This document shows positions 1 through 64,000 of a stretch of DNA of 64,000 nt, in pieces. Where the stretch lies: positions 920,536 through 984,535 of the forward strand of contig NZ_RQXX01000001.1 in NCBI RefSeq assembly GCF_004011175.1, in the 5' to 3' direction. This DNA comes from Mesobaculum littorinae. GTDB lineage: Bacteria > Pseudomonadota > Alphaproteobacteria > Rhodobacterales > Rhodobacteraceae. Below the pieces are notes generated by a model. It was not told the DNA's origin and did not search any database. It was given only the letters and a program-made list of their open reading frames with translations. Both the position numbers and the translations under genes were made by a program. Every line of letters begins with the position of its first letter. Position 1 is the first letter of the stretch.

Positions 1-719
1 GGCGTATCTGGGGCACCTTCGCGGTGATGGGCCTGCTCAACAACATCCTGCCCTTCGGCCTGATGGCCTGGGGGCAGTTGCACATCACCTCTGGCCTGAC
101 CTCGATCTTCAATGCGGCCACGGCGCTCTTCAGCGTGCTGGTCGCGGCGCTGGTCTTTGCCGACGAGCGGCTGACGCGACGCCGCATGGCGGGCCTCGCA
201 CTGGGGTTCGCGGGCGTGGTCTGCGCCATCGGGCCCGAGGCGCTGCACGATTTCGACCTGCGCTCGGCCGGGCAGATCGCGGTGCTGGCCGGCACCGTCT
301 GCTATGCGCTGGCCGCGGCCTGGGGCCGGATTGCCATGACCGGCCTGCGCCCCGAGATCGCCGCCGCGGGAATGCTGACCGCGTCAAGCGTCATGGCCGT
401 GCCGCTGGCCTGGGCGGTCGAGGGCGCCCCCGATGCCAGCCTTTCGGCCGCCACGCTGGGCGCCATCGCCTACTACGCGCTTGTGGCGACGGCCTTGGCC
501 TATCTTCTGTATTACCGGGTGCTGGCCGCGGCGGGGGCCGGCAACGTGACGCTCTGCACCCTGATGATCCCGCCGGTGGCCATCACCCTGGGCGCGCTGG
601 TGCGGGGCGAACGGCTGGCGCCGCTGGCCCTTGCCGGGTTCGGGCTGCTGGCGCTGGGGCTTTTGGTGCTGAACGGGCGGCTGCGCTTGCCCCTGTCCTT
701 TCGCCCCCGCCCCCGCTAG
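1..719 (+). CDS. EamA/DMT-family transporter, C-terminal part (5' end outside window)
   Basis: This is an inner-membrane drug/metabolite transporter whose start lies before the window; the open frame is already running at base 3 (RIWGTFAV...), so the GTG at 24 is not the true start. About 235 residues remain, made of strongly hydrophobic helices. A TSIFNAATALFSVLVAALVFADERL-type segment ends the first EamA half, and a second half with the same helix pattern follows. The protein ends in a short basic tail (RLRLPLSFRPRPR) expected in the cytoplasm. The substrate cannot be predicted from the family. The next gene starts 28 bases downstream on the same strand. Confidence 0.85.
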   Translation, partial: RIWGTFAVMGLLNNILPFGLMAWGQLHITSGLTSIFNAATALFSVLVAALVFADERLTRRRMAGLALGFAGVVCAIGPEALHDFDLRSAGQIAVLAGTVCYALAAAWGRIAMTGLRPEIAAAGMLTASSVMAVPLAWAVEGAPDASLSAATLGAIAYYALVATALAYLLYYRVLAAAGAGNVTLCTLMIPPVAITLGALVRGERLAPLALAGFGLLALGLLVLNGRLRLPLSFRPRPR

Positions 720-747
720 AGACGGACGCGGCGAAAGGGAGAGCCGC

Positions 748-1620
748 ATGAAATACGAGACCGCCGCCGACTGGCGCCAGGCCCGCGCGAAACACGTCTG
801 CCTTTTCGGCATGTCGGGCCTGGGCAAGACGCATCTTGCCAACATCCTGCGCGGTTCGGGCGGCTGGTTCCACTACTCGATCGATTACCGCATCGGCACC
901 CGCTACATGGGCGAGCACATCGCCGACAACTTCAAGCGCGAGGCGATGAAGGTCCCGCTTCTGCGCGAGCTTCTGTTGTCCGACAGCGTCTACATCGGGT
1001 CGAACATCACCTTCGACAACCTCGCGCCGCTGTCGACCTACCTGGGCAAGCCCGGCGACCCCGAGAAGGGCGGCCTGCCGTTCGACGAGTACCTGACCCG
1101 GCAGGAGCAGCACCGCGTCGCCGAAACGGCGGCGCTTCTCGACACCCGGCATTTCATAGACCGGGCGCGCGCGCTTTACGGCTACGAGAACTTCGTCTGC
1201 GACACCGGCGGATCGATCTGCGAGGTGGTGGACCCCGAGGACCCCGACGACCCGGTGCTGACCGCGCTGTCCCGCGACATGCTGCTGGTGTGGATCGAGG
1301 GGACGGATGCCCATGCCGAAGAGCTGTGCCGCCGCTTCGACCGGGCGCCCAAGCCGATGTACTACCACCCCGATTTCCTGCGCGAGGCCTGGGGCGCCTA
1401 CCTTGCGCGCACGGGCGACGCACCCGGGGCGGTGGATCCCGATGCCTTCATCCGCTGGACCTACGCGCGCGCGCTGGCCCATCGCAGCCCGCGCTATGCC
1501 GCGATGGCGCGGCACTGGGGCGTGTCGGTGACGGCCGAGGCGGTATCGGGCGTGCGCGACACCGCGGACTTCGACCGCCTTATCGCCACCGCACTTGAGA
1601 CCCGCGCCGCCAGCGTCTAG
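748..1620 (+). CDS. P-loop ATPase of unknown function
   Basis: The 290-residue soluble protein has a clear Walker A motif, GMSGLGKT, at residues 21-28 just after the N-terminus, so it should bind a nucleotide. No convincing Walker B or other family signature is visible; the strongest hydrophobic strand later is MLLVWIEGT near residue 175. The start ATG follows a purine-rich GGGAGAG at about 740. It lies 30 bases upstream of metA on the same strand and is probably co-transcribed with it, but nothing in the sequence explains a link to methionine synthesis. I do not recognise its function. Confidence 0.8.
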   Translation: MKYETAADWRQARAKHVCLFGMSGLGKTHLANILRGSGGWFHYSIDYRIGTRYMGEHIADNFKREAMKVPLLRELLLSDSVYIGSNITFDNLAPLSTYLGKPGDPEKGGLPFDEYLTRQEQHRVAETAALLDTRHFIDRARALYGYENFVCDTGGSICEVVDPEDPDDPVLTALSRDMLLVWIEGTDAHAEELCRRFDRAPKPMYYHPDFLREAWGAYLARTGDAPGAVDPDAFIRWTYARALAHRSPRYAAMARHWGVSVTAEAVSGVRDTADFDRLIATALETRAASV

Positions 1621-1650
1621 ATCTCTCGCCTCCCTTCGAAGGTTCCGTAC

Positions 1651-2580
1651 ATGCCCATCAAGCTTCCCGCCGACCTGCCCGCCTACGAGGTGCTCAGCCG
1701 CGAGGGCGTGATGGTGATGGCCGACGCCCTGGCCGCCAGCCAGGACATCCGGCCGCTGCGGATCGGGCTGCTGAACCTGATGCCCAAGAAGATCCAGACC
1801 GAGACACAGTTCGCGCGCCTGATCGGGGCGACGCCCCTGCAGATCGACCTGCAACTGATCCGGATGACCGAGCACCACTCCAAGAACACCTCGGCCGAGC
1901 ACATGGAGGCGTTCTACCGCCCCTTCCAGGAGGTGAAGGCCGACAAGTTCGACGGCCTCATCATCACCGGCGCCCCGATCGAGCACCTGCCTTTCGAAGA
2001 GGTGACCTATTGGGACGAACTGCGCGAGGTGATGGACTGGACCCAGACCAACGTGCATTCGACCTTCGGCGTCTGCTGGGGCGGGATGGCCATGATCCGG
2101 CATTTCCACAAGGTCAACAAGCACCTGCTTGAACGCAAGGCCTTCGGCTGTTTCCGGCACGAGAACCTCGCCCCGGGCAGCCCGTTCCTGCGCGGCTTTT
2201 CCGACACCTTCGTGATCCCCGTCAGCCGCTGGACCGAGATGCGGCAGGACGAAATCGACGCCGTGCCCGAACTGACGACCCTGCTGGGGTCGGACCAGGT
2301 GGGCCCCTGCCTGGTGTCCGACCCCGGGCACCGCGCGCTCTACATCTTCAACCACTTCGAATACGACAGCGATACGCTGAAGCAGGAATACGACCGCGAT
2401 GCCGCGGCCGGCACGCCCGTGACGGTGCCTGTGAACTACTATCCCGACGACGATCCCGACCGACGGCCGCTGAACCGCTGGCGCAGCCACGCGCACCTGC
2501 TTTACGGCAACTGGATCAACGAGATGTACCAGTCGACGCCTTACGACCTGGCCCTGATTGGCACGCCCGCGGCGGGATAG
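1651..2580 (+). CDS. metA: MetA-family homoserine O-acyltransferase, predicted acetyl-CoA specific
   Basis: It acylates L-homoserine in the first dedicated step of methionine synthesis, in the cytoplasm. The 309 residues match the full MetA length. The catalytic residues align exactly with the E. coli numbering: Cys142 in FGVCWGG, and His235 and Glu237 in FNHFEYD. Residue 111 is Glu ([10 protein letters not shown]). In the family, Gly111 goes with succinyl-CoA use and Glu111 with acetyl-CoA use, so this enzyme is probably a homoserine O-acetyltransferase (MetAA) despite the usual succinyltransferase label. There is no room for a riboswitch in the 30 bases upstream, so any control would act on the promoter before the ATPase gene. 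Confidence 0.93.
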
Positions 2581-2803
2581 GCTACGCATTTCGCGAGGAC
2601 CTCATCCGAGGGGCCGGGGTTTCGCAAGACCCCCGGCTGGCCCGCCGGAACCGATCAGGGCGGGCCACGGTCGCCGGTTTCGCCCTGATGCCACGCGTCG
2701 CGATGCCGGACCTCAGGGCAAAGTGAGGGCCGCGTGCTGGTCCTCGCCGCCCGTGCGGTTATATCGGGCAGAGTTACGCCCCAAACTTCCGGAAGTCGTT
2801 TTC

Positions 2804-3781
2804 ATGCAGACCTATGCCTTCGCCCTCCTCGTCCTCGTCGCGGGGCTGTCCGGTTGCGGTCTTATCGTGGATCAGCGCGCCGACAGGCGCGAGGCCGAGG
2901 CCGAGGCCGCCTATCCCCCCGAAGGCGAGTTCGTGATCGTGGGCGACCGCCGCGTCCACTACGTGCAGGCGGGCACCGGGCCGGACCTCGTGCTGATCCA
3001 CGGCGCGTCGGGATCGACGCGCGACTTCACCTTCGACTTCCTCGGGCGGGTCCAGGACGACTACCGCGTCACCATCTTCGACCGTCCGGGGCTGGGCTAT
3101 ACCGACCGCGCTGCCGATTTCTACGGCGGCGCCTTCGACGAACGTGCCGAAAGCCCGCAGGTGCAGGCCGATCTGCTCAAGGCCGCGGCCGACCGTCTGG
3201 GCGTGCAGCACCCCATCGTGCTGGGCCAGTCCTACGGCGGCGCCGTCGCGATGGCCTGGGGCCTCGACCACGATCCGGCGGCGCTGGTCATCGTGTCGGG
3301 TGCAACGCAACCCTGGGACGGGTCGCTGTCGGCCACCTACCAGACGACGGCCTCGTCGCTGGGCGGGGCGGGGCTGGTGCCGCTGATCACCGCCTTCGCG
3401 ACGCAGGGCCAGATCCATTCGGCGCTGGAAGGGATCTTTGCCCCGCAGGACATCCCCGAAGGCTATGAGGAGTATATCGGCGCGCCGCTGTCGATCCGGC
3501 GCGAGACGTTCCGCGCCTCGTCGCGGCAGGTCAACACGCTGAAGCCGCACCTGAAGGAGATGGCGCCGCGTTACCCCCAGCTCGACATCCCGGTCGAAAT
3601 CCTGCACGGCACCGCTGACAGCATCGTCCCCTACGAGGTGCACGCCCTGCCGCTGTCGCGCCAGTTGCCCGACGCGAACCTGACGCTGATCGAAAACGGC
3701 GGGCACATGATCCACCACGTCGCGGCCGAACAGGTGGTCGAGGCGATCGACCGCGTCGCAAAGCGCGCCGGATTGCGCTAG
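2804..3781 (+). CDS. Alpha/beta-fold hydrolase, predicted lipoprotein
   Basis: The start ATG at 2804 gives a classic lipoprotein signal: a hydrophobic stretch followed by LSGC with Cys18 as the lipidation site, so the enzyme is probably membrane-anchored. The mature part is an alpha/beta hydrolase. It has an HGASG oxyanion-hole segment near residue 66, the nucleophile elbow GQSYGG (Ser in GxSxGG), a late acid region (HGTADSIVP) and the catalytic His in ENGGHMIHH near the C-terminus. The natural substrate is unknown. The open frame continues upstream to 2558, but that extension would bury the signal peptide and lacks homology-like character, so I rejected it. Confidence 0.85.
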   Translation: MQTYAFALLVLVAGLSGCGLIVDQRADRREAEAEAAYPPEGEFVIVGDRRVHYVQAGTGPDLVLIHGASGSTRDFTFDFLGRVQDDYRVTIFDRPGLGYTDRAADFYGGAFDERAESPQVQADLLKAAADRLGVQHPIVLGQSYGGAVAMAWGLDHDPAALVIVSGATQPWDGSLSATYQTTASSLGGAGLVPLITAFATQGQIHSALEGIFAPQDIPEGYEEYIGAPLSIRRETFRASSRQVNTLKPHLKEMAPRYPQLDIPVEILHGTADSIVPYEVHALPLSRQLPDANLTLIENGGHMIHHVAAEQVVEAIDRVAKRAGLR

Positions 3782-3840
3782 CGCCCGGCGGCGACTAGCT
3801 TCGTAAATCCCAGCCGCACAGTCCCGCGAAAGGTCCGCCC

Positions 3841-4710
3841 ATGCCGTTGCCCTATACCGGCGCGATCACCGCCTTCCTAAACGATGCGGCCCCCGCCCCG
3901 ATCCGCCGCGCGATCGAGGAGCACGACAAGAAGGACATCCTGTCCGACACCTATCCCTACGACCGCCGGATGCCGGGCAGCGACTACGACCCTCAGATGG
4001 AGGCGCTGCAGCTTGAGCTGGTCAAACTGCAATCGCATCTCAAGGCCACGGGCGAGCGGGTGGTCATCGTCTTCGAAGGCCGCGATGCCGCCGGAAAGGG
4101 CGGCACGATCAAGCGGCTGCGCGAAAACCTCAACCCCCGGGTGGCGAACGTTGTGGCGCTGGGCACCCCCTCGGACACCGAGGCGGGGCAGTGGTATTTC
4201 CAGCGCTACGTGCACCACCTGCCGACCTCGGGCCAGATGGCGATCTACGACCGGTCGTGGTACAATCGCGCCGTCGTCGAACATGTCTTCGGCTTCTGCA
4301 CGCCGGCCCAGCGGGCGCAGTTCTTCCGCCAGGTCCCGGATTTCGAGCGCATGCTGGTGGACGACGGCATCCACCTCTTCAAGATCTGGCTGAACGTCGG
4401 ACGCGCGGAACAGTTGCGCCGGTTCCTCAAGCGCGAGCGCGATCCGCTGAAACAGTGGAAGCTGTCGCGCATCGATGTCGAGGGCCTGGGCAAGTGGGAC
4501 GCCTATACCGACGCCATCTCCGAAACCTTCGAGAAGACGCATACCGACGTCGCGCCCTGGACGGTCGTGCGGTCGGACGACAAGAAGCGCGCGCGCCTGG
4601 CGGCGATCCGGTCGATCCTGTCGCAGCTCGACTACGACGGCAAGAGCCCTGATGCCGCCTGCCCGCCCGACCCCGCCATCGCCGGAGGCCCGGATATCTG
4701 GGATGCCTAA
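3841..4710 (+). CDS. ppk2: Polyphosphate kinase 2 family protein
   Basis: PPK2 enzymes transfer phosphate between polyphosphate and nucleoside diphosphates or monophosphates. The 289-residue protein is a single PPK2 domain. It has Walker [12 protein letters not shown] at about 78-88, the Walker-B-like YDRSWYNR at 136-143, and the conserved region [11 protein letters not shown] between them. GEIVIFDRSWYNR-type sequence and a [13 protein letters not shown] segment follow in the usual order. Single-domain length fits the class I/III group; whether ADP, GDP or AMP is preferred cannot be read from the sequence. The TetR gene begins inside its last codons, so the two are probably co-expressed. Confidence 0.92.
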
Positions 4711-5320
4711 GCAGGGCTATCATCACGGCAACCTTCGGCAGGCCCTGGTCGACGCCGCGCTGGTCCTCATCGAAGAGCGGGGGCCGACGGGGTTCACCCT
4801 CTCCGAGGCGGCCAAGAGCGCGGGCGTGACCCCCGCTGCCGTCTACCGCCACTTCGCCGGGCGCGAGGATCTGATCGCCGAGGCCGCACGGCAGGGCTAC
4901 GAGATCTTTGCCGATCTCATGGCCTATGCCCACGACAGCGGCGGCGACTCTGACCTCGCCAGCTTCGAGGCGACAGGCCGCGCCTATCTGGCCTTTGCCC
5001 GGCGTCACCCCGGCCACTACGTCGCGATGTTCGAAAGCGGGATCTCGATCAACCGCACGCCGGACCTTGCGCGCGTGGCGGGGCGCGCCTTCGCGGTGCT
5101 GGATCGCGCGGCAGAGGGTCTTACCCGCCATATCCCGCAGGACAGAAGACCGCCGGCGCGCATGATCTCGTCCCATGTCTGGGCGATGAGCCATGGCGTC
5201 GTCGAGCTGTTTGCCCGCGGCGCGCCGGGGACCCGCGCGCCCTATCCGCCCGAGGACCTGCTGGAAAGCGGGATTGGGATCTACCTGCGCGGCCTGGGCC
5301 TGATCCCGCCCGACGACTGA
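4703..5320 (+). CDS. TetR/AcrR-family transcriptional regulator
   Basis: The 205-residue protein starts with [23 protein letters not shown] followed by a helix-turn-helix ([32 protein letters not shown], about residues 27-58), the standard TetR DNA-binding head. The C-terminal ligand domain resembles the WHG-type group, with a motif around [14 protein letters not shown]. The ATG at 4703 overlaps the PPK2 stop by 8 bases in another frame, indicating translational coupling. The effector and targets are unknown; self-control and control of the preceding ppk2 gene are natural guesses only. Confidence 0.88.
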
Positions 5321-5616
5321 GGCCTGCGGCCGGGGGCTGGCGGGCTTCAGGACCCGCCCAATGCCCGATCTTCCTACGATGTCTTGTCGTCAGGCTCCAA
5401 GTCAGCCGACCGCCGACACGTCGCGCGCGGGACGTCCCGCGACTGCGCGGCGCGCAGATATCGCCGCCGGCGTGGATGCCGCGGGTGCAGGCACTTGCCA
5501 CCAGATTGCGGTTCGGTCCCGGACTATGGCGACCGCTTCCGAGGGGCCCGGTCGCGCGGTGTGTTGTGCCCCCCGCCCGGGTCAAGCTGAGCGGATCAGA
5601 TCCGGTCGGACGACGA

Positions 5617-6120
5617 TCAGTCGACCCATAGCCCGCGGGCCTTGTGCCAGGCCTCGATCGACTCTTCAGGGTAGCGGTCGAACATCTGATCCTCCGGCCC
5701 GGGCGTGACCTCGACCCACGGCGCCTTGAAATCCAGCATCATGTGCACGCGGGTGGGCGGGACCGGCAGCGGGGTATCTATGGCCGACGCGAAGGGATGC
5801 AGAAGATCCGGCCATGACGGGTCGAACAGCCACAGCCCCGCCCCGCAGCGGGTGCAAAAGTTCCGCTCGCCACTCGACGTCCGGCAGTGACCGTCATCCT
5901 CGTGGATCTCGGCGCGGAACACGCCGATGGCGTCGCGGCCGACCTCGCCGCCGATATCCAGCGTATCGGTCAGCGCACTGAGGTTGATGGCATAGCCGCC
6001 GCCGCCCTGCTGTTTGCGGCAGATCGAGCAATAACACAGCTGATAGGGCACGGGGGCGTGTGTCTCGACCGAGAACGTCACAGCCCCGCAGCGACAAGAA
6101 CCTTCAAGGGTCATGGTCAT
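5617..6120 (-). CDS. GFA/CENP-V domain protein (possible glutathione-dependent formaldehyde-activating family)
   Basis: The 167-residue protein carries the zinc-binding cysteine pattern of the GFA fold: C9/C11 in SCRCG, C29/C31/C34 in LCYCSICRK, and a later NFCTRCG near residue 88. Many family members are annotated as S-(hydroxymethyl)glutathione synthases, but the fold alone does not prove that reaction. I used the ATG at 6120, where it overlaps the stop of the upstream gene by 4 bases (ATGA); the longer frame to 6240 only runs inside that neighbour. It is the last gene of a three-gene minus-strand run. Confidence 0.85.
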   Translation of the reverse strand: MTMTLEGSCRCGAVTFSVETHAPVPYQLCYCSICRKQQGGGGYAINLSALTDTLDIGGEVGRDAIGVFRAEIHEDDGHCRTSSGERNFCTRCGAGLWLFDPSWPDLLHPFASAIDTPLPVPPTRVHMMLDFKAPWVEVTPGPEDQMFDRYPEESIEAWHKARGLWVD

Positions 6121-6440
6121 CTGAACTTGGGCCCCCTCTTGGCCAGCCGGACAGAGTTCGCGTGGGTCTTGCGCGAAATGGGGCGCAGCCATGCCGCCAT
6201 GACCTCGTCCGGGCGGGCCCCGCTCAGCGCCTTGGCCCACGCATCCTGCCCGGCTTGGGCGAAGACCGGTGCCTTTTCGGAAACCATGCGCTGCGTCTCG
6301 CCCGGGGCCACGGCCCAGACGCCGGCCAGGCCGAGGCAGCGCAGTCCGACCACCATTTGCGCCTCGGCCATCATCGTCGCCATGGCCCAGCCCGTGGTGT
6401 AAAGATCCACTGGCGTTGCGATCTTTTTTGCGCGGGTCAC
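6117..6440 (-). CDS. Small conserved alphaproteobacterial protein (often labelled antifreeze protein)
   Basis: The 107-residue protein has a hydrophobic, methionine-rich helix (TTGWAMATMMAEAQMVVGLRCLGLAGVW, shown in part) followed by VAPGETQRMVSEKAPVF, and a basic C-terminus (SRKTHANSVRLAKRGPKFR). This pattern is common in Rhodobacteraceae proteins that carry an old antifreeze-protein-type-I label, and it looks phasin-like; neither function is demonstrated. The start is GTG at 6440, overlapping the upstream stop as GTGA, and its own stop overlaps the next start as ATGA. The tight coupling on both sides supports it as a real gene. Confidence 0.75.
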   Translation of the reverse strand: MTRAKKIATPVDLYTTGWAMATMMAEAQMVVGLRCLGLAGVWAVAPGETQRMVSEKAPVFAQAGQDAWAKALSGARPDEVMAAWLRPISRKTHANSVRLAKRGPKFR

Positions 6441-6862
6441 AGGCTTGCCCCGAACTCTGTCAGGTCCTCGGTGCGCTGGCGCGTCAGCCGCTCACGACAC
6501 GAGAACCCGACGATAGGAGCCATCGTTCCGGCGCCATAGACCCGCGTCTCGGCCTCGCAGGCGCTGTCGCGGAACGATACCCAATCGCGCTGCGCGGCGC
6601 GCAATGCCGCCTCGGTCGACGCCGCGCCATCAGGTTCATTCGCGCCGTCAATCTGCCGGGCCCGCTCTACGGCCTCTCGATAGGCTGCATTCAGAGCGTC
6701 GTCGGCACTTTGCCAGTCCTGTTTGGCACATTCCGCCATATCGCGTGTGGTCATGGCGTTCGCGCAATCAAGGCCCGCGGCCTTATCATCCGCCGATTGT
6801 GCCACCGTGGGCCCGGCCAGGGCAGCGGCGATCAGGAAAGCCGCTTTGGGCAAGTCGATCAT
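6437..6862 (-). CDS. Secreted LprI-like (DUF1311) protein
   Basis: The 141-residue protein begins with a signal peptide (MIDLPKAAFLIAAALAGPTVAQ) and is therefore exported to the periplasm. The mature part has the LprI/DUF1311 pattern: Cys in LDCANA, AECAKQDWQSADDALNAAY, W..FRDSAC, and a final FSCRERLTRQR. Several characterised relatives bind and inhibit lysozyme. The four conserved cysteines suggest disulphides. It is the first gene of a three-gene run with 4-base overlaps. Confidence 0.82.
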   Translation of the reverse strand: MIDLPKAAFLIAAALAGPTVAQSADDKAAGLDCANAMTTRDMAECAKQDWQSADDALNAAYREAVERARQIDGANEPDGAASTEAALRAAQRDWVSFRDSACEAETRVYGAGTMAPIVGFSCRERLTRQRTEDLTEFGASL

Positions 6863-7215
6863 GAGTTTCTCCTATGAGGTAACGAATGAGAGACCGGGCC
6901 GCCGAGCCGTCAAGCGTGTTGCGCCGATCCTTAGAAACTCTATGCCGCAACGCGCCCGGAATCGGTAGAACGCGACGCGAATTCACGGCCCACGCTTGTT
7001 GCATCCGATTGACAGAATGTTGCGGATACGGCACATGGAAATGGCGGCGAGGCGCCGGTTCGCCGATTACCGCGCCGTTTTCCCTCCGGGCCGGTCGAAA
7101 GGCCGGCCCGATCTGGAACAAGCCCCGGAAACCATTGGATTTTAGCGAAAGCGGCAAACCGCTCATCCGCGATTCGAATTAGGCTGGATCCCGCCCGTGG
7201 GCAGTAAACGGCCTC
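6863..7215. other. Gap without a supported gene
   Basis: These 353 bases lie between ureB (which ends at 7216 on the minus strand) and the start of the LprI-like gene. Weak frames run through them on both strands but have no start signal, no codon bias and no recognisable domain. This is where ureC would be expected in a standard urease operon; no UreC-like peptide (for example the N-terminal YGPTTGD motif) can be read on the minus strand. The promoter of the LprI operon presumably lies in the proximal part. Confidence 0.6.
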
Positions 7216-7521
7216 TCAAAGAGGTCCCATCACAGCTCCGTTGAAGCCATGGACCTCGCGGGCGCCACCGAACGGAACCAAGGTGACATCGCGGGTCTGC
7301 CCGGGCTCGAACCGAATGGCCGTTCCCGCCGCGATATCCAGCCTGTGGCCGCGCGCGGAATCCCGGTCGAAATCCAACGCGGCGTTCGCCTCGGCGAAGT
7401 GGTAGTGGCTGCCGACCTGAACCGGACGATCGCCAGTGTTTGCGACGGTCACGGTAACGGGCGTGCTCCCGGCGTTGAGCGTCAACTCTCCCGGTGCGGA
7501 AATGATTTCTCCCGGTATCAC
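7216..7521 (-). CDS. ureB: Urease subunit beta
   Basis: UreB is one of the three structural subunits of urease, which hydrolyses urea to ammonia and carbamate in the cytoplasm. The 101 residues match the family: the start MIPGEII, then [26 protein letters not shown], and the C-terminus FEPG.TR.V.LV.FGG.R.V.GF. The gene sits downstream of ureA and a 32-codon ORF. It should be followed by ureC, but ureC is not present in this window, so the subunit has no partner nearby. Confidence 0.95.
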
Positions 7522-7564
7522 GGGGCGGCTCTCCTTCGGCAGGGCGGCAAGTGTCCGGCGTGGG

Positions 7565-7663
7565 TCAGCGGCGGTCCCGCACGCGGATCGGAATGGGCTG
7601 CGGTGCGGGTTGCGGCGTCAGGGCCTCGAGGATGTCACGCAGGGCGCTTGCAATCTTCGTCAC
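7565..7663 (-). CDS. 32-codon ORF inside the urease locus
   Basis: Reading on the minus strand from GTG at 7663 gives a short protein beginning [15 protein letters not shown] and ending in a proline-rich and then basic tail ([15 protein letters not shown]). A strong Shine-Dalgarno (GGAGGAG) lies about 7 bases before the GTG. The ORF fills the otherwise empty space between ureA and ureB and is in the same direction. Function is unknown; the amphipathic N-terminus and PQP tail suggest a small interaction peptide. It could be chance, but the ribosome-binding site and the placement favour a gene. Confidence 0.55.
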
Positions 7664-7745
7664 TCTCAATCTCCTCCGGAACCGATTGATGCCAGCAAGG
7701 GCGGGCTTGTCCATAGATAATGTGCCCCGCGCCCGATCCAAGATG

Positions 7746-8048
7746 CTAGCGGATCGGATGGTGCACCGTCACCAACTTCGTCCCGTCGGGAAAAGTTGCC
7801 TCGACCTGCACATCGTGGATCATCTCGGGCACCCCCTCCATGCAGTCGGCGGCCGCGACGACGGCGGCGCCCGCCTCCATCAGGTCGGCGACACTGCGGC
7901 CGTCGCGCGCCCCCTCGACCACGAAATCGGTGATCAGCGCGATGGCCTCGGGGTGGTTCAGCTTCACCCCCCGTGCTTTGCGGTTGCGCGCCACCATGGC
8001 GGCGAGGCTGACGAGCAGCTTGTCCTTTTCCCGGGGTGTCAGGTTCAT
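7746..8048 (-). CDS. ureA: Urease subunit gamma
   Basis: The 100-residue protein is a full-length Ure[18 protein letters not shown] at the start, [11 protein letters not shown] in the middle, the [20 protein letters not shown] segment near residues 69-85, and the C-terminal KLVTVHHPI. It forms the structural trimer unit with UreB and UreC. It lies between ureD (126-base gap upstream) and the 32-codon ORF, all on the minus strand. Confidence 0.96.
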
Positions 8049-8174
8049 CTGTGTGCCTTTTCGGTCTGTGGGTCGAAGCGGTGGGGCATCGTCGTGGATG
8101 CCACGCCGTCGGTGCTGAAATGATCGGGTCGTCCGCAGACGTGTCCGGCCCCGGGGTGCAGGATCCGCCGCATC

Positions 8175-9038
8175 CTAAGCCTGCCAGACGCGGGGCAGCC
8201 CCGCCTGCCCCAGCCGCGCGATCAGCCGCACCAGCGCCCGGCGCAGCGGCGCGCCGCCGGGCGCCATGGCGCGCAGGATCAGCCGCCCGTCCCAGGAGCT
8301 GGCGGCGGCGGCGATACCCGTTGCCTGCGCCAGATCTTCGCGGACCGGGCCCAGGGCATCCTCGGCCCCCGGTGCGACGAAGACCAGCGTGGCCAGCGCT
8401 CGGGCGCCGGCCAGCCCCGCCGCGTCGCCGCGCGCCAGAATGCGGTCGTCCAGCGCCACGGGCTCGGCCACGATCGGGCGCCCGTTGCGGCGGATCGTCC
8501 GCCGATCGCGCAGCGCCAGACGGCGCACCGTCTCGCCCATTGCGGCACGACCTAGGATCAGCGTCTCGACGCTCAGGCATTGCGCGTCGGGGCCAAGGTC
8601 GATTTCGGTCGTGCGGTCCAGTGCCGCCTGGTCGAAGAGGATCGTTTCCTGCGGCAGCCAGTCCAGCACGGCGCCTGCCCCGGCCGTCAGCCGCACGTCG
8701 ATCCGCCCCGCACCGCCCGAGCTTGCATAGACCCGTTCGGCCGTCTGGGTGGTGGCGACGCAGCGGGCCCCGGCATCCAGGTCCAGCCGGTAGTCGAAGA
8801 CATCGCCACCCGTGACCCCGCCCGCAGTGTTGAGGAACACCGCCTCGGGTACGGGACCATGGGTGCGCGGCAGCAGCGCCTTGGCGGCGCCCGACTGGTG
8901 CAGTCCCGCAAGCCGCACCCCCCGGTCCGAGCTGGCAAAGCGCACCGCGGCGCGGCCTCGGGCACGCTGCATCACGCCCGGCGCGCCGGGCGCGGGGCGC
9001 GCGTGCTCGCCCGGCAGGATGTTCAGCCCGTCCTTCAT
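8175..9038 (-). CDS. ureD: Urease accessory protein UreD
   Basis: UreD is the scaffold that binds apo-urease with UreF and UreG to load nickel. The protein has the conserved core [27 protein letters not shown] (shown as a family feature around residues 45-70), then [20 protein letters not shown] and the late [13 protein letters not shown] used the ATG at 9038 (287 residues); an ATG at 9071 gives 11 more residues and a start at MQRARG gives about 22 fewer. It opens a urease locus that lacks ureC, ureE, ureF and ureG here. Confidence 0.92.
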
Positions 9039-9255
9039 CGCGCCGACGCTACCGGCGGGTAGCGAAAACATGCAACAGCCCGGGGGCATTCTCCCACGGC
9101 TTGTGCCGTGCGGCGCGCGGGGGCGCCCGGTTTTTGGGCAAACGCGGCTCTGGCCCCCGCCCGCGTCCCGCGCTATTCGCGGGGGTGCCTGCGGTGTCAC
9201 CAGCCGCGGCCATCCGCGCCACGCCCGCCCGCCGCCCAGAAGGAGCCCGCAGAGA

Positions 9256-10293
9256 ATGACCGAGACCCTGACCCTGCGCCGCCCCGACGATTGGCACCTG
9301 CACCTGCGCGACGGCGAGATGATGACGGCGGTGACGCCGCATTCGGCGCGCGATTTCGGCCGCGCGATCATCATGCCGAACCTCGTGCCGCCGGTGGTGA
9401 CCGCGGCCGATGCCGAGGCGTACCGCGCCCGCATCCTGCAGGCGGTTCCGAAGGGCGCGGATTTCACCCCCCTGATGACGCTGTACCTGACCGAGACGAC
9501 GGACCCTGCCGATGTCCGCCGCGCGGCCGAAACCGGCCTGATCGCGGCGCTCAAGCTTTATCCGGCCGGAGCCACGACGAATTCGGACTCCGGCGTGCGT
9601 GACTTCGACCGTGTCATGCCGGTGCTGGAAACGATGGCCGAGATCGGCCTGCCGCTTTGCGTCCATGGCGAGGTGACGGACCCGGCGGTCGACATCTTCG
9701 ACCGCGAGGCGGTGTTCATCGACCGCGTACTGGACCCGCTGCGCGCCCGGATGCCGGGGCTGCGGGTGGTGATGGAGCATGTCACCACAGCCGACGGCGT
9801 CGCCTATGCCCGCGCCGGTGGCCCCGACCTGGCCGCCACCATCACCGCGCATCACCTTGTCATCAATCGCAACCACATCCTGGCAGGCGGGATCCGTCCG
9901 CACTACTACTGCCTGCCGGTGGCCAAGCGCGAAACCCACCGCCTGGCGCTGGTCGAGGCGGCGACAAGCGGCGAGGCATGCTTTTTCCTCGGGACCGACA
10001 GCGCGCCGCATCCCGACGGCGCCAAGGAATCCGCCTGCGGCTGCGCGGGCTGCTTCACGGCCCCGGTCACCCTGCCCCTGCTGGCGCATGTCTTCGAGAC
10101 GGCCGGCGCGCTCGACCGGCTCGAGGCCTTCGCCTCGCTGAACGGGCCCGGCTTCTACCGCATGGCGCCGAACGAGGCGCGCATCACCCTTGAACGCGGC
10201 GCGCCGGATGTGCCCGCGTCTATTGATACCGGGGCCGGGCCGCTCACCGTCTTCGACCCCGGGTTCCCACTGGACTGGCGGGTGCGCGCCTGA
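9256..10293 (+). CDS. pyrC: Dihydroorotase (class II)
   Basis: PyrC interconverts carbamoyl-aspartate and dihydroorotate in pyrimidine synthesis. The 345 residues are the usual class II length. Zinc ligands are visible: H14 and H16 in DDWHLHLRD, the carboxylated Lys100 in [13 protein letters not shown], His in CVHGEV, His in MEHVTT, and the catalytic Asp in LGTDSAPH. The ATG at 9256 follows AGGAGCCCGCAGAGA, a good ribosome-binding site. It is divergent from ureD and is followed 61 bases later by pyrE. Confidence 0.97.
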
Positions 10294-10354
10294 CCACCGG
10301 CCACGCCCGCGACGATACTGACCTGATCACGACGACTGAGGGAGAGGACGCCCG

Positions 10355-11032
10355 ATGGTGCCCACCACGTTTCCACCGAAGGAAGAGATCGCCCGGCTTT
10401 CGGCCGGCATGCTGCTTGAAATCGGGGCGGTGCACTTCAACGCGGCCGAGCCCTTCACGCTGGCCAGCGGCCTGCCCTCGCCCACGTATATCGATTGCCG
10501 CAAGCTGATCTCCTATCCCCGCATCCGCACCGCGCTGATGGATTTCCTGGCGATCACCGTGATGCGCGAAGCGGGGTTCGAGGCCTTCGACAACGTCGCG
10601 GGCGGCGAAACCGCAGGCATCCCCTTTGCCGCGCTGGTGGCCGAACGCCTTGCCCTGCCGATGAGCTACGTGCGCAAGAAACCCAAGGGCTACGGCCGCA
10701 ACGCCCGGATCGAAGGGGTGATGCGCGACGGCGACCGGGTGCTTCTGGTCGAGGACCTGACGACCGACGGCGGCTCGAAGCTCAGCTTCGTGGACGCGAT
10801 CCGCGACACCGGGGCCACCTGTGCCCATACGGCGGTGATCTTCTACTACGGCATCTTCCCCGAAACGGTGCCGAACCTCGACCGTCACGGCATTCGCCTG
10901 CACCACCTGTGCACGTGGTGGGACGTGCTGGCCGCGGCGCGTGAAAAGGGCAGTTTCGACGCGGCCACTCTGGACGAGGTCGAGACCTTCCTGACCGCGC
11001 CGCGCCCCTGGCAGGACGCCCGGCGCCCCTGA
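10355..11032 (+). CDS. pyrE: Orotate phosphoribosyltransferase
   Basis: PyrE converts orotate and PRPP to orotidine monophosphate, two steps after PyrC. The 225-residue protein contains the PRPP-binding motif [14 protein letters not shown] (about residues 129-142), the N-terminal [17 protein letters not shown] segment that contacts orotate, and [17 protein letters not shown] as the flexible catalytic loop. The start ATG at 10355 is preceded by GAGGGAGAGGAC. It sits just downstream of pyrC and is probably co-transcribed with it. Confidence 0.96.
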
Positions 11033-11034
11033 TC

Positions 11035-11052
11035 GGCGGGCTTTCGCCCGCC
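11035..11052 (+). terminator. GC hairpin after pyrE
   Basis: A 7-bp perfect stem (GGCGGGC / GCCCGCC) with a TTTC loop begins 3 bases after the pyrE stop. There is no run of T after the stem, so it is a weak terminator candidate or an mRNA 3'-end stabiliser. Confidence 0.45.
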
Positions 11053-11254
11053 CGGTCCAACTCCTCGGCCTCCCGCAGCACCGGGTCTGCGCGTCTGCGG
11101 CGGCGCACCGCAACATGTGGAGCACTCTGGCGCCACCGCCCCGACATGCGGTTGAGGCGGTGGTTTATCCCGCGGTCATCCACAGAGATATACAGTTTGA
11201 AACGCCCCCGGTCGGCGGCTATCACCGACACACCCCGAGCAGGAAGGTGGCCCC

Positions 11255-12769
11255 ATGAACGAGATCACCGCGATCCGTGACACGCGCCCGCAGGCAGGCC
11301 AGTCCGACGATACGCCGCAGGCCGATGCCCTGCCGCATTCGATCGAGGCCGAGCAGCAGCTGCTGGGCGCGATCCTGACCAACAACGACGTCTACGACCG
11401 CGTCGCCAGCGTCATCGACGCCAGCCATTTCTACGATCCGGTCCATGCCCGCATCTACGAAATCGCGGCGGCCCGTATCGCCAAGAACGCGCTGGCCTCG
11501 CCCGTGACGATCAAGGCCTTCATGGAAGAGGACGAGGGCCTGAAGGAGCTGGGCGGCGCGCAGTATCTCTTCCGTCTCGCGGGGGCGGCGATTTCGTCCT
11601 TCGCGGCGCGCGACTATGCCCAGATGATCCACGATTTCGCGATCCGGCGATCGCTGATGCGGCTTGGCCACGACATCGCGGCCAAGGCCGGGCGCATCGA
11701 CGTGGAAAGCGAGCCCAAGCAGCAGATCGTCGAGGCCGAGCAGCAGCTTTACAAGCTGGGCGAGGCCGGACAGTCGAACCAGGGTTTCGTGTCGTTCCTG
11801 CGCGCGGTGACCGATGCGGTGAACGTCGCCAATGCCGCCTACCAGCGCGAAGGCGGTCTGGCGGGCGTTTCCACGGGCCTTGTCGACCTCGACAAGAAGC
11901 TCGGCGGCCTGCACCGGTCCGACCTTCTGATCCTTGCCGGGCGCCCCTCGATGGGCAAGACGTCGCTCGCCACCAACATCGCCTTCAACATCGCCAAGGC
12001 CTACAAGCGCGGGCGCATGCCCGACGGCAGCGAAGGCGCGGTGGATGGCGGCGTCGTGGGCTTCTATTCGCTCGAGATGTCGGCCGAACAGCTGGCCGCA
12101 CGGATCCTGTCGGAAGCGTCCGAGGTGCCGTCGGAACAGATCCGGCGCGGCGACATGAACGAACGCGAATTCCGCCGCTTCGTCGAGGCCGCGAAAAGCC
12201 TCGAGGCCTGTCCGCTTTACATCGACGACACGCCCGCCCTGCCGATCAGCCAGTTGGCCGCCCGCGCGCGGCGGTTGAAGCGGGAACACGGTCTCGACGC
12301 GCTGTTCGTCGACTACCTGCAGCTGGTCAAGGGCACCGGCCGCGGCGACAACCGGGTCAACGAGATCTCGGAGATTTCCCAGGGCCTCAAGGCCATCGCG
12401 AAGGAACTCGATGTGCCCGTCGTCGCCCTGTCGCAGCTGTCGCGCCAGGTCGAAAGCCGCGACGACAAGCGCCCGCAGCTGTCCGACCTGCGGGAATCGG
12501 GCTCGATCGAGCAAGACGCTGACGTCGTGATGTTCGTGTTCCGCGAGGAATACTATGTCGAGCGTGAAAAGCCCTCGGACGACCGGCTGGACGAAATGGC
12601 CACGTGGCAGGACCGGATGGAGAAACTGCACGGCAAGGCCGAGGTCATCATCGGCAAGCAGCGGCACGGCCCCATCGGTTCGGTCGATCTCAGCTTCGAG
12701 GGGCGGTTCACCCGCTTCGGCAACCTCGTGCAGGCCTGGCAGCAGGGCGATACCGAGAACTTCGGCTGA
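11255..12769 (+). CDS. dnaB: Replicative DNA helicase DnaB
   Basis: DnaB is the hexameric helicase that unwinds DNA at the replication fork. The 504-residue protein has the N-terminal DnaG-interacting domain ([16 protein letters not shown], about 26-41). It also has the RecA-like motor with Walker [10 protein letters not shown] near residue 229, the Walker B strand [10 protein letters not shown], the Q-rich [12 protein letters not shown] motif, and the late [16 protein letters not shown]. Nothing is missing, and no intein or insertion is seen. The 220 bases upstream hold its promoter; a DnaA-box-like TCATCCACA lies at 11176-11184 but is unproven. Confidence 0.97.
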
Positions 12770-12786
12770 CGCCAGTGGGGAGCGCC

Positions 12787-13185
12787 GTGGGCATCACCGG
12801 GGTAAATCACCTGACGCTTGCCTGCCGCGATCTCGACCGCGCGACGGCCTTCTACCGCGATGTTCTGGGCGCCACCCTGCGCGCAAGATGGGAGGCGGGC
12901 GCCTATCTGGAACTGGGGTCGCTGTGGCTATGCCTTGCCCGCGGCGACGTGACCCCGCGCGCGGATTACACCCACGTCGCGCTGTCCTGCGCCGCCCCGG
13001 ATTTCGCGTCGATCGCCGCGCGGATCACCGCCGCCGCACCGCTCTGGCAAGAGAACCGGTCGGAGGGCGCATCGCTTTATTTCCTGGACCCCGACGGCCA
13101 CAGGCTTGAGCTTCACGCGGGCGACCTCGCGTCGCGCCTGGACCACTACCGGGCCCATCCCGAGGCCGGCGTCACCGTCATCTGA
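12787..13185 (+). CDS. FosA-like VOC metalloprotein (glutathione transferase type)
   Basis: The 132-residue protein is a single vicinal-oxygen-chelate domain and resembles FosA, which opens fosfomycin with glutathione. The metal ligands are conserved as H8 (VNHLTL), H63 (DYTHVAL) and E108 (HRLELHAGD). FosA substrate-loop residues also appear: T10, W47, S92, S96, Y98 and R117 by my alignment. The position of FosA Lys90 is Gln88 here (WQENRSEG), which could weaken fosfomycin binding. The start is GTG at 12787 after GTGGGGAG. It lies 17 bases after dnaB and is probably read from the same transcript. It may act on another electrophile. Confidence 0.8.
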
Positions 13186-13282
13186 GCGCGCGCCATGGCG
13201 CCGCGGCAACGCTTGCGGCGGCGGGCCGCCCGCCCCTTGCGGCATGCTTGACCTTCCCCCGCCTTGGACCGAAACCACCGCC

Positions 13283-14326
13283 ATGGGAACTGCGACGCTT
13301 CACATCGATCTCGACGCCATCGTGGCGAACTGGAAAGCCCTTGCCGCGAAATCCGCGCCGGGGGTCGACACCGCCGCCGTGGTCAAGGCCGACGCCTATG
13401 GACTGGGCGCGGGCCACGTGGCCCGGGCGCTCTACCGTGCAGGCTGCACGCAGTTCTTCGTGGCCTATCCCGAAGAGGCCGCGACCTTGCGCGAAACCAT
13501 CGGGCAGAACCCTCAGATCAACGTCTTTTCGGGGCACATGGCCGGCGATACCGACATGATCTCGGACCTCAACCTCGTGCCGATGCTGAACTCGATCGAG
13601 CAGATGACCCGCCATTTCGAGGCGCTGCCCGACCAGCCCTTCGGCGTCCAGCTCGATTCGGGGATGAACCGGCTGGGACTGGAGCCGTCCGAGTGGACGG
13701 CCGCCCGCGACATCGTGATGGCGCAGGGTCCGAAACTGTTGATGAGCCACCTTGCCTGTGCCGATGAACCCGACTCTCCGTCGAACGCCCGGCAATTGGC
13801 GCAGTTCGTCGAGATGACCGAGGGGCTGGGCGTGCCGCGCTCGCTTTCGGCGACGGGCGGTATCCTTCTGGGGTCTGACTATCACTTCGACGTCACGCGG
13901 CCGGGTATCGGGCTTTACGGCGGCCTGCCCTTCGGCGACGCGCAATCGGTCGTGCGGCTGTCGGTCCCCGTCGTGCAGACGCGCGACGTCGCTGCGGGCG
14001 AATTCGTGGGCTACGGCCGCGCCTTCACCGCCGAGACCCCGACGCGCATTGCCACCATCGCCGCGGGGTATGCCGACGGGCTGATCCGCGCCATCGGCGG
14101 TTCGGCCGTGGCATTTGCAGGCGAGGTGCCCTGCCCGCTCGCCGGTCGCGTCTCGATGGACCTGATCACCGTCGATATCACCCATCTCGACGATACCCCC
14201 ACGCATCTCGACCTGCTGTGCGAGGCGCAAAGCGTCGACGATCTCGCCGCCTCGGCCGACACCATCGGGTACGAGATCCTGACCTCTCTCGGGGCGCGCT
14301 ACACCCGGCGCTACGGCAACGCCTGA
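13283..14326 (+). CDS. alr: Alanine racemase
   Basis: Alr makes D-alanine for peptidoglycan. The 347-residue protein shows the PLP-binding lysine K35 in [10 protein letters not shown], the [12 protein letters not shown] and GYADG segments of the C-terminal barrel-facing domain, the catalytic tyrosine in VGYGRAF, and the [14 protein letters not shown] motif. The ATG at 13283 follows ACCGCC without a strong ribosome-binding site. It follows dnaB and the FosA-like gene on the same strand, an order common in Rhodobacterales. Confidence 0.96.
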
Positions 14327-14546
14327 GCGCCCGCGCAGGCCTTCATCCTTTCGTAGTCTCCGCCGCCTAGGCTGCCCAAACGATCCGGCTCCGGGGCGTA
14401 AGCGGTGTTTTGCGCATCAGATCTGTCGCGCGTGGCCACAGCAATCGTTGAAGGTTTCGCCGTCGGGGACGTTTTGTGGGAACCATTCACCGCCCACTGC
14501 GTAAGGCCGATAGGAAATATTTTGCCGATTGTGCAGGGAGGTATTG

Positions 14547-15317
14547 ATGTCCGGAAGTATCCGACAGGTCCGTGGGTCCGCCGCACAGCAGGCACACTGG
14601 ATCGCAAGCGCCATCCTGACCCTCGCCGCGATCGCCCTGGTTTCGGCCTGCATTGCCGCCGCTGCAGGTCTGCTTCCCTGGCTCACCCTGCCCCTGACCT
14701 TTGGCGAGGTCACCTATCCGCAGGCGGGCCTTTTCGTTCAGCTGGGCGTCACCGCGCTGATCTTCCTTCTGGCCTGCTCCATGCCGTCGGGGCTGCGCGT
14801 CCTGCGCCTGGAACAAAGCCATCGGGATTTCTCGATATGCATGTCCGATGTGGCCGAGGCCTACCGGATCTGCCACGCGGCCGACCGCGAGGGGGCCTTT
14901 ACCCTCAAGGGTGAGTTCGATGCCGTGCGCGAACGCATCCGGTTCATGCGCAGTCATCCCGACCTGGGCGGGCTGGAGCCCCAGATCCTCGAAGCCGCCG
15001 CCCAGATGTCGACCACCAGCCAGGAGCTGGCCGACCGCTATTCCGACGAAAAGATCGACCGCGCCCGCACCTTCCTGCGCCAGCGGCAGGAAGAGATCGA
15101 GACGTTCCGCGACCGCATCGTCGAAGCCACCGCGCAGTGCCATGAACTGCGCCGCTGGGTCGATCATGTCGAGGTCGAGGAAAGTATCATGGAAAGCCAG
15201 CTGGGCCAGCTTGAGGAACAGCTGGGCGACACATTGGCAAAGCTGGGCTTCGTTCGTTCGGCCGGAACCCCGAACGTGGTGCCGATGAAAAGCGGCATGG
15301 CCACCGCGGCCGAGTAG
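14547..15317 (+). CDS. Membrane-anchored coiled-coil protein of unknown function
   Basis: The 256-residue protein has two predicted transmembrane segments near the N-terminus (about residues 18-42 and 63-80). A long, highly charged helical cytoplasmic region follows, rich in E, R and Q, with coiled-coil character between about residues 150 and 235 (for example QRQEEIETFRDRIVEATAQC). The ATG at 14547 has a good ribosome-binding site (GGGAGGT). Relatives upstream of radA in Rhodobacterales carry the label DNA repair protein, which seems to come only from that neighbourhood. I see no enzyme motif. A divalent role at the membrane is possible but unsupported. Confidence 0.75.
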   Translation: MSGSIRQVRGSAAQQAHWIASAILTLAAIALVSACIAAAAGLLPWLTLPLTFGEVTYPQAGLFVQLGVTALIFLLACSMPSGLRVLRLEQSHRDFSICMSDVAEAYRICHAADREGAFTLKGEFDAVRERIRFMRSHPDLGGLEPQILEAAAQMSTTSQELADRYSDEKIDRARTFLRQRQEEIETFRDRIVEATAQCHELRRWVDHVEVEESIMESQLGQLEEQLGDTLAKLGFVRSAGTPNVVPMKSGMATAAE

Positions 15318-15382
15318 CCCGGGATCGACCGTACCCGGCGCCTCTGCCTCCGGACGCGGAAAGCGGCCGCGGCAGCGCAGAT

Positions 15383-15407
15383 TGGGCGCCGGTTCCCCCG
15401 GCGCCCA
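15383..15407. terminator. Bidirectional hairpin between convergent genes
   Basis: A perfect 10-bp inverted repeat (TGGGCGCCGG / CCGGCGCCCA) with a 5-base loop lies between the end of the plus-strand coiled-coil gene and the end of the minus-strand esterase gene. It is well placed to stop or protect both transcripts, although no T-tract follows. Confidence 0.6.
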
Positions 15408-15417
15408 GAGCCATCCG

Positions 15418-17037
15418 TCAGTCTGCGCAGCTGTAGCTTTCGACCGCCTGTGGATCGCCGGATCCGTCATACACGGCATGTTGCGGATAGCGGCACAGAG
15501 GACGCTCGCGCCCTTCGAACGCCGCACCAGTCGCCGTGACAGCCTCGGGCGGCGTGCCCTTCTCTACCCAGGCCATCAGCGGCGTCAGCATGTCGAACCG
15601 GTCCAGCCCGGCAGACCCTCCACGGCAATGTGCCATGCCCGGAACAAGGTAGAGCGCCGCGAAATCGCGCGCGCCGCCCTCTGCCGCCGCATCCAGTCGA
15701 AGATAGTAATCCCGCGTGTCCCAGGCCGAAAACCACGGGTCGCTCAGCCCGTGATACAGCATCAGCTTGCTGCCATTGCCGGAGAACGACGACAGGTTGG
15801 TCCAGCGATCCGCGTTGATCAGCCATTGCTGCGGCCCCGGCGTGATGCTTTGGGCCACCAGATCGTCGACGCTGCTTTCAGTGTCGGTGTTGCCCGCTTG
15901 CCGATTGCTTTCGGCATCAAAGCGGAACAGGCCCGGCGCGGCGCCCTCGGGCATGTCCATCACGCCGGTATCCATCGGGTACCCCGGGTAGATCTGCCGC
16001 CCGGTCGAGCTTTCGGTCGGCGCGAACATCGTGCGAACCAGCCCGACCTGCCCCACGTTCAGGCACGCACCCTCTTCGCCCGCCTCGCAGGCCAGCACGG
16101 CGGGATCGAAGTCGCAGGCGTCGGGCGCGAAGATCATCCCGTCGCGGTTCCCGTCCAGCCCGTCGCAGGCAGCCAGCAGACCGTCTAGGATCGCCTGCCG
16201 CTCGGCCCCGTCGAAGACCGCCGCACGGTCGGGGCTGCCATCCGCGGCCTCCGGCGCCAGCCGGTTCATCGCGATGGCCTTGGCGGCCAGCGCGGTGTTG
16301 GAGTGGTCGGTGCGCAGCGCGGGCGCCCCGGCCAGCACCCCGTCGAACAGAAGCGGCGTGCGCTGCGCCGCCTGCATCGCCTCGCGGCCGCCGGTCGAGC
16401 AGCCGTCGAAATAGGTGTAGTCGGGCGCCGCGTCATAGTAGCCCTCGACCAACTTCAGGGCGAGCGCGGTGACCTTGGGCACCGACTCCTGCGCAAAGTT
16501 CAGCGCGGCAATCTGATCGGCCTGAAAGCTCGGGTCGAAAACCGCGCCCTGGTGTCCGCTGTCGCTGGAGACGACGGCAAATCCCCGGTCGACCGCGGAT
16601 GTCTCGCCGGCCGCCGCCGCGCCTTCGGGCGGGCGCACCGTGCCGTTCAATCCGCCGCCGCCCTGGTAGAGGAACCGCCCGTTCCAGTCGTCGGGCAGTG
16701 CCAGCGCAAAGCCCAGGGCATAGTCGCCGCCGACACCCGACCGACGCTCGAAACTCCCCTCGATCAGGCAGCGCGCGCGCCCCGCGTCGACATGCGACGT
16801 CGTGAAGGTCAGGTCGGGATAGTCCGGCATCGCGGCCGTGAACCCTGCGCATGCCTCGGCCGAGCCGCCCCCAGCCGGCCCTGTCGCGTCCTGCGCCGCG
16901 GCCCCCTGCGGCGCCAGCATCGCGCAGAGCGCCAGGGCCGACGCCGTCGCGATCCGTCCCCCCCTGCGCCCGCGCGCCCCTGTCCTGGCCGCATCCCCCG
17001 CGCCCGCATCCCATGGGCTGTCTCTGTGATCAGTCAT
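15418..17037 (-). CDS. Tannase/feruloyl esterase family hydrolase, exported
   Basis: The 539-residue protein belongs to the tannase/feruloyl esterase family, which cleaves esters of phenolic acids. The nucleophile is in DGCSTGG near residue 205 and the catalytic His in GMAHCRGG near residue 464. The adjacent Cys-Ser and His-Cys pairs form the family's typical CS-D-HC disulphide arrangement, and Asp lies in GLSDPWFSAWDT. The N-terminus has twin arginines (GRRGGRIATASALALCAML...) and an AAA cleavage region, so it is exported. The ATG at 17037 has a GGGGAGG site. It interrupts the usual coiled-coil gene-radA neighbourhood. Confidence 0.85.
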   Translation of the reverse strand: MTDHRDSPWDAGAGDAARTGARGRRGGRIATASALALCAMLAPQGAAAQDATGPAGGGSAEACAGFTAAMPDYPDLTFTTSHVDAGRARCLIEGSFERRSGVGGDYALGFALALPDDWNGRFLYQGGGGLNGTVRPPEGAAAAGETSAVDRGFAVVSSDSGHQGAVFDPSFQADQIAALNFAQESVPKVTALALKLVEGYYDAAPDYTYFDGCSTGGREAMQAAQRTPLLFDGVLAGAPALRTDHSNTALAAKAIAMNRLAPEAADGSPDRAAVFDGAERQAILDGLLAACDGLDGNRDGMIFAPDACDFDPAVLACEAGEEGACLNVGQVGLVRTMFAPTESSTGRQIYPGYPMDTGVMDMPEGAAPGLFRFDAESNRQAGNTDTESSVDDLVAQSITPGPQQWLINADRWTNLSSFSGNGSKLMLYHGLSDPWFSAWDTRDYYLRLDAAAEGGARDFAALYLVPGMAHCRGGSAGLDRFDMLTPLMAWVEKGTPPEAVTATGAAFEGRERPLCRYPQHAVYDGSGDPQAVESYSCAD

Positions 17038-17150
17038 GATGGCCTCCCCGCCGTTCTGTGCGCAGATCAGGCTAGGGGGCGCGCGTGTGGGGGGCAAGCG
17101 CAGCCTCGGTTGCCCTTGCCCTCGGGCCCCGGAGGCGGCAGGAAGCGGGG

Positions 17151-18521
17151 ATGGCCCGAAAGACCTCAACCTTCGTCTGTGCCGAATGTGGCGCGGTCTA
17201 TACCAAGTGGTCCGGCCGCTGCGACAGCTGCGGCGCCTGGAACTCGATCCACGAGGAAAAGCCGCTTTCCGCCAGCGGCCCCGCATCCAAGACGCTGGGC
17301 GCGCAGCGCGGCAGCGGCATGGTCCTGCATGACCTCGCGACCGAAGAGCTGCCGCCGCCGCGCACCTCCTCCGGCCTGGCCGAGCTTGACCGGGTGCTGG
17401 GCGGCGGGTTGGTGCCCGGCTCGGCGATCCTCGTCGGCGGCGACCCGGGGATCGGCAAGTCGACGCTGCTTCTGCAGGCAGGCGCGCGTTTCGCCGCCGC
17501 GGGGCTGAAGACGATCTACGTCTCCGGCGAGGAAGCCTCGGCCCAGGTGCGGATGCGGGCGCAGCGACTTGGGCTGGGGCACGCCGACGTCGCGCTTGCG
17601 GCCGAAACCAACCTGCGCGACATCCTGACCACGCTCGATGCCGAGCGGCCCGACCTTGTCATCATCGACTCGATCCAGACGATGTGGGCCGACATGGTGG
17701 AAAGCGCGCCGGGATCGGTGGCGCAGGTGCGGTCGGCCGCGCACGAACTGACGCGGTTTGCAAAGACCAAGGGCGCCGCCGTGGTGCTGGTGGGTCACGT
17801 CACCAAGGAGGGCCAGATCGCCGGCCCCCGCGTCGTCGAGCACATGGTCGACACCGTGCTTTATTTCGAAGGTGAACGCGGCCACCAGTTCCGAATCCTG
17901 CGCGCGGTCAAGAACCGCTTTGGCCCTGCCGACGAAATCGGCGTCTTCGAGATGACGGGCGATGGCCTGTCGGAGGTCGAAAACCCCTCGGCCCTGTTCC
18001 TGTCGGACCGCGAGGATCCGGCGCCCGGTTCCGTCGTCTTCGCCGGGATCGAGGGGACGCGCCCGCTGTTGTGCGAATTCCAGGCGCTGGTCGCGCCCTC
18101 GCCGCATTCCCAGCCGCGCCGCACCACCGTGGGGTGGGACGGCGGGCGGCTGGCGATGATCCTCGCCGTGCTAGAGGCGCGCTGCGGCATCCCCTTCACC
18201 GGTCTCGACGTCTATCTCAACGTCGCGGGCGGCATGCGGATCGGCGAACCCGCGGCGGACCTGGCCGTTGCCGCGGCGCTTCTGTCGGCCCGCGAGGACA
18301 CCGCCCTGCCGCCGCAGTCGGTGGTTTTCGGTGAAATCTCGCTCTCGGGGGCCCTGCGTCCGGTAGCACAGACGGAAAACAGGTTGAAAGAAGCGCAGAA
18401 ACTTGGTTTCTCGGCGGCGATTGCGCCCGCCCGCAGCAAGACCGGGGATCATCCCGGACTGACTTTCCGATCCTACCCGGATCTGGCCGGTGTGGTGGGC
18501 GACCTGTTCGGCGCGGGCTAA
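17151..18521 (+). CDS. radA: DNA repair protein RadA/Sms
   Basis: RadA is a RecA-like helicase that extends heteroduplexes in recombination. The 456 residues show all of its parts in order. These are a C4 zinc finger (C10, C13, C24, C27), Walker A GGDPGIGKST near residue 98, the diagnostic KNRFG motif near residue 253 (AVKNRFGPADEIG), and a C-terminal Lon-like domain (GGMRIGEPAADLAVAAALLSA). The ATG at 17151 follows GGAAGCGGGG. cvpA starts 15 bases after its stop. Confidence 0.96.
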   Translation: MARKTSTFVCAECGAVYTKWSGRCDSCGAWNSIHEEKPLSASGPASKTLGAQRGSGMVLHDLATEELPPPRTSSGLAELDRVLGGGLVPGSAILVGGDPGIGKSTLLLQAGARFAAAGLKTIYVSGEEASAQVRMRAQRLGLGHADVALAAETNLRDILTTLDAERPDLVIIDSIQTMWADMVESAPGSVAQVRSAAHELTRFAKTKGAAVVLVGHVTKEGQIAGPRVVEHMVDTVLYFEGERGHQFRILRAVKNRFGPADEIGVFEMTGDGLSEVENPSALFLSDREDPAPGSVVFAGIEGTRPLLCEFQALVAPSPHSQPRRTTVGWDGGRLAMILAVLEARCGIPFTGLDVYLNVAGGMRIGEPAADLAVAAALLSAREDTALPPQSVVFGEISLSGALRPVAQTENRLKEAQKLGFSAAIAPARSKTGDHPGLTFRSYPDLAGVVGDLFGAG

Positions 18522-18536
18522 GAAAGGCTAATACGT

Positions 18537-19091
18537 ATGGAGGGTTTCACCGTCATCGACGGGGTGGTGGCCGCGGTCATCATAATCTCGGCGATCCTCG
18601 CCTATTCCCGCGGGCTGGTGCGCGAAACGCTGGCCATCGCGGGCTGGATCGCCGCCGCCATCGTGGCATTCATCTTCGCGCCAGCCGTCGAACCCGTGAT
18701 GCGCGAGATCCCGGTGTTGAACAAATTCCTCGACGACAGCTGCGAATTGTCGGTCATCGCGTCCTTCGCGGTGGTCTTCGCGCTGGCACTTGTGGTCGTG
18801 TCGATCTTCACACCGCTCTTCTCGGGCGCCATCCAGCGCTCGGCACTGGGGGGGATCGACCAGGTTCTGGGCTTTCTCTTCGGGGTGGCGCGGGGCATCC
18901 TCCTGGTCCTCGTGGCCTTCGTGGTCTACGACCGCGTCGCCACCGGCTCGGCCATCCCGATGGTCGACGATAGCCGCTCGGCCCGGATCTTCGAACGCAC
19001 GCAGGGTTCGATCGACGAGCAGATCCCCGAAGACGCGCCGGGCTGGATCGTCGGCCGCTACGAACAACTCGTGGGCTCCTGCGGCGCCTGA
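18537..19091 (+). CDS. cvpA: CvpA family membrane protein
   Basis: The 184-residue inner-membrane protein has four hydrophobic segments (roughly residues 5-23, 30-48, 65-88 and 106-128) and the CvpA signature around YSRGLVRETLAIAGWIAA. In many proteobacteria cvpA is named for colicin V production and lies upstream of purF; here purF is absent and a strong terminator follows 26 bases after the stop. The C-terminal 50 residues are soluble and acidic. It is co-directional with radA with a 15-base gap. Confidence 0.9.
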   Translation: MEGFTVIDGVVAAVIIISAILAYSRGLVRETLAIAGWIAAAIVAFIFAPAVEPVMREIPVLNKFLDDSCELSVIASFAVVFALALVVVSIFTPLFSGAIQRSALGGIDQVLGFLFGVARGILLVLVAFVVYDRVATGSAIPMVDDSRSARIFERTQGSIDEQIPEDAPGWIVGRYEQLVGSCGA

Positions 19092-19116
19092 GGCGCAGCG
19101 GAGCACCCGACAACGC

Positions 19117-19144
19117 AAAGGGGGCCGGTTCCGGCCCCCTTTTT
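19117..19144 (+). terminator. Rho-independent terminator after cvpA
   Basis: An AAAGGGGGCCGG / CCGGCCCCCTTT inverted repeat separated by TT is followed by TTTTC. The long GC stem with flanking A- and T-runs is a textbook terminator and could work in both directions. Confidence 0.88.
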
Positions 19145-19530
19145 CGTGCGAGTGGGGCGGTGCGGGGAGACGAGGCCTTGCGCGGGCGGGGCCCGTCGGC
19201 CCCGCAGGTCCCAAGGCCGCGTGTCAGTCGCCGACCATACGCCCGCACACATCGGGTCCCCTACTCTTGCCCCCGACCCCGGGCCTGGCGGGACCGGACC
19301 GCGCCCGGGCCCAAGGCGTCTCCTCGGGTGCCACCACGCACCGCGCCGCGGTATCCCAGCGGTTCACCCGGTCCGGCCGGCCACGCGCGCTGTTTGATCA
19401 TGCACTGCCGCCCGTTGATCAGACGCCTGTGCAATCCTGCCACGCACGCCCGGGCATGGTGGCGACCGTTTCACCCGGTGCCAGCGCATGGCGGCCGGCA
19501 CGGGTCACTCGGCCTGGGCCTTCAGCCTTT
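19145..19530. other. Gap without a supported gene
   Basis: These 386 bases lie between the cvpA terminator and the 3' end of the minus-strand ABC exporter gene. Short frames exist on both strands but have no start context or recognisable product. I see no repeat, RNA gene or IS remnant in it. Confidence 0.6.
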
Positions 19531-21267
19531 TCACGAGTCCTGGTCGCTGAACTGCAACCGGTAGAGCCGCGCGTAGGCGCCGCCACGGGCCAGCAGCTCG
19601 TCATGCCGCCCCTCCTCGATGACGCGACCGCGGTCCATCACAAGGATGCGGTCGGCATTGCGGATCGTCGCCAGCCGGTGCGCGATGACCAGCGTCGTGC
19701 GGCCCCGCGCGAGGCGGTCCAGTGCCGCCTGAACCTGCGTCTCGGACTGCGCATCGAGGGCCGAGGTCGCCTCGTCCAGCAGCAGGATCGGCGTGTCGCG
19801 CAACAGTGCCCGCGCGATGGCCACGCGCTGGCGCTGCCCGCCCGACAGGTTCGTCCCCCGCGTCCCCGCGGGACTGTCGAGCCCCTGGGGCAGAGCCGCC
19901 GCGAACTCGGTCACGTGCGCGTCGGCCAGCGCGGCCTCAAGCTTTGCCTGCGGCACGTCGCGGCCCAGCAGGATGTTGTCGCGCAGGCTGTCGTCGAAAA
20001 GCGCGGTCTCCTGCCGCACGACCGACAAGGCGCCGCGCAGCGCGGACAGCTCCATCCGGTCCACACCGGTGCCGCCGATGGCGATGCGGCCCGCCTGTGG
20101 CTCGATCAGCCGCGCAATCAGGGCGAAGACCGTGCTCTTGCCTGCGCCCGAGGGGCCGACGATGGCGGTCGTCTCACCCGCCCGCGCGGTGAAGGTCAGT
20201 CCGTTCAGCACGGGATCGCTGCCATAGGCGAAATGCACGCCCTCGAACACCACGTCGCCCCCCGCGGGGACAGGCTCGGGCGCGTCGGGAGACAGGATCG
20301 TGGGCCGCTCCAGGCTGACCGCGTGCAGCCGCTCCAGGCTGGCCGCGGCCACCTGCCACGCGCCCGACACGTTGCCGATGCGGCGCAAGGGTTCGAACAC
20401 CAGCGCGATGGCGGTGAAGAAGGACATGAACTGGCCCACGCTCTTCTCTCCGGCAATGATCTCGTACCCGCCGTAGGTCAGCACGCCGAAGAAGCCGATC
20501 GCCGCGACCACGTCGATCAGCGCGGGGATCGCCGCCTGCCCCGCCTCGGTGCGGATCTCGGCATTGACGAACCGGTCGAGCGCGCCGGAGAAGCGGGCGT
20601 GATCATGCGCCTCGATCCCGGCCAGCTTGATCGTATCAATGCCGTGGAACGTTTCGTCCAGCCGGGTGGCCAGATCGGCCGCCGCCGTCCGCGCGGTGCT
20701 GGTGGTGCGGCGCACCTGCCGTTGCAGCCAGGCCATCGGCGCCATCAGCAGCGGCGCACCGGCGACCGCGATCAGCGTCCAGAGCCAGTCGACCGACAGG
20801 GCGACGGCCAGCAGCGACAGAAGCGAAACCAGATCGCGTCCCGCCGCGCCGAACACCGTCTTCCACACGGTCGAGGCGACAACGGTGTCGCCGCGGATGC
20901 GTTCGATCAGAAGCCCCGGCGCATGGGTGTGAAAGAACGCGCTGTCCAGCCGCAGCATGTGGCCCACGAGATCGCGCTGCAGGTGCGCCGCGACGTTGCG
21001 GCCCACCACGGCCATCAGCACCCTGTGGCCGAAGCCCGACAGCGCGCGGATCAGGAACACCCCCGCCACGGCGGCCGAGACCCAGACCACCGCACCGCGG
21101 TCGCCCGCGACGAAGACCCGGTCGAACATCGGTTGGATCAGCCAGCTGAGCAGCCCCAGCATCGCCCCTTCGAGCGACATTAGAAAGACCGCCGCGAGCA
21201 CCTTGCCCTTGTGGCGCGACAGGTAGCCGCGCCAGACCCAGCGCATCAGATCCCGGCCCGAGGTCAT
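19531..21267 (-). CDS. ABC exporter, fused membrane and ATPase domains (MsbA-like)
   Basis: The 578-residue half-transporter has a six-helix ABC-exporter membrane domain (about residues 1-310). The nucleotide-binding domain follows: Walker A GPSGAGKST near residue 375, Q-loop, signature LSGGQRQR, Walker B ILLLDEATS and the H-loop VIAHRLAT. It should homodimerise in the inner membrane and export a lipid or hydrophobic compound. The ATG at 21267 overlaps the upstream phosphatase stop as ATGA, so both are made from one message. The specific cargo is unknown. Confidence 0.93.
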   Translation of the reverse strand: MTSGRDLMRWVWRGYLSRHKGKVLAAVFLMSLEGAMLGLLSWLIQPMFDRVFVAGDRGAVVWVSAAVAGVFLIRALSGFGHRVLMAVVGRNVAAHLQRDLVGHMLRLDSAFFHTHAPGLLIERIRGDTVVASTVWKTVFGAAGRDLVSLLSLLAVALSVDWLWTLIAVAGAPLLMAPMAWLQRQVRRTTSTARTAAADLATRLDETFHGIDTIKLAGIEAHDHARFSGALDRFVNAEIRTEAGQAAIPALIDVVAAIGFFGVLTYGGYEIIAGEKSVGQFMSFFTAIALVFEPLRRIGNVSGAWQVAAASLERLHAVSLERPTILSPDAPEPVPAGGDVVFEGVHFAYGSDPVLNGLTFTARAGETTAIVGPSGAGKSTVFALIARLIEPQAGRIAIGGTGVDRMELSALRGALSVVRQETALFDDSLRDNILLGRDVPQAKLEAALADAHVTEFAAALPQGLDSPAGTRGTNLSGGQRQRVAIARALLRDTPILLLDEATSALDAQSETQVQAALDRLARGRTTLVIAHRLATIRNADRILVMDRGRVIEEGRHDELLARGGAYARLYRLQFSDQDS

Positions 21268-21962
21268 CGCGTCGCCCTTTCCGCCCGAAAGCTGTCGGTC
21301 AGCCGCGCGGGGTCGTAGCACGTCTCGATCCACTGCCGCACGGACATCCGCCCACCGTCGCTTTCTGCCTCGTAGACGTCGAGAAGATGGTCGAGGATGC
21401 CGGCCTTCGATCCCTTGCGGTGCAGGTAGCGCCAGTGCAGCTCGGCCCGCGCACGCTCAAGGCTCGCCCCCTGCTGGTCCAGCAGGAAGAGCGCGGCCGC
21501 CAGCCCGGTACGGTCGGCACCAGACTTGCAGTGCATCAGGAACGGCCGCTCGACCGTGTCGAAAAGGTGCAACAGGTGCAAAAGCTTCTCGCGCGTGGCC
21601 AGTTTGCGCGCGCCCAGATGGGTGAGGTGCAGCGTCACCCTGTGCTGCGCGCAGGCCTCCCGCTCGAACAGGGTATAGCTCCACGAGGCATCGCCGCGCA
21701 GCGAGATGATGGACCTGATCCCCATCCGGGCATAGGCCCCGATCCGGCGCGGCGACGGCTGGTTGGCCCGCCAGGCACCCGGCGCGATCTCGTGCAGGTT
21801 GGTCCAAAGCAGCCGGACGAAGGCATGATCGACAAGGTGGAAATGGCGCCATGCCGCGCGCCGCCCGGCCGGGGTCGAGATATCGTCACCGAAGGACCAG
21901 CTGACGCGCCGCTCCCATGCCTTGACCCGCTGCGTGGCCCGCCCGAGCCAGTTCTCGCCCAT
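21264..21962 (-). CDS. Tyrosine phosphatase family protein coupled to the ABC exporter
   Basis: The protein carries the Cys-based phosphatase loop HCKSGADRTG (CX5R) near residue 137, an earlier R.ANQPSPRRI segment and the strand SIISLRGD expected of the DSP/PTP fold. It therefore hydrolyses phosphate esters of tyrosine, lipids or sugars. It is cytoplasmic with no signal peptide. I used the ATG at 21962, preceded by GAGGGTGGAT; an in-frame ATG at 21974 adds four residues. The 4-base overlap with the exporter suggests the phosphatase modifies the exported molecule or controls the exporter. Confidence 0.85.
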   Translation of the reverse strand: MGENWLGRATQRVKAWERRVSWSFGDDISTPAGRRAAWRHFHLVDHAFVRLLWTNLHEIAPGAWRANQPSPRRIGAYARMGIRSIISLRGDASWSYTLFEREACAQHRVTLHLTHLGARKLATREKLLHLLHLFDTVERPFLMHCKSGADRTGLAAALFLLDQQGASLERARAELHWRYLHRKGSKAGILDHLLDVYEAESDGGRMSVRQWIETCYDPARLTDSFRAERATR

Positions 21963-22157
21963 ATCCACCCTCATTCTCTGAGGTCGCGGGATACCGCCCC
22001 CCGGGGCCCGAGACAAGCGTGGGCGGCCGGTCCGGGCGCAACGGCCCGTCCGCGGGGGCGGCGGGGCGCCCGGGCAGACGTGCCGGGGCAGATTGACCTT
22101 TCCGCCGGGCGGCGGTTAGCTCGGCACGCCGATCCTGATCCCCTGGAGATTTCGCCG

Positions 22158-23366
22158 ATGTCGCTTGCCCATGGCCGCCATTACCTTGCCATTCCCGGCC
22201 CGTCGGTCATGCCAGACCGCGTGCTGCAGGCGATGCACCAGGCCGCACCCAACATCTATACCGGCGCCCTGACCGACATGGTCCCGACCATCGTCGCCGA
22301 TCTCAAGGCCATTGCCGGCACCACCGCACATTGCGCGATCTACATCTGCAACGGCCATGGCACGTGGGAGGCGTCGCTGTCGAACCTTCTGGCGCAGGGC
22401 GACAAGCTGCTTGCGGTCACGACGGGGCGTTTCGGCATCAACTGGGCGCTGCATGCCCGCGCGATGGGGGCCGAGGTCGAGGATCTGGATTTCGGGCTGC
22501 GCAGCCCGGCCGATCCCGCCGCGCTGGAAACGCGGCTGCGCGCCGACACGACCCACGAGATCCGGGCGGTGCTGGCAAGCCACGTGGACACGGCGACCGG
22601 CGTGCGCAACGATATCCCCGCCCTGCGCGCCGCGATGGACGCGGCCGGGCATCCGGCGCTGCTGATGGTCGATTGCGTGGCGTCCCTGGGCTGCGACCCG
22701 TTCGAGATGGACGCCTGGGGTGTCGACGTGATGATCGCCGCCTCGCAGAAAGGCCTGATGACGCCCCCGGGGCTGGGGATCGTCTTCTTCTCGGACAAGG
22801 CGGCCAAGGCGCAGGCGCGGGCCGACCGCGTGACGCCCTACTGGGACTGGGCGCCGCGCGCCAATCCGGCCGAATTCTACCAGCATTTCGGCGGAACTGC
22901 GCCCACGCACCACCTGTTCGGCCTGCGCGCCGCGCTCGACATGATCGGCGAGGAAGGGCTGGCGAATGTCCATGCCCGCCACGCGACACTCGCCCGCGCG
23001 GTCTGGGCGGCGATCGACCACTGGGGGGCCGAGGGCGGCACGACCGAGCTCAACATCGCCGATCCGTCCTTCCGCAGCCACGCTGTGACGGCGGCGCGGA
23101 TCGCGCCCGAGCACGGCACCCGCCTGCGCGACTGGCTGACGGCCAACGCGGGCGTCACGCTGGGGATCGGCCTTGGCATGGCGCCGGCGGGCGATCCCGC
23201 CTGGCACGGGTTTTTCCGGGTGGGCCACATGGGCCACGTCAACGCGGGGATGACGCTGGGCCTTCTGGCGTCGATGCAGGCGGGCATGGATGCGCTGGGG
23301 ATTCCGCGCGGCCCCGGCGCGCTCGACGCCGCCGCCGCCGTCTGCGCCGCGCATCCGGGGGCCTGA
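22158..23366 (+). CDS. Class V aminotransferase (serine/alanine-glyoxylate type)
   Basis: This 402-residue PLP enzyme resembles serine-glyoxylate and alanine-glyoxylate aminotransferases. The PLP lysine is in IAASQKGLMTPPGLG, and ICNGHGTWEASLSNLL binds the cofactor phosphate. The DCVASLG strand holds the Asp that contacts the pyridine nitrogen, and the late FFRVGHMGHVN motif supplies the substrate arginine. It probably works in the serine cycle, photorespiration-like glyoxylate use or serine turnover. The ATG at 22158 follows CTGGAGATTTCGCCG. It stands alone on the plus strand. Confidence 0.9.
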   Translation: MSLAHGRHYLAIPGPSVMPDRVLQAMHQAAPNIYTGALTDMVPTIVADLKAIAGTTAHCAIYICNGHGTWEASLSNLLAQGDKLLAVTTGRFGINWALHARAMGAEVEDLDFGLRSPADPAALETRLRADTTHEIRAVLASHVDTATGVRNDIPALRAAMDAAGHPALLMVDCVASLGCDPFEMDAWGVDVMIAASQKGLMTPPGLGIVFFSDKAAKAQARADRVTPYWDWAPRANPAEFYQHFGGTAPTHHLFGLRAALDMIGEEGLANVHARHATLARAVWAAIDHWGAEGGTTELNIADPSFRSHAVTAARIAPEHGTRLRDWLTANAGVTLGIGLGMAPAGDPAWHGFFRVGHMGHVNAGMTLGLLASMQAGMDALGIPRGPGALDAAAAVCAAHPGA

Positions 23367-23435
23367 GGGCTACCGGGCCGCGGGGGCTCTGCTTCCGGCC
23401 GGGCTCGGCTTCGGCGCAGGCTCGGCAGGGCCACC

Positions 23436-24548
23436 CTAGTCGGTCGCCCGCGCCCGTTTCAGCGCCGCCGGCAGGGCGGCGGCGAGGCGGTCGAGGTCGG
23501 CCTCCGTGCCGCAGCTGATACGGATCGCGCGGTCCTGCGGGGCGACAAAGGGCATCCGCACGAAGATGTCCTGTGCCGCAAGCTCGACCAGCACACGCCG
23601 CGCCAACGCGCCGTCTCCGCCGCAGTCGACAGCCACGAAATTGGCGGCCGAGGGGATGGCCGTGAGCCCTGTTTCGGCCGCGATGCGGGCGATCCGGCCG
23701 CGGGCCCGCGCGACCTCGTCGCACACATGGGCCAGCCAAGGCGCATCCTCCAGCGCCGCCAGGGCCCCCGCCTGCGCGGCGCGGTTCATGCCGAAATGGT
23801 TGCGCACCCTTTCAAACGCCGCGATCAGCGCCGCGGGCCCGATGGCGTAGCCGACCCGTGCCCCGGCCATCCCGTAGGCCTTTGAGAAGGTGCGCAGCCG
23901 GATCACCCGGGGATCCGAGGGATCGAGCGGCGGCGCGGTGCCCTCGGGCGCGAATTCGACATAGGCCTCGTCGAGCACCAGAAGCCCGCCCGACGGCACC
24001 GCCGCGATGGCCGCCAGAATCGTCTCCGCGTCGTGCCATGTCCCCATCGGGTTGTCGGGGTTGGCAAGATAGGTGAGCTTTGCCCCCGCCGCGCGGCTGG
24101 CCGCGATCAGGGCCTGCGGATCCTCGTGGTCCCGCGCATAGGGCACGGTCAGCAACCGGCCGCCATAGCCCGCGACATGGTAGCCAAAGGTCGGGTAGGC
24201 CCCGGCCGAGGTGACGACGGCGTCGCCCGGCGCCACGATCAGCCGCACGAGATAGCCCAGTAGGCCGTCTATCCCCTCGCCCACCACGATGCAGTCGGGC
24301 GGAACCCCGTGGTGGCGGGCCAGCGCGTGGCGCAGATCGTGGCTTTCGGGATCGCCGTAGCGCCAGATCTCGGCGGCGGCGTCGCGCATCGCCGCGATCG
24401 CGCGCGGGGACGGGCCGAAGACGTTTTCGTTGGCGCCGATCCGCGCGGCAAAGGGCCGTCCGCGCGCCCGCTCCTGCGCCTCGGGGCCGACGAAGGGCAC
24501 TGTGGCGGGAAGACTGCGGGCAAGAGCGGTGAGGCGCGGATCGGTCAT
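23436..24548 (-). CDS. Histidinol-phosphate aminotransferase-like PLP enzyme
   Basis: The 370-residue class I/II aminotransferase has the HisC layout. It begins with ANENVFGPSPRAIAAM, followed by WRYGDPESHDLR and NPDNPMGTW. The PLP lysine follows in RTFSKAYGMAGARVGYAIG, and the substrate-binding arginine lies in IRISCGTEADLDRL. It is shorter and more divergent than a typical his-operon HisC, and hisD lies far away, so it may act on an aromatic amino acid instead. The ATG at 24548 was chosen; the frame runs 12 codons further upstream. Confidence 0.82.
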   Translation of the reverse strand: MTDPRLTALARSLPATVPFVGPEAQERARGRPFAARIGANENVFGPSPRAIAAMRDAAAEIWRYGDPESHDLRHALARHHGVPPDCIVVGEGIDGLLGYLVRLIVAPGDAVVTSAGAYPTFGYHVAGYGGRLLTVPYARDHEDPQALIAASRAAGAKLTYLANPDNPMGTWHDAETILAAIAAVPSGGLLVLDEAYVEFAPEGTAPPLDPSDPRVIRLRTFSKAYGMAGARVGYAIGPAALIAAFERVRNHFGMNRAAQAGALAALEDAPWLAHVCDEVARARGRIARIAAETGLTAIPSAANFVAVDCGGDGALARRVLVELAAQDIFVRMPFVAPQDRAIRISCGTEADLDRLAAALPAALKRARATD

Positions 24549-24877
24549 GCGCGCGATATGGCCAGAGAGATCGCAACAGGGCAAGGGCCCAGAAGGCCGA
24601 GAGGAGACACCCTGTGCGGCAAACTCATAAGCAAATAGCGCCGGGATCCCCGCGCCCTATGCTACGGCTTCCCGGCCCTCGGCACGATCACGCGTCTCTG
24701 GCGCCACGCGCCCCCGGCGGCATTGGCCGACTGGTTGAAGGGCAGTTGCGCCTGAAGGCGGGCTAACAAGGAAAGCGACATTTTGGGAGCAAAGCCCCTC
24801 GGCCACGGTCCCCGAGTGGGATCGCGAGGGACGCGCGGACGAAGGACGGGCGGGCGGCCGCGGCCGCCCTGCCCGGG
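24549..24877. other. Gap with a GC hairpin next to valS
   Basis: These 329 bases lie between the start of the HisC-like gene and the end of valS (both minus strand). No gene is supported. A perfect inverted repeat (GGGCGGCC GC GGCCGCCC) at 24852-24869 sits 8 bases beyond the valS stop and may end or protect its message; it lacks a T-tract. The HisC-like promoter should be in the distal half. Confidence 0.6.
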
Positions 24878-27800
24878 TCAGCCGATTTCGTCCAGCCGCG
24901 CCAGCGCCGCGCGCAGCTTGGCGGCGTCGGCCTCGCGCCGTTCGAGGTTTGCGCGGGTCTCGGCCACCACCTCTTCGGGCGCGCTTTGGGCGAAGTTCGG
25001 GTTCGACAGGCGTCCGCGCAGGCCGCCCAGCTCCTTTTCCAGCTTCTGGACCGATTTCTGCAGGCGCGTCCGCTCGGCGCCCACATCGATCAGGTCGGCA
25101 AGAGGCAGCGCAAAACTGCCACCGCGCACGGGGATCGTGGCCGACCCCTTGGGCGCCTCGGCGACCTCGGTGATGGTGTCGATCCGCGCAAGCCGCCGGA
25201 TCAGCGCGTCGTTCTGCCCAAGCGCGGCGCGGCCGGGCGCGTCAAGCTCCACCAGCAGAAGCGGCACGTCGGCGCCTGCGGGCACGTTGGTTTCACCGCG
25301 GACCGAGCGCACCGACTCGATCAGCTCGATCACCCAGCCCATCTCGGAATCGGCCTGCGGATCGACTAGATCCGCCGCGGTGTAGGTGGGCCAATCGGCG
25401 TGGATCAGCATCTTGGCGCGCTTGGCCGTGGTCCCCCACAGCTCTTCGGTGACGAAGGGCATGATGGGATGCAGCAGGATCAGGCACTGGTCCAGAACCC
25501 ACGCCAGCGTCGCCCGCGTCTCTTCGATCACCGCGGCGTCATCGGCACCGAAAAGCGGCTTCGACAATTCCAGGTACCAGTCGCAGACCCGCCCCCAGAC
25601 GAAGCCGTAGAGCGCCGAGGCAGCCTCGTTGAACCGGTACCCGTCGAGCGCCGCGTCGACCTCTTCGCGCACCTTCGCCGTTTCGCCGATGATCCAGCGG
25701 TTGACGGTCGCGGTGGCGGCGGGCGGCGCGGCCTGCGGGCTGCGGCCTTCGAAGGTGCCGTTCATCTCGGCAAAGCGGAAGGCGTTCCAGAGCTTGGTGC
25801 CGAAGTTGCGGTAGCCCTTGATCGTGTCGCGGCTGAGCTTCAGCGTGCCCCCCAGCGCCGCCATCGCGGCGTTGGCGAACCGCAGGGAGTCGGCGCCGTA
25901 CTCGTCGATCAGCTCCAGCGGGTCGATGACGTTGCCCAGCACCTTGGACATCTTCACGCCCTTCTCGTCGCGGACGAGACCGTGCAGGTAGACGGTGTCG
26001 AAGGGTTTTTCGCCGACGACAGCGTATTGCATCATCATCATTCGCGCCACCCAGAAGAACAGGATGTCCTGCCCGGTCACCAGCACGCTGGTCGGGTGAT
26101 AGCGGCGCATCTCTTCCCACTCGGGCCCCGGCCAGCCCAGCGTTCCGATCGGCCAGAGGCCGGACGAGAACCAGGTGTCCAGCACGTCGGGGTCGCGCCA
26201 GACCGGGTAGACCAGTTTCGACGGGTCCTGATCGGTGGCGTAATGCGCCAGGCTTTCGGCAAGCGCGTGCAGCGCGGCGTTGCGATCCTCGACCTCGACG
26301 ATGCGCGCATGGCTCAGGGGGGACGGCAGGTCGGCGATCTCGTCCTGGAACCCGCCGGTGACCTCGGGCAGCTCGGCGCCCACTTTCTGCACGTCGCCGG
26401 AATGGACCATCCCGCCGTCGAGCAGAAGCTTCAGCAGGTCGACCTCGTCCAGGTCGCCCGTGCCGCCCGACATCGGCGTGCCCAGGTCGAAGCCGTACCA
26501 GACCGGAATCCGGTGGCCCCACCAGAGCTGGCGCGAGATGCACCAGGGCTCGATATTCTCAAGCCAGTGGAAATAGACCTTTTCGCCCGACTCGGGGATT
26601 ATCTTAGTCTCGCCCGAGCGCACGGCGTCCAGCGCGGGGCCCACGACCTTTTCCGCATCGACGAACCACTGGTCGGTCAGCATCGGCTCGATCACCACCT
26701 TCGACCGGTCGCCGAAGGGCTGCATGATCTTCTTGGGCTCGACCAGCGGCACGAGGCGGTCGTCGGGGGCGACGTCGGCGCCCTCTTCCGGCTCGACCTT
26801 GCGCTGCGCCGGCTGGCCCAAGCGCGGGTCGGAGCTGGGCACCTCGACGGCGAGGCCGGCATTGGTGATGTCCTCGACAACCAGCTTGCGCGCTTCGAAC
26901 CGGTCCAGCCCGCGGTACTTCTCGGGGACGAGGTTCAGGCTGTCGATCTCGGCGGCGTCAGCCTCGGCGCCGGCGGCGATCTCGCGCGCCCGTTCGACGG
27001 CCTCGGCATAAGGGGCGCCGTCGTCGCGCATCGTGGCCGACATATCCATCAGCCGGTACATCGGCAGCTTGTTGCGGGCGGCGACCTGGTAGTCGTTGAA
27101 GTCGTGCGCGCCGGTGATCTTGACCGCGCCCGAGCCGAAATCGGGGTCGGGGTACTGGTCCGTCACGATGGGGATCACCCGGTCGCACAGCGGCAGGTGC
27201 ACCATCTTGCCCACGATCGGCGCATAGCGGCTGTCCGAGGGGTGGACGGCCACGGCACCGTCGCCCAGCATCGTTTCGGGCCGGGTCGTGGCGATCGAGA
27301 TGTAGTCGCGCGTCTCGCGCATGATCTCGGTGCCGTCCTCGTCGGTCTCGACGTATTCATAGGTTTCGCCGTCGGCCAGCCGGTACTTGAAGTGCCACAT
27401 GTGGCCATCGACTTCCTTGTTCTCGACCTCGAGATCGGAAATCGCGGTTTCGAAATGCGGGTCCCAGTTCACCAGCCGCTTGCCGCGGTAGATCAGGCCC
27501 TTTTCGTACATGTCGACGAAGACGCGGATCACCGCCTCGTGAAACGCCGGGTCCATGGTGAAGGCTTCGCGCGACCAGTCCATCGAGGCACCCAGGCGCT
27601 TGTCCTGCTCGATGATGGTGCCGCCCGACCGCGCCTTCCACTCCATGACCTTTTCAAGAAACTTTTCGCGCCCCAGCTCGCGGCGCGAGGGCTGGTTCGT
27701 GCGCGCCAGTTCGCGTTCCACCACCAGCTGCGTGGCGATGCCCGCGTGATCGAGCCCCGGCTGCCACAGCACGTCCCGGCCGCGCATCCGGTGCCAGCGC

Positions 27801-28000
27801 ACCAGGATGTCCATCAGCGTGTGGTTGAAGGCATGGCCAGCATGCAGAAAGCCGGTGACGTTGGGCGGCGGCAGCATGATCGAGAAGGGGCTTGCCCCCG
27901 GCTTGGCGTTAGCGCCCGCGGTGAATGCGCCGGCCTGTTCCCATTCGGCATAGATGCGCGGTTCGGCCGAGGCGGCGTCGAATGTCTTTTCCATCGGCAT
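24878..28000 (-). CDS. valS: Valine-tRNA ligase
   Basis: ValS charges tRNA-Val. The 1040-residue class I synthetase has the HIGH-type motif [15 protein letters not shown] near residues 47-61, the editing domain with long acidic insertions, the KMSKS loop as [11 protein letters not shown] near residue 680, the anticodon-binding domain, and a C-terminal coiled-coil arm (about 970-1040) typical of ValRS. The start may be the ATG at 28000 or the one at 27994. It faces cobQ across a 150-base divergent promoter region. Confidence 0.97.
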
Positions 28001-28150
28001 GGGGTGTCCCTTTCTCGTGTCCCGGCTGATCTAGCGAAGGGGCGCGGGAAGGGAAAGCCCCGCGCTTTCCCGCGCGCCCCGGTGGGGCTATGGCTGGGCA
28101 TACCCGGGCGCCCGCGCCCGGTCAGAAAGGGCACAGGCAGAGGGCAGCAG

Positions 28151-29605
28151 ATGGCCAGGGCGATCATGATCCAGGGCGCGGGATCGAACGTCGGCAAGTC
28201 GCTGATCGTGGCGGGGCTGGCGCGGGCCTTTGCCCGTCGCGGCCTGCGTGTCGCCCCGTTCAAGCCGCAGAACATGTCCAACAACGCGGCGGTGACCGCG
28301 GATGGCGGCGAAATCGGGCGGGCGCAGGCATTGCAGGCCCGGGCGGCGGGGCGCGCGCCGATCTGCGACATGAACCCGATCCTCCTGAAACCGGAAAGCG
28401 AGACCGGCGCACAGGTCGTCGTCCAGGGCCACCGCGTCGCGACGCTGAAGGCCCGCGACTATGCCGCCCGCAAGGGCGACTGGTTGCCCGCGGTCCTGCA
28501 AAGCTTCGGCCGGCTTGCCGCGACCGCCGACCTGGTGCTGGTCGAGGGCGCGGGCTCGCCGGCCGAAACCAACCTGCGCGCCGGCGACATCGCCAACATG
28601 GGGTTCGCCGAGGCCGCGAACATCCCCGTCGTGTTGCTGGGCGACATCGACCGGGGCGGCGTGATCGCGCAATGCGTAGGCACGCACGCCGTCCTGTCGG
28701 ATGCGGATCGTGAACGAGTGAAATCCTTCGCTATCAACAAGTTCCGGGGCGATCCTGATCTTTTCTCGGACGGCATGACCGATATAGCCACGCGCACCGG
28801 GTGGGCGCCCCTGGGGGTGATCCCGTGGTTCGACGGCGCGTGGCGCCTGCCAGCCGAAGACGCGCTCGACATCCGGTCAGGGCCCCGTGGCGGTGGGATC
28901 AAGATCGCGGTTCCGGTGTTGTCGCGGATCGCCAATTTCGACGACCTCGACCCGCTATCCTCCGAGCCGGGGGTCGAGGTCACGATGGTGCGCGCGGGTC
29001 AGGCCCTGCCCGGAGACGCGGACGTGGTGCTGATCCCCGGGACCAAGGCAACACTGGCAGACCTTGCCTACATTCGGGCGCAGGGCTGGGATATTGACGT
29101 GAAGTCCCACGTCAGGCGCGGCGGGCAAGTCATTGGTATCTGCGGAGGATACCAGATCCTTGGCAGACAGGTGAACGATCCCGAGGGGTTGGAGGGCCCG
29201 GCGTCGTCGCACGAGGGGCTGGGGCTGTTGGACGTCAGCACCGACTTGCGGCCGGCCAAGCGGCTGGCCCTGTCTCAGGCACAGCATCGCGCATCCGGCG
29301 AGCCCCTCGAAGGTTACGAAATTCACCTGGGCGTGACCGATGGGCCGGACCGTTCACGCGGGTGGCTTGAGGTGGATGGCCGGATCGAGGGCGCGGCCTC
29401 TCCCGACGGGCGCGTCAGGGGCACCTACCTGCACGGGCTTTTCGCCGCCGACGGGTTCCGGCGGGCCTTTCTGGCCGAGCTCGGCGCACCGCACAGCGGG
29501 ATGGCATGGGACGATACTGTCGAGAGCGCGCTCGACGATCTTGCCGAGCATGTCGAGGCTCATCTTGATCTCGACGCCGTTCTGGCGCTGGCGACCGAGG
29601 TCTGA
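28151..29605 (+). CDS. cobQ: Cobyric acid synthase
   Basis: CobQ amidates four side chains of adenosylcobyrinic acid diamide in cobalamin synthesis. The 484-residue protein has the N-terminal MinD-like P-loop domain ([12 protein letters not shown], about residues 8-18) and [12 protein letters not shown]. The C-terminal class I glutamine amidotransferase domain has its cysteine in [10 protein letters not shown] near residue 332 and its His in YLHGLF. The ATG at 28151 is preceded by GGCAGAGGGCAGCAG. No other cobalamin gene and no cobalamin riboswitch is seen nearby; it splits the usual valS/PopZ/tolC neighbourhood. Confidence 0.96.
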
Positions 29606-29627
29606 GGCGGCGGGGCAGCCCCGCGCC
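29606..29627. terminator. Bidirectional hairpin between cobQ and the PopZ-like gene
   Basis: A stem of CGGGG / CCCCG with a 3-base loop, extended by GGCG / CGCC around a one-base bulge, fills the 21 bases between the two convergent stops. No T-tract follows. Confidence 0.5.
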
Positions 29628-30937
29628 TACTGGAAGTCGCGGATCGAGATTGCGCGCATGATCTCGCGCCGGACAAGCTTGCGCACGTTGCGCGTGATGC
29701 GCTCGCCCAGGGCACCCTGAAGCTCTTCGCGCACGATCTCGGCCACCATGTCGCGCAGCGTCTCCTCGTCCAGCACAGCCTCTTCGGACATGTCGACCTC
29801 GGGCTCCGCGGGCGGGCTTGGAACACCGGGCGCCGCATCCAAAGCGTCTTGCCGATGCGTGGGCGCCTCGGCCTCGAACGACCGCGCAAGGGCCGCATCG
29901 AAGCGGCGCGCCTCGGCCCGATAGGATTCTTCGGCATCGGCGAACAGCTCGGCGTCCTCGGCCCCCTCACCCACGTCCGCATGGGCCTGCGCACCGGGCG
30001 CCGCGCCGTCGTCACCGCCATAGATCAACCCGGCGATCAGGTCGTCGGTCTCGTCCCACTCCCCCTCATCGGCCGCCTCGGCCGTCGTCGGGGTCCAATC
30101 TATCGAAGACTGTGCGTCTCCTTCCCACGACTCTACCTGCCATTCCGCCGCTTCCCAGGCCGCGTCGTCGTGGCCATCCGCGTCGGTCGGGCCTTCCTCG
30201 ACTGCCCCGGAAGCATTCACGTTGCGGGCGGCGGCCTCTTCAAAGTCAATGACGGTGTGCAGAACGCTGCGCGTTTCCCGTTCGAGCAGCTCGCGAAAGC
30301 TCGGAGCATGGGTCGCGTCGGGATCCCCGACAGGGGCGGCGGGGTCGTTGGCCCCCTCGGGATGACCTGCGGACGAAGCCTCGGGGCCGGGATGGTCGTC
30401 GCGCGGCGCCTGGGGCGTGCGGGACAGAATCCGGGTCGGGCGGTGCTGTTCGGTATCCTCGCTTCCGTCCGGCTCGAACTCGAAGGCACGGGCGTTGACG
30501 GCCGCCTCAAGCTCGGCAATGCGGTCCTCAAGCGTCTGTACCCGACGCGCACGCTGCGCCTCGGCATCGTCGTCCGTTCCGGCGCCAGCCAAGGACCGTT
30601 GCGAAACGAATTGCGGCGGAAGGAAATCGCTGTCGGGCTCGTCAGCCGCAGGAAAATCCGGTTGCCCGGCCGCCCCATCCGCAGTCCGGGCCACTTGGCC
30701 TGCCGACACGTCATCGGTTTTGGCATCGGTGTCCGTGTCCGTGTCCGTATCAGAGTCAGAGACGCGGAAATCCGGGGTCAGAACCAGTCGGGCGGCAGGT
30801 TCGGGGTCTGCACGACCGTGGCGCGTCGACATGTCCGGCCACCGGCGGTCGGGACGCACGCCCCCATCGGTGGAGACGAGCCGGCGCACGGACGCCAGCA
30901 CATCTTCGATTTCCGCACTGCTTACCCTGTCGGACAT
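29627..30937 (-). CDS. PopZ-like (DUF2497-type) acidic polar-organising protein, candidate
   Basis: The 436-residue protein is mostly acidic, proline-poor and disordered between two short ordered ends. The N-terminal helix SSAEIEDVLASVRRLVS (residues 6-22) resembles the PopZ start MEEILASIRRIIS. The C-terminal 45 residues (LDEETLRDMVAEIVREELQ ... ITRNVRKLVRREIMRAI) have the helical, REEI-containing pattern of the PopZ oligomerisation end. In Caulobacter and Rhizobiales popZ lies between valS and tolC; here the order is valS, cobQ, this gene, tolC, pcm. No known catalytic motif is present. Identity is inferred, as the length and the central acidic region differ from classical PopZ. Confidence 0.6.
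   Translation of the reverse strand: MSDRVSSAEIEDVLASVRRLVSTDGGVRPDRRWPDMSTRHGRADPEPAARLVLTPDFRVSDSDTDTDTDTDAKTDDVSAGQVARTADGAAGQPDFPAADEPDSDFLPPQFVSQRSLAGAGTDDDAEAQRARRVQTLEDRIAELEAAVNARAFEFEPDGSEDTEQHRPTRILSRTPQAPRDDHPGPEASSAGHPEGANDPAAPVGDPDATHAPSFRELLERETRSVLHTVIDFEEAAARNVNASGAVEEGPTDADGHDDAAWEAAEWQVESWEGDAQSSIDWTPTTAEAADEGEWDETDDLIAGLIYGGDDGAAPGAQAHADVGEGAEDAELFADAEESYRAEARRFDAALARSFEAEAPTHRQDALDAAPGVPSPPAEPEVDMSEEAVLDEETLRDMVAEIVREELQGALGERITRNVRKLVRREIMRAISIRDFQ
30729..30752 (-). repeat. Hexanucleotide repeat encoding Thr-Asp/Ser-Asp units
   Basis: Three to four tandem copies of GTGTCC (plus strand) encode an SDTDTDTDTD run in the disordered part of the PopZ-like protein. Such a run can change length by slippage without breaking the frame. 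Confidence 0.75.
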
Positions 30938-31034
30938 GGTTCTGCCTCTTGCTGCTCAAGAGGAAGTCTACCCGTTCAGGCGTTAGCGCACAATGTATTG
31001 TGCCCTTCGCCCTACGGAGTGCCGGGTGTTGCCG

Positions 31035-32525
31035 TCAGTTGCGGCCCAGCCCCTTCAGGACACGGTCCAGTCGTTCGCCCTGCGGGCTGACCTCGCGCAG
31101 GGGCGCGTCCTCGACCGCATTGTAATAGGCCGAGGGGTCGTAGGTCACGATGCCCAGCCCCAGATGATCGACGGTCAAAAGCCCCATGGATCGCAGAACG
31201 GCATAGATCGCGACGTAGCGATTGATCTCGGCCGTGATACGGGTTTGCCGCGCGTCAAGAAGGTCCTGTTCGGCGTCGAGAACGTCGAGCGTGGTGCGCG
31301 CGCCCAGCGTCGCCTCTTCCTGCACGCCGCGGAAGGCCAGCGTGGCGGCCCGCACCTGTTCGTCGGTCGCGCCAAGGCTCGCGATCGACACCGAAAGCTG
31401 CGCCCAGGCATTGCCCACGGCCTGTTCGACGTTCTGGCGCGTCACGTAAAGCGCCGCGCGCTGCGAATCCCGGTTGGCCTGCGCCTGCCGGATGCCCGAG
31501 CTGATGGCGCCGCCCTGGTAGATCGGGCCAGACAGCTCGATCCCGACCGAGGATGTATCGTCGAAGTCCTGATCGACCGACACGCGGGCATTTCCGGACA
31601 GCGACGGACGGGTCGCGGCCTCGGCCCGGTCGATGTTGATCTCGGCCACCGTAACCTGCCGCATCGCCTGCCGGATCTGCGGGTGGGTGCGCACCGCGAC
31701 GGAGAGCGCCGCGGCCTGGGTGTCGGGGATCTGCGGTGCGGCGGGGGGCTGCGCCAGCGCGCCGGGATAGTTGCCGACGGCGGCCTTGTATTCCTCGCGC
31801 GCGACCTGAAGGTCGCCCTGCGCCGCTGCCAGACCGCTGCGTGCCTCGGCCAGCCGGGCCTCGGCGAGCGACACGTCGGTGCGCGTGACCTCGCCCACCT
31901 CGAACCGGTCGCGCGCGGCGTCCAGTTCGCGGGTGATGAGGCCCAGGTTGTTCTGCCGCAGGTTCACGACCGCCGCCGCCTGCCGCACCGACATGTAAGC
32001 ATCGACGGCCCGGAACAGCACCTGCTGTTCGATGTCGACCAGCGCCTCGCGGGTGGCCAGCACGGTTTCCTTGGCCGCGTCGATCGCCAGCTGGTTGCGC
32101 CCGAAATCGTAAAGCGTCATCGACGCCGAAAGCGCCGCGGACGAGGACAGCTCGTCCCCCAGCTGGGTGTTCGTGTAGGTGCTGCCCAGGACATAGCTTA
32201 TCACCGGACGGGTCGCCGCGACGGCCTGTGCAACGTCTTCGTCGGTCGCGCGCAGAAGCGCCCGGTTCTGATCCAGCAGCCCGCTTTGGCGATAGGCCGC
32301 GATCAGCGCATCGGTCAGCGTTTCCGCCCCTGCGCGCATCGGGGCAAGCGCCGGAAGCGCGATCAGCGTCATGGCGCAGGCGGTGCGTGCCAGCCGGCGT
32401 GCCAGGCTTGGCCGTCGGGGACGGCCAAGGGAAGCGTCGGGAATGGTCCCCCCGACTGCGGGGTCAGCGGCGATCTGCCCGGCGGCGGGACGAGAGAAGG
32501 TCTGCAGGGTCACGAGTTTCGGCAT
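31035..32525 (-). CDS. tolC: TolC-family outer-membrane channel
   Basis: TolC proteins form the outer-membrane tunnel of type I secretion and drug efflux systems. The mature part shows the duplicated OEP repeats with long helices (ARDRFEVGEVTRTDVSLAEARLAEA, ARSGLAAAQGDLQVAREEYKAAVG) and the late ATLGARTTLDVLDAEQDLLDARQTRITAEINRY segment, all in TolC order. The signal peptide is MTLIALPALAPMRAGA, but the open frame begins 51 residues earlier at the ATG at 32525, giving a long arginine-rich leader. A start at 32372 would give a normal signal peptide. It lies 26 bases downstream of pcm. Confidence 0.9.
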   Translation of the reverse strand: MPKLVTLQTFSRPAAGQIAADPAVGGTIPDASLGRPRRPSLARRLARTACAMTLIALPALAPMRAGAETLTDALIAAYRQSGLLDQNRALLRATDEDVAQAVAATRPVISYVLGSTYTNTQLGDELSSSAALSASMTLYDFGRNQLAIDAAKETVLATREALVDIEQQVLFRAVDAYMSVRQAAAVVNLRQNNLGLITRELDAARDRFEVGEVTRTDVSLAEARLAEARSGLAAAQGDLQVAREEYKAAVGNYPGALAQPPAAPQIPDTQAAALSVAVRTHPQIRQAMRQVTVAEINIDRAEAATRPSLSGNARVSVDQDFDDTSSVGIELSGPIYQGGAISSGIRQAQANRDSQRAALYVTRQNVEQAVGNAWAQLSVSIASLGATDEQVRAATLAFRGVQEEATLGARTTLDVLDAEQDLLDARQTRITAEINRYVAIYAVLRSMGLLTVDHLGLGIVTYDPSAYYNAVEDAPLREVSPQGERLDRVLKGLGRN

Positions 32526-32551
32526 CCCAGCTTTGCGCGATGAGCGCGTGA

Positions 32552-33205
32552 TCAGAAGACGAAGGCGGCCTCGGCCTCGAAGCCCGGAAGAATCGGGGCC
32601 CCCGCGTTGAAGGCGAAGCGCCACGTGATGGCGCCATCGATCTTGTGCCCGACCCGGACCACGCCAAGACGCCCCTCGACGAAGATCGCGACGATGCGCC
32701 CGCCCTCGGCCAGCTGGTCGGTCAGCGCCTGCGGGATCCGGGCCACACCGCCTTCGACGATGATCGCGTCATAGGGGCCGTGCTGCGGCGCGCCATCGGC
32801 CAGCGGCCCGGTGACGACGGCGACATTGTCGGCTCCGAATTCTGAGAGAGCGCCCTCGGCCTCGGCGGCCATGGCCTCATCCGGTTCGACGGCGACAACG
32901 GCTTCCGCCAGCCGCGACAGGACCGCGGCCGAGTAGCCGAACGCGGGCCCGAGATCGAGCACCAGCTCGTCAGGGCCCACGTCGATCGCGTCGAGCATCT
33001 TGGCGAAGGTACGCGGTTCCAGGATCGCCCGTCCCTGCCCCAACTCCATGTTGGCGCCGGCATAGGCGGATTCGCGTTTTTCGGACGGCACGAAATCTTC
33101 GCGCGGAACTGTTAGCATCGCGTCGATGATCGGAAATTTGGTCACGTCCGAGGGACGCACCTGAGTATCCACCATCATCACCCGGCGGCGCGTGTAATCT
33201 GTCAT
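32552..33205 (-). CDS. pcm: Protein-L-isoaspartate O-methyltransferase family protein
   Basis: The 217-residue protein has the PCMT pattern: [22 protein letters not shown] at the start, the REDFVP segment, and a SAM-binding motif [20 protein letters not shown] near residue 83. The [11 protein letters not shown] and [11 protein letters not shown] segments follow. It should methylate damaged isoaspartyl residues in proteins using SAM. The first glycine-rich loop reads GPAFG where GTGSG is usual, so activity may be reduced. It opens a pcm-tolC transcript whose promoter is in the gap upstream. Confidence 0.87.
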
Positions 33206-33734
33206 GGGACTGAACTCTTCGGTTCAAAGTACTGCTTGGGCCGGTTTGACACATCCCACCCGGACGGGCAACCTCGCAGACGCTGCATCGGGTGCGGGAG
33301 CGCGGATATTGTGCGAAGTATCGGCTCTCGGCGCCCTTGTCGGGGCAAAGGTTACTGACCATTCCAAGCCTGAGTTTCTCCGGCCCCTCGCCGGCCGCGG
33401 CGCCGGAACCGCCCTTCGGGCGGCGCTCTCGCCTCCAGCCGAAACTGCAGACTGGCTGCACACCGACGTATTTTCGCTGCAAGCCCACCCCGCATCTGCA
33501 CGATCGCAAGCAGCCGGTGCGCGCAAGCTGACATCTCTCGAAGGCGGCGAGGCCTCCATAATGTGGCGCCAGTCATTGGAGAGGCACGGCAATGCAGCGT
33601 TAACCGAGCAGCCGGAGGGCATCGGATGACCCTCGCTGACTGCCGCCAAGGGCCCAGCCGACGCCCCCTGTTCAGAAACCGGCTTGAAGCCCGTCTGGAT
33701 GGCAGCTAAGAGACGCGGCATTGGCACGGCCTTC
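33206..33734. other. Gap upstream of pcm without a supported gene
   Basis: These 529 bases hold the pcm promoter and long frames on both strands (for example 33224-33883 minus and 33204-33629 plus). None has a ribosome-binding site or recognisable domain, and the minus frame reads through the tRNA-Cys gene, so I do not call them. A CGCCGGAACCGCCCTTCGGG-type GC hairpin lies around 33395-33430. Confidence 0.55.
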
Positions 33735-33808
33735 GGCGAGTTGGCGGAGTGGTTACGCAGCGGATTGCAAATCCGTGTACACCGGTTCGATTCCGGTACT
33801 CGCCTCCA
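33735..33808 (+). tRNA. tRNA-Cys (GCA)
   Basis: The acceptor stem GGCGAGT pairs with ACTCGCC. The anticodon loop TTGCAAA gives anticodon GCA, the T arm is CCGGTTCGATTCCGG, the discriminator base is T, and CCA is encoded. It marks the left boundary of the mobile region; no duplicated 3' end of this tRNA was found at the other side. Confidence 0.97.
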
Positions 33809-33934
33809 AAATCCACCCCAAGATGTTGTTGTTAAGAGATATTTTGAGTGGATCAGCTTTGAACCAGCCATCCTACCCGCCAAAATCTATGTGCTCAGAT
33901 TTTCTCGATTGTTAGGCTCTGGACTCATTGAGTT

Positions 33935-34116
33935 TCACAGCCAGTAGATGACGACTGCTGCGAGAGCGATGGCGGAGAAGAATGCCTTGGGGCACCTGTC
34001 GTATCGGGTTGCTACGCGGCGCCAGTCCTTGAGCCTACCGAACATGATTTCGATACGGTTGCGCCGTTTGTAGCGACGCTTGTCGTATTTCACGGTCGTC
34101 TTGCGTTGCTTTCGAC
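33935..34116 (-). pseudogene. IS5-family transposase, C-terminal part (cut off by transposon)
   Basis: The reading frame gives RKQRKTTVKYDKRRYKRRN and then RIEIMFGRLKDWRRVATRYD and CPKAFFSAIALAAVVIYWL, the conserved end of IS427-type transposases with the final catalytic Glu (RIE). Codons before RKQ come from the inserted transposon. The missing N-terminal part is at 49781-50356, separated by the 15.7-kb insertion. The reading frame is otherwise undamaged, so the insertion is probably fairly recent. Confidence 0.9.
34109..34116. repeat. 8-bp target site duplication, left copy
   Basis: CTTTCGAC directly precedes the left terminal repeat and is identical to 49773-49780. Eight-base duplications are typical of IS66-family transposition. 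Confidence 0.93.
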
Positions 34117-34137
34117 GTAAGCGTTGCATCTGACCCC
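34117..34137 (+). repeat. Left terminal inverted repeat of the transposon
   Basis: The 21 bases starting GTAAGCGTTGCATCTG are the exact reverse complement of 49752-49772; weaker similarity (about 9 of 15) extends inward. Confidence 0.93.
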
Positions 34138-34173
34138 GCGAGTGGCATCTAGCTAGCACACTCCATTGCTCGT

Positions 34174-34196
34174 ATATTGGCGCGCAGCGCCAATAT
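34174..34196. repeat. Perfect 10-bp hairpin near the left transposon end
   Basis: ATATTGGCGC and GCGCCAATAT are separated by GCA, 57 bases inside the left end. No T-tract follows in either direction. It could end the DUF3644 operon transcript, which stops about 100 bases away, or be a structural site for transposition. Otherwise the 34138-34291 stretch shows no gene. Confidence 0.6.
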
Positions 34197-34291
34197 GAAA
34201 CAGTAAATGCTAGACATTCCCGGCCCTGATCCGACCCTCGCGCTCGGCACGGTAGATGGCCTGTATCAGATCACTGCTCCTTGACGCCCAG

Positions 34292-35491
34292 CTACACTTT
34301 CTTCGGTCGCGTCCACCCTTCGTCGAGCTTCTCGAGCACCTTCTCCAGCCAGTTTTCGTACCAATACCAAGTGTTCGCGACCTTCACGCCATAACCTTTG
34401 CCGGGATTGCGGGCATCAAGCTGCTGGAAGAGCTTGGTGTGATCGTACATACTGAACGCGGCGTGTCCTGCCGCCTTCACCTTCGTGACGATCTCGCCAG
34501 GCAGATATTTCGGTCGCTCGACCTCCTTCAACAGAACCCGCTCGACGGCCTCTGCTTCCGGAGAGCCTGGTTTGATGAACTCCACCGCGAGATCCGCCTT
34601 GCTGGCTTTGCTTGCGACCTTCGGGACGAAGGCGACGCGGAACCGGAATTTCGGGTCCTTCTGCTCATGCTCCGAAAGCGCCTCATGGAAGGCGTCCATG
34701 GCAGTCGCAATATGCGCCGGTAGGTCGGTAGCGATCAGGCTTTGCCGCTGTACACCGTCGAAAGTTACAAATTGCAACGCGATAGGAAGCCGCTTCTCTA
34801 GGGCGAATTCGCGTCCGAAGAGGTCCTTGATGGTATCGTTGAAGTTGATGCAGCAGGCCTGCAGTTTCGCGCTAAGCGCATCGTCGATCCTGTTGGTGGA
34901 CCGATGCTCGATCTCGTTCCTGATCTCGATCAGGAATTTGAGATTATTGACGACGCCGCTTTGGAGGGGACAGGCACCAGTCGAGATGCACTGGCTCAGT
35001 TCCCAGTATTTCTCGGCTCCGGATGGCGTGCGTTCAACAACGCCGGCCTTCTTGTGCCGGTAGTCGATGCCTTCGCGCTTATAATAGGCGTGCATTAGAT
35101 AGGTCCACGCGATGATCGCGGTGACTATGAAGAGTTCGGCCCTAAAGTAGAGACCGGCGCTATTGAATGTGTGGACGGCAGCGATCATGGCTTCACGCGC
35201 TTTGACAAGCAGCTCGTCGCCTTGGAGGTGGAGGCCGGTTTTGGGATCAATGTCCGGCCAACTGTCCAGAAAGGTATCGAGCTCATCATCAGACGCGGCC
35301 TTGATGGCCTTGTGCTTCGTGCCGTCCTTTATCTCGGAAATGCGTGCGTTGTTGATCGAGCGCGTCGGTCGGGAGAAGTACGCTTGGATATCCTGGGGCA
35401 CGAATTTGCGGGACAACATCGCCTTGACGATCGCGACCTCCCACTTCTCAAGCGTATTACCTGGTCGCCTCGCCAAATTAGTGCCCCCCAT
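34292..35491 (-). CDS. DUF3644 protein with HEPN-like RNxxxH motif
   Basis: The 399-residue protein has the DUF3644 layout: KWEVAIVKAMLSRKF.PQDIQAYFSRPTRSINNARISEI near the N-terminus, GDELLVKAREAMIAAVHTFN, a YFRAELFIVTAIIAWTYLMHAYY helix, KYWEL..C, and FLIEIRNEIEHR at residues 187-197. The R191-N-x3-H196 motif is the active-site pattern of HEPN ribonucleases, so RNA cleavage is a reasonable but untested guess. The C-terminal 150 residues (GKGYGVKVANTWYWYENWL) look like a separate nucleic-acid-binding module. It is the last gene of a three-gene operon, 24 bases after its neighbour. Confidence 0.82.
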   Translation of the reverse strand: MGGTNLARRPGNTLEKWEVAIVKAMLSRKFVPQDIQAYFSRPTRSINNARISEIKDGTKHKAIKAASDDELDTFLDSWPDIDPKTGLHLQGDELLVKAREAMIAAVHTFNSAGLYFRAELFIVTAIIAWTYLMHAYYKREGIDYRHKKAGVVERTPSGAEKYWELSQCISTGACPLQSGVVNNLKFLIEIRNEIEHRSTNRIDDALSAKLQACCINFNDTIKDLFGREFALEKRLPIALQFVTFDGVQRQSLIATDLPAHIATAMDAFHEALSEHEQKDPKFRFRVAFVPKVASKASKADLAVEFIKPGSPEAEAVERVLLKEVERPKYLPGEIVTKVKAAGHAAFSMYDHTKLFQQLDARNPGKGYGVKVANTWYWYENWLEKVLEKLDEGWTRPKKV

Positions 35492-35515
35492 ACCTTGTCT
35501 GAATTGTTCGTGTTT

Positions 35516-36454
35516 TCAATCGTTGCCGTAGTCCGGCTCGTATTCCATTTCGCGTTCCTGCTGGTCTTCATGGATGTAGCTGAGACCGGAGGCATCAATT
35601 TCGTCGCTTCCCATGAGCATCAGGTCGCACGTCGGGCAGCGGAACTCCTCGCCGAGAAACTCCCGGTCGACGATTTCCCAGATCGCGTACTCATCGCGCT
35701 CCTCGCTAATCTCCTCGCTGGACTGCTCGCCCGTCATGAAGGCACGGCATTTGCAGGCCGGGCAGCTTTCGACCCAAATCTCGTCGTAGCGTCCCTTGAA
35801 AAGCTCCACCTGATGGTGCGGCTCGCGTAGATCAGCCTCGGCGGCCAAGCGCTCCCGCTCAGACTTCTTCAGTGCGCCGAACCGCTCCTTTGCGGCTTCA
35901 ACGCGTATTTTGACCGCAGCATCGAGGGCGTTTGCTGCCTCTTCGAGTAACTGGCGAGGGGCCTTTGCGTCCGCGGCGCCGAGCCATTTCTCCAGAGATG
36001 ATCCCATCTGGTGCAGAATCGTGTCGCACGCATGCCAATAGCGCGCCTCCCAGGCGTCGAGCCGCATGGTCCTAAATGGGAGGTCTGCTGAGTGCAGCTC
36101 CGCGTTTCGACGCTCGGCAATATCTTGGCAAAACTTCTGCACCGTTTTGTCGAAACGGGGGACAAGGTGAGTGAGCCGTTCGAAAAGAGTCTTTGCGGCG
36201 ATCGTCTTGACGTCGGTAGTCACGTTGATGCCGGCAGCGACGAACATCGATTGCCAGTGTGTCGGATCAACCACGAGGCTGGGGTGTTTCCGAGCCAGCG
36301 CAGCCTTACCGAGTAGCTCGAGCGCGAGCGAGGCCCAGAGCTGGTACTCATCAAGATCGCCGACGCCCTTCCGCGCGAGGGCGCGACCAACGTAGACCTT
36401 CGACTTGGCATGCAGCGCATCGCTGTCGATGGCGATGTAGACATTCTCAGGCAT
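35516..36454 (-). CDS. Uncharacterised protein with HEPN-like motif and C-terminal zinc ribbon
   Basis: The 312-residue protein is largely helical. An N-terminal EYQLWASLALELLGKAALA region and DIAERRNAELHSADL at 112-125 contain R116-N-x3-H121, the HEPN nuclease pattern. The C-terminus has a zinc ribbon with C231, C234 and C236 (ESCPACKC) and C273 and C276 (FRCPTC), a likely nucleic-acid or protein-binding part. The ATG at 36454 is preferred because the longer frame only runs inside the upstream gene, overlapping its stop by 8 bases. I do not recognise a named family. Its operon partners suggest a defence role. Confidence 0.78.
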   Translation of the reverse strand: MPENVYIAIDSDALHAKSKVYVGRALARKGVGDLDEYQLWASLALELLGKAALARKHPSLVVDPTHWQSMFVAAGINVTTDVKTIAAKTLFERLTHLVPRFDKTVQKFCQDIAERRNAELHSADLPFRTMRLDAWEARYWHACDTILHQMGSSLEKWLGAADAKAPRQLLEEAANALDAAVKIRVEAAKERFGALKKSERERLAAEADLREPHHQVELFKGRYDEIWVESCPACKCRAFMTGEQSSEEISEERDEYAIWEIVDREFLGEEFRCPTCDLMLMGSDEIDASGLSYIHEDQQEREMEYEPDYGND

Positions 36455-37133
36455 CGATGAGAATCCTCGCGAGGCTTCGGCCGGACCCGTGGGCCGACCG
36501 GCTGCGTCCGTGTAGGACGCGCCAGTTGTCAATGATTAGGATGTCGCCCTGCCGCCAATGAAGCGCGTACGAATGGGCGCGCGTAATCCTGTCCGCGACT
36601 AGTTGCATAGCTTCTCGGCCACGCTCGCCCAGAGGCTCAAGGCAGCCGGGATCGTAGCGCAGAAACGTTCCGCCCGGCGCAAGGATGGTCGAATAGAAGG
36701 ATCGTCGACCAGTGCGAACGAGGACAGGTGCCTCTTCGAGAAGCGCAAGCTCCTCGCGCTCAAAGCCGAGCTTGCGCCAATCGAGCAACGTCGTTGCCGC
36801 AGGTGTCTCGCCTGGATCGATACACCCGAGAAGCAGGTAGCGGCATGGTCTCGGGCGATGACTGAGTTCAATATGAAACGGCAAAGCGCCTAACCCATAT
36901 TGCGCGCTCAGGGATCGTGGATGCGCATCTTCGGCGACAATCGGTTGGACAACCTCACGTAGTTGCCCCGAACGTCCGGCAACACGGGTGCCTAGGCAAT
37001 CGCCTAGCTTGACCATCTCCTGCAGTATCGCGTCGGAGGTCTCTCCATCGCTTCGATGGAGAGACCAGCCGCTCTCGTACAATGGTCCGGAATCTTGTTC
37101 GGGATCCGAGACGACGACGTCGCCTGCAGTCAT
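36447..37133 (-). CDS. TauD/TfdA-like Fe(II)/2-oxoglutarate dioxygenase-like protein
   Basis: The protein carries a plausible facial triad. Counting from the alternative GTG start at 37160, these are H96-x-E98 in LPFHIELSH, H217 in NWRVLHGR and the 2-oxoglutarate-binding R232 in SLARILIDA. Surrounding strands (RYLLLGC, TLLDW, WRQGDILIIDN) fit the double-stranded beta-helix of the TauD/clavaminate synthase group. HxE rather than HxD is a permitted variant in that group. I prefer the ATG at 37133 (AGGG seven bases before it) over the GTG at 37160, which has no ribosome-binding site. It heads the operon with the HEPN-like and DUF3644 genes; its substrate is unknown. Confidence 0.72.
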   Translation of the reverse strand: MTAGDVVVSDPEQDSGPLYESGWSLHRSDGETSDAILQEMVKLGDCLGTRVAGRSGQLREVVQPIVAEDAHPRSLSAQYGLGALPFHIELSHRPRPCRYLLLGCIDPGETPAATTLLDWRKLGFEREELALLEEAPVLVRTGRRSFYSTILAPGGTFLRYDPGCLEPLGERGREAMQLVADRITRAHSYALHWRQGDILIIDNWRVLHGRSRSAHGSGRSLARILIDA

Positions 37134-37165
37134 CTGGCAGCCCTGGATTGCTTTCTTCACAGCAC

Positions 37166-37196
37166 AATATAATCAATGCTTAATGCAGTGCGTCAA
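37166..37196 (-). promoter_or_regulatory. Predicted sigma-70 promoter of the dioxygenase operon
   Basis: On the minus strand TTGACG (37196-37191) is followed after 17-19 bases by ATTATA/TATATT (37173-37166). Transcription would begin close to the GTG at 37160, leaving about 25 bases before the preferred ATG at 37133. Confidence 0.6.
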
Positions 37197-37500
37197 GCGC
37201 CCCTTGCATCGAGCTTCGGTTGACCACAGATTACGGCATGTCCGCTTTCTCGCCAGAGCCATCTGCAGTGAATAGGATGACGAAAAGGCCATGGGCGAAA
37301 TGGCTGCCTTCCCATATTTTCACCTGAAGGCTGATGGGGTAGTTTTCGTCACACACCTGACATTGATCGCTGTCGCAGCGCATATCCAATCCCGCCCTTG
37401 GCCGCGAGCACACCTTTGACCCCACTCTTTAGAAGCCGGTTCGCAGACTGAGGACGCTCCTGATAGCCCGCAAAACGAATGGCTTGCCCGCCGCCACTAG
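37197..37500. other. Non-coding stretch between the dioxygenase operon and tnpC
   Basis: About 300 bases between two minus-strand units. A 64-codon minus frame at 37231-37425 has a CDSDQCQVCDE cluster but no ribosome-binding site or known pattern, and I do not call it. No IS66 end (GTAAGCG) is visible here, so tnpC does not appear to sit in a separate intact IS. Confidence 0.5.
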
Positions 37501-39180
37501 TCAGATCGCTGTCAGCCCCTTCGGGCAATGCCAGGGCAAGAGCTTGTCATACTCAGACAATGGCAACTTATTTGCAAGCTTTTCGAAAACCCATGTGAAG
37601 TAGGCATGCGGCTCAACTCCATTCAGTTTGCATGTGCCAATCAGGCTGCTCATAATTGTCCAGACCTTGCCGCCGAACTCTGATCCAGCGAAAAGGGCAT
37701 TCTTGCGAAGCAAAGCCAGGGGCCTGATCGTGTTCTCTACCGCGTTGTTGTCCATCTCCACGCGTCCATCTGTCAGAAATATGCGCAATCCGTGACGAAT
37801 TTTCATCGTGTAATTAACCGCTTCACCGAGGACTGATTTCGATGGGATCTGAGAGCTGAGCACCTCCAGGTAACCGAACAGATCATCAACGATAGGTTTG
37901 CTTTGAACCTCTCGAACAGCCTGCCGGACCGCTGCCGACGCATTTTGTGACAGCAACACCTTTTCGATTCCGTAGAGCTCTCCTATGCGCCTCAGCACCT
38001 CTCGTGCCTCGATTGAACCACTCTTCTCTATCGGCTCGAATTTCCGCCTCGCATGCGTCCAGCAGAAGGCAAGGGTGAGTGGCCCGCCAGCTCGATCTTT
38101 CCTAGTCAAGCGGTTGTATCCCGCATAGGCATCTACTTGCAGGGTGCCTTTGAACCCTTCGAGAATTGCCTCTGCGTGCCGCCCTTCGCGCGAAGTGGCA
38201 AAGTGAAACGCAACGGCGGATGGCTTATTGCCCATCCAGCGACGGTCATCTCGACATAAAGCCCAAGCAAAACAGGTTTTAGTCTTTCCCAGGCCGGGCT
38301 GTAAAACAGGTATTCGCGTTTCATCTGCAAAAAGCTTCGAGTCGGCCTTGATATCTATAAGCAACGCTTCATAGATCGGCTTCAGTAGAGCGCCCGCCTT
38401 CAGTGTTAAGCGGCTGAGCGTAGCTCTGCTCAATCGGGCTCCTGAGCGGCCAAATATTTGCTCAAGTCGGTACAGTGGTAGGAAATCTGCATACTTCGAT
38501 ACCAAGATGCCAACCACCGCACTATCGTCGAAACGAGTGTAGTCAAATACGCGGGATTTCGTTCGGGCTTGCACAAAACGATCGCAGTTTCGACAAGTGT
38601 ATTTTTGATAGACCTCTTTTTTGATGTATATCTCGGCAGGTTTATGAGCCAATTTTTCAATTATCTGCGGAACCATTCTCACTCTGCCGCAGCCACAGGA
38701 ACAAAACTGGTCAGGCTCCGGTTCGATGATCTGCGTTTCGCGACGAAGGTGCTATGGGGTCTTAAGGTGTTTTTTGCCGAGCATCCCACGAGGCTTCGCC
38801 TCTACCTTTTCGGTTGTCGTGCCGACCACGTTCTCAATATCATTCACCTCAGATACGTTGCTTCCGCTGGATTGAATGGTATTCAATGAATTCTTCCCAA
38901 CGCGAATGCCTCTGAGGTGGCTCTTCTCGCTACTTGGCCCAAACCTTTCCCTTTGGAAGTTCTTGAGCTGAGCTTCTTTTCTCTTAAGAGCCGCGTGCAA
39001 TACCTTCGTCTCCGCTGTCGCTGTCGACAGTCTGGCTTTCAGTTTGACAAACTCATCATCGCGTTGACGATCCGCCTGTTTGATCGTATCCGAGAGATCT
39101 TGAACATACCTGTCCTGGTGGCCTGCGAGTTGGGCGCAGGCCGCTTGTATAATATCCATCCCATCATCCCAGTGGCCCAA
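37501..39180 (-). pseudogene. tnpC: IS66-family transposase TnpC, interrupted by an in-frame amber codon
   Basis: The 559 sense codons plus one internal stop encode a whole IS66 TnpC. First comes an N-terminal helical/leucine-rich part (QRERFGPSSEKS near residue 78). Then a zinc-finger-like FCSCGCGRVR, YTCRNCDRFV, and the DDE domain with Asp in LFADETRIPVL, Asp in LQVDAYAGYNRL and Glu in VEMDNNAVENTIRPLALLRKNALF. A TAG at 38752-38754 splits it in frame (HLKTP-stop-HLRRETQ), with no frameshift. Unless the stop is suppressed, only the 142-residue head or an internally started tail would be made. It lies 9.7 kb from tnpA/tnpB and is markedly AT-richer than they are. Confidence 0.85.
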
Positions 39181-39362
39181 AAGGGTCTTGGCTCAAAACC
39201 GCAAGCAAGACCCGAGTGTGCATGCCCGTGGGGTGACGGGCATGAGGCTTGGCTTCTTCGTTCTTGTCGGGGATAGATGCGATGTCGCGCCGAGCGATTT
39301 TTCGAGGCCCTCGGGATTGGCGTCCCGGGGCCTCAACTCTTCCAGAGCCCTTTGCTTCTAGT

Positions 39363-39617
39363 TCATGTTCCGTCTCCGCCGTTAGCAGTGTAGCGGTCCG
39401 GAAAAAGAACTTCAGGGCGAGTAGCCAATGCTTGCGCCAAGATCAGCTCGATGCGCGCGGATCTACTTTTCCCAAGTGAAACCGCACTGACAGAAGACAC
39501 GCTAACCTCAGCGCGTCTCGCAATCTCAGCGAAGGTCAGGCCACGCAGGGAAAGCTCGTATCGGATTCGAGCATGTCTTTCTCTATCGATGGCCAAATCC
39601 AATGGGGCGCCTTTCAC
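39363..39617 (-). CDS. Small HTH regulator (Ner/Nlp-like)
   Basis: The 84-residue protein contains one helix-turn-helix: LRGLTFAEIARRAEVSVSSVSAVSLGKSRSARIELILAQAL, shown in part around residues 28-65. This resembles the Ner/SfsB lambda-repressor-type regulators found in phages and restriction-modification loci. The start is probably GTG at 39617. It is divergent from hsdM, with 443 bases between them that contain four identical 10-bp motifs, so it is a good candidate to control the restriction operon and itself. Confidence 0.75.
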   Translation of the reverse strand: MKGAPLDLAIDRERHARIRYELSLRGLTFAEIARRAEVSVSSVSAVSLGKSRSARIELILAQALATRPEVLFPDRYTANGGDGT

Positions 39618-39733
39618 ATTCGCGAATCACTTAAGAGGGAAGTGGCGCACTGAACAATGAAGATCAATAGTGAAGTTGATATAAGAAGTTGACGGATATT
39701 TGTGAAACGCTGCTGTCGGTCGAATAATCAGAA

Positions 39734-39855
39734 TTTTTCGCAAGGGCAATAATAAGTTTTTCGCAAGTCGTCATCTCAGCTATAATGGATTAGTAGTATG
39801 CGCTTTGCGCGGGATTCGCCCTATTTTTCGCAAATCCTTAATTAATTTTTCGCAA
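39734..39855 (+). repeat. Four direct repeats TTTTTCGCAA (candidate operators)
   Basis: Exact copies begin at 39734, 39757, 39824 and 39846. They form two pairs with start-to-start spacing of 23 and 22 bases, about two helical turns, so proteins bound to each pair would lie on the same DNA face. The second copy overlaps the -35 position of the TATAAT promoter. Confidence 0.8.
39758..39786 (+). promoter_or_regulatory. Predicted promoter of the hsd operon
   Basis: A perfect -10 TATAAT at 39781-39786 faces hsdM. The -35 position (39758-39763) reads TTTTCG, a poor match that lies within a TTTTTCGCAA repeat, consistent with control by a bound regulator. The leader would be about 270 bases. Confidence 0.5.
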
Positions 39856-40060
39856 TTCTTTCGGACGCTTGCTTGGCGTCGTTTTTTTCTGCACCTTTTT
39901 TGACGTTGCCGGCCAGTAGCCCATTCAGGGTCGGCAGTTTCAAGGTCTTGGCTCGACTTGGTCAGGCAAGGTGTATCTGTTCCTCGCGGCCAAGAGGCGC
40001 TAGACCTGAGATCAACTCGCGCGAAGAGAATGCGGGCGACTTGGCGAAGGGCAGAGCACG

Positions 40061-42514
40061 ATGGCTATCAAGAAGAGCGATATCTACAGATCCCTGTGGG
40101 ACAGCTGTGACCAGCTGCGGGGTGGCATGGATGCTTCCCTCTACAAGGACTACATCCTCACGCTTCTGTTCGTGAAGTACGTCTCTGACCGCGTGGGCAA
40201 GCCCGACGCGTTGATCGAGGTCCCCCAGGGCTGTTCTTTCGAGGACCTTCAGAAGCTTCGTGGCACCAAGGACATTGGCGAAGGTATCGACACGGCCATC
40301 GCCGGGATTGCCGAGGCCAACGACCTCAAAAACGTCATCGACCGTGCCTACTTCAACGATTCCGAGAAGTTCGGCCGTGGCGCCAAGATGGTCACGACGC
40401 TGACCGCGCTCATCAACATCTTCAGCCGGGAAGAGCTAAACTTCAGCCGCAACCGGGCCGATGGCGACGACATCCTGGGCGACGCCTATGAATACCTGAT
40501 GCGCAACTTCGCGACCGAGTCCGGCAAGAGCAAGGGGCAGTTCTATACACCTGCGGAGGTTTCGCGTGTCGTCGCCGCCGTTGCGGGCGTCAGTCGCGCC
40601 ACGAGCCCGAAGCAGACCGTTTATGACCCCACCTGTGGCTCCGGATCGTTGCTCCTGAAGGCCGCTGACGCCGCCGACGTCCCGCTCACCATCTACGGGC
40701 AGGAATTCGACATCACCACCCGCGGCCTGGCCAAGATGAACATGATCATGCATGGGCGCGAGGATGCAGATGTCGCCCAAGGCGATGTCATCGCCGAGCC
40801 CCAGTTCAAGGCGTCAGAAACCGAACTTCTCACCTTCGACTTCGTCGTCGCCAATCCGCCGTTCTCGGCCAAGGCCTGGGGCTCAGGCCTGACCAGCGAA
40901 ACCCGCTATGGCCGCTTTGACCTCGGTATGCCGCCCGACAAGAACGGCGACTTCGCCTTCCTGCTGCACATCTTGGGTTCGATGAAGGCCGCCGGCTCCG
41001 GCGCGGTCATCCTGCCCCACGGCGTGCTCTTCCGCGGCAACAAGGAAGCCGAGCTTCGCGAGAAGATCCTCAAGCGCGGCTACATCAAGGCGATCATCGG
41101 CCTGCCCGCGAACCTCTTCTACGGCACCGGCATCCCGGCCTCGATCATCGTGCTCGACAAATCCCAGGCCCAGGCCGAGCGCCCCGTCTTCATGATCGAC
41201 GCCTCGCGCGGCTTCATCAAGGACGGCAACAAGAATCGCCTGCGTGAGCGGGACATCCACAAGATCACCGACGCCTATACGCGCCAGGCCGAGATCGCGG
41301 GCTATTCCCGCCTCGTCCCCTGGGCCGAAATCACGCGTAACGACTTCAACCTTAACATCCCGCGTTACATCGACGGCTCCGACCCCGAGGATCTGCAGGA
41401 CATCGAGGCGCACCTGAAGGGTGGCGTGCCCAACCGCGACATCGACGGGCTGGCTGAGTTCTGGGAGGTCATGCCCGGCATCCGCGCCACGCTCTTCGGG
41501 CCGAACCCGCGCCTGGGCTATTCCGATCCGCTGGTCGAGCCGGAGGAGGTGCGCAGCACCATCCGCAACCACGCCGAGTTCGCCGCCTTCCAGACGCGCG
41601 TCCATGGCATCCTCGATGGCTGGGCGGGGGCGAATGCGCCGCGCATGGATGGCATCCAGGTGGGCGAAAAGCCCAAGGAGCTGATCCACACCATCGCCGA
41701 GGACATGCTCGACCGCTTTGCCGATGCGCCCCTGATCGACCGCTACGAGGCGTATCAGCGGCTCATGTCCTACTGGGCCGAGACCATGCAGGACGATGTC
41801 TTCATCATCGCTCATGACGGCTGGGAGGCGGCGAAAGAACTTCGCACTGCACGGCATGAGTACGTAAAGTCAAAAGACGGCAAGAAAGATAACATCAAAT
41901 GGCTGGAAGAAGCCGACCTCACCGTGAACAAGGTGCGCCTTGTGGCCGATGTCATCCCGCCCCGGCTGATCGTCGCGCGCTTCTTCCCTGAATTGCAACA
42001 GGCCGTCGATGACGCGCAGGCCAAGGCCGAAGAGCTGGGCCGCGAGATCGAGGAACTGGTCGAGGAACACGGGGCCGAGGGCGGACTGCTGGCGGATGCA
42101 CTGACCGAGGCGGGCAAGCTGACCGCGGCCTCCGTCAAGGCACGCCAGAAATCCGGCGAGGCCGAGCCGGAGGAGGCGAAGCTGCTGAAGCAGGTGGCCA
42201 AGCTGATGACGGCCGAAACGGCGGCGAAGAAAGCGGTCAAGGAAGCCGAAGAGGGGCTGACCGAGACCACGCTGAAGAAATACCCTGAGCTGACCGAGGA
42301 AGAGATCCGCTCCCTGGTCGTGGATGACAAATGGCTGACCGATATCGCCGATCTGATCGAGGCCGAGATCGAGGCGCGGACCGAGCAGATGACCGCCCGG
42401 GTGCGGGTGCTGACGGAGCGGTATGGGCTAACCATCGGATCAGTGCTCGAAGATTGCCGCGCCGCCGATGAAAAGGTCTCGAAGCACCTCTCGGCAATGG
42501 GGTATTCAGCATGA
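40061..42514 (+). CDS. hsdM: Type I restriction-modification system, methyltransferase subunit HsdM
   Basis: HsdM methylates adenine at sites chosen by HsdS and is also part of the restriction complex. The 817-residue protein has the N-terminal HsdM helical domain (SDIYRSLWDSCDQLRGGMDASLYKDYILTLLF), the SAM motif I DPTCGSGSLLLKAA near residue 190, and the catalytic motif IV NPPF near residue 265. A long C-terminal extension with charged coiled coil spans residues 650-760. The extension makes it longer than EcoKI-type HsdM but is seen in one common subgroup. Its last 4 bases overlap hsdS (ATGA). Confidence 0.95.
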   Translation: MAIKKSDIYRSLWDSCDQLRGGMDASLYKDYILTLLFVKYVSDRVGKPDALIEVPQGCSFEDLQKLRGTKDIGEGIDTAIAGIAEANDLKNVIDRAYFNDSEKFGRGAKMVTTLTALINIFSREELNFSRNRADGDDILGDAYEYLMRNFATESGKSKGQFYTPAEVSRVVAAVAGVSRATSPKQTVYDPTCGSGSLLLKAADAADVPLTIYGQEFDITTRGLAKMNMIMHGREDADVAQGDVIAEPQFKASETELLTFDFVVANPPFSAKAWGSGLTSETRYGRFDLGMPPDKNGDFAFLLHILGSMKAAGSGAVILPHGVLFRGNKEAELREKILKRGYIKAIIGLPANLFYGTGIPASIIVLDKSQAQAERPVFMIDASRGFIKDGNKNRLRERDIHKITDAYTRQAEIAGYSRLVPWAEITRNDFNLNIPRYIDGSDPEDLQDIEAHLKGGVPNRDIDGLAEFWEVMPGIRATLFGPNPRLGYSDPLVEPEEVRSTIRNHAEFAAFQTRVHGILDGWAGANAPRMDGIQVGEKPKELIHTIAEDMLDRFADAPLIDRYEAYQRLMSYWAETMQDDVFIIAHDGWEAAKELRTARHEYVKSKDGKKDNIKWLEEADLTVNKVRLVADVIPPRLIVARFFPELQQAVDDAQAKAEELGREIEELVEEHGAEGGLLADALTEAGKLTAASVKARQKSGEAEPEEAKLLKQVAKLMTAETAAKKAVKEAEEGLTETTLKKYPELTEEEIRSLVVDDKWLTDIADLIEAEIEARTEQMTARVRVLTERYGLTIGSVLEDCRAADEKVSKHLSAMGYSA

Positions 42515-43734
42515 ACCCCATTCCAGATGATTGGTCTCGACTGACGCTTTTGGATCACCTGAAGCGACCGGCCACATACGGCGTGGTTAAGGCGGGAACT
42601 TTCGTATCTTCAGGCGTGCCAATGTTGCGCGGCGGCGACATTAAGTCGGGTCGCATCTCTACTGATGTGCCCTTAATTACCCATGAAAAAGATGCCGAGT
42701 ATGCGCGAACGCGCTTGGAGGCGGACGACGTGGTTGTCGCACTGGTCGGCTATCCCGGCGAGAGTGCTATAGTCCCGCCTCGGCTCGTGGGCGCCAATAT
42801 TTCGCGGGCGGTTGGTCTTTTGCGCCTTTCAGGCGGATTGAGACCGGACTACCTCGTCCACTTTCTTAATTCGTCTATGGGGCGCTCGGAATTCCTTCGT
42901 CCGGGTGCCGGATCAGCGCAAATGGTCGTCAACCTAAAGGACCTGAACAAGCTCGAAGTGCCTTGCCCGCCAACCTCCAAAGAACAGGAAGCCATCGCCG
43001 AAGCGCTTTCGGATGCGGATGCGCTGATCGAGGGGCTGGAGCGGCTGATCGCCAAGAAGCGGCTCATCAAGCAGGGCGCGATGCAGGACCTCCTGACCGC
43101 CAAGCGCCGCCTTCCAGGGTTCTCGGGGGACTGGGACAGCTTCCTGCTCGGCGATTTCTTGAACTTCAAAAACGGTCTCAACAAGGCGAAGTCTTTCTTC
43201 GGACACGGGACGCCGATCGTGAACTACATGGATGTGTTTGGCGGTGGCCGCATTGACGCTGCGTCGATCGCCGGCTTGGTGGAAGTGACGACCGCAGAGC
43301 AATCTGCCTACGGGGTGAAGGACGGAGACATCCTCTTCACTCGAACTTCCGAAACCCCCGATGAGATCGGCTTGGCCGCCGTCGCGGATGGCGTCCCCGA
43401 AGGAACGGTATTCAGTGGCTTCGTGCTTCGTGGTCGGCCCCAGAATGAAAAGCTCACACGGAACTTCTCGAAGTATTGCTTCCGCTCCGAACCGATCCGG
43501 AGACAGATCATCTCAAGGGCGACCTACACCACGCGCGCACTGACGAACGGGCGACAGCTTTCTCAGGTCGAGATCTACGCGCCGAACGACGCCGCCGAGC
43601 AGGATGCAATCGCCTCCGTCCTGACCGCCATGGAAGCTGAGATCCAAGCCCTCGACACCCGTCTCGAAAAGGCGCGGCAGGTGAAGGAGGGAATGATGCA
43701 AAACCTTTTGACCGGACGGATCAGGCTGGTCTGA
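42511..43734 (+). CDS. hsdS: Type I restriction-modification system, specificity subunit HsdS
   Basis: HsdS sets the recognition sequence through two target-recognition domains. The 407-residue protein has domain 1 (about 1-150), then a conserved helical spacer with PPTSKEQEAIAEALSDADALI and KKRLIKQGAMQDLLTAKRRLPGF. Domain 2 (about 205-345) and a matching C-terminal spacer (AEQDAIASVLTAMEAEI, VKEGMMQNLLTGRIRL) follow. Both spacers are complete, so the subunit should be functional. The first domain is less GC-rich than the flanking genes, as is common where recognition domains are exchanged. Confidence 0.95.
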   Translation: MNPIPDDWSRLTLLDHLKRPATYGVVKAGTFVSSGVPMLRGGDIKSGRISTDVPLITHEKDAEYARTRLEADDVVVALVGYPGESAIVPPRLVGANISRAVGLLRLSGGLRPDYLVHFLNSSMGRSEFLRPGAGSAQMVVNLKDLNKLEVPCPPTSKEQEAIAEALSDADALIEGLERLIAKKRLIKQGAMQDLLTAKRRLPGFSGDWDSFLLGDFLNFKNGLNKAKSFFGHGTPIVNYMDVFGGGRIDAASIAGLVEVTTAEQSAYGVKDGDILFTRTSETPDEIGLAAVADGVPEGTVFSGFVLRGRPQNEKLTRNFSKYCFRSEPIRRQIISRATYTTRALTNGRQLSQVEIYAPNDAAEQDAIASVLTAMEAEIQALDTRLEKARQVKEGMMQNLLTGRIRLV

Positions 43735-43776
43735 CACCTTATTTGAACGAGTGATTTCCAGAACGGAGAGGTCCCC

Positions 43777-46700
43777 ATGAGCAAGATCGGCGAGGCGGAA
43801 CGCAAGGCCCAAGATAGGGTCATCGACCTGCTCTGTGGTGACAAATCCGGCACCTCGGGCGGCCTCGGCTGGCGCTACCTGGGCGACTGGCAAAAGCGTG
43901 AGGGCAACGCCAACATCGAGCCCTCCCTGCTCCGCCCCTGGCTGGAGGCGCGCGGCTATGCGCCCGAGGTCATCACTCAGGCCATCACCCGCCTTGAGCG
44001 CGAGGCGCGGATGGAGGGCACCAAGCTTTACGAGGCCAACCAGAGCTTCTACGACATGCTCCGCTACGGCGTGGCCATCGCCCCTGGCCCGGGCGAGGCC
44101 CCCGTCACCGTGCGCTTTGTCGACTGGGGCGATGCGGGCGCAAATGACCTCGGCGTGGCCGAAGAGGTCTCGATCAAGGGCAAGGACGCCAAGGCCTGGA
44201 ACAAGCGGCCCGACCTGGTGCTCTATGTCAACGGTATCGCGCTTGGCGTGGTGGAGTTGAAGAGATCCACCGTGGGCGTGGGGACCGGCATCCGCCAGAC
44301 GCTCGACAACCAGCGGCCCGAGTTTATTCAGCACTTCTTCACCACGGTGCAGATCACCTTTGCGGGCAATGACAGCGAGGGGCTGCGGTATGCCCCGATC
44401 AAGAAGCCGCAGCCCTATTGGCTGGCCTGGAAGGAAGAGAGCGAGATCTCGGCCCGGCTTGACCGCGATGTGACCCAGATGATGGCGCCGACGCGGTTCC
44501 TAGAACTGATCCACGACTTCACGTTGTTCGACGCGGGCATCAAGAAGATCGCCCGCCCGAACCAGTACTTCGCCGTGAAGGCCGCACAAGAGCGCGTCGG
44601 CTCGCGAGAGGGCGGGATCATCTGGCAGACTCAAGGCTCGGGTAAGAGCCTGATCATGGTGATGCTGGCACGCTGGATCCGGGAAGCGTTCCCGGATGGC
44701 CGTATCCTGGTGGTCACCGACCGCAAGGAGCTGGACAGCCAGATTGAGGACGTATTCGGCAATACCGGCGACAAGGTGCGGCGCGCGCGATCAGGCAACG
44801 ACCTGATGGCCGCACTCGCCGATCCGACGGATCGCATCATCTGCTCCCTCGTCCACAAGTTCGGCAAGAAGGAAGAGGGGGAGCTGGAAAGCCTGATCTC
44901 CGATATCCAGAACGCCAACATCGGTGCGCCCAAGGGCGAGTTCTTCGTCTTCATCGACGAGGCGCACCGCACCCAGTCCGGCAAGCTGGCCAAGGCGATG
45001 CGCAAGGTGCTGCCCAAGGCGATGTTCATCGGCTTTACCGGCACGCCCCTGCTGCGGTCCGACAAGGGGACTTCGCTTGAAACCTTCGGCCCCTACATCG
45101 GCAAGCCTTACCGATTTGACGAGGCAGTCGAGGACGGCGTGGTGCTGGACCTGCGGTATGAAGCCCGCGACATCGACCAGAGGATCAGCGCTCCTGAGAA
45201 GATCGACGCCTGGTTCGAGGCCAAGACAAAGGGGCTGACGCCGATCGCTAAGGCGACGCTCAAGCAACGATGGGGTACACTTCAACGTGTGCTGTCGAGC
45301 CGTGACCGGCTGGAGCAGATCGCCAACGATATCATTCTGGATATGGAGATGAAGCCGCGCCTGAACGCGGGCATGGGGAACGCCATGCTTGTGGCGGGCT
45401 CCATCCCCGAAGCGTGCGAGCTCTTCGAGATATTCCGGAAGTCCGGGTCAATTTTGGCCGACAAGTGCGCAATCGTGACGTCCTACAAACGCGCCGCCCC
45501 GGAAATCACCGGTGAAGAAACCGGCATGGGCGAGACCGAGAGACAGCGCGTCCACCGAGTCTACACCGAGCTCTTGGGCGATACGTCGGAGGAAGAGTAC
45601 GAGGAAGAGGCGCTACGGCTGTTCAAAAAAGAGCCGGGGCGGATGAAGCTGCTGATCGTAGTGAGCCGACTGTTGACCGGCTTCGATGCGCCGACGGCCA
45701 CCTATATCTACATCGACAAACAGATGCGGGACCATGGGCTGTTTCAGGCGATCTGCCGGGTGAACCGCTTGGACGGGGATGACAAGGATTTCGGCTATAT
45801 CGTCGACTACAAGGATCTGTTCCGGAACATCGAAAGCGCGGTGGACGACTATACGTCCGAGGCATTCGATGCCTTCGACAAGGAGGATGTCGAAGGCCTG
45901 ATCACGGATCGTGCCGAGCAGGCCGATACGGATCTGCGGACGGCGCGCGATGCCTGGCTTGGGCTTCTCGATGCGGTCGAGCAGCCTAAGGGCGATGATG
46001 AGCTCTTCGCGTATTTCTCCAGCCCCGAAGGCATCGAAAGCGATCCGGACGCGGAAGAGAAAGCTCGCCGCCGCCAAGCGCTTTACAAGTTGGCGGGGCG
46101 CTATGCGCGTGCCTACACGAACGTCGCCGCCGAACCGGACGGATCGGGCTTCAACGAGCTGGAGCTGGCGGAAATGCGCAAGGAGGTCGAGCATGCCATC
46201 GGCGTCCGCGATGCCGTGCGGCTCCACAGCGGCGATGCCGTTGACATGAAGCTCTACGAGCCGGCCATGCGCCACCTGATCGACAATTATATCAGGGCCG
46301 ACGACTCTCAGGCCATCTCTCACCTGGATGACATCAGCCTGATTGACCTGGTCGAGAGCAAAGGGGCCCAAGCCGAGGATGATCTTCCGGCGCCCTCCAA
46401 GCGCAAGCGTGAGAACGTCGCCGAGGCGATCGAGAACAACGTCAGGAAGCTGATCATCGACGAAACACCGGTGAACCCAAAGTTCTACGAGAAGATGTCA
46501 GAGTTGCTGACTGACCTGGTGGCGCAGCGCCGAAGCGGCGCGATCGAGTACGCCGAGTATTTGGAGAAGATCGCGGAGCTGGTAAGGGTCGCGAAATCCG
46601 GGCATGGCAATACCTATCCTGAGAGCATGAAATCGCCCGGGCAGAAGGCGTTGTTCGACAACCTGGGACAAGATGAGGCCCTAGCGCGCCGGGTCGACGA

Positions 46701-46845
46701 GGCAGTACGGGCGACTGCCCCCCACGGGTGGCGCGGTCATACGATGAAAGAAAAGAAAGTCAGACGCTGCCTGGAAGCTGAGATTTCGGATCCCGACACT
46801 GTGGATACGCTACTGCAGATACTGAAGAACCATGGTGAATACTGA
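43777..46845 (+). CDS. hsdR: Type I restriction-modification system, endonuclease/translocase subunit HsdR
   Basis: HsdR translocates DNA and cuts at a distance. The 1022 residues have the PD-(D/E)xK nuclease (RPDLVLYVNGIALGVVELKRS, about 143-163) and Walker A TQGSGKS near residue 287. DEAH as FIDEAHRTQSG near residue 394, motif III GFTGTPL, and motifs V-VI (LLTGFDAPTATYIYIDKQ, LFQAICRVNR) follow. A helical C-terminus is present. All key residues look intact. It begins 42 bases after hsdS with a GGAGAGG site, and the metallopeptidase gene overlaps its end by 14 bases. Confidence 0.96.
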   Translation: MSKIGEAERKAQDRVIDLLCGDKSGTSGGLGWRYLGDWQKREGNANIEPSLLRPWLEARGYAPEVITQAITRLEREARMEGTKLYEANQSFYDMLRYGVAIAPGPGEAPVTVRFVDWGDAGANDLGVAEEVSIKGKDAKAWNKRPDLVLYVNGIALGVVELKRSTVGVGTGIRQTLDNQRPEFIQHFFTTVQITFAGNDSEGLRYAPIKKPQPYWLAWKEESEISARLDRDVTQMMAPTRFLELIHDFTLFDAGIKKIARPNQYFAVKAAQERVGSREGGIIWQTQGSGKSLIMVMLARWIREAFPDGRILVVTDRKELDSQIEDVFGNTGDKVRRARSGNDLMAALADPTDRIICSLVHKFGKKEEGELESLISDIQNANIGAPKGEFFVFIDEAHRTQSGKLAKAMRKVLPKAMFIGFTGTPLLRSDKGTSLETFGPYIGKPYRFDEAVEDGVVLDLRYEARDIDQRISAPEKIDAWFEAKTKGLTPIAKATLKQRWGTLQRVLSSRDRLEQIANDIILDMEMKPRLNAGMGNAMLVAGSIPEACELFEIFRKSGSILADKCAIVTSYKRAAPEITGEETGMGETERQRVHRVYTELLGDTSEEEYEEEALRLFKKEPGRMKLLIVVSRLLTGFDAPTATYIYIDKQMRDHGLFQAICRVNRLDGDDKDFGYIVDYKDLFRNIESAVDDYTSEAFDAFDKEDVEGLITDRAEQADTDLRTARDAWLGLLDAVEQPKGDDELFAYFSSPEGIESDPDAEEKARRRQALYKLAGRYARAYTNVAAEPDGSGFNELELAEMRKEVEHAIGVRDAVRLHSGDAVDMKLYEPAMRHLIDNYIRADDSQAISHLDDISLIDLVESKGAQAEDDLPAPSKRKRENVAEAIENNVRKLIIDETPVNPKFYEKMSELLTDLVAQRRSGAIEYAEYLEKIAELVRVAKSGHGNTYPESMKSPGQKALFDNLGQDEALARRVDEAVRATAPHGWRGHTMKEKKVRRCLEAEISDPDTVDTLLQILKNHGEY

Positions 46846-47572
46846 ACACCACATCATCGGAGGAACGCCGGTCGAGGTCCGCTGGAAGGCGATCAAGAAC
46901 CTCCATGTCGGTGTCTATCCGCCTGTCGGCCAGGTCAGAGTTGCCGCCCCGCTGAGCGTCAGTCTCGATGCCGTCAAGCTGGCTGTCCTCACGAGAATGG
47001 ATTGGGTTCGTCGCAAGCAAGCCCGTTTCCTCGCTCAGGAGCGCCAGACGCAACGGCAGTACGTCTCCGGCGAGACACACTTCGTTTTTGGCCGGCCTCT
47101 TCGACTGGATGTGATCCATTGGGACAAGAAGGTCCACCGGATCGAACTCATCGGCAGTGACCGGCTCCGCTATTCGGTGCCGGCAGACACAACGCCTGCA
47201 GTACGCAGGCGTTGGCTGGAGAATTGGTACAAGGCTCGCCTGAGGGAGCACGTGGCTCCACGGCTCGAGCATTGGTCATCGCATTTAGGCGTTGCCACCG
47301 AAACCTGGGGCATCCGGCCCATGAAAACGAAATGGGGCAGCTGCAATCCGGACAAGAAAATCGTCTGGCTTAATCTCGAGCTCGCCAAGAACCCCGTTGG
47401 GGCGATTGAGTACGTACTGCTGCATGAGCTCGCCCACCTGATATCGCCGCGCCATGATGAGCGTTTCATCAAGGTCCTTGACGACAATATGCCGAAGTGG
47501 CGCAGCATACGCGACGAGCTCAATCAGTATCCGCTTGCTGCGTGGGAAGATCTGCAGACTTTGGCTCGGTGA
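46832..47572 (+). CDS. YgjP/SprT-like zinc metallopeptidase of the restriction operon
   Basis: The 246-residue protein is a DUF45/YgjP-type gluzincin. It has GIRPMKTKWGSCNPDKKIVWLNLEL, then the HExxH active site in LLHELAHLISPRHDERF near residues 196-212, with a further His as third ligand. This protein is a frequent fourth member of type I restriction loci; its role there is not settled. It starts inside the last codons of hsdR. Its 3' end overlaps the convergent small membrane gene by 53 bases. Confidence 0.9.
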   Translation: MVNTEHHIIGGTPVEVRWKAIKNLHVGVYPPVGQVRVAAPLSVSLDAVKLAVLTRMDWVRRKQARFLAQERQTQRQYVSGETHFVFGRPLRLDVIHWDKKVHRIELIGSDRLRYSVPADTTPAVRRRWLENWYKARLREHVAPRLEHWSSHLGVATETWGIRPMKTKWGSCNPDKKIVWLNLELAKNPVGAIEYVLLHELAHLISPRHDERFIKVLDDNMPKWRSIRDELNQYPLAAWEDLQTLAR

Positions 47573-47777
47573 CGTCGTCGCTCGGCCTGTCGGTTGCGCG
47601 CGATTTTTCCAGGGCCTGCCGCCGCAGCTCCATTCCCCGTTCCACAAATCGCCGAACACGTTCCGGATCTGGTTCGACATCTCGTATCGAAGAGCGGTAG
47701 GCGATGGTGACCTGGATGGCGCCAACGATGCATGCGCCGATACCAAACACGACGAAGATGATCTCGAACTCAATCAC
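47520..47777 (-). CDS. Small single-pass membrane protein downstream of the AAA+ gene
   Basis: The 85-residue protein has one N-terminal transmembrane helix (IIFVVFGIGACIVGAIQVTIA, about residues 5-26) and a charged cytoplasmic tail with PERVRRFVERGMELRRQALEKS. The start is GTG at 47777 with a strong GGGAGG 10 bases upstream, 39 bases after the AAA+ stop. Function is unknown. Its C-terminal coding part overlaps antisense the end of the YgjP-like gene by 53 bases, so the two messages could interfere. Confidence 0.7.
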   Translation of the reverse strand: MIEFEIIFVVFGIGACIVGAIQVTIAYRSSIRDVEPDPERVRRFVERGMELRRQALEKSRATDRPSDDVTEPKSADLPTQQADTD

Positions 47778-47816
47778 GAAGCCGCCTCCCTAGTGTGATG
47801 AGCGCGTGAAATCGGT

Positions 47817-48905
47817 TCAATGCAACGTGGGGTGACATTCGAGATCAGCTGCCCTTTGCAGCACCCGTGCCGCAGTTCTCAGACTCGGTTGGCTCGCCTG
47901 GCCGGCACGCTTGAAAGCTTCGACAGCGGCGTCCAGGGCCACGTCGCTGGTGCCCTGCCTGCGCCCTTCGCGCCAGATGAACATGACCAGTTCGTCAGTC
48001 GTTAACGCTCGTAGGGATATCGGTGGGCATCTGCTCAGAAGCGGCTCGGGCAACGCGTGGTAGTTGTTGAATGTCAGGACCCAGATGACCCAGCTCATGT
48101 CGAACTTGACCTGATAGAATGGGCAACTCCAGCTTCGTGCGGTCAAGGGCTCCAACAGGGGTAGCAGCGCCTCCGACAGTCCGAATGCGCGGCCTGACAT
48201 GGACGTCGCAGTCCCAGACTTCTCGACCTCATCAACGACCATGACCGGATTGCCGACATGTTCCATAAGGATCGTGGAAATGAGACGCCCGAGGCCGGCG
48301 CTTCCCCATCCACGCTGGGACCCGACGACACCGAATGAAGCATTTTCATTCGTTGCCTCGATAACGGTCGTGGGTACGGTCAAGAGGCGGCCAAGACGCC
48401 GCGCCCAAAAGCTCTTGCCAATCCCGGGAGGGCCATCGAGCAGGATGGGCGGCAGGCGAAGACCTATGGTGCCTTCTCTTACCGACCTGCGCATGGCCCT
48501 CCAGACCTGTTCGGTCGCGGGCCCCATCCAGGGCATTTCATCGTGAAGGGCCGCCGCGATTTCGTCCGCTTGGTGTTCGGTCTTCACCGTCGCAAGCCGA
48601 ACGCCGCCTGCCAAGGCGGTCAATCGCTCCCGTTCATCCCTCTGCAAATGGCCCATCCCTGACGCTTCCTGGCGGCGTGCAATAAGCTTCTTGACGCGTT
48701 TCTGGATCCTGCTCCTCTCGAGATGGGTTATCCTCGTCTCATGCAATTCCTGATTGTCAACTCCAAGCAGTTCGACTTCATGCGCCGGCTGGTCGACCTG
48801 GCCACTTCGCAATAGCCGCAGGTGCTTGATGAAGCGCTTTTCAAGGTAGTCAGCGGTCTGCTCGACGGGAAAGATCTTGCACTGAATGAAAGGGATCGTC
48901 GCCAT
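47817..48905 (-). CDS. AAA+ ATPase coupled to IS66 tnpA/tnpB
   Basis: The 362-residue protein has an N-terminal helical region with basic patches (RSRIQKRVKKLIARRQ). A Lon-like AAA+ core follows: Walker A LDGPPGIGKS at 156-165, Walker B VMVVDEVEKS near 213, a sensor strand WVIWVLTFNN, arginine finger region LLSRCPP, and a helical lid. There is no protease or nuclease domain. Its ATG at 48905 lies one base after the tnpB stop (TGA-G-ATG), so it must be translated with the transposition genes. A role in target choice or transposase regulation, as for IstB or TnsC, is an inference. Confidence 0.82.
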   Translation of the reverse strand: MATIPFIQCKIFPVEQTADYLEKRFIKHLRLLRSGQVDQPAHEVELLGVDNQELHETRITHLERSRIQKRVKKLIARRQEASGMGHLQRDERERLTALAGGVRLATVKTEHQADEIAAALHDEMPWMGPATEQVWRAMRRSVREGTIGLRLPPILLDGPPGIGKSFWARRLGRLLTVPTTVIEATNENASFGVVGSQRGWGSAGLGRLISTILMEHVGNPVMVVDEVEKSGTATSMSGRAFGLSEALLPLLEPLTARSWSCPFYQVKFDMSWVIWVLTFNNYHALPEPLLSRCPPISLRALTTDELVMFIWREGRRQGTSDVALDAAVEAFKRAGQASQPSLRTAARVLQRAADLECHPTLH

Positions 48906-48906
48906 C

Positions 48907-49281
48907 TCACTCGACCTCCGCTCTTGTTTTGTTGAAAATGGATGGGTGGTGATAGGCGGCCGAAACGACGCGGCGCCAATCGATCCCTTCAAAGAGCGCT
49001 TCAAACTGTGCCTTCGTCAGGGTCATCGTCCCGTCGGAAAGTTTGGGCCAGACGAAGCCTGCGCCTTCGATACGCTTGTAGATCAGCACGAGGCCGGTGC
49101 CGTCCCACATCAGGACCTTGATCTTGTCACGACCCTTCGAGCGGAAGACGAAGAACGCACCGGAGAAGGGATCGAGTTCGAAATTGGTCATGACGTAATT
49201 GGCCAAGCCATCCATCCCCTTCCGGAAGTCGACAGGGTGAGTGGCCAGATAGATACGATAACTGCTGGACGGCGCGATCAC
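48907..49281 (-). CDS. tnpB: IS66-family accessory protein TnpB (Orf2)
   Basis: The 124-residue protein shows the IS66 Orf2 pattern: YRIYLATHPVDFRKGMDGLANYV, FELDPFSGAFFVFRSKGRDKIKVLMWDGTGLVLIYKRIE (both shown in part), and W..LSDG.MTLT.AQF..L. It is needed for IS66 transposition together with TnpA and TnpC. I chose the GTG at 49281, which overlaps the tnpA stop as GTGA and matches the usual MI.P start; a GTG at 49287 is also possible. Confidence 0.92.
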   Translation of the reverse strand: MIAPSSSYRIYLATHPVDFRKGMDGLANYVMTNFELDPFSGAFFVFRSKGRDKIKVLMWDGTGLVLIYKRIEGAGFVWPKLSDGTMTLTKAQFEALFEGIDWRRVVSAAYHHPSIFNKTRAEVE

Positions 49282-49682
49282 TGACACTGCCCCGCAACAT
49301 GGATCAGCTTCAGAAGGTCTGCTTCGTTGATGGACAAAGGAAATTGTAGGCAGATCCCGCCCACGTACAGATGAGCAGAGCCGGCTGAGCCATTGCCTGC
49401 AGTGGTCGTTTGGGGCGCCGCCGGCGCGACAGCCGGTTCGACTGATATCTGCGCGAAGGCTGGCCCATCGACGGAGATCTTTTCGCCTCGCTCTCGCCGA
49501 TCAGCAACCCACCACTTTCTCACCAGGCATTCGTGGGCATCCAGCTCGGCGGCGACATCTCCAGGTGACATGCCATCTTCCCGAAGGCGCCTGGTCGCCT
49601 CGCGTTTGAGTTCGCTCGGCCAAATCCTTTTGCCCGACGGGGAGGTCCGGATCTTGAACCCCCAGACTTCACGTTCCGCCAT
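49278..49682 (-). CDS. tnpA: IS66-family accessory protein TnpA (Orf1)
   Basis: The 134-residue protein has an N-terminal HTH of the transposase Orf1 type (WPSELKREATRRLREDGMSPGDVAAELDAHECLVRKWW, in part). A linker and a C-terminal IS66-TnpA signature HLYVGGICLQFPLSINEADLLKLIHV follow. The start lies 90 bases inside the right end of the transposon, the normal IS66 position. With tnpB, the AAA+ gene and the membrane gene it forms one minus-strand unit. Confidence 0.9.
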   Translation of the reverse strand: MAEREVWGFKIRTSPSGKRIWPSELKREATRRLREDGMSPGDVAAELDAHECLVRKWWVADRRERGEKISVDGPAFAQISVEPAVAPAAPQTTTAGNGSAGSAHLYVGGICLQFPLSINEADLLKLIHVAGQCQ

Positions 49683-49751
49683 AGTCGCCTCCGATCGTAG
49701 TTCGGATGCAGACTAGCGGACGACAGGTGGTCAGGTTTAGAGGGCAATCAG

Positions 49752-49772
49752 GGGGTCAGATGCAACGCTTAC
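49752..49772 (-). repeat. Right terminal inverted repeat of the transposon
   Basis: It ends ...TGCAACGCTTAC and is the exact reverse complement of 34117-34137 over 21 bases. Confidence 0.93.
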
Positions 49773-49780
49773 CTTTCGAC
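49773..49780. repeat. 8-bp target site duplication, right copy
   Basis: CTTTCGAC follows the right terminal repeat and matches 34109-34116 exactly. Confidence 0.93.
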
Positions 49781-50356
49781 CGGGGATACAGGCGCGTATG
49801 CCCTTGCTCTGCAACGCTTCCCTGAACCAATCAGCGTCGTAGCCTCGGTCGCCGAGCAACCACTCGACATCCGGCAAGCTGCTGAGCAGCGCCCGCGCGC
49901 CGATGTAATCGCTGACTTGTCCTGCTGAGACGAAGAAATTGATCGGACGGCCCTTGCTGTCGCAGATGGCATGCAGCTTCGTGTTCATACCGCCCTTGGT
50001 GCGACCGATCAGGCGGCCACGCCCCCCTTTTTTACGCCCAGGCTGGACGCCGTGCGATGAGCCTTCAAGTAAGTCGCATCAATCATAACAGTCTTCTCCT
50101 CGTGGTCCTCGCCCGCCAACCCCGCCAGCATCTGAGCAAAGATGCCCTTCTCACTCCACCGCTTCCAACGATTGTAGAGTGTCTTGTGGGGGCCGTATGC
50201 GGCAGGAGCATCGCGCCACCGCAAGCCGTTACGATTTATGAAGATAATCCCACTCAACACGCGCCGGTCATCGACGCGCGGCTTGCCATGCGACTTCGGG
50301 AAGTAGGGCTCCAGGCGCGTCATCTGCGCATCGTTCAGCCAGAAGAGATCAGACAT
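49781..50356 (-). pseudogene. IS5-family transposase, N-terminal part in two frames (cut off by transposon)
   Basis: The first frame (50356 to 50009) starts MSDLFWLNDAQMTRLEPYFP and includes the first catalytic Asp in TVMIDATYLKAH. The second frame, from about 50033 down, gives GRGRLIGRTKGGMNTKLHAICD and LLGDRGYDADWFREAL with the second Asp. The change of frame happens at an A6G6 run, so it is probably a programmed slip and not damage. At 49781 the protein is cut by the transposon, which adds VSVASDPLIAL and a stop. The C-terminal piece is at 33935-34116. Confidence 0.9.
50022..50033 (-). promoter_or_regulatory. A6G6 slippery site in the IS5 transposase gene
   Basis: On the minus strand AAAAAAGGGGGG lies at the point where the first transposase frame (LGVKKGG) must shift to continue into GRLIGRTKGG. 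IS427-group elements use such runs for frameshifting to make the full transposase. Confidence 0.75.
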
Positions 50357-50399
50357 ATCACCGCTCTGTTTTGGCGCGGTGAATCATCTCACGCAGCTC

Positions 50400-50419
50400 A
50401 AATCAATGGGTCCTGAGCC
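50400..50419 (-). repeat. Right inverted repeat of the IS5-family element
   Basis: On the minus strand it reads GGCTCAGGACCCATTGATTT; the left partner is at 33915-33934 with 17 of 20 positions identical. TA flanks both ends. Confidence 0.8.
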
Positions 50420-50421
50420 TA

Positions 50422-51114
50422 GGCGGCCTGGGAATCCGCATTCCAGGCGCGACCGTTTTTGCGGATCGGGATGCGCGCTTCGGCCCCTCGCTCGTTAATC
50501 GCGACAAGGCATCGCCTGGTGTCATAGGCACCGTCGGCCGTGACCGAGCCGATCTCTTCATGCTCGGGAAGTTGCGCCAGCAAATCCGGCAGCATCGGGC
50601 TGTCGCCTTGCCGACTGGACGTGAACTCGACGGCCCGGACATCGCCGGTCTGCCGTCCATGCCAATATGGACCTTGCGCCACTGCCTACGACGCGAAGCA
50701 CAATGCTGGCGCGCCTGCCATTCGTCGTCACCGCGGAACTTGATGCCGGTGCTATCAACAGGCAGGGTCACGGGGCCGTCCGAGCGGCGATAGGGGAAAT
50801 GCACGGCAAGCGGGCCTGGCGCCGGCAGAGCGTGGAATAGTCCGGAACGGGCGAATCCAGCCCCGCCATCTCGATCAGGCTGGCAACAAACCCGACAGCT
50901 TGTCGTAACGGCAGGCCGAACAACACCTTCAGCGTCAGGCAGGTCTGAATCGCGCTCTCAGAGAAGGTCTCGGGATGACCGCGCTTGCCGATCTTCGCTG
51001 CATGCCAAGTCATCGCGGGTCTAACCAGATCGAGAGAGACCCGCGTCGGCGCAGAGCGGCATTGTAGTCGGGCCAGTCCGTCGTGCGCCAGCGGGGAGAG
51101 GGGGGCTTCGGCAT
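50422..51114 (-). pseudogene. Second IS5-family transposase, frameshifted and truncated
   Basis: From the ATG at 51114 the frame gives MPKPPSPRWRTTDWPDYN, then a one-base loss near 51018 and a restart at MTWHAAKIGKRGHPETFSES. The frame changes again near 50800 (HFPYRRSDGPVTLPVDSTGIK) and near 50655 (TGDVRAVEFTSSRQGDSPML). It ends at KNGRAWNADSQAA, where the first IS5 element begins. The DDE residues in PVDSTG and TADGAYDT remain, but three frameshifts and loss of the last third make it inactive. The missing end is not found at the left flank near tRNA-Cys, so DNA was lost after insertion. Confidence 0.85.
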
Positions 51115-51133
51115 GGTCGGAAGCTAACGGTCA

Positions 51134-51152
51134 GGATTCACGACGTGAATCC
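51134..51152. repeat. GGATTCAC hairpin upstream of the broken IS5 transposase
   Basis: GGATTCAC and GTGAATCC are separated by GAC, 20 bases outside the transposase start. This is the expected place for the end of that IS and may be part of its terminal repeat. The rest of 51115-51261 has no gene. Confidence 0.5.
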
Positions 51153-51261
51153 GTCTCACCGATAAGTGCAAAAACGCCCAAACTCACAGAAAAAAGCGTC
51201 AAACCCTGACAAGGGGAGCTCATCAGATGACTAAAATCAATTTACTTTCTATGAATTTAAA

Positions 51262-51336
51262 TGGTGCCCGGGGGCGGAATCGAACCACCGACACGAGGAT
51301 TTTCAATCCACTGCTCTACCCCTGAGCTACCCGGGC
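51262..51336 (-). tRNA. tRNA-Phe (GAA)
   Basis: On the minus strand the acceptor stem GCCCGGG pairs with CCCGGGC, the anticodon loop TTGAAAA gives GAA, the T arm is GGTGGTTCGATTCCGCC, the discriminator is A, and CCA is encoded. It follows the yacG cluster, as is usual in Rhodobacterales, and forms the right boundary of the mobile region. Confidence 0.97.
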
Positions 51337-51445
51337 ACGGGTTCGCGGGCTGGCCGTTTCTGGCCTGTCCCGCTGGGGTGGCGACCTTCTAGACCCCGCA
51401 TCGGGGGGTGTCCAGAGGCTCGGCGCCAAAAAAACGCCGCCCGGC

Positions 51446-51619
51446 CTAGTGCCGCTGCGGAAGCGGCGCGGCGGAGGCGGCATCCTCCTCGCCCTCCTCC
51501 TCGCTCGGCACAGCATAAGATCCGGTCAGCCACCGCCCGAGGTCGATATCGGCGCAGCGACGCGAACAGAAAGGGCGATACTCGTGCACCGTCTCACGGG
51601 CGCAGATCGGACAGATCAT
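51446..51619 (-). CDS. yacG: DNA gyrase inhibitor YacG
   Basis: The 57-residue zinc protein has C3, C6, C18 and C22 ([25 protein letters not shown]), the exact YacG pattern; YacG binds GyrB and blocks gyrase. The acidic tail (SEEEGEEDAA) is typical. The ATG at 51619 overlaps the upstream ribonuclease stop as ATGA, so it is the last gene of the infA-maf-RNase-yacG run. Confidence 0.93.
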   Translation of the reverse strand: MICPICARETVHEYRPFCSRRCADIDLGRWLTGSYAVPSEEEGEEDAASAAPLPQRH

Positions 51620-52659
51620 GAGAAAACCTCCTTCGGCAGAAGCGTAGACAGCGGCAGACGGTCGCGGCGGCGCTGGAGTTCGAAAAGCCCCAGGGGGGTC
51701 CACCCGGCCAGCACGGTCTCGACCGGGTCCGAGCGGAAGGCGGCCCGCAGGATCTGTTCGAAGTTCCGCCGCTCCTTCTTGGCCAGCGGCGCAAGATCGA
51801 TGACAATCTGTCCGCCCAGGCCCCGGCAACGAAGCTCGGCCGGAAGCCGGCGGGCCATGGCGATGTCGGCCTTGAGGCCGGCGGCGAGTGACGTGTCACC
51901 CCCGGTATTCACGTCGACGGCCACAAGCGCGCGGGTCGGTTCGATCCACAGATGGCCGCCCCCGGGCAGATCGACGCGCGGCGACAGGCAGCGCGCGACC
52001 AACTCCTCGGCACCTGTGCGGGCCAAGGACCCCGGCCCCTCCTCCAACGCGTCGGGCGTGGGCCAGTCGCGCCACGCAAGCTCATGCGCGCCGGGGCCGT
52101 CGGCCAGAAGCTCGGCCCCCTTCCCGGGGTCACCCAGGACCCGGTCGGCAAGGTCGGCCATCGCCGCGATGTCGGCGGCGATTTCGTCGTCATCCGCCGT
52201 CTCGCTGGCCGATCGCAGGATCAGGCCGGCGCCCTCGGGCAGCTCCTGCCCGGAGGCGATCTCGAGCAGCGCGACGCGCCGCTCTTCGTCGCGGATGGCG
52301 CGGGACACGTTGATCCCCGGCGCACCGGGCGTGACGATCGCATACCTGCTTTTGAACAGAAGCCTGCGCGCGGCGGTCGCGGCCTTGCCGTCCATCGCCC
52401 AGCCCTGGACCTGCACCAGCAGGCTTTCGCCCGGCTTCAGCCCCTTGCCGTCGCGCAGGTAAAGCATCCCCTCGGGCAGGCGCAGCATCGCCCCGCCCTG
52501 CCCCGTCATCGCCCTGTCGACCGTCGCGCGGGCGATCGCCCCCGGCCGCAGGGGCGTGTCGGGCGCATCGACCAGCAGGTCCTCGATCTGACCGTCCTCG
52601 ATCAGCACCGCGATATCGCGATCCGCGACGTGGTCCAGCACGACCTGTCGGCCCTTCAT
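51616..52659 (-). CDS. Ribonuclease E/G family protein
   Basis: The 347-residue protein is a compact member of the RNase E/G family, which cuts single-stranded RNA in rRNA maturation and decay. The first part holds an S1-like region ([22 protein letters not shown]). The catalytic domain has its first Asp in [13 protein letters not shown] near residue 252 and its second in [11 protein letters not shown], followed by [11 protein letters not shown]. It lacks the long C-terminal scaffold and the zinc-link of E. coli RNase E. It overlaps maf upstream and yacG downstream by 4 bases each. Confidence 0.9.
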
Positions 52660-53288
52660 GTGTTTTCTCCGGCGATGGCGCGGGCGACGGGATAGCCTGC
52701 GGCATCCAGCAGCTGCGCGGTCTCGTGAAGCGGCAGGCCCACCACCCCGGTGAACGAGCCCTGCATCCACGGCACGAAGGCGCCCGCGGGGCCCTGGATG
52801 GCATAGCCGCCGGCCTTGCCCTGCCAGTCGCCGCTGGAAAGGTAGGCGTTAACCTCGGTATCCGAGAGAGATTTCATGCGAACCGTCGACACGGAATCGC
52901 GGGTCCAGACCCGGCCACCCCGCCGGACCGCCATGGCCGTGATCACGCGGTGGCGCCGTCCGGACAGGGCGTAAAGGAACGCCGCTGCCTCGCCCGCATC
53001 GGCCGGCTTGCCCAGGATACGGCGGCCAAGCGCGACCGTCGTGTCGGCGCACAGGACGATGTCGTCATCCTCTGCTGGCACGGCAGCTGCCTTCTCCTGC
53101 GCCATGCGGGTGCAGTAGGGGCGCGGCAGCTCGGCCTTTGCCGGCGTTTCGTCGATGTCGGGGGCGCGGATGTCGTCCGGCACGATGCCGATCTGCGCCA
53201 GAAGCTCGCGCCGCCGCGGGCTGCCCGATCCGAGGATCAGGCGCGGGCGCGCGGTCTGGGCCCCTTGGGCCCGGGCCTCGTCCGCCAC
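52656..53288 (-). CDS. maf: Maf family nucleotide pyrophosphatase
   Basis: Maf proteins hydrolyse non-canonical or pyrimidine nucleoside triphosphates. The 210 residues contain the signature [18 protein letters not shown] near the N-terminus, the acidic DIDETP, the [11 protein letters not shown] strand, [15 protein letters not shown], and the late [28 protein letters not shown]. The start is GTG at 53288, one base after the infA stop. It is in the middle of a four-gene run. Confidence 0.93.
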
Positions 53289-53289
53289 C

Positions 53290-53508
53290 TTAGCGGAAGC
53301 GATAGTTGATGCGTCCCTTGGTCAGATCGTAGGGCGTCATCTCGACCTGGACCTTGTCGCCTGCGAGCACGCGGATGCGGTTCTTCCGCATCTTGCCTGC
53401 CGTATGCGCGATGATTTCATGGCCGTTTTCCAGCTCGACCCTGAACGTCGCATTCGGCAGGAGCTCCTTCACGACGCCGGGAAATTCGAGCAGTTCTTCC
53501 TTGGCCAT
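53290..53508 (-). CDS. infA: Translation initiation factor IF-1
   Basis: The 72-residue protein is a complete IF-1 with its single S1/OB domain ([59 protein letters not shown], shown as positions 13-71 in part). It binds the ribosomal A site during initiation. The ATG at 53508 follows AGGAGTAAAC. It is the first gene of the infA-maf-RNase-yacG operon. Confidence 0.98.
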
Positions 53509-53579
53509 GTTTACTCCTGAGTGCGTTATCCCGCCTCTGGGGGCGAGCGGCCCTTAAATGCGCCCAATGCGCAAAGGTT

Positions 53580-54455
53580 TCAAGGCCTTTGACACAGAAC
53601 GCTTGGCGGACGGGTTCGGTTCGCCCGGCTTTGTTCGCCCCAATGCCCCGCCACATCGACTTCGCCCGCGCCCCGACGCGCGGCGATGGCGGGCATATCG
53701 ACGTCATGGATCAGCCAGCCCGGCCTGTCCGCCTCGGCCTCGGCCAGGACACCGGTTTCGGGCCAGCCGGTGTCGGGGGGGGCGTAGATCCCCGCCTGCC
53801 CGCGGTTGACGTCGATCACCGCGCAGCCGTCCACCCGCCCCAACAGGGGGGCAACCGCCGTGACCGCGCCGCCCTCCAGCGCCCGGGCCATGGCGGCGAC
53901 GCGCAGCCGGGACGCCCCGTGGCGCGTTTCGGTGCAGGCGGGCAGCAGCAGCAGATCGGCGCGCAGCGCGGCGGCCAGCGCGGGAAATTCCGAGTCGTAG
54001 CAGACCAGCACGCCGATCCGCCCCAGGTCTGTGTCGAAGACCGTCAGCGGATCGCCGGGGGTAAGCGGCGTCTCGGCCCGTTCCCACGGCGTCATGATCT
54101 GCTTGTCCTGATGCGCCGTCGCGCCATCGGGCGCAACCATGTGGGTGCGGTTGATCGCGCCACCCGGCCCCGTGGGGCAGGAGCCCACCAGGATATGCGT
54201 TCCCGTCTCGCGGGCCAGCGTGGTGCAGAGGTCAAGCAGAGCGGCCTCGGCCCCCGCCGCGCGGGCATACCAAGCCCTTACGTCGCGCGGCGCGGGCGTG
54301 CCGATCAGCGCGGCCTCAATCCCGGCATATTCGGGAAAGACCAGAAGATCGGCCCCCTGCCCGACCGCATCTTCAACCCAACCGCGCAGCTTGGCGGCAA
54401 AGGCGTCCCATGTCGGGTGCCATTCGGGCGCGTATCCCGCGACGGCCAGCCTCAC
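53580..54455 (-). CDS. Carbon-nitrogen (nitrilase-family) hydrolase
   Basis: The 291-residue protein has the three residues of the nitrilase superfamily in order: Glu in LVFPEYAG near 44, Lys in HQDKQIMTPWE, and the nucleophile Cys in VLVCYDSEFP near 162. It hydrolyses an amide or nitrile; the substrate is not predictable. The start is GTG at 54455, overlapping the upstream acetyltransferase stop as GTGA. It completes a three-gene set with GNAT and KSI-like proteins. Confidence 0.88.
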   Translation of the reverse strand: MRLAVAGYAPEWHPTWDAFAAKLRGWVEDAVGQGADLLVFPEYAGIEAALIGTPAPRDVRAWYARAAGAEAALLDLCTTLARETGTHILVGSCPTGPGGAINRTHMVAPDGATAHQDKQIMTPWERAETPLTPGDPLTVFDTDLGRIGVLVCYDSEFPALAAALRADLLLLPACTETRHGASRLRVAAMARALEGGAVTAVAPLLGRVDGCAVIDVNRGQAGIYAPPDTGWPETGVLAEAEADRPGWLIHDVDMPAIAARRGAGEVDVAGHWGEQSRANRTRPPSVLCQRP

Positions 54456-55036
54456 AGCGGCTTGGCCCACAGCGTCATCGGCTTCTCCGTCTCCTCGGCC
54501 TGCCCCAGATCGCGCCACGCGAACCGCGCCTGCGGCGCATCCAGCGGGGCATAGCCGCGCCGCCGCCAGAAACCGTCGAGCGGGCGATACTCTGCGGGGC
54601 GCGCGGGATGGTCGGCGGGGCGGTCCACGGCGGCAAAGACCGACAGCCGCCGCCCCAGCGCGCGGGCGTGATCTTCGCGCGCATCGAAAAACGCGTGCCC
54701 GGCGCCCTGCCCGCGATAGGCCGGCAAAAGGACGCTTTCGGCACAATAGAAGACCTGCGCGGGGTCGAGCCCGGCAGCCGCGAGCGGGCGCGCGAAATCC
54801 TCGGCATGCGCCTCCATCGGGGTGCCGGTCGCGGCGCCCACCAGCCGGGTCCCGTCGCGGGCGGCAACGACGATCGCCCCCGGCGCGCGGTAGGCTTCGA
54901 GGTACCGGCGTTCGTAGGCGCGGTCACCGTCGTAAAGGTAGGGCCAGTCGCGGAACACCGCGATCCGCAGGCCTGCCAGATCGTCGAGAACCGGCGTGAC
55001 CGCATCACCCGTCAGCACCTGATACTCCAGCGTCAC
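54452..55036 (-). CDS. GNAT family acetyltransferase
   Basis: The 194-residue protein has the GNAT core: a GLRIAVFRDWPYLYDGD start region, IVVAARDGTRLVGAATGTPM as beta strands 2-4, CAESVLLPAYRGQGAGHAFF with the acetyl-CoA pyrophosphate loop (RGQGAG), and a late YRPLDGFWRRRGY. The substrate is unknown. It starts at GTG 55036, overlapping the KSI-like stop, and ends overlapping the nitrilase start, so all three are co-translated. Confidence 0.87.
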   Translation of the reverse strand: MTLEYQVLTGDAVTPVLDDLAGLRIAVFRDWPYLYDGDRAYERRYLEAYRAPGAIVVAARDGTRLVGAATGTPMEAHAEDFARPLAAAGLDPAQVFYCAESVLLPAYRGQGAGHAFFDAREDHARALGRRLSVFAAVDRPADHPARPAEYRPLDGFWRRRGYAPLDAPQARFAWRDLGQAEETEKPMTLWAKPL

Positions 55037-55431
55037 AGGTTCACCTGTTCGATCCAGTCGATCAGGTTGTAATGCGTGGAAACGCGCGCGATCCCGTCGC
55101 CCCGCACCTCGAAGAAGCTGCCCACGGGCAGGACGTAGCGCTGCCCGCGGGCGGCTGGCAGGCCGTCCTGCGTGGCCTTGTAGACGCCGTTGATCGTGAA
55201 CTCCGCGGCATAGCGGCCGGGCTTGTCGCCCTCGAAGATGACCAGAGACTCGACCCGCTCGGCATAGGCCTCGGCGGTTTCGCCCAGAAACCTGCGAAAG
55301 GCGTCGCGGCCATGGCGCACCTCGCCCTGGTTGACGTGGTGCGCGACATCCTCGGTGACGAGCGCGGCCATGCCATCGGCGTCGCCCTCGTTGAAGGTCT
55401 TGAAATAGTGGCGAATCAGGTCGCGGCTCAT
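55033..55431 (-). CDS. NTF2/ketosteroid-isomerase-like protein
   Basis: The 132-residue protein has the NTF2-fold pattern: RHYFKTFNEGDADGMAALVTEDVAHHVNQGEVRHGRDAFRRFL (in part) with the expected early helices and HxxN pocket, followed by RYAAEFTINGVYK and strands to the C-terminus. Relatives are called ketosteroid-isomerase-related but the reaction is not known. I used the ATG at 55431; GTG at 55434 is three bases upstream. It heads the GNAT-nitrilase trio. Confidence 0.85.
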   Translation of the reverse strand: MSRDLIRHYFKTFNEGDADGMAALVTEDVAHHVNQGEVRHGRDAFRRFLGETAEAYAERVESLVIFEGDKPGRYAAEFTINGVYKATQDGLPAARGQRYVLPVGSFFEVRGDGIARVSTHYNLIDWIEQVNL

Positions 55432-55482
55432 CACGGGGTCCTTTCGGCTGGTGAACTCTGGACGGAACGCGCGGCGGCGGAC

Positions 55483-55962
55483 CTAGGTGCCCGCCTGGAT
55501 CGCGCAGATCAGGGTAAAGAGCCGCCGCGCGGTGGCGAGATCGAGCGTCACGCGCCCGGCCAGACGGTGCTGCACGAGGCGCGCGCCCTCGGTATGGATT
55601 TCGCGCCGGGCGGTGTCGATCGTCTCGATCCGGGCGGGCGGCAGGCTGTGCACCGCGTCGTGGTAGCTGTCGCAGATCTGGCGGTAATCCTTGGCGACCT
55701 GCCGCAGCGCGTCCATCGACAGGTGCTGGCGGACCAGCGGCTGCCCCTCCGCGTCCGCAATGTCGAACCACAACCGCCCCTCGCTGCGCGACAGAACCAG
55801 GCGGAACCCGTCGCCCGGCAGCGGCGCCCCCGCGGGATCGAGCGGCACGAAGCTGTTGGCTTCGAGCAAATCGAAAATCGCGACGCGCCGCTCCTGTTCG
55901 GTATCCGCATCGGCGGGTGGCAGTCCCGCCGCATCGACCCGGATGTCGACCAGCCGGGTCAT
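55483..55962 (-). CDS. UPF0262 family protein
   Basis: The 159-residue protein is a conserved alphaproteobacterial protein of unknown function, usually found directly after hisD as here. Typical segments are EQERRVAIFDLLEANSF, GPY-free LVLSRSEGRLWFDI, LR..VKDYRQICDSYHDAV and IETIDTARREIHTEGARLV (each in part). It starts at ATG 55962, overlapping the hisD stop as ATGA. The KSI-like trio follows 51 bases later and may be read through. Confidence 0.9.
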   Translation of the reverse strand: MTRLVDIRVDAAGLPPADADTEQERRVAIFDLLEANSFVPLDPAGAPLPGDGFRLVLSRSEGRLWFDIADAEGQPLVRQHLSMDALRQVAKDYRQICDSYHDAVHSLPPARIETIDTARREIHTEGARLVQHRLAGRVTLDLATARRLFTLICAIQAGT

Positions 55963-57260
55963 TCGTTCAGCCGGTCGAGCCTTGCGCGTACCGACGCACC
56001 ATGCGCGCCCAGACCTTCCGAGGCGGCCAGCGTCTCGGCAGCGGGGCCCACGGCGGACAGCGCCCCGGGCGTCATGCGGGCCATCGTCGTGCGTTTCATG
56101 AAATCGAGCGCCGACAGACCCGAGGAAAATCGCGCCGAGCGGGCGGTGGGCAGCACGTGGTTGGGCCCGCCGACGTAGTCGCCGATCGCCTCGGGCGTCC
56201 ACTTGCCCAGGAACATCGCGCCCGCGTGCTGGATGTTGGCGGCCAGAACGTCGGGGTTGGCGACGCACAGCTCCAGGTGCTCGGGCGCGATCTGGTCGGC
56301 CAGGGCCGCCGCTTCGCCCAGGTTGCCGACCTCGATGATCGCGCCGTTGTCGCGCCAGCTGGCGGCAGCGATCTCGCGCCGCTCCAGCCCGTCCAGCAGG
56401 CGGTTGACCGACTCGGCCACCGCGGCGCCCATCTCGGGGCTGGTGGTGATCAGGATCGACTGGGCGCTTTCGTCGTGCTCGGCCTGGCTGAGAAGATCCA
56501 GCGCGATCCAGTCGGGATCATTGTCGGCGTCGGCGATCACCAGGATCTCGGACGGGCCCGCGATCATGTCGATGCCCACGCGGCCGAAGACGCGGCGCTT
56601 GGCGGCGGCCACGTAGGCGTTGCCGGGGCCCGTGATCTTGTCCACCGGGGCGATGGTGCTGGTACCATAGGCCAGCGCGGCGATCGCCTGCGCCCCGCCG
56701 ATGCGGTAGACCGTATCGACCCCCGCAAGACGCGCGGCGTAAAGCACCAGCGGGTTGACCGCGCCGCCGGGCGTGGGGGCGGTGATGACCAGCCGTTCGA
56801 CGCCCGCCACCTTTGCCGGGATCGCGTTCATCAACACCGACGACGGGTAGGATGCCGTTCCGCCCGGGACGTAAAGCCCCGCAGCCGACACCGGCCCCCA
56901 GCGCCAGCCCAGCGTCGCGCCGGCGTCGTCCTTCCACTCCGCATCCTCGGGCAGCTGACGGCGGTGGTAATCGCGGATCCGCTCGGCTGCGAGGTCGAGC
57001 GCCGCGCGCTCGGCCGGCGGCACCTGCGCGCACTGGGCCTCGATCTCGTCCTCGGTGAAGGCCAGCGTGTCGGGCGTCAGCGTCAGGCGGTCGAAGCGGC
57101 GCGTCAGTTCGATCACCGCGTCATCGCCGCGGGCACGGACATCGGCGATGATCCCGGCGACCGCGTCGTCGACATCGGGACTGTCTTCGCGCTTCGAGGT
57201 CAGGAGCGCATCGAACTGCGCATCGAAATCGGCGTCGGAGGTCGAAAGATACTTGGGCAT
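55959..57260 (-). CDS. hisD: Histidinol dehydrogenase
   Basis: HisD carries out the last two oxidations of histidine synthesis with NAD. The 433-residue protein shows the family core GPGNAYVAAAKRRVFG and IDMIAGPSEILVIADADNDP. The zinc- and substrate-binding segment follows: AEHDESAQSILITTS, then APEHLELCVANPD and PEAIGDYVGGPNHVLPT. It lies between DUF2948 and UPF0262; the rest of the his pathway is elsewhere. Confidence 0.97.
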   Translation of the reverse strand: MPKYLSTSDADFDAQFDALLTSKREDSPDVDDAVAGIIADVRARGDDAVIELTRRFDRLTLTPDTLAFTEDEIEAQCAQVPPAERAALDLAAERIRDYHRRQLPEDAEWKDDAGATLGWRWGPVSAAGLYVPGGTASYPSSVLMNAIPAKVAGVERLVITAPTPGGAVNPLVLYAARLAGVDTVYRIGGAQAIAALAYGTSTIAPVDKITGPGNAYVAAAKRRVFGRVGIDMIAGPSEILVIADADNDPDWIALDLLSQAEHDESAQSILITTSPEMGAAVAESVNRLLDGLERREIAAASWRDNGAIIEVGNLGEAAALADQIAPEHLELCVANPDVLAANIQHAGAMFLGKWTPEAIGDYVGGPNHVLPTARSARFSSGLSALDFMKRTTMARMTPGALSAVGPAAETLAASEGLGAHGASVRARLDRLNE

Positions 57261-57266
57261 GGCAAC

Positions 57267-57743
57267 CTATTCCGGGTGGCGCGGCCGGGCGCCGGATGGC
57301 GCGCGGTAGGGCCGCGTGACGTCGCGCAGAAGGCATTCCAGCGCCTCGACCTCGATCCTGATCGCGCCGTCGCCGGCCAGCGTCAACACGATGTGGCCCG
57401 AGGGCGCGTCGGTCTCTTCCCACGACAGTGACAGGACCGACAGGATCTGGTCGGGGTCGGCGCGGTCTATGCCCTGCACCTGCACGCCCAACACGTTCTC
57501 GACCACCAACATGCTGCGGATCCGTTCGGGCCCCTCGCGGCGCAGCGCGGCCTCCGACAGCTCCCACCGGAACCGGTTGGCCAGCAGCGCAAAGCGCCGC
57601 GCGCCCTTCTGCCACGCCATCTCGGAGACCGGCAGGACGGCATCCTGCAACAGCGCCGAGATCGCGCCCAGGTCCTCGGCATCGAAGGCGGCGAGCCGCA
57701 GCGGGCGGTCGCCGCCCTCCTCGAAGCGGGCGTCTTCGCTCAT
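57267..57743 (-). CDS. DUF2948 family protein
   Basis: The 158-residue protein belongs to a conserved alphaproteobacterial family of unknown function always near murA and hisD. It has [48 protein letters not shown] and a C-terminal [16 protein letters not shown] (in part). The ATG at 57743 overlaps the murA stop as ATGA. hisD starts 6 bases downstream. Confidence 0.9.
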
Positions 57744-59008
57744 TCCTCGCGGACCCTCTCGATGCTGGCGCCGCAGGCGCGCAGCTTGTCCTCGACCCGT
57801 TCGTAGCCGCGGTCGAGATGGTAGACCCGGTTCACCCGCGTCTCGCCCTCGGCGGCAAGCCCGGCCAGGATCAGCGACACGCTGGCGCGCAGGTCGGTGG
57901 CCATCACCGGCGCGCCCTTCAGCCGCTCGACCCCGGTGACGGTCGCGGTCCCGCCCGAGACGTCGATCTTGGCGCCCATCCGCGTCAGTTCGGGGGCGTG
58001 CATGAAGCGGTTCTCGAAGATCCGCTCTTCCAGCACGCTGGTGCCTTGCGCGGTGCAGAGCAGCGCCATCATCTGCGCCTGAAGGTCGGTGGGAAAGCCC
58101 GGGAAGGGTTCGGTTTCGACGTTCACCGCCTTGACCCGCCCGTTCTTGCGAGAAACCTTCACCCCGCGCTCTGTCTGCTCGACAGAGATCCCGGCCTCGT
58201 CGAGCTTTTCGCAGAAGGCCCCGACCAGGTCGATCCGGCCGCCCAGGCACTCGACCTCGCCGCCGGTGATCGCGGGAACCAGCATGTAGGTGCCCAGCTC
58301 GATGCGGTCGGTCACCACCGGGTGGGTCGCGCCGTGCAGCGCGTCGACCCCCTGCACGGTGATGGTCGAGGTGCCTTCGCCCTCGATCTGCGCGCCCATG
58401 CGACGCAGGCACTGCGCCAGGTCCACGATCTCGGGTTCGCGCGCGGCCTGCCGGATCTCGGTCGTGCCCTTTGCCAGCGTCGCGGCCATCAGCACGTTCT
58501 CGGTGGCGCCGACCGAGACGAGGGGAAACTCGACGATGCCGCCCTTGAGCCCGCCGGGGGCCTTGGCATGCACGTAGCCGTCGCGCAGGTCCAGCTCGGC
58601 CCCCAGCGCCTCGAGCGCGCGCAGGTGCAGGTCCACGGGGCGCGCGCCGATGGCGCACCCACCCGGCAGCGACACCTTGGCCTGCCCCATCCGTGCCAGC
58701 ATCGGCCCGAGGACCAGGATCGAGGCGCGCATCTTGCGCACGATGTCGTAGTGGGCCGTGAGGTTGTCGATCGAATGCGACGACATCGCCAGCACACGCC
58801 CGCCTTGCAGCGACGAGACCTCGGCGCCCAGGCTTTGCAGCAGCGCGGTCATCGTGGCGATGTCCGACAGGCGCGGCGCGTTGGTCAGCGTCAGCGGCTC
58901 GTCCGCCAGCAGCGTCGCCGGCATCAGCGTCAGACACGCGTTCTTGGCCCCCGCGATGGGGATTTCTCCGCGAAGCTCGGCTCCGCCCTTGACGATGATC
59001 GAATCCAT
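57740..59008 (-). CDS. murA: UDP-N-acetylglucosamine 1-carboxyvinyltransferase
   Basis: MurA transfers enolpyruvate to UDP-GlcNAc, the first committed step of peptidoglycan synthesis and the fosfomycin target. The 422-residue protein has K22-N23 in GAKNAC and the catalytic C118 in [16 protein letters not shown], so it should be fosfomycin-sensitive (no Asp replacement). The late [12 protein letters not shown] and [11 protein letters not shown] segments are also present. The ATG at 59008 heads the murA-DUF2948-hisD-UPF0262 run. Confidence 0.97.
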
Positions 59009-59070
59009 GTGCCTGCCCTTATCGTCTCGAAACTGCCGCGCGAAGTTGCCGTATCTAGCCCCCGCGCCTG

Positions 59071-59298
59071 TTATGTGCTGCGGCCCGGATCGTCGTCCGG
59101 TGCCGCGTCCTGTTCCCCGGGGCCCGCCCCCGCCTCGCCGTCCTGCGCCCCGCGGGGTGCAGCGGCGCGGCTGCGGGCCTGCGCCTTGCGTCGGCCGAGG
59201 TTGGCCTTCAACGCGGCCTTCAGACGGTCGGCCCTGTGCTGTGCGCCGCCCGCTCCGGTCTTGCCCTGCCTGTCGTCGGAGCCTGAGCCTTGTGTCAT
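59071..59298 (-). CDS. Small basic-helix conserved protein
   Basis: The 75-residue protein has one recognisable block, [23 protein letters not shown] (in part, residues 23-45), a strongly basic amphipathic helix common in short proteins next to murA in Rhodobacteraceae. An acidic, glycine-rich tail follows. No function is known; nucleic-acid binding is possible. The ATG at 59298 is 62 bases upstream of murA on the same strand. Confidence 0.7.
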
Positions 59299-59551
59299 GG
59301 GGCCTGTCTAGCGCAGCCATCCGCCGGGGTCCAGAATCCGCCGCGCGTGTCGGCGGCATGGCAGGCCTCTGCCGACATCCCCGGCCCGGCGCGCCGCCAT
59401 TGCAGGGTGTCGCGACGAAAACAGGCGGATTTCCGTCTTGCGCCCCGCGACGCATCCGTCTATTCACCCGCCACGCACCGCAGGACGGCCCCGCACGGGA
59501 CGGTCGGGCGGCGCAAAGGCCCCTCTCCGCCGCGGCGGATCGACGAGGCAG

Positions 59552-59626
<75 letters not shown>

Positions 59627-59894
59627 TTCACCAGGTCCGACGTTCCCGCACAGCGCCCGTGGCGCATTCAAGGTTTGCCGGTGATGGGCAGGGCCTTCGC
59701 CCCCTTGCAGCGGATGACGCAGCGCCGCCCGGTGGCCCTTCGGGCTCATAAAGGGAGCCAGACCAGGTGAGGCGGACCCACCGTGCGGATCGGCCCACCC
59801 GGCCAAGCCCACCCATCATGCAGGCAAAAGACGCCCTGCCCTATGGCGCCCCCGCCGCCCGGTACGAAAACCGGATGACAGCAGGGTCGGCGCG

Positions 59895-61607
59895 TCAGGC
59901 GTCGGCGCGGCGCTCCAGCAAAGCGGCTACGGCGCGGACGACACGATACTGGCCTTCCTGCGCGATGCGGAAATCCTCGCCATAGATCGTCTCGTCCGCG
60001 GCTTCGGTAATCAGGCTCACGGGGTAACCCGGATCACCCTCGGCACGGCGGGTGATCGGGATGCATCCCGCCTCGACCTCGAAGGCGCGGCTGGCGACGT
60101 ACCGGTCGTAGAGGTTCAGCATCCGCCGGTTCTGCGCCGCCAGGTCGGGGAAATCGGCAAGCGCCTGGACCGCAGCCTGCGCCACCTCGGCCGCCAGAGC
60201 CTCCTCCGCCGGATCATAGCGCAGGATCAAAAAGAACCCCTTGGGGATCGTCCACTGGGCAAAGCCGTCGGGAATGTAGCCCGACAGTGGCCGGGTCCAT
60301 TCATGCGCCGGATAGCCGTGAAGGTTCACATGTACCGGCGCCGCCAGCCGGGCACGCGCCAGATCGCGGATCGCGCTTTCGTGCCGCCCTGCCCCGTGGC
60401 TGAGATCCGCGCCGCTGGCCGTATAGCGCGCCGCGTGATGCATGTGGTTGGGGTGAATCGCGCAAAGTTCGCGAAACAGCGCATAGCCGTCGGGATTCTC
60501 CAGCGGATTGACGGTGAAGCTGACGCGCCCCTCGGCAGCCAGATCGCGGGCCGCCCGCAATGCGCCGACCATGGGCGAGCTTTCGTTGGGATGCTGCCCG
60601 GCCGAGATCGCCAGCCGCGCGGGGCCCGTGCCCTCGATCATCCGGCCCGACACCTCGCGCCCCTGCCGCGACCGGCAGGCATAGGGCGTGCCGCCGAGTG
60701 CTGCCAGATGGGCCGCGATCTCGGACGGCATCAGCCAATGCGTCGCGGCATCGAGCGACGGGCGCCCGCCCCGGTCGCTGTCGCGGTCGGGCGCCGCCGC
60801 GGCCAGACGCATGGTGACCGACGGCGCCGCACCGACACGGATCCGCGGCACCACCTGCCCCAAGCAGACAGAACGTTGCCCGGGGTCCAGCCCCAGCCGC
60901 GCGCGAAAGATCTCGAGGCTGGCGAAATAGATCTCCTCGTGCAGCGCCTCGGCCAGCGACACGGTCTCGCACCCCACGGGCAGGACCATGTCCTCGGCCG
61001 GGACCGTCGCGTCGATCTCGAGACGGTCGAAGAACGGGCCTTCGGGTTCGTCGGGCGTCAGCGGATCGAGGGGGAGCGCCGCGATCACGCCGCAGATCTC
61101 GTCGAAAAGCCGTTCGTAGTCGGTGTAAAGCGGCGCCTCGCCCCCGTCCCGCATCGCGACCAGGCCGCAGCCCGCCAGAACGGGCCGCCCGTCGGCGCCG
61201 TCGCGCCAGCGAACGGGCACGCGCACGCGGTGCTGTCCCAGGTCGGTCTCGATCTCGTAGGCCGCGTCCTCGGCCGGATGCTCTGGCTGGGGCTCGAACC
61301 GGATCTCGCAGCCCTCGACCAGCGCATGCAGAGGGTAGCATTCCAGGCGGAACCTGTCCGCATCGGCGCCCGCCACCACGGGATAGCGGATCACCGCGCG
61401 GGTGGCGCCCTCAAGCAGGCCGTCCTCGACCACGTCGTGCAGCAAGGTCTTGTAGGCCGAGCGCACGCGCAGGGCCCGGCCCCGTGCCTGCGCGCGCCGT
61501 TCGGCGGCGCGGCGGTCGGTGACGCTGTCGAAGGTCCAAGCCGTCGCCGCGTTTTCGGGCAGCGTGTCGAGCGTGCGCGGCAGGGTCAGATTCAGCAAAT
61601 CGGTCAT
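59895..61607 (-). CDS. M14-type zinc carboxypeptidase/succinylglutamate-desuccinylase-like protein
   Basis: The 570-residue protein has an N-terminal region of about 300 residues without a recognised domain. The second half has an M14-type metal site: H and E in ISAGQHPNESSPM and a later His in HVNLHGYPAHEW, with NPLENPDGYALF between them. It probably cleaves C-terminal residues from peptides. No signal peptide is seen, so it acts in the cytoplasm. Its ATG overlaps the permease stop by 4 bases; it likely processes peptides brought in by that transporter. Confidence 0.8.
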   Translation of the reverse strand: MTDLLNLTLPRTLDTLPENAATAWTFDSVTDRRAAERRAQARGRALRVRSAYKTLLHDVVEDGLLEGATRAVIRYPVVAGADADRFRLECYPLHALVEGCEIRFEPQPEHPAEDAAYEIETDLGQHRVRVPVRWRDGADGRPVLAGCGLVAMRDGGEAPLYTDYERLFDEICGVIAALPLDPLTPDEPEGPFFDRLEIDATVPAEDMVLPVGCETVSLAEALHEEIYFASLEIFRARLGLDPGQRSVCLGQVVPRIRVGAAPSVTMRLAAAAPDRDSDRGGRPSLDAATHWLMPSEIAAHLAALGGTPYACRSRQGREVSGRMIEGTGPARLAISAGQHPNESSPMVGALRAARDLAAEGRVSFTVNPLENPDGYALFRELCAIHPNHMHHAARYTASGADLSHGAGRHESAIRDLARARLAAPVHVNLHGYPAHEWTRPLSGYIPDGFAQWTIPKGFFLILRYDPAEEALAAEVAQAAVQALADFPDLAAQNRRMLNLYDRYVASRAFEVEAGCIPITRRAEGDPGYPVSLITEAADETIYGEDFRIAQEGQYRVVRAVAALLERRADA

Positions 61608-62428
61608 TTGGTCTGCCCCAGCGGATCCAGCCGGTCGCGCAGCCAGTCGCCCAGCAGGTTCAGCCCCAGCACGGTCATCATGATGGCGAGCCCGGGAAAG
61701 ATGGTGACCCAGGGCGCGGTCTGGATGTAGTTGCGGCCGTCGGCCAGCATGCCGCCCCAGCTGGGGATCAGCGGGTCGATGCCCAGTCCGAGGAAGGTCA
61801 GGCTGCTTTCCAGCAGGATGTTGTTGGCCACGTTCAGCGTGCCCAGGATGACGAGCGGCCCCATCGCGTTGGGCAGGATGTGCACGAAGAGGATGCGCAA
61901 ATCGCCCAGCCCGTAGCTTTTCGCCGCCTGCACGTATTCGGACTGGCGCAGCGACAGGACCGAGCCGCGGATCAGCCGGGCGTATTGCACCCATTGCGCG
62001 ACGATCATCAGGATGATGATCCGGTCGAGCCCGGGACCGATGATGGCGATGACGGTCATCGCCAGCAGAATGAAGGGCAGTGCAAGCTGGATGTCGGCGA
62101 AGCGCATCAGGAACATGTCCCACGGCCCGCGGTAGTAGCCGGCGAAAAGCCCGATGACCGTGCCGATGACGACGGCGCCCAGGGCCGAGACGATGCCCAC
62201 GAAGAACGAGATCCGGCCGCCCACGACGACGCGGGCCAGGATGTCGCGCCCCAGCGGATCGGTGCCCAGGGGATATTCGGCGCTGGTCAGGGGCGGGGTC
62301 AGTCGGGCGACCAGGTCCTGCCCCATCCCGCCACCGGGAAACAGCAGGGGCGACAGGATCACGGCCAGGCCCATGATCCCGGTCAGGATCAGGCCGGCGG
62401 TGAATTCGAAGCTGCGGAAGGCTCTCAT
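61604..62428 (-). CDS. Peptide ABC transporter permease, DppC type
   Basis: The 274-residue inner-membrane protein has the DppC/OppC start (EFTAGLILTGIMGLAVILSPLLFP, in part), the conserved HPLGTDPLGRDILARVVVGGR-type loop and an EAA coupling helix (YVQAAKSYGLGDLRILFVHILPN, in part). It pairs with the DppB-type permease 4 bases upstream to form the channel. The substrate class is di- or oligopeptides by family. Confidence 0.93.
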   Translation of the reverse strand: MRAFRSFEFTAGLILTGIMGLAVILSPLLFPGGGMGQDLVARLTPPLTSAEYPLGTDPLGRDILARVVVGGRISFFVGIVSALGAVVIGTVIGLFAGYYRGPWDMFLMRFADIQLALPFILLAMTVIAIIGPGLDRIIILMIVAQWVQYARLIRGSVLSLRQSEYVQAAKSYGLGDLRILFVHILPNAMGPLVILGTLNVANNILLESSLTFLGLGIDPLIPSWGGMLADGRNYIQTAPWVTIFPGLAIMMTVLGLNLLGDWLRDRLDPLGQTK

Positions 62429-62432
62429 TGGA

Positions 62433-63359
62433 TCACTCCAGCCGGATGCGCGGGTCGAGCGCCATGTAGACCAAATCGACGATCAGGTTCACGAGGACGA
62501 TCATGATCGCGAGGATCGAGATGACGGTTTGCAGGATGGGATAGTCGCGCTGCGAAATCGCCTCGACCGCCAGTGTGCCCATGCCGGGCCAGTTGAACAC
62601 CAGCTCGACCACCACGAGCCCGCCCATCAGGGTCCCGAACTGCAGCCCGAGGTAGGTGACCAGCGCGATCGACGAGTTCCGCAGCGCGTGCTTGTAGATC
62701 ACCGACCGTTCGCTCAGCCCCTTGGCGCGGGCGACCATGATGAACTGCGCCGACAGCACCTCGAGCATCGTGGTCCGCACGATGCGCAGGTTGGTGGCGG
62801 TCAGGATGACGCCGATTGTCACGGCCGGCATGATCAGCGAGGCCGGGCCGGTCAGCCCCGAGGCCGGCAGCCAGCGCAGCGTGACCGAGAAGATCAGGAT
62901 CAGCATGATGCCGAGCCAGAAGTTCGGGAACGACAGCCCCGCCAGCGACAGCACCCGGATCACCTGGTCACCGAAGCTGCCGCGGTGGCGCGCGGCGTAG
63001 ATCCCGAGCGGGATCGAGATGAGCAGCGACACGATCAGCGAGGTCATCGCCAGAAGCAACGTCGCCCCCAGCGCGCCGGTGACGATGGGCGCGATGGGAC
63101 CGCGGAAGAAACTGTTGCCCAGGTCGCCCGTGAAGAGGCCCGAGACGAAATCCCAGTACTGGACGAGGAACGGGCGATCCAGCCCGAGCCCTTCGCGCAC
63201 GCGCGCCAGGTCGTCGGCCGAGACGTTGGCGCTTTCGCGCAGCATCATCACGGCGGGGTCGCCCGTCAGGCGGATCGCGAACGAGATGAAGAGGGTGACC
63301 ACGAAGAGGACGAACAGGGCCTGCAATCCCCGCTTCGCGATGAAGCCTATGACTGGCAT
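62433..63359 (-). CDS. Peptide ABC transporter permease, DppB type
   Basis: The 308-residue protein has the DppB pattern: GLQALFVLFVVTLFISFAIRL at the start, LGLDRPFLVQYWDFVSGLFTGDLGNSF in the first periplasmic loop, and the EAA loop FIMVARAKGLSERSVIYKHALRNS (each in part) before the last helices. It forms the second half of the permease with the next gene. A GC hairpin lies between it and the binding-protein gene. Confidence 0.94.
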   Translation of the reverse strand: MPVIGFIAKRGLQALFVLFVVTLFISFAIRLTGDPAVMMLRESANVSADDLARVREGLGLDRPFLVQYWDFVSGLFTGDLGNSFFRGPIAPIVTGALGATLLLAMTSLIVSLLISIPLGIYAARHRGSFGDQVIRVLSLAGLSFPNFWLGIMLILIFSVTLRWLPASGLTGPASLIMPAVTIGVILTATNLRIVRTTMLEVLSAQFIMVARAKGLSERSVIYKHALRNSSIALVTYLGLQFGTLMGGLVVVELVFNWPGMGTLAVEAISQRDYPILQTVISILAIMIVLVNLIVDLVYMALDPRIRLE

Positions 63360-63377
63360 GGCTGCTCCTGCCGGTGG

Positions 63378-63402
63378 CCGGCGCCGGAAGAACCGGCGCC
63401 GG
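63378..63402 (-). terminator. Hairpin between binding-protein and permease genes
   Basis: CCGGCGCCGG repeated as its own complement around an AAGAA loop forms a 10-bp stem 9 bases after the binding-protein stop. Such hairpins usually cut or protect the message so that the binding protein is made in excess over the permeases. Confidence 0.7.
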
Positions 63403-63410
63403 GTGGGGGG

Positions 63411-64000
63411 TTACTGGTCCGAAAGGCTGACGCTGTTCAGGCGCAGCCGCTTGTCGGGGGCAGGCACGAACCCCTCGACCCCGTCGGCGACGGCATAGAC
63501 CGTCTCTTCGTTGTAAAGCGGGATGTGGTACGCCTCTTCATGGGCGAGACGGGCGATCTCTTGCAGGATCTCCTCGCGCTCCGCCTGGTCGGTCGAGTTG
63601 CGTTGCTCTTCGAGCAGCGCGTTCATCTCTTCCGAGGTGCCGTAGGGGTTCCACTTTTCGCCTTCGTGGTAGGACAGGTACGCGGTGTTGTCGAAATCGA
63701 AGGTCCAGCCGCCCCAGCTGAACTGGTACATCTCGTTGGTCCGACCCTGCGGGACGATCTCGTTCAGGAACACGCCGTCCTCGATCGGGTTCAGCCCGAC
63801 CTTCAGGCCCACGTTCGCGAAGAAGCCGGTCAGCGCCTGCGCGACCTCGTTGAAGGTCGAATTGCCGGCCCGGTAGTCGATGGTCATCTCGGCGCCCTGC
63901 GGCACGCCGGCCTCTTCCAGCAGCGCCCGCGCCGCTTCGGGATCATAGGCGTAGCCTTCCATCTCGGGATCGTAGCCGAAGGACAATTCGCCCTGAAGAC
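63411..64000 (-). CDS. Peptide ABC transporter substrate-binding protein, C-terminal part (continues past window end)
   Basis: About 196 residues of the C-terminal half of a family 5 solute-binding protein are present; the frame is open to the window edge. Visible features are YDPEAARALLEEAGVPQG, IDYRAGNSTFNEVAQALTGFFANVGLKVGL (in part), the WGGWTFDFDNTAYLSY region that closes over the ligand, and the late EEAYHIPLYNEETVYAV. It should be periplasmic and deliver peptides to the two permeases downstream. Confidence 0.9.
   Translation of the reverse strand, partial: LQGELSFGYDPEMEGYAYDPEAARALLEEAGVPQGAEMTIDYRAGNSTFNEVAQALTGFFANVGLKVGLNPIEDGVFLNEIVPQGRTNEMYQFSWGGWTFDFDNTAYLSYHEGEKWNPYGTSEEMNALLEEQRNSTDQAEREEILQEIARLAHEEAYHIPLYNEETVYAVADGVEGFVPAPDKRLRLNSVSLSDQ

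Follow-up and report, generated by a model that had tools for sequence, protein, structure and literature searches.

IS66 elements typically, although not by definition, consist of a compact tnpA-tnpB-tnpC block of about 2.5 kb. Work on how bacteria gather and trade defence genes has largely centred on prophages, integrative elements and Tn7-like transposons, the last of which use a transposase family different from that of IS66. Type I restriction-modification (RM) loci are known to exchange HsdS domains, the recognition halves being swapped between conserved segments. As far as the accessible part of the report goes (PMC12888890), passengers were found in 7 of 25 Pseudomonas IS66 members, and such tIS66 elements include ISPa75, which carries fosZ, measures 2,996 bp and harbors its passenger only after tnpC. 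Tn7-like transposons are described as discrete elements with diverse defence cargo (PMC8649781, accessible portion).

Within a 64-kb stretch of DNA, hereafter the window, we identified an element that we read as a new form of the already known passenger-carrying tIS66. Judging from the available text of PMC12888890, both kinds have tnpA, tnpB and tnpC, a GTAAGCG-type left end and a passenger downstream of tnpC, and the right end of ISPa75 resembles that of other IS66 members. Window-type elements differ from tIS66 in being 14 to 17 kb long, in carrying a type I RM operon between tnpAB and tnpC and in having two cargo zones, a regulator with operator-like repeats and a tail palindrome. With classical IS66 they share the TnpB and TnpC families, the GTAA tips and the 8-bp duplication, whereas the 10 complete classical copies that we measured spanned 2,366 to 2,610 bp and had no such tail palindrome. 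They resemble Tn7-like transposons as discrete transposons with varied defence cargo (PMC8649781, same limitation), but have a fixed internal RM core and an exchanged half. Their HsdS halves swap as in other type I RM loci, except that here the swapping locus is itself transposon cargo, and the other half of that transposon is exchanged too. The element was not described in the open PubMed Central literature that we found, including PMC12888890, PMC3925955 and PMC5001619, each available only in part. We are confident that it is an IS66-family transposon, with observed ends, duplications and plan, in which tnpAB at the head is split from tnpC in the tail half by about 10 kb of cargo and which acts as a vehicle for defence exchange, its transposition, restriction and defence being inferred.

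Ends, insertion site and gene content

The element spans positions 34117 to 49772 (15.7 kb) and is bounded by IS66-type inverted repeats. The initial annotation had proposed perfect 21-bp terminal repeats with a GTAAGCG tip and an exact 8-bp duplication, and both were borne out: the repeats at 34117-34137 and 49752-49772 are identical at 21/21 positions and differ at base 22, and CTTTCGAC is present at both 34109-34116 and 49773-49780. GTAA-tipped inverted repeats with an 8-bp duplication, also present in 10 canonical copies, fulfil this part of IS66 membership. In its own genome (23 contigs), the full 21-mer with up to 2 mismatches was found at these two ends only. A 12-base version of the end gave 8 matches with up to 2 mismatches in the window, compared to 4.4 expected, and was thus not beyond chance, its zero-mismatch matches being the two ends only. 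Insertion within an IS5 transposase, as also claimed, was supported at the DNA level, since the joined flanks with one duplication copy gave a gapless 811-bp alignment (89% identity) to Mameliella alba plasmid pKUB257, where the matched region is an uninterrupted annotated IS5 transposase, i.e., an empty IS5. No syntenic site was found in the single same-genus genome searched for a chromosomal empty site, which gave only a tRNA-Cys match (99%, 74 bp) and an 89-bp piece elsewhere. The features of the window copy are as follows.

34109..34116, tail-side target duplication CTTTCGAC (sequence)
34117..34137, + strand, tail terminal inverted repeat, 21 bp, GTAAGCGTTGCATCTGACCCC (sequence)
34174..34196, subterminal palindrome ATATTGGCGCGCAGCGCCAATAT; its TTGGCG core begins at base 61 of the end
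34292..35491, - strand, DUF3644 protein, PADLOC candidate PDC-S19, second cargo (Pfam 7e-55, PADLOC 4e-113)
35516..36454, - strand, p338, conserved protein, second cargo (R-N-x3-H and two Cys-pair motifs)
36447..37160, - strand, TauD/TfdA-type oxygenase, second cargo (profile match)
37501..39180, - strand, tnpC, IS66 DDE transposase (PF03050 4.9e-85), in-frame TAG at 38752-38754
39363..39617, - strand, winged-HTH regulator, HTH_35 (profile match)
39734..39855, + strand, candidate operators, four exact TTTTTCGCAA copies starting at 39734, 39757, 39824 and 39846
40061..42514, + strand, hsdM (PADLOC E 0)
42511..43734, + strand, hsdS, exchanged recognition domains (PADLOC 7e-112)
43777..46845, + strand, hsdR (PADLOC E 0)
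46832..47572, + strand, YgjP-like metallopeptidase (PF01863 9e-54)
47520..47777, - strand, small conserved ORF, 85 aa (conservation)
47817..48935, - strand, AAA+ ATPase overlapping the tnpB 3' end (PF00004 2e-7)
48907..49287, - strand, tnpB, IS66 Orf2 (PF05717 3e-37)
49278..49682, - strand, tnpA, IS66 Orf1-like (position before tnpB; PF01527, HTH_Tnp_1, 0.004, below cut-off)
49752..49772, - strand, head terminal inverted repeat, 21 bp, reverse complement of GTAAGCGTTGCATCTGACCCC
49773..49780, head-side target duplication CTTTCGAC (sequence)

The full RM cargo that had been annotated is indeed there: hsdM, hsdS and hsdR are all full length inside the ends, as a type I RM system requires, methylation and restriction activity being inferred only. 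A passenger together with IS66 genes inside the inverted repeats satisfies the definition of tIS66. TnpB is preceded by TnpA, as in IS66, TnpA being assigned by position only, and tnpC qualifies as an IS66 DDE gene despite the in-frame TAG, with an IS66 C-terminal element (3.3e-16) in addition to PF03050. The compact IS66 layout is not met, as the gene order is kept but tnpB is 10.4 kb from the DDE domain. Among 50 tnpB loci in 80 genomes of the family, tnpC lay at most 2 kb downstream in 41, no tnpC was linked in 8, and a tnpC 2 to 20 kb away was found only in the window.

In the second cargo, the DUF3644 protein, which we take to be HEPN-like, meets the PDC-S19 profile, PDC-S19 being a candidate and not a proven defence family; an R-N-x3-H motif was spotted in it by eye. 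The start of p338 was placed at M27, as in two relatives, and family profile searches assigned it no family. The pair formed by p338 and the TauD/TfdA-type oxygenase is also present on Rhizobiaceae plasmids.

The AAA+ ATPase was considered as an essential transposition protein, given that it overlaps tnpB and follows tnpB in a Martelella element, but this role was set aside because the gene is absent from the copy on a plasmid of strain SC52 and because other homologues share their cassettes with DUF6634 proteins and metallophosphoesterases. Also counted in favour of the role were one homologue just after TniB/TniQ genes on a plasmid and another, on a different plasmid, near genes annotated as transposase and ATP-binding protein. 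In a class-wide sample of 385 genomes, no strong match outside its own genome was seen among the matches listed, the next best being partial (8.7e-31, 36%), and many of the weak matches fall in reading frames about 800 aa long, taken as Lon proteases.

Related elements and their exchanged parts

The proposed check, that the same ends should occur elsewhere with 8-bp duplications of their own, was passed by seven further elements with linked ends, six with exact duplications and one with 7/8 identical bases. Their hosts are Sagittula, Oceanicella, Chachezhania, Alloyangia, strain SC52 (plasmid), Phaeobacter (short derivative) and Martelella (distant).

L071, 15,741 bp, duplication CTTCTTCG
L072, 16,569 bp, duplication ATCCGGTG
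L074, 16,840 bp, duplication GAAGGAAG
L077, 16,767 bp, duplication GCATCGTT/GTATCGTT
SC52 plasmid element, 14,442 bp, duplication GTCCAATC
L073, 3.8 kb, duplication GATTGGTC
Martelella element, 15,414 bp, duplication AATATACT

Counting the window, 6/8 elements harbor the type I RM operon; the Phaeobacter derivative lost it, and the Martelella copy carries type I secretion cargo and has a tail hairpin of a different kind. The RM copies share one plan: head repeat, tnpA, tnpB, AAA+ ATPase (SC52 excepted), reversed type I RM operon, HTH gene with operator-like repeats, tnpC, second cargo and tail repeat. A plasmid search with the window TnpA returned 4 records. We did not count L094 (genome G045), in which type I RM, tnpC and reverse transcriptase UG13a lie beside a tail-like end without a partner end in the roughly 38 kb that were read, and we left out L005, a partial core on a 5.1-kb contig of a Methylocystaceae MAG that could be mis-binned (rpoB 69.6% over 1,922 bp). 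At L096 (genome G072), a tail end whose partner was not found has IetAS and SIR2-HerA no more than 9 kb away.

The core is 91 to 96% identical to that of the window in five copies and 73 to 84% in SC52. Compared with five other copies, DNA identity was 93.8 to 95.5% from the head to the hsdS 3' end and 91.1 to 93.5% from hsdM to the HTH gene, above that of rpoB in the same five hosts (81.7 to 84.2%). The central and C-terminal segments of HsdS are identical or near-identical in 7/7 copies, while the recognition halves are only 21 to 32% identical, with two exceptions involving SC52 (half 1 versus Oceanicella, 79%; half 2 versus Alloyangia, 77%). On our reading, recombination exchanges one recognition domain at a time between the conserved parts of HsdS, and this should yield new DNA specificity.

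The tail half varies as well. The tnpC body is 32 to 80% identical to that of the window across tails, and the second cargo is different in all six complete RM copies: DUF3644/PDC-S19 in the window and, elsewhere, Septu-like, Gabija (two lineages), Hachiman-like and cold-shock-domain ATPase genes. Five of these six second cargoes match PADLOC defence or candidate-defence families, the Alloyangia matches being partial, and that of SC52 gave only a weak one-domain match. This, together with the RM operon in 6/8 elements, upholds the earlier description as a defence-island-type transposon, no defence having been measured. Further defence-like tails were seen at L091 (NACHT, weak Mrr) and L094 (UG13a). 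The RM operon could instead serve chiefly as an addiction module by which the transposon is kept, the second cassette being incidental. We regard this as unlikely: a constant type I RM next to a variable second cargo would fit it, as would the Martelella element, similar in plan but with secretion cargo, but the defence-type matches of the second cargoes and of the L091 and L094 tails speak against it, and the diversification of HsdS is better explained by selection from phages and plasmids than by pure addiction.

Tail palindrome and regulator repeats

ATATTGGCGCGCAGCGCCAATAT is the sole TTGGCG-n(0-8)-CGCCAA in the window. A covarying palindrome occupies one fixed position in 7/7 near-relative tails and was found in none of 18 head ends (next to tnpA) and none of 10 ordinary IS66 tails; it is absent from the Martelella tail. 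Scanning 48 matches to the inverted repeat, we found it at the same position in 11 and in degenerate form in 3 more; 14 unassigned matches lacked it, one of which (L081) has a Sagittula-type tail repeat. Three pairs change on both sides. The covariation score was reached by 0/500 shuffles and the number of such pairs by 17/500, and the outermost pair is formed in just 5 of 14 rows. We infer a possible role for the palindrome in labelling the tail end for the transposition machinery. An intrinsic terminator was rejected, as no T run flanks the window copy on either side, and so was a general IS66 mark, given the canonical tails. A fixed-spacing dimer site does not fit, as the tails differ in spacing by as much as 3 bp, so that a hairpin or a flexible site is equally possible.

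Operator-like repeats with at most one mismatch number 3 or 4 in 7/7 RM copies, compared with an average of no more than 0.05 after shuffling. L091 and L092 have HTH-tnpC without such repeats before the HTH gene. As we infer, the HTH regulator probably controls hsdM and/or itself via the TTGCGAAAAA repeats.

Mobility and spread of the element

The window tnpC is interrupted by TAG at codon 143 of 559, and no other IS66 DDE gene was found in the genome. The window copy is therefore probably stranded and its present mobility doubtful. Of the six complete RM copies, three have a broken tnpC (the window, TAG; L072, TAA; L074, frameshift), and part of the spread may thus reflect homologous recombination or transposases acting in trans; the frames of L071, L077 and SC52 are uninterrupted. 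Both the broken genes and the lone DDE gene would suit a dead passenger block that moved long ago and now diversifies purely by homologous recombination of its type I RM locus. This seems quite improbable in view of the different targets, each with its duplication, the three uninterrupted frames, a core more similar across genera than rpoB, and a Pseudodonghicola genome with two head copies whose outer flanks differ. That a defence island grew by successive insertions between two unrelated IS66 ends by chance, as tails clearly from different IS66 lineages and single ends without a partner within the stretch read in other genomes might suggest, is barely credible and is refuted as the sole explanation by the duplications at linked ends; the constant layout (14.4 to 16.8 kb) of the six complete RM copies in differing surroundings also speaks against it.

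For the transposon that we favor, TnpC, helped by TnpA and TnpB, would move everything between both inverted repeats, as inferred from the IS66 family. The fixed cargo is the type I RM operon with its HTH regulator; a new tail with a different cassette would arrive through crossovers, some falling between the HTH gene and the 5' region of tnpC and some in the interval from tnpC to the tail repeat. The outcome would be an RM system that moves and into which a second defence can be plugged. The window copy landed in an IS5 element and, either earlier or later, lost an intact tnpC. We further lean, with some reserve, towards a distinct IS66 lineage that uses the tnpAB/tnpC split as a platform, with a regulated, invariant type I RM core with swapped recognition domains, an exchangeable half, made up of tnpC and tail, that supplies a different defence cassette, a dedicated palindromic tail signal and defence exchange across the Rhodobacterales.

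The slot beside the tail repeat is a place to seek undescribed defence genes, such as p338-TauD in the window, a 957-aa protein in SC52 and the NACHT protein of L091. Here is an insertion-sequence family with a modular defence package and exact ends, so that each exchange can be traced to the nucleotide, down to the half and the recognition domain that moved and the cassette that was plugged in.

Ends, insertion site and gene content

From the head, the terminal inverted repeat (IR) beside tnpA, the window element (34117-49772) reads inward as follows:

49752-49772, head IR
Minus strand, tnpA, tnpB, AAA+ ATPase, small ORF
Plus strand, YgjP, hsdR, hsdS, hsdM (order met coming from the head)
Minus strand, HTH regulator, tnpC, TauD oxygenase, conserved protein p338, DUF3644 protein
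34117-34137, tail IR

The two IRs match at 21/21 positions, as the initial annotation had claimed, and the proposed 8-bp duplication, CTTTCGAC, is exact on both sides. Insertion in an IS5 transposase was likewise borne out: the joined flanks align gap-free (811 bp, 89%) to an uninterrupted annotated IS5 transposase of Mameliella alba, thus giving an empty site at the IS5 level. Within its own genome (23 contigs, ≤2 mismatches), the 21-mer end did not occur again, and the window tnpC, one frame interrupted by TAG at codon 143, is the sole PF03050 match. Visual inspection shows fragments of a second IS5-type transposase (50403-51013) next to the interrupted IS5, between tRNA-Cys (33735-33808) and tRNA-Phe (51262-51336).

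Related elements with a shared core and varied cargo

Searching genomes for the same ends with their own 8-bp duplications, a check proposed in the initial annotation, yielded seven further complete elements with linked ends.

Elements and tails, with length, duplication, state and second cargo (genes between tnpC and tail IR)
Window; DUF3644/PDC-S19 (PADLOC candidate defence family) and p338-TauD
Sagittula marina; 15,741 bp; CTTCTTCG; complete; PtuA-like/PDC-M01AB (Septu-like)
Oceanicella SM1341; 16,569 bp; ATCCGGTG; complete; GajAB
Alloyangia pacifica; 16,840 bp; GAAGGAAG; complete; Hachiman-like helicase (partial matches, best 3e-30)
Chachezhania sediminis; 16,767 bp; GCATCGTT/GTATCGTT, 7/8; complete; GajAB of a lineage other than Oceanicella's
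SC52 plasmid; 14,442 bp; GTCCAATC; complete; 957-aa protein with AAA and cold-shock domains, HSDR_N match sub-threshold
Phaeobacter B1627; 3.8 kb; GATTGGTC; RM lost
Martelella lutilitoris plasmid (L132 15125-30538); 15,414 bp; AATATACT; ends 16/20 alike
L091, more distant tail; 1,622-aa protein (5405-10273, between tnpC and tail end), NACHT, sub-threshold Mrr
L094, more distant tail; element not delimited; reverse transcriptase UG13a

On visual inspection, the Phaeobacter element retains part of a Gabija helicase of the Oceanicella type. In the Martelella element, whose IS66 plan (tnpA-tnpB-AAA, cargo, tnpC) is similar, the cargo is not defence genes but a type I secretion operon that includes a large protein. 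A further element, in genome G076, is divided between two contigs, with GGTTGATG outside both. The 270-aa partner of the Alloyangia helicase had no match, and the L091 NACHT protein, without a PADLOC match, is a candidate for a defence protein not yet described. Plasmids of Sinorhizobium and Agrobacterium also have the p338-TauD pair, there beside other genes, and a Rhodobacter capsulatus plasmid harbors 3.9 kb, including the Oceanicella Gabija, at 92.7% identity, indicating that cassettes live outside these transposons too. IetAS and SIR2-HerA defence genes (L096 2342-9371) lie close to an IS66 tail end that bears the TTGGCG palindrome described below and whose partner end was not found. The SC52 plasmid holds, about 5 kb away from its element, genes with the annotations cysteine desulfurase and DNA phosphorothioation-associated methyltransferase (L141 3085-7396).

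The AAA+ protein as query returned 21 loci (genome contigs), 9 with the order IR-tnpA-tnpB-AAA (L003-L008, L011 and, with only part of AAA, L018 and L023); five of these carry all hsd genes, one is contig-cut, one is shortened and two are truncated after AAA. The remaining 12 hold an AAA relative at 41-59%, with tnpB nearby in 2. Relatives were observed after TniB/TniQ genes (L135 5738-10104), close to genes with transposase and ATP-binding protein annotations (L133 12086-15601), and in cassettes that also encode DUF6634 proteins and metallophosphoesterases (L134 9013-11925, L136 6004-10922). The lineage is rare: the IR pattern is present in 31/292 genomes of the order, and among 29 loci read from that search, only G139, G180 and G115 have, next to the IR, a tnpA with ≥67% identity across most of its length.

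We compared the core, from head IR through the type I restriction-modification (RM) genes to HTH, between the window and the Sagittula, Oceanicella, Chachezhania, Alloyangia and contig-cut Pseudodonghicola copies. DNA identity was 93.8-95.5% from head IR to the hsdS 3' end and 91.1-93.5% from hsdM to HTH, above the 81.7-84.2% of the five hosts' rpoB against that of the window's genome; the core has thus moved between genera. The SC52 copy, 72.9-83.5% identical to the window in the core and lacking the AAA gene, belongs to an older branch. HsdS recognition halves share 21-32% identity in 40/42 comparisons. In the two exceptions, the SC52 protein matches Oceanicella in half 1 (79%) and Alloyangia in half 2 (77%). 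The HsdS segments that separate and follow the halves hardly differ among copies. Counted from the head, tail breakpoints fall at ~10.50-10.79 kb, in the stretch from the HTH gene to early tnpC, and the window TnpC is a mosaic (residues 1-75 Chachezhania-like, 65%; body SC52-like, 80%).

Signals in the tail and the HTH-hsdM gap

Of 48 IR matches scanned, 11 have the palindrome TTGGCG-n-CGCCAA starting at base 61 (window, L071-L074, L077, L087, L091 twice, L096 and SC52), and those of L083, L094 and L097 have a degenerate form. Another 18 adjoin tnpA, 14 remain unassigned and 2 match only weakly and lie within elements. The Martelella tail has a different hairpin. In the 14-row alignment, 91.2% of pair cells hold standard pairs, three pairs changed on both sides (a number reached by 17/500 shuffles), and the covariation score was reached by 0/500. 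Since the aligned sequences are related to one another and themselves yielded the structure, this is support, not proof.

The HTH-hsdM gap contains 3-4 copies of TTGCGAAAAA (≤1 mismatch) in 7/7 RM copies, mostly as two pairs with 22-32 bp spacing (in Chachezhania, one pair plus a lone copy), against a chance mean of ≤0.05 in mononucleotide shuffles; each element has 0 to 4 more matches elsewhere. The repeat is absent from the corresponding gap of L091 and L092.

Place among known systems

Across 80 genomes of the family, among them that of the window, we surveyed 50 of 85 listed tnpB matches (E ≤1.2e-28) against 64 of the listed tnpC matches. Among the matches listed, tnpC lay ≤2 kb away in 41 tnpB loci and was not linked in 8; in the window it lies 10.4 kb away. 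Canonical IS66 loci had clear ends in 10/20 fetched (2,366-2,610 bp), none of these ten with the tail palindrome. Its anatomy, an IS66 transposon with passengers, makes the window element a tIS66. That the element moves, restricts and protects is an inference, not a demonstration. ISPa75-fosZ represents the tIS66 principle on 3 kb, ends of mixed origin included (PMC12888890). As far as the open-access literature was searched, its novelty lies in its size, the separation of tnpAB from tnpC, a regulated RM core, a double exchange and a signal at the tail. In carrying varied defence genes, the window-type element works like Tn7-like transposons (PMC8649781).
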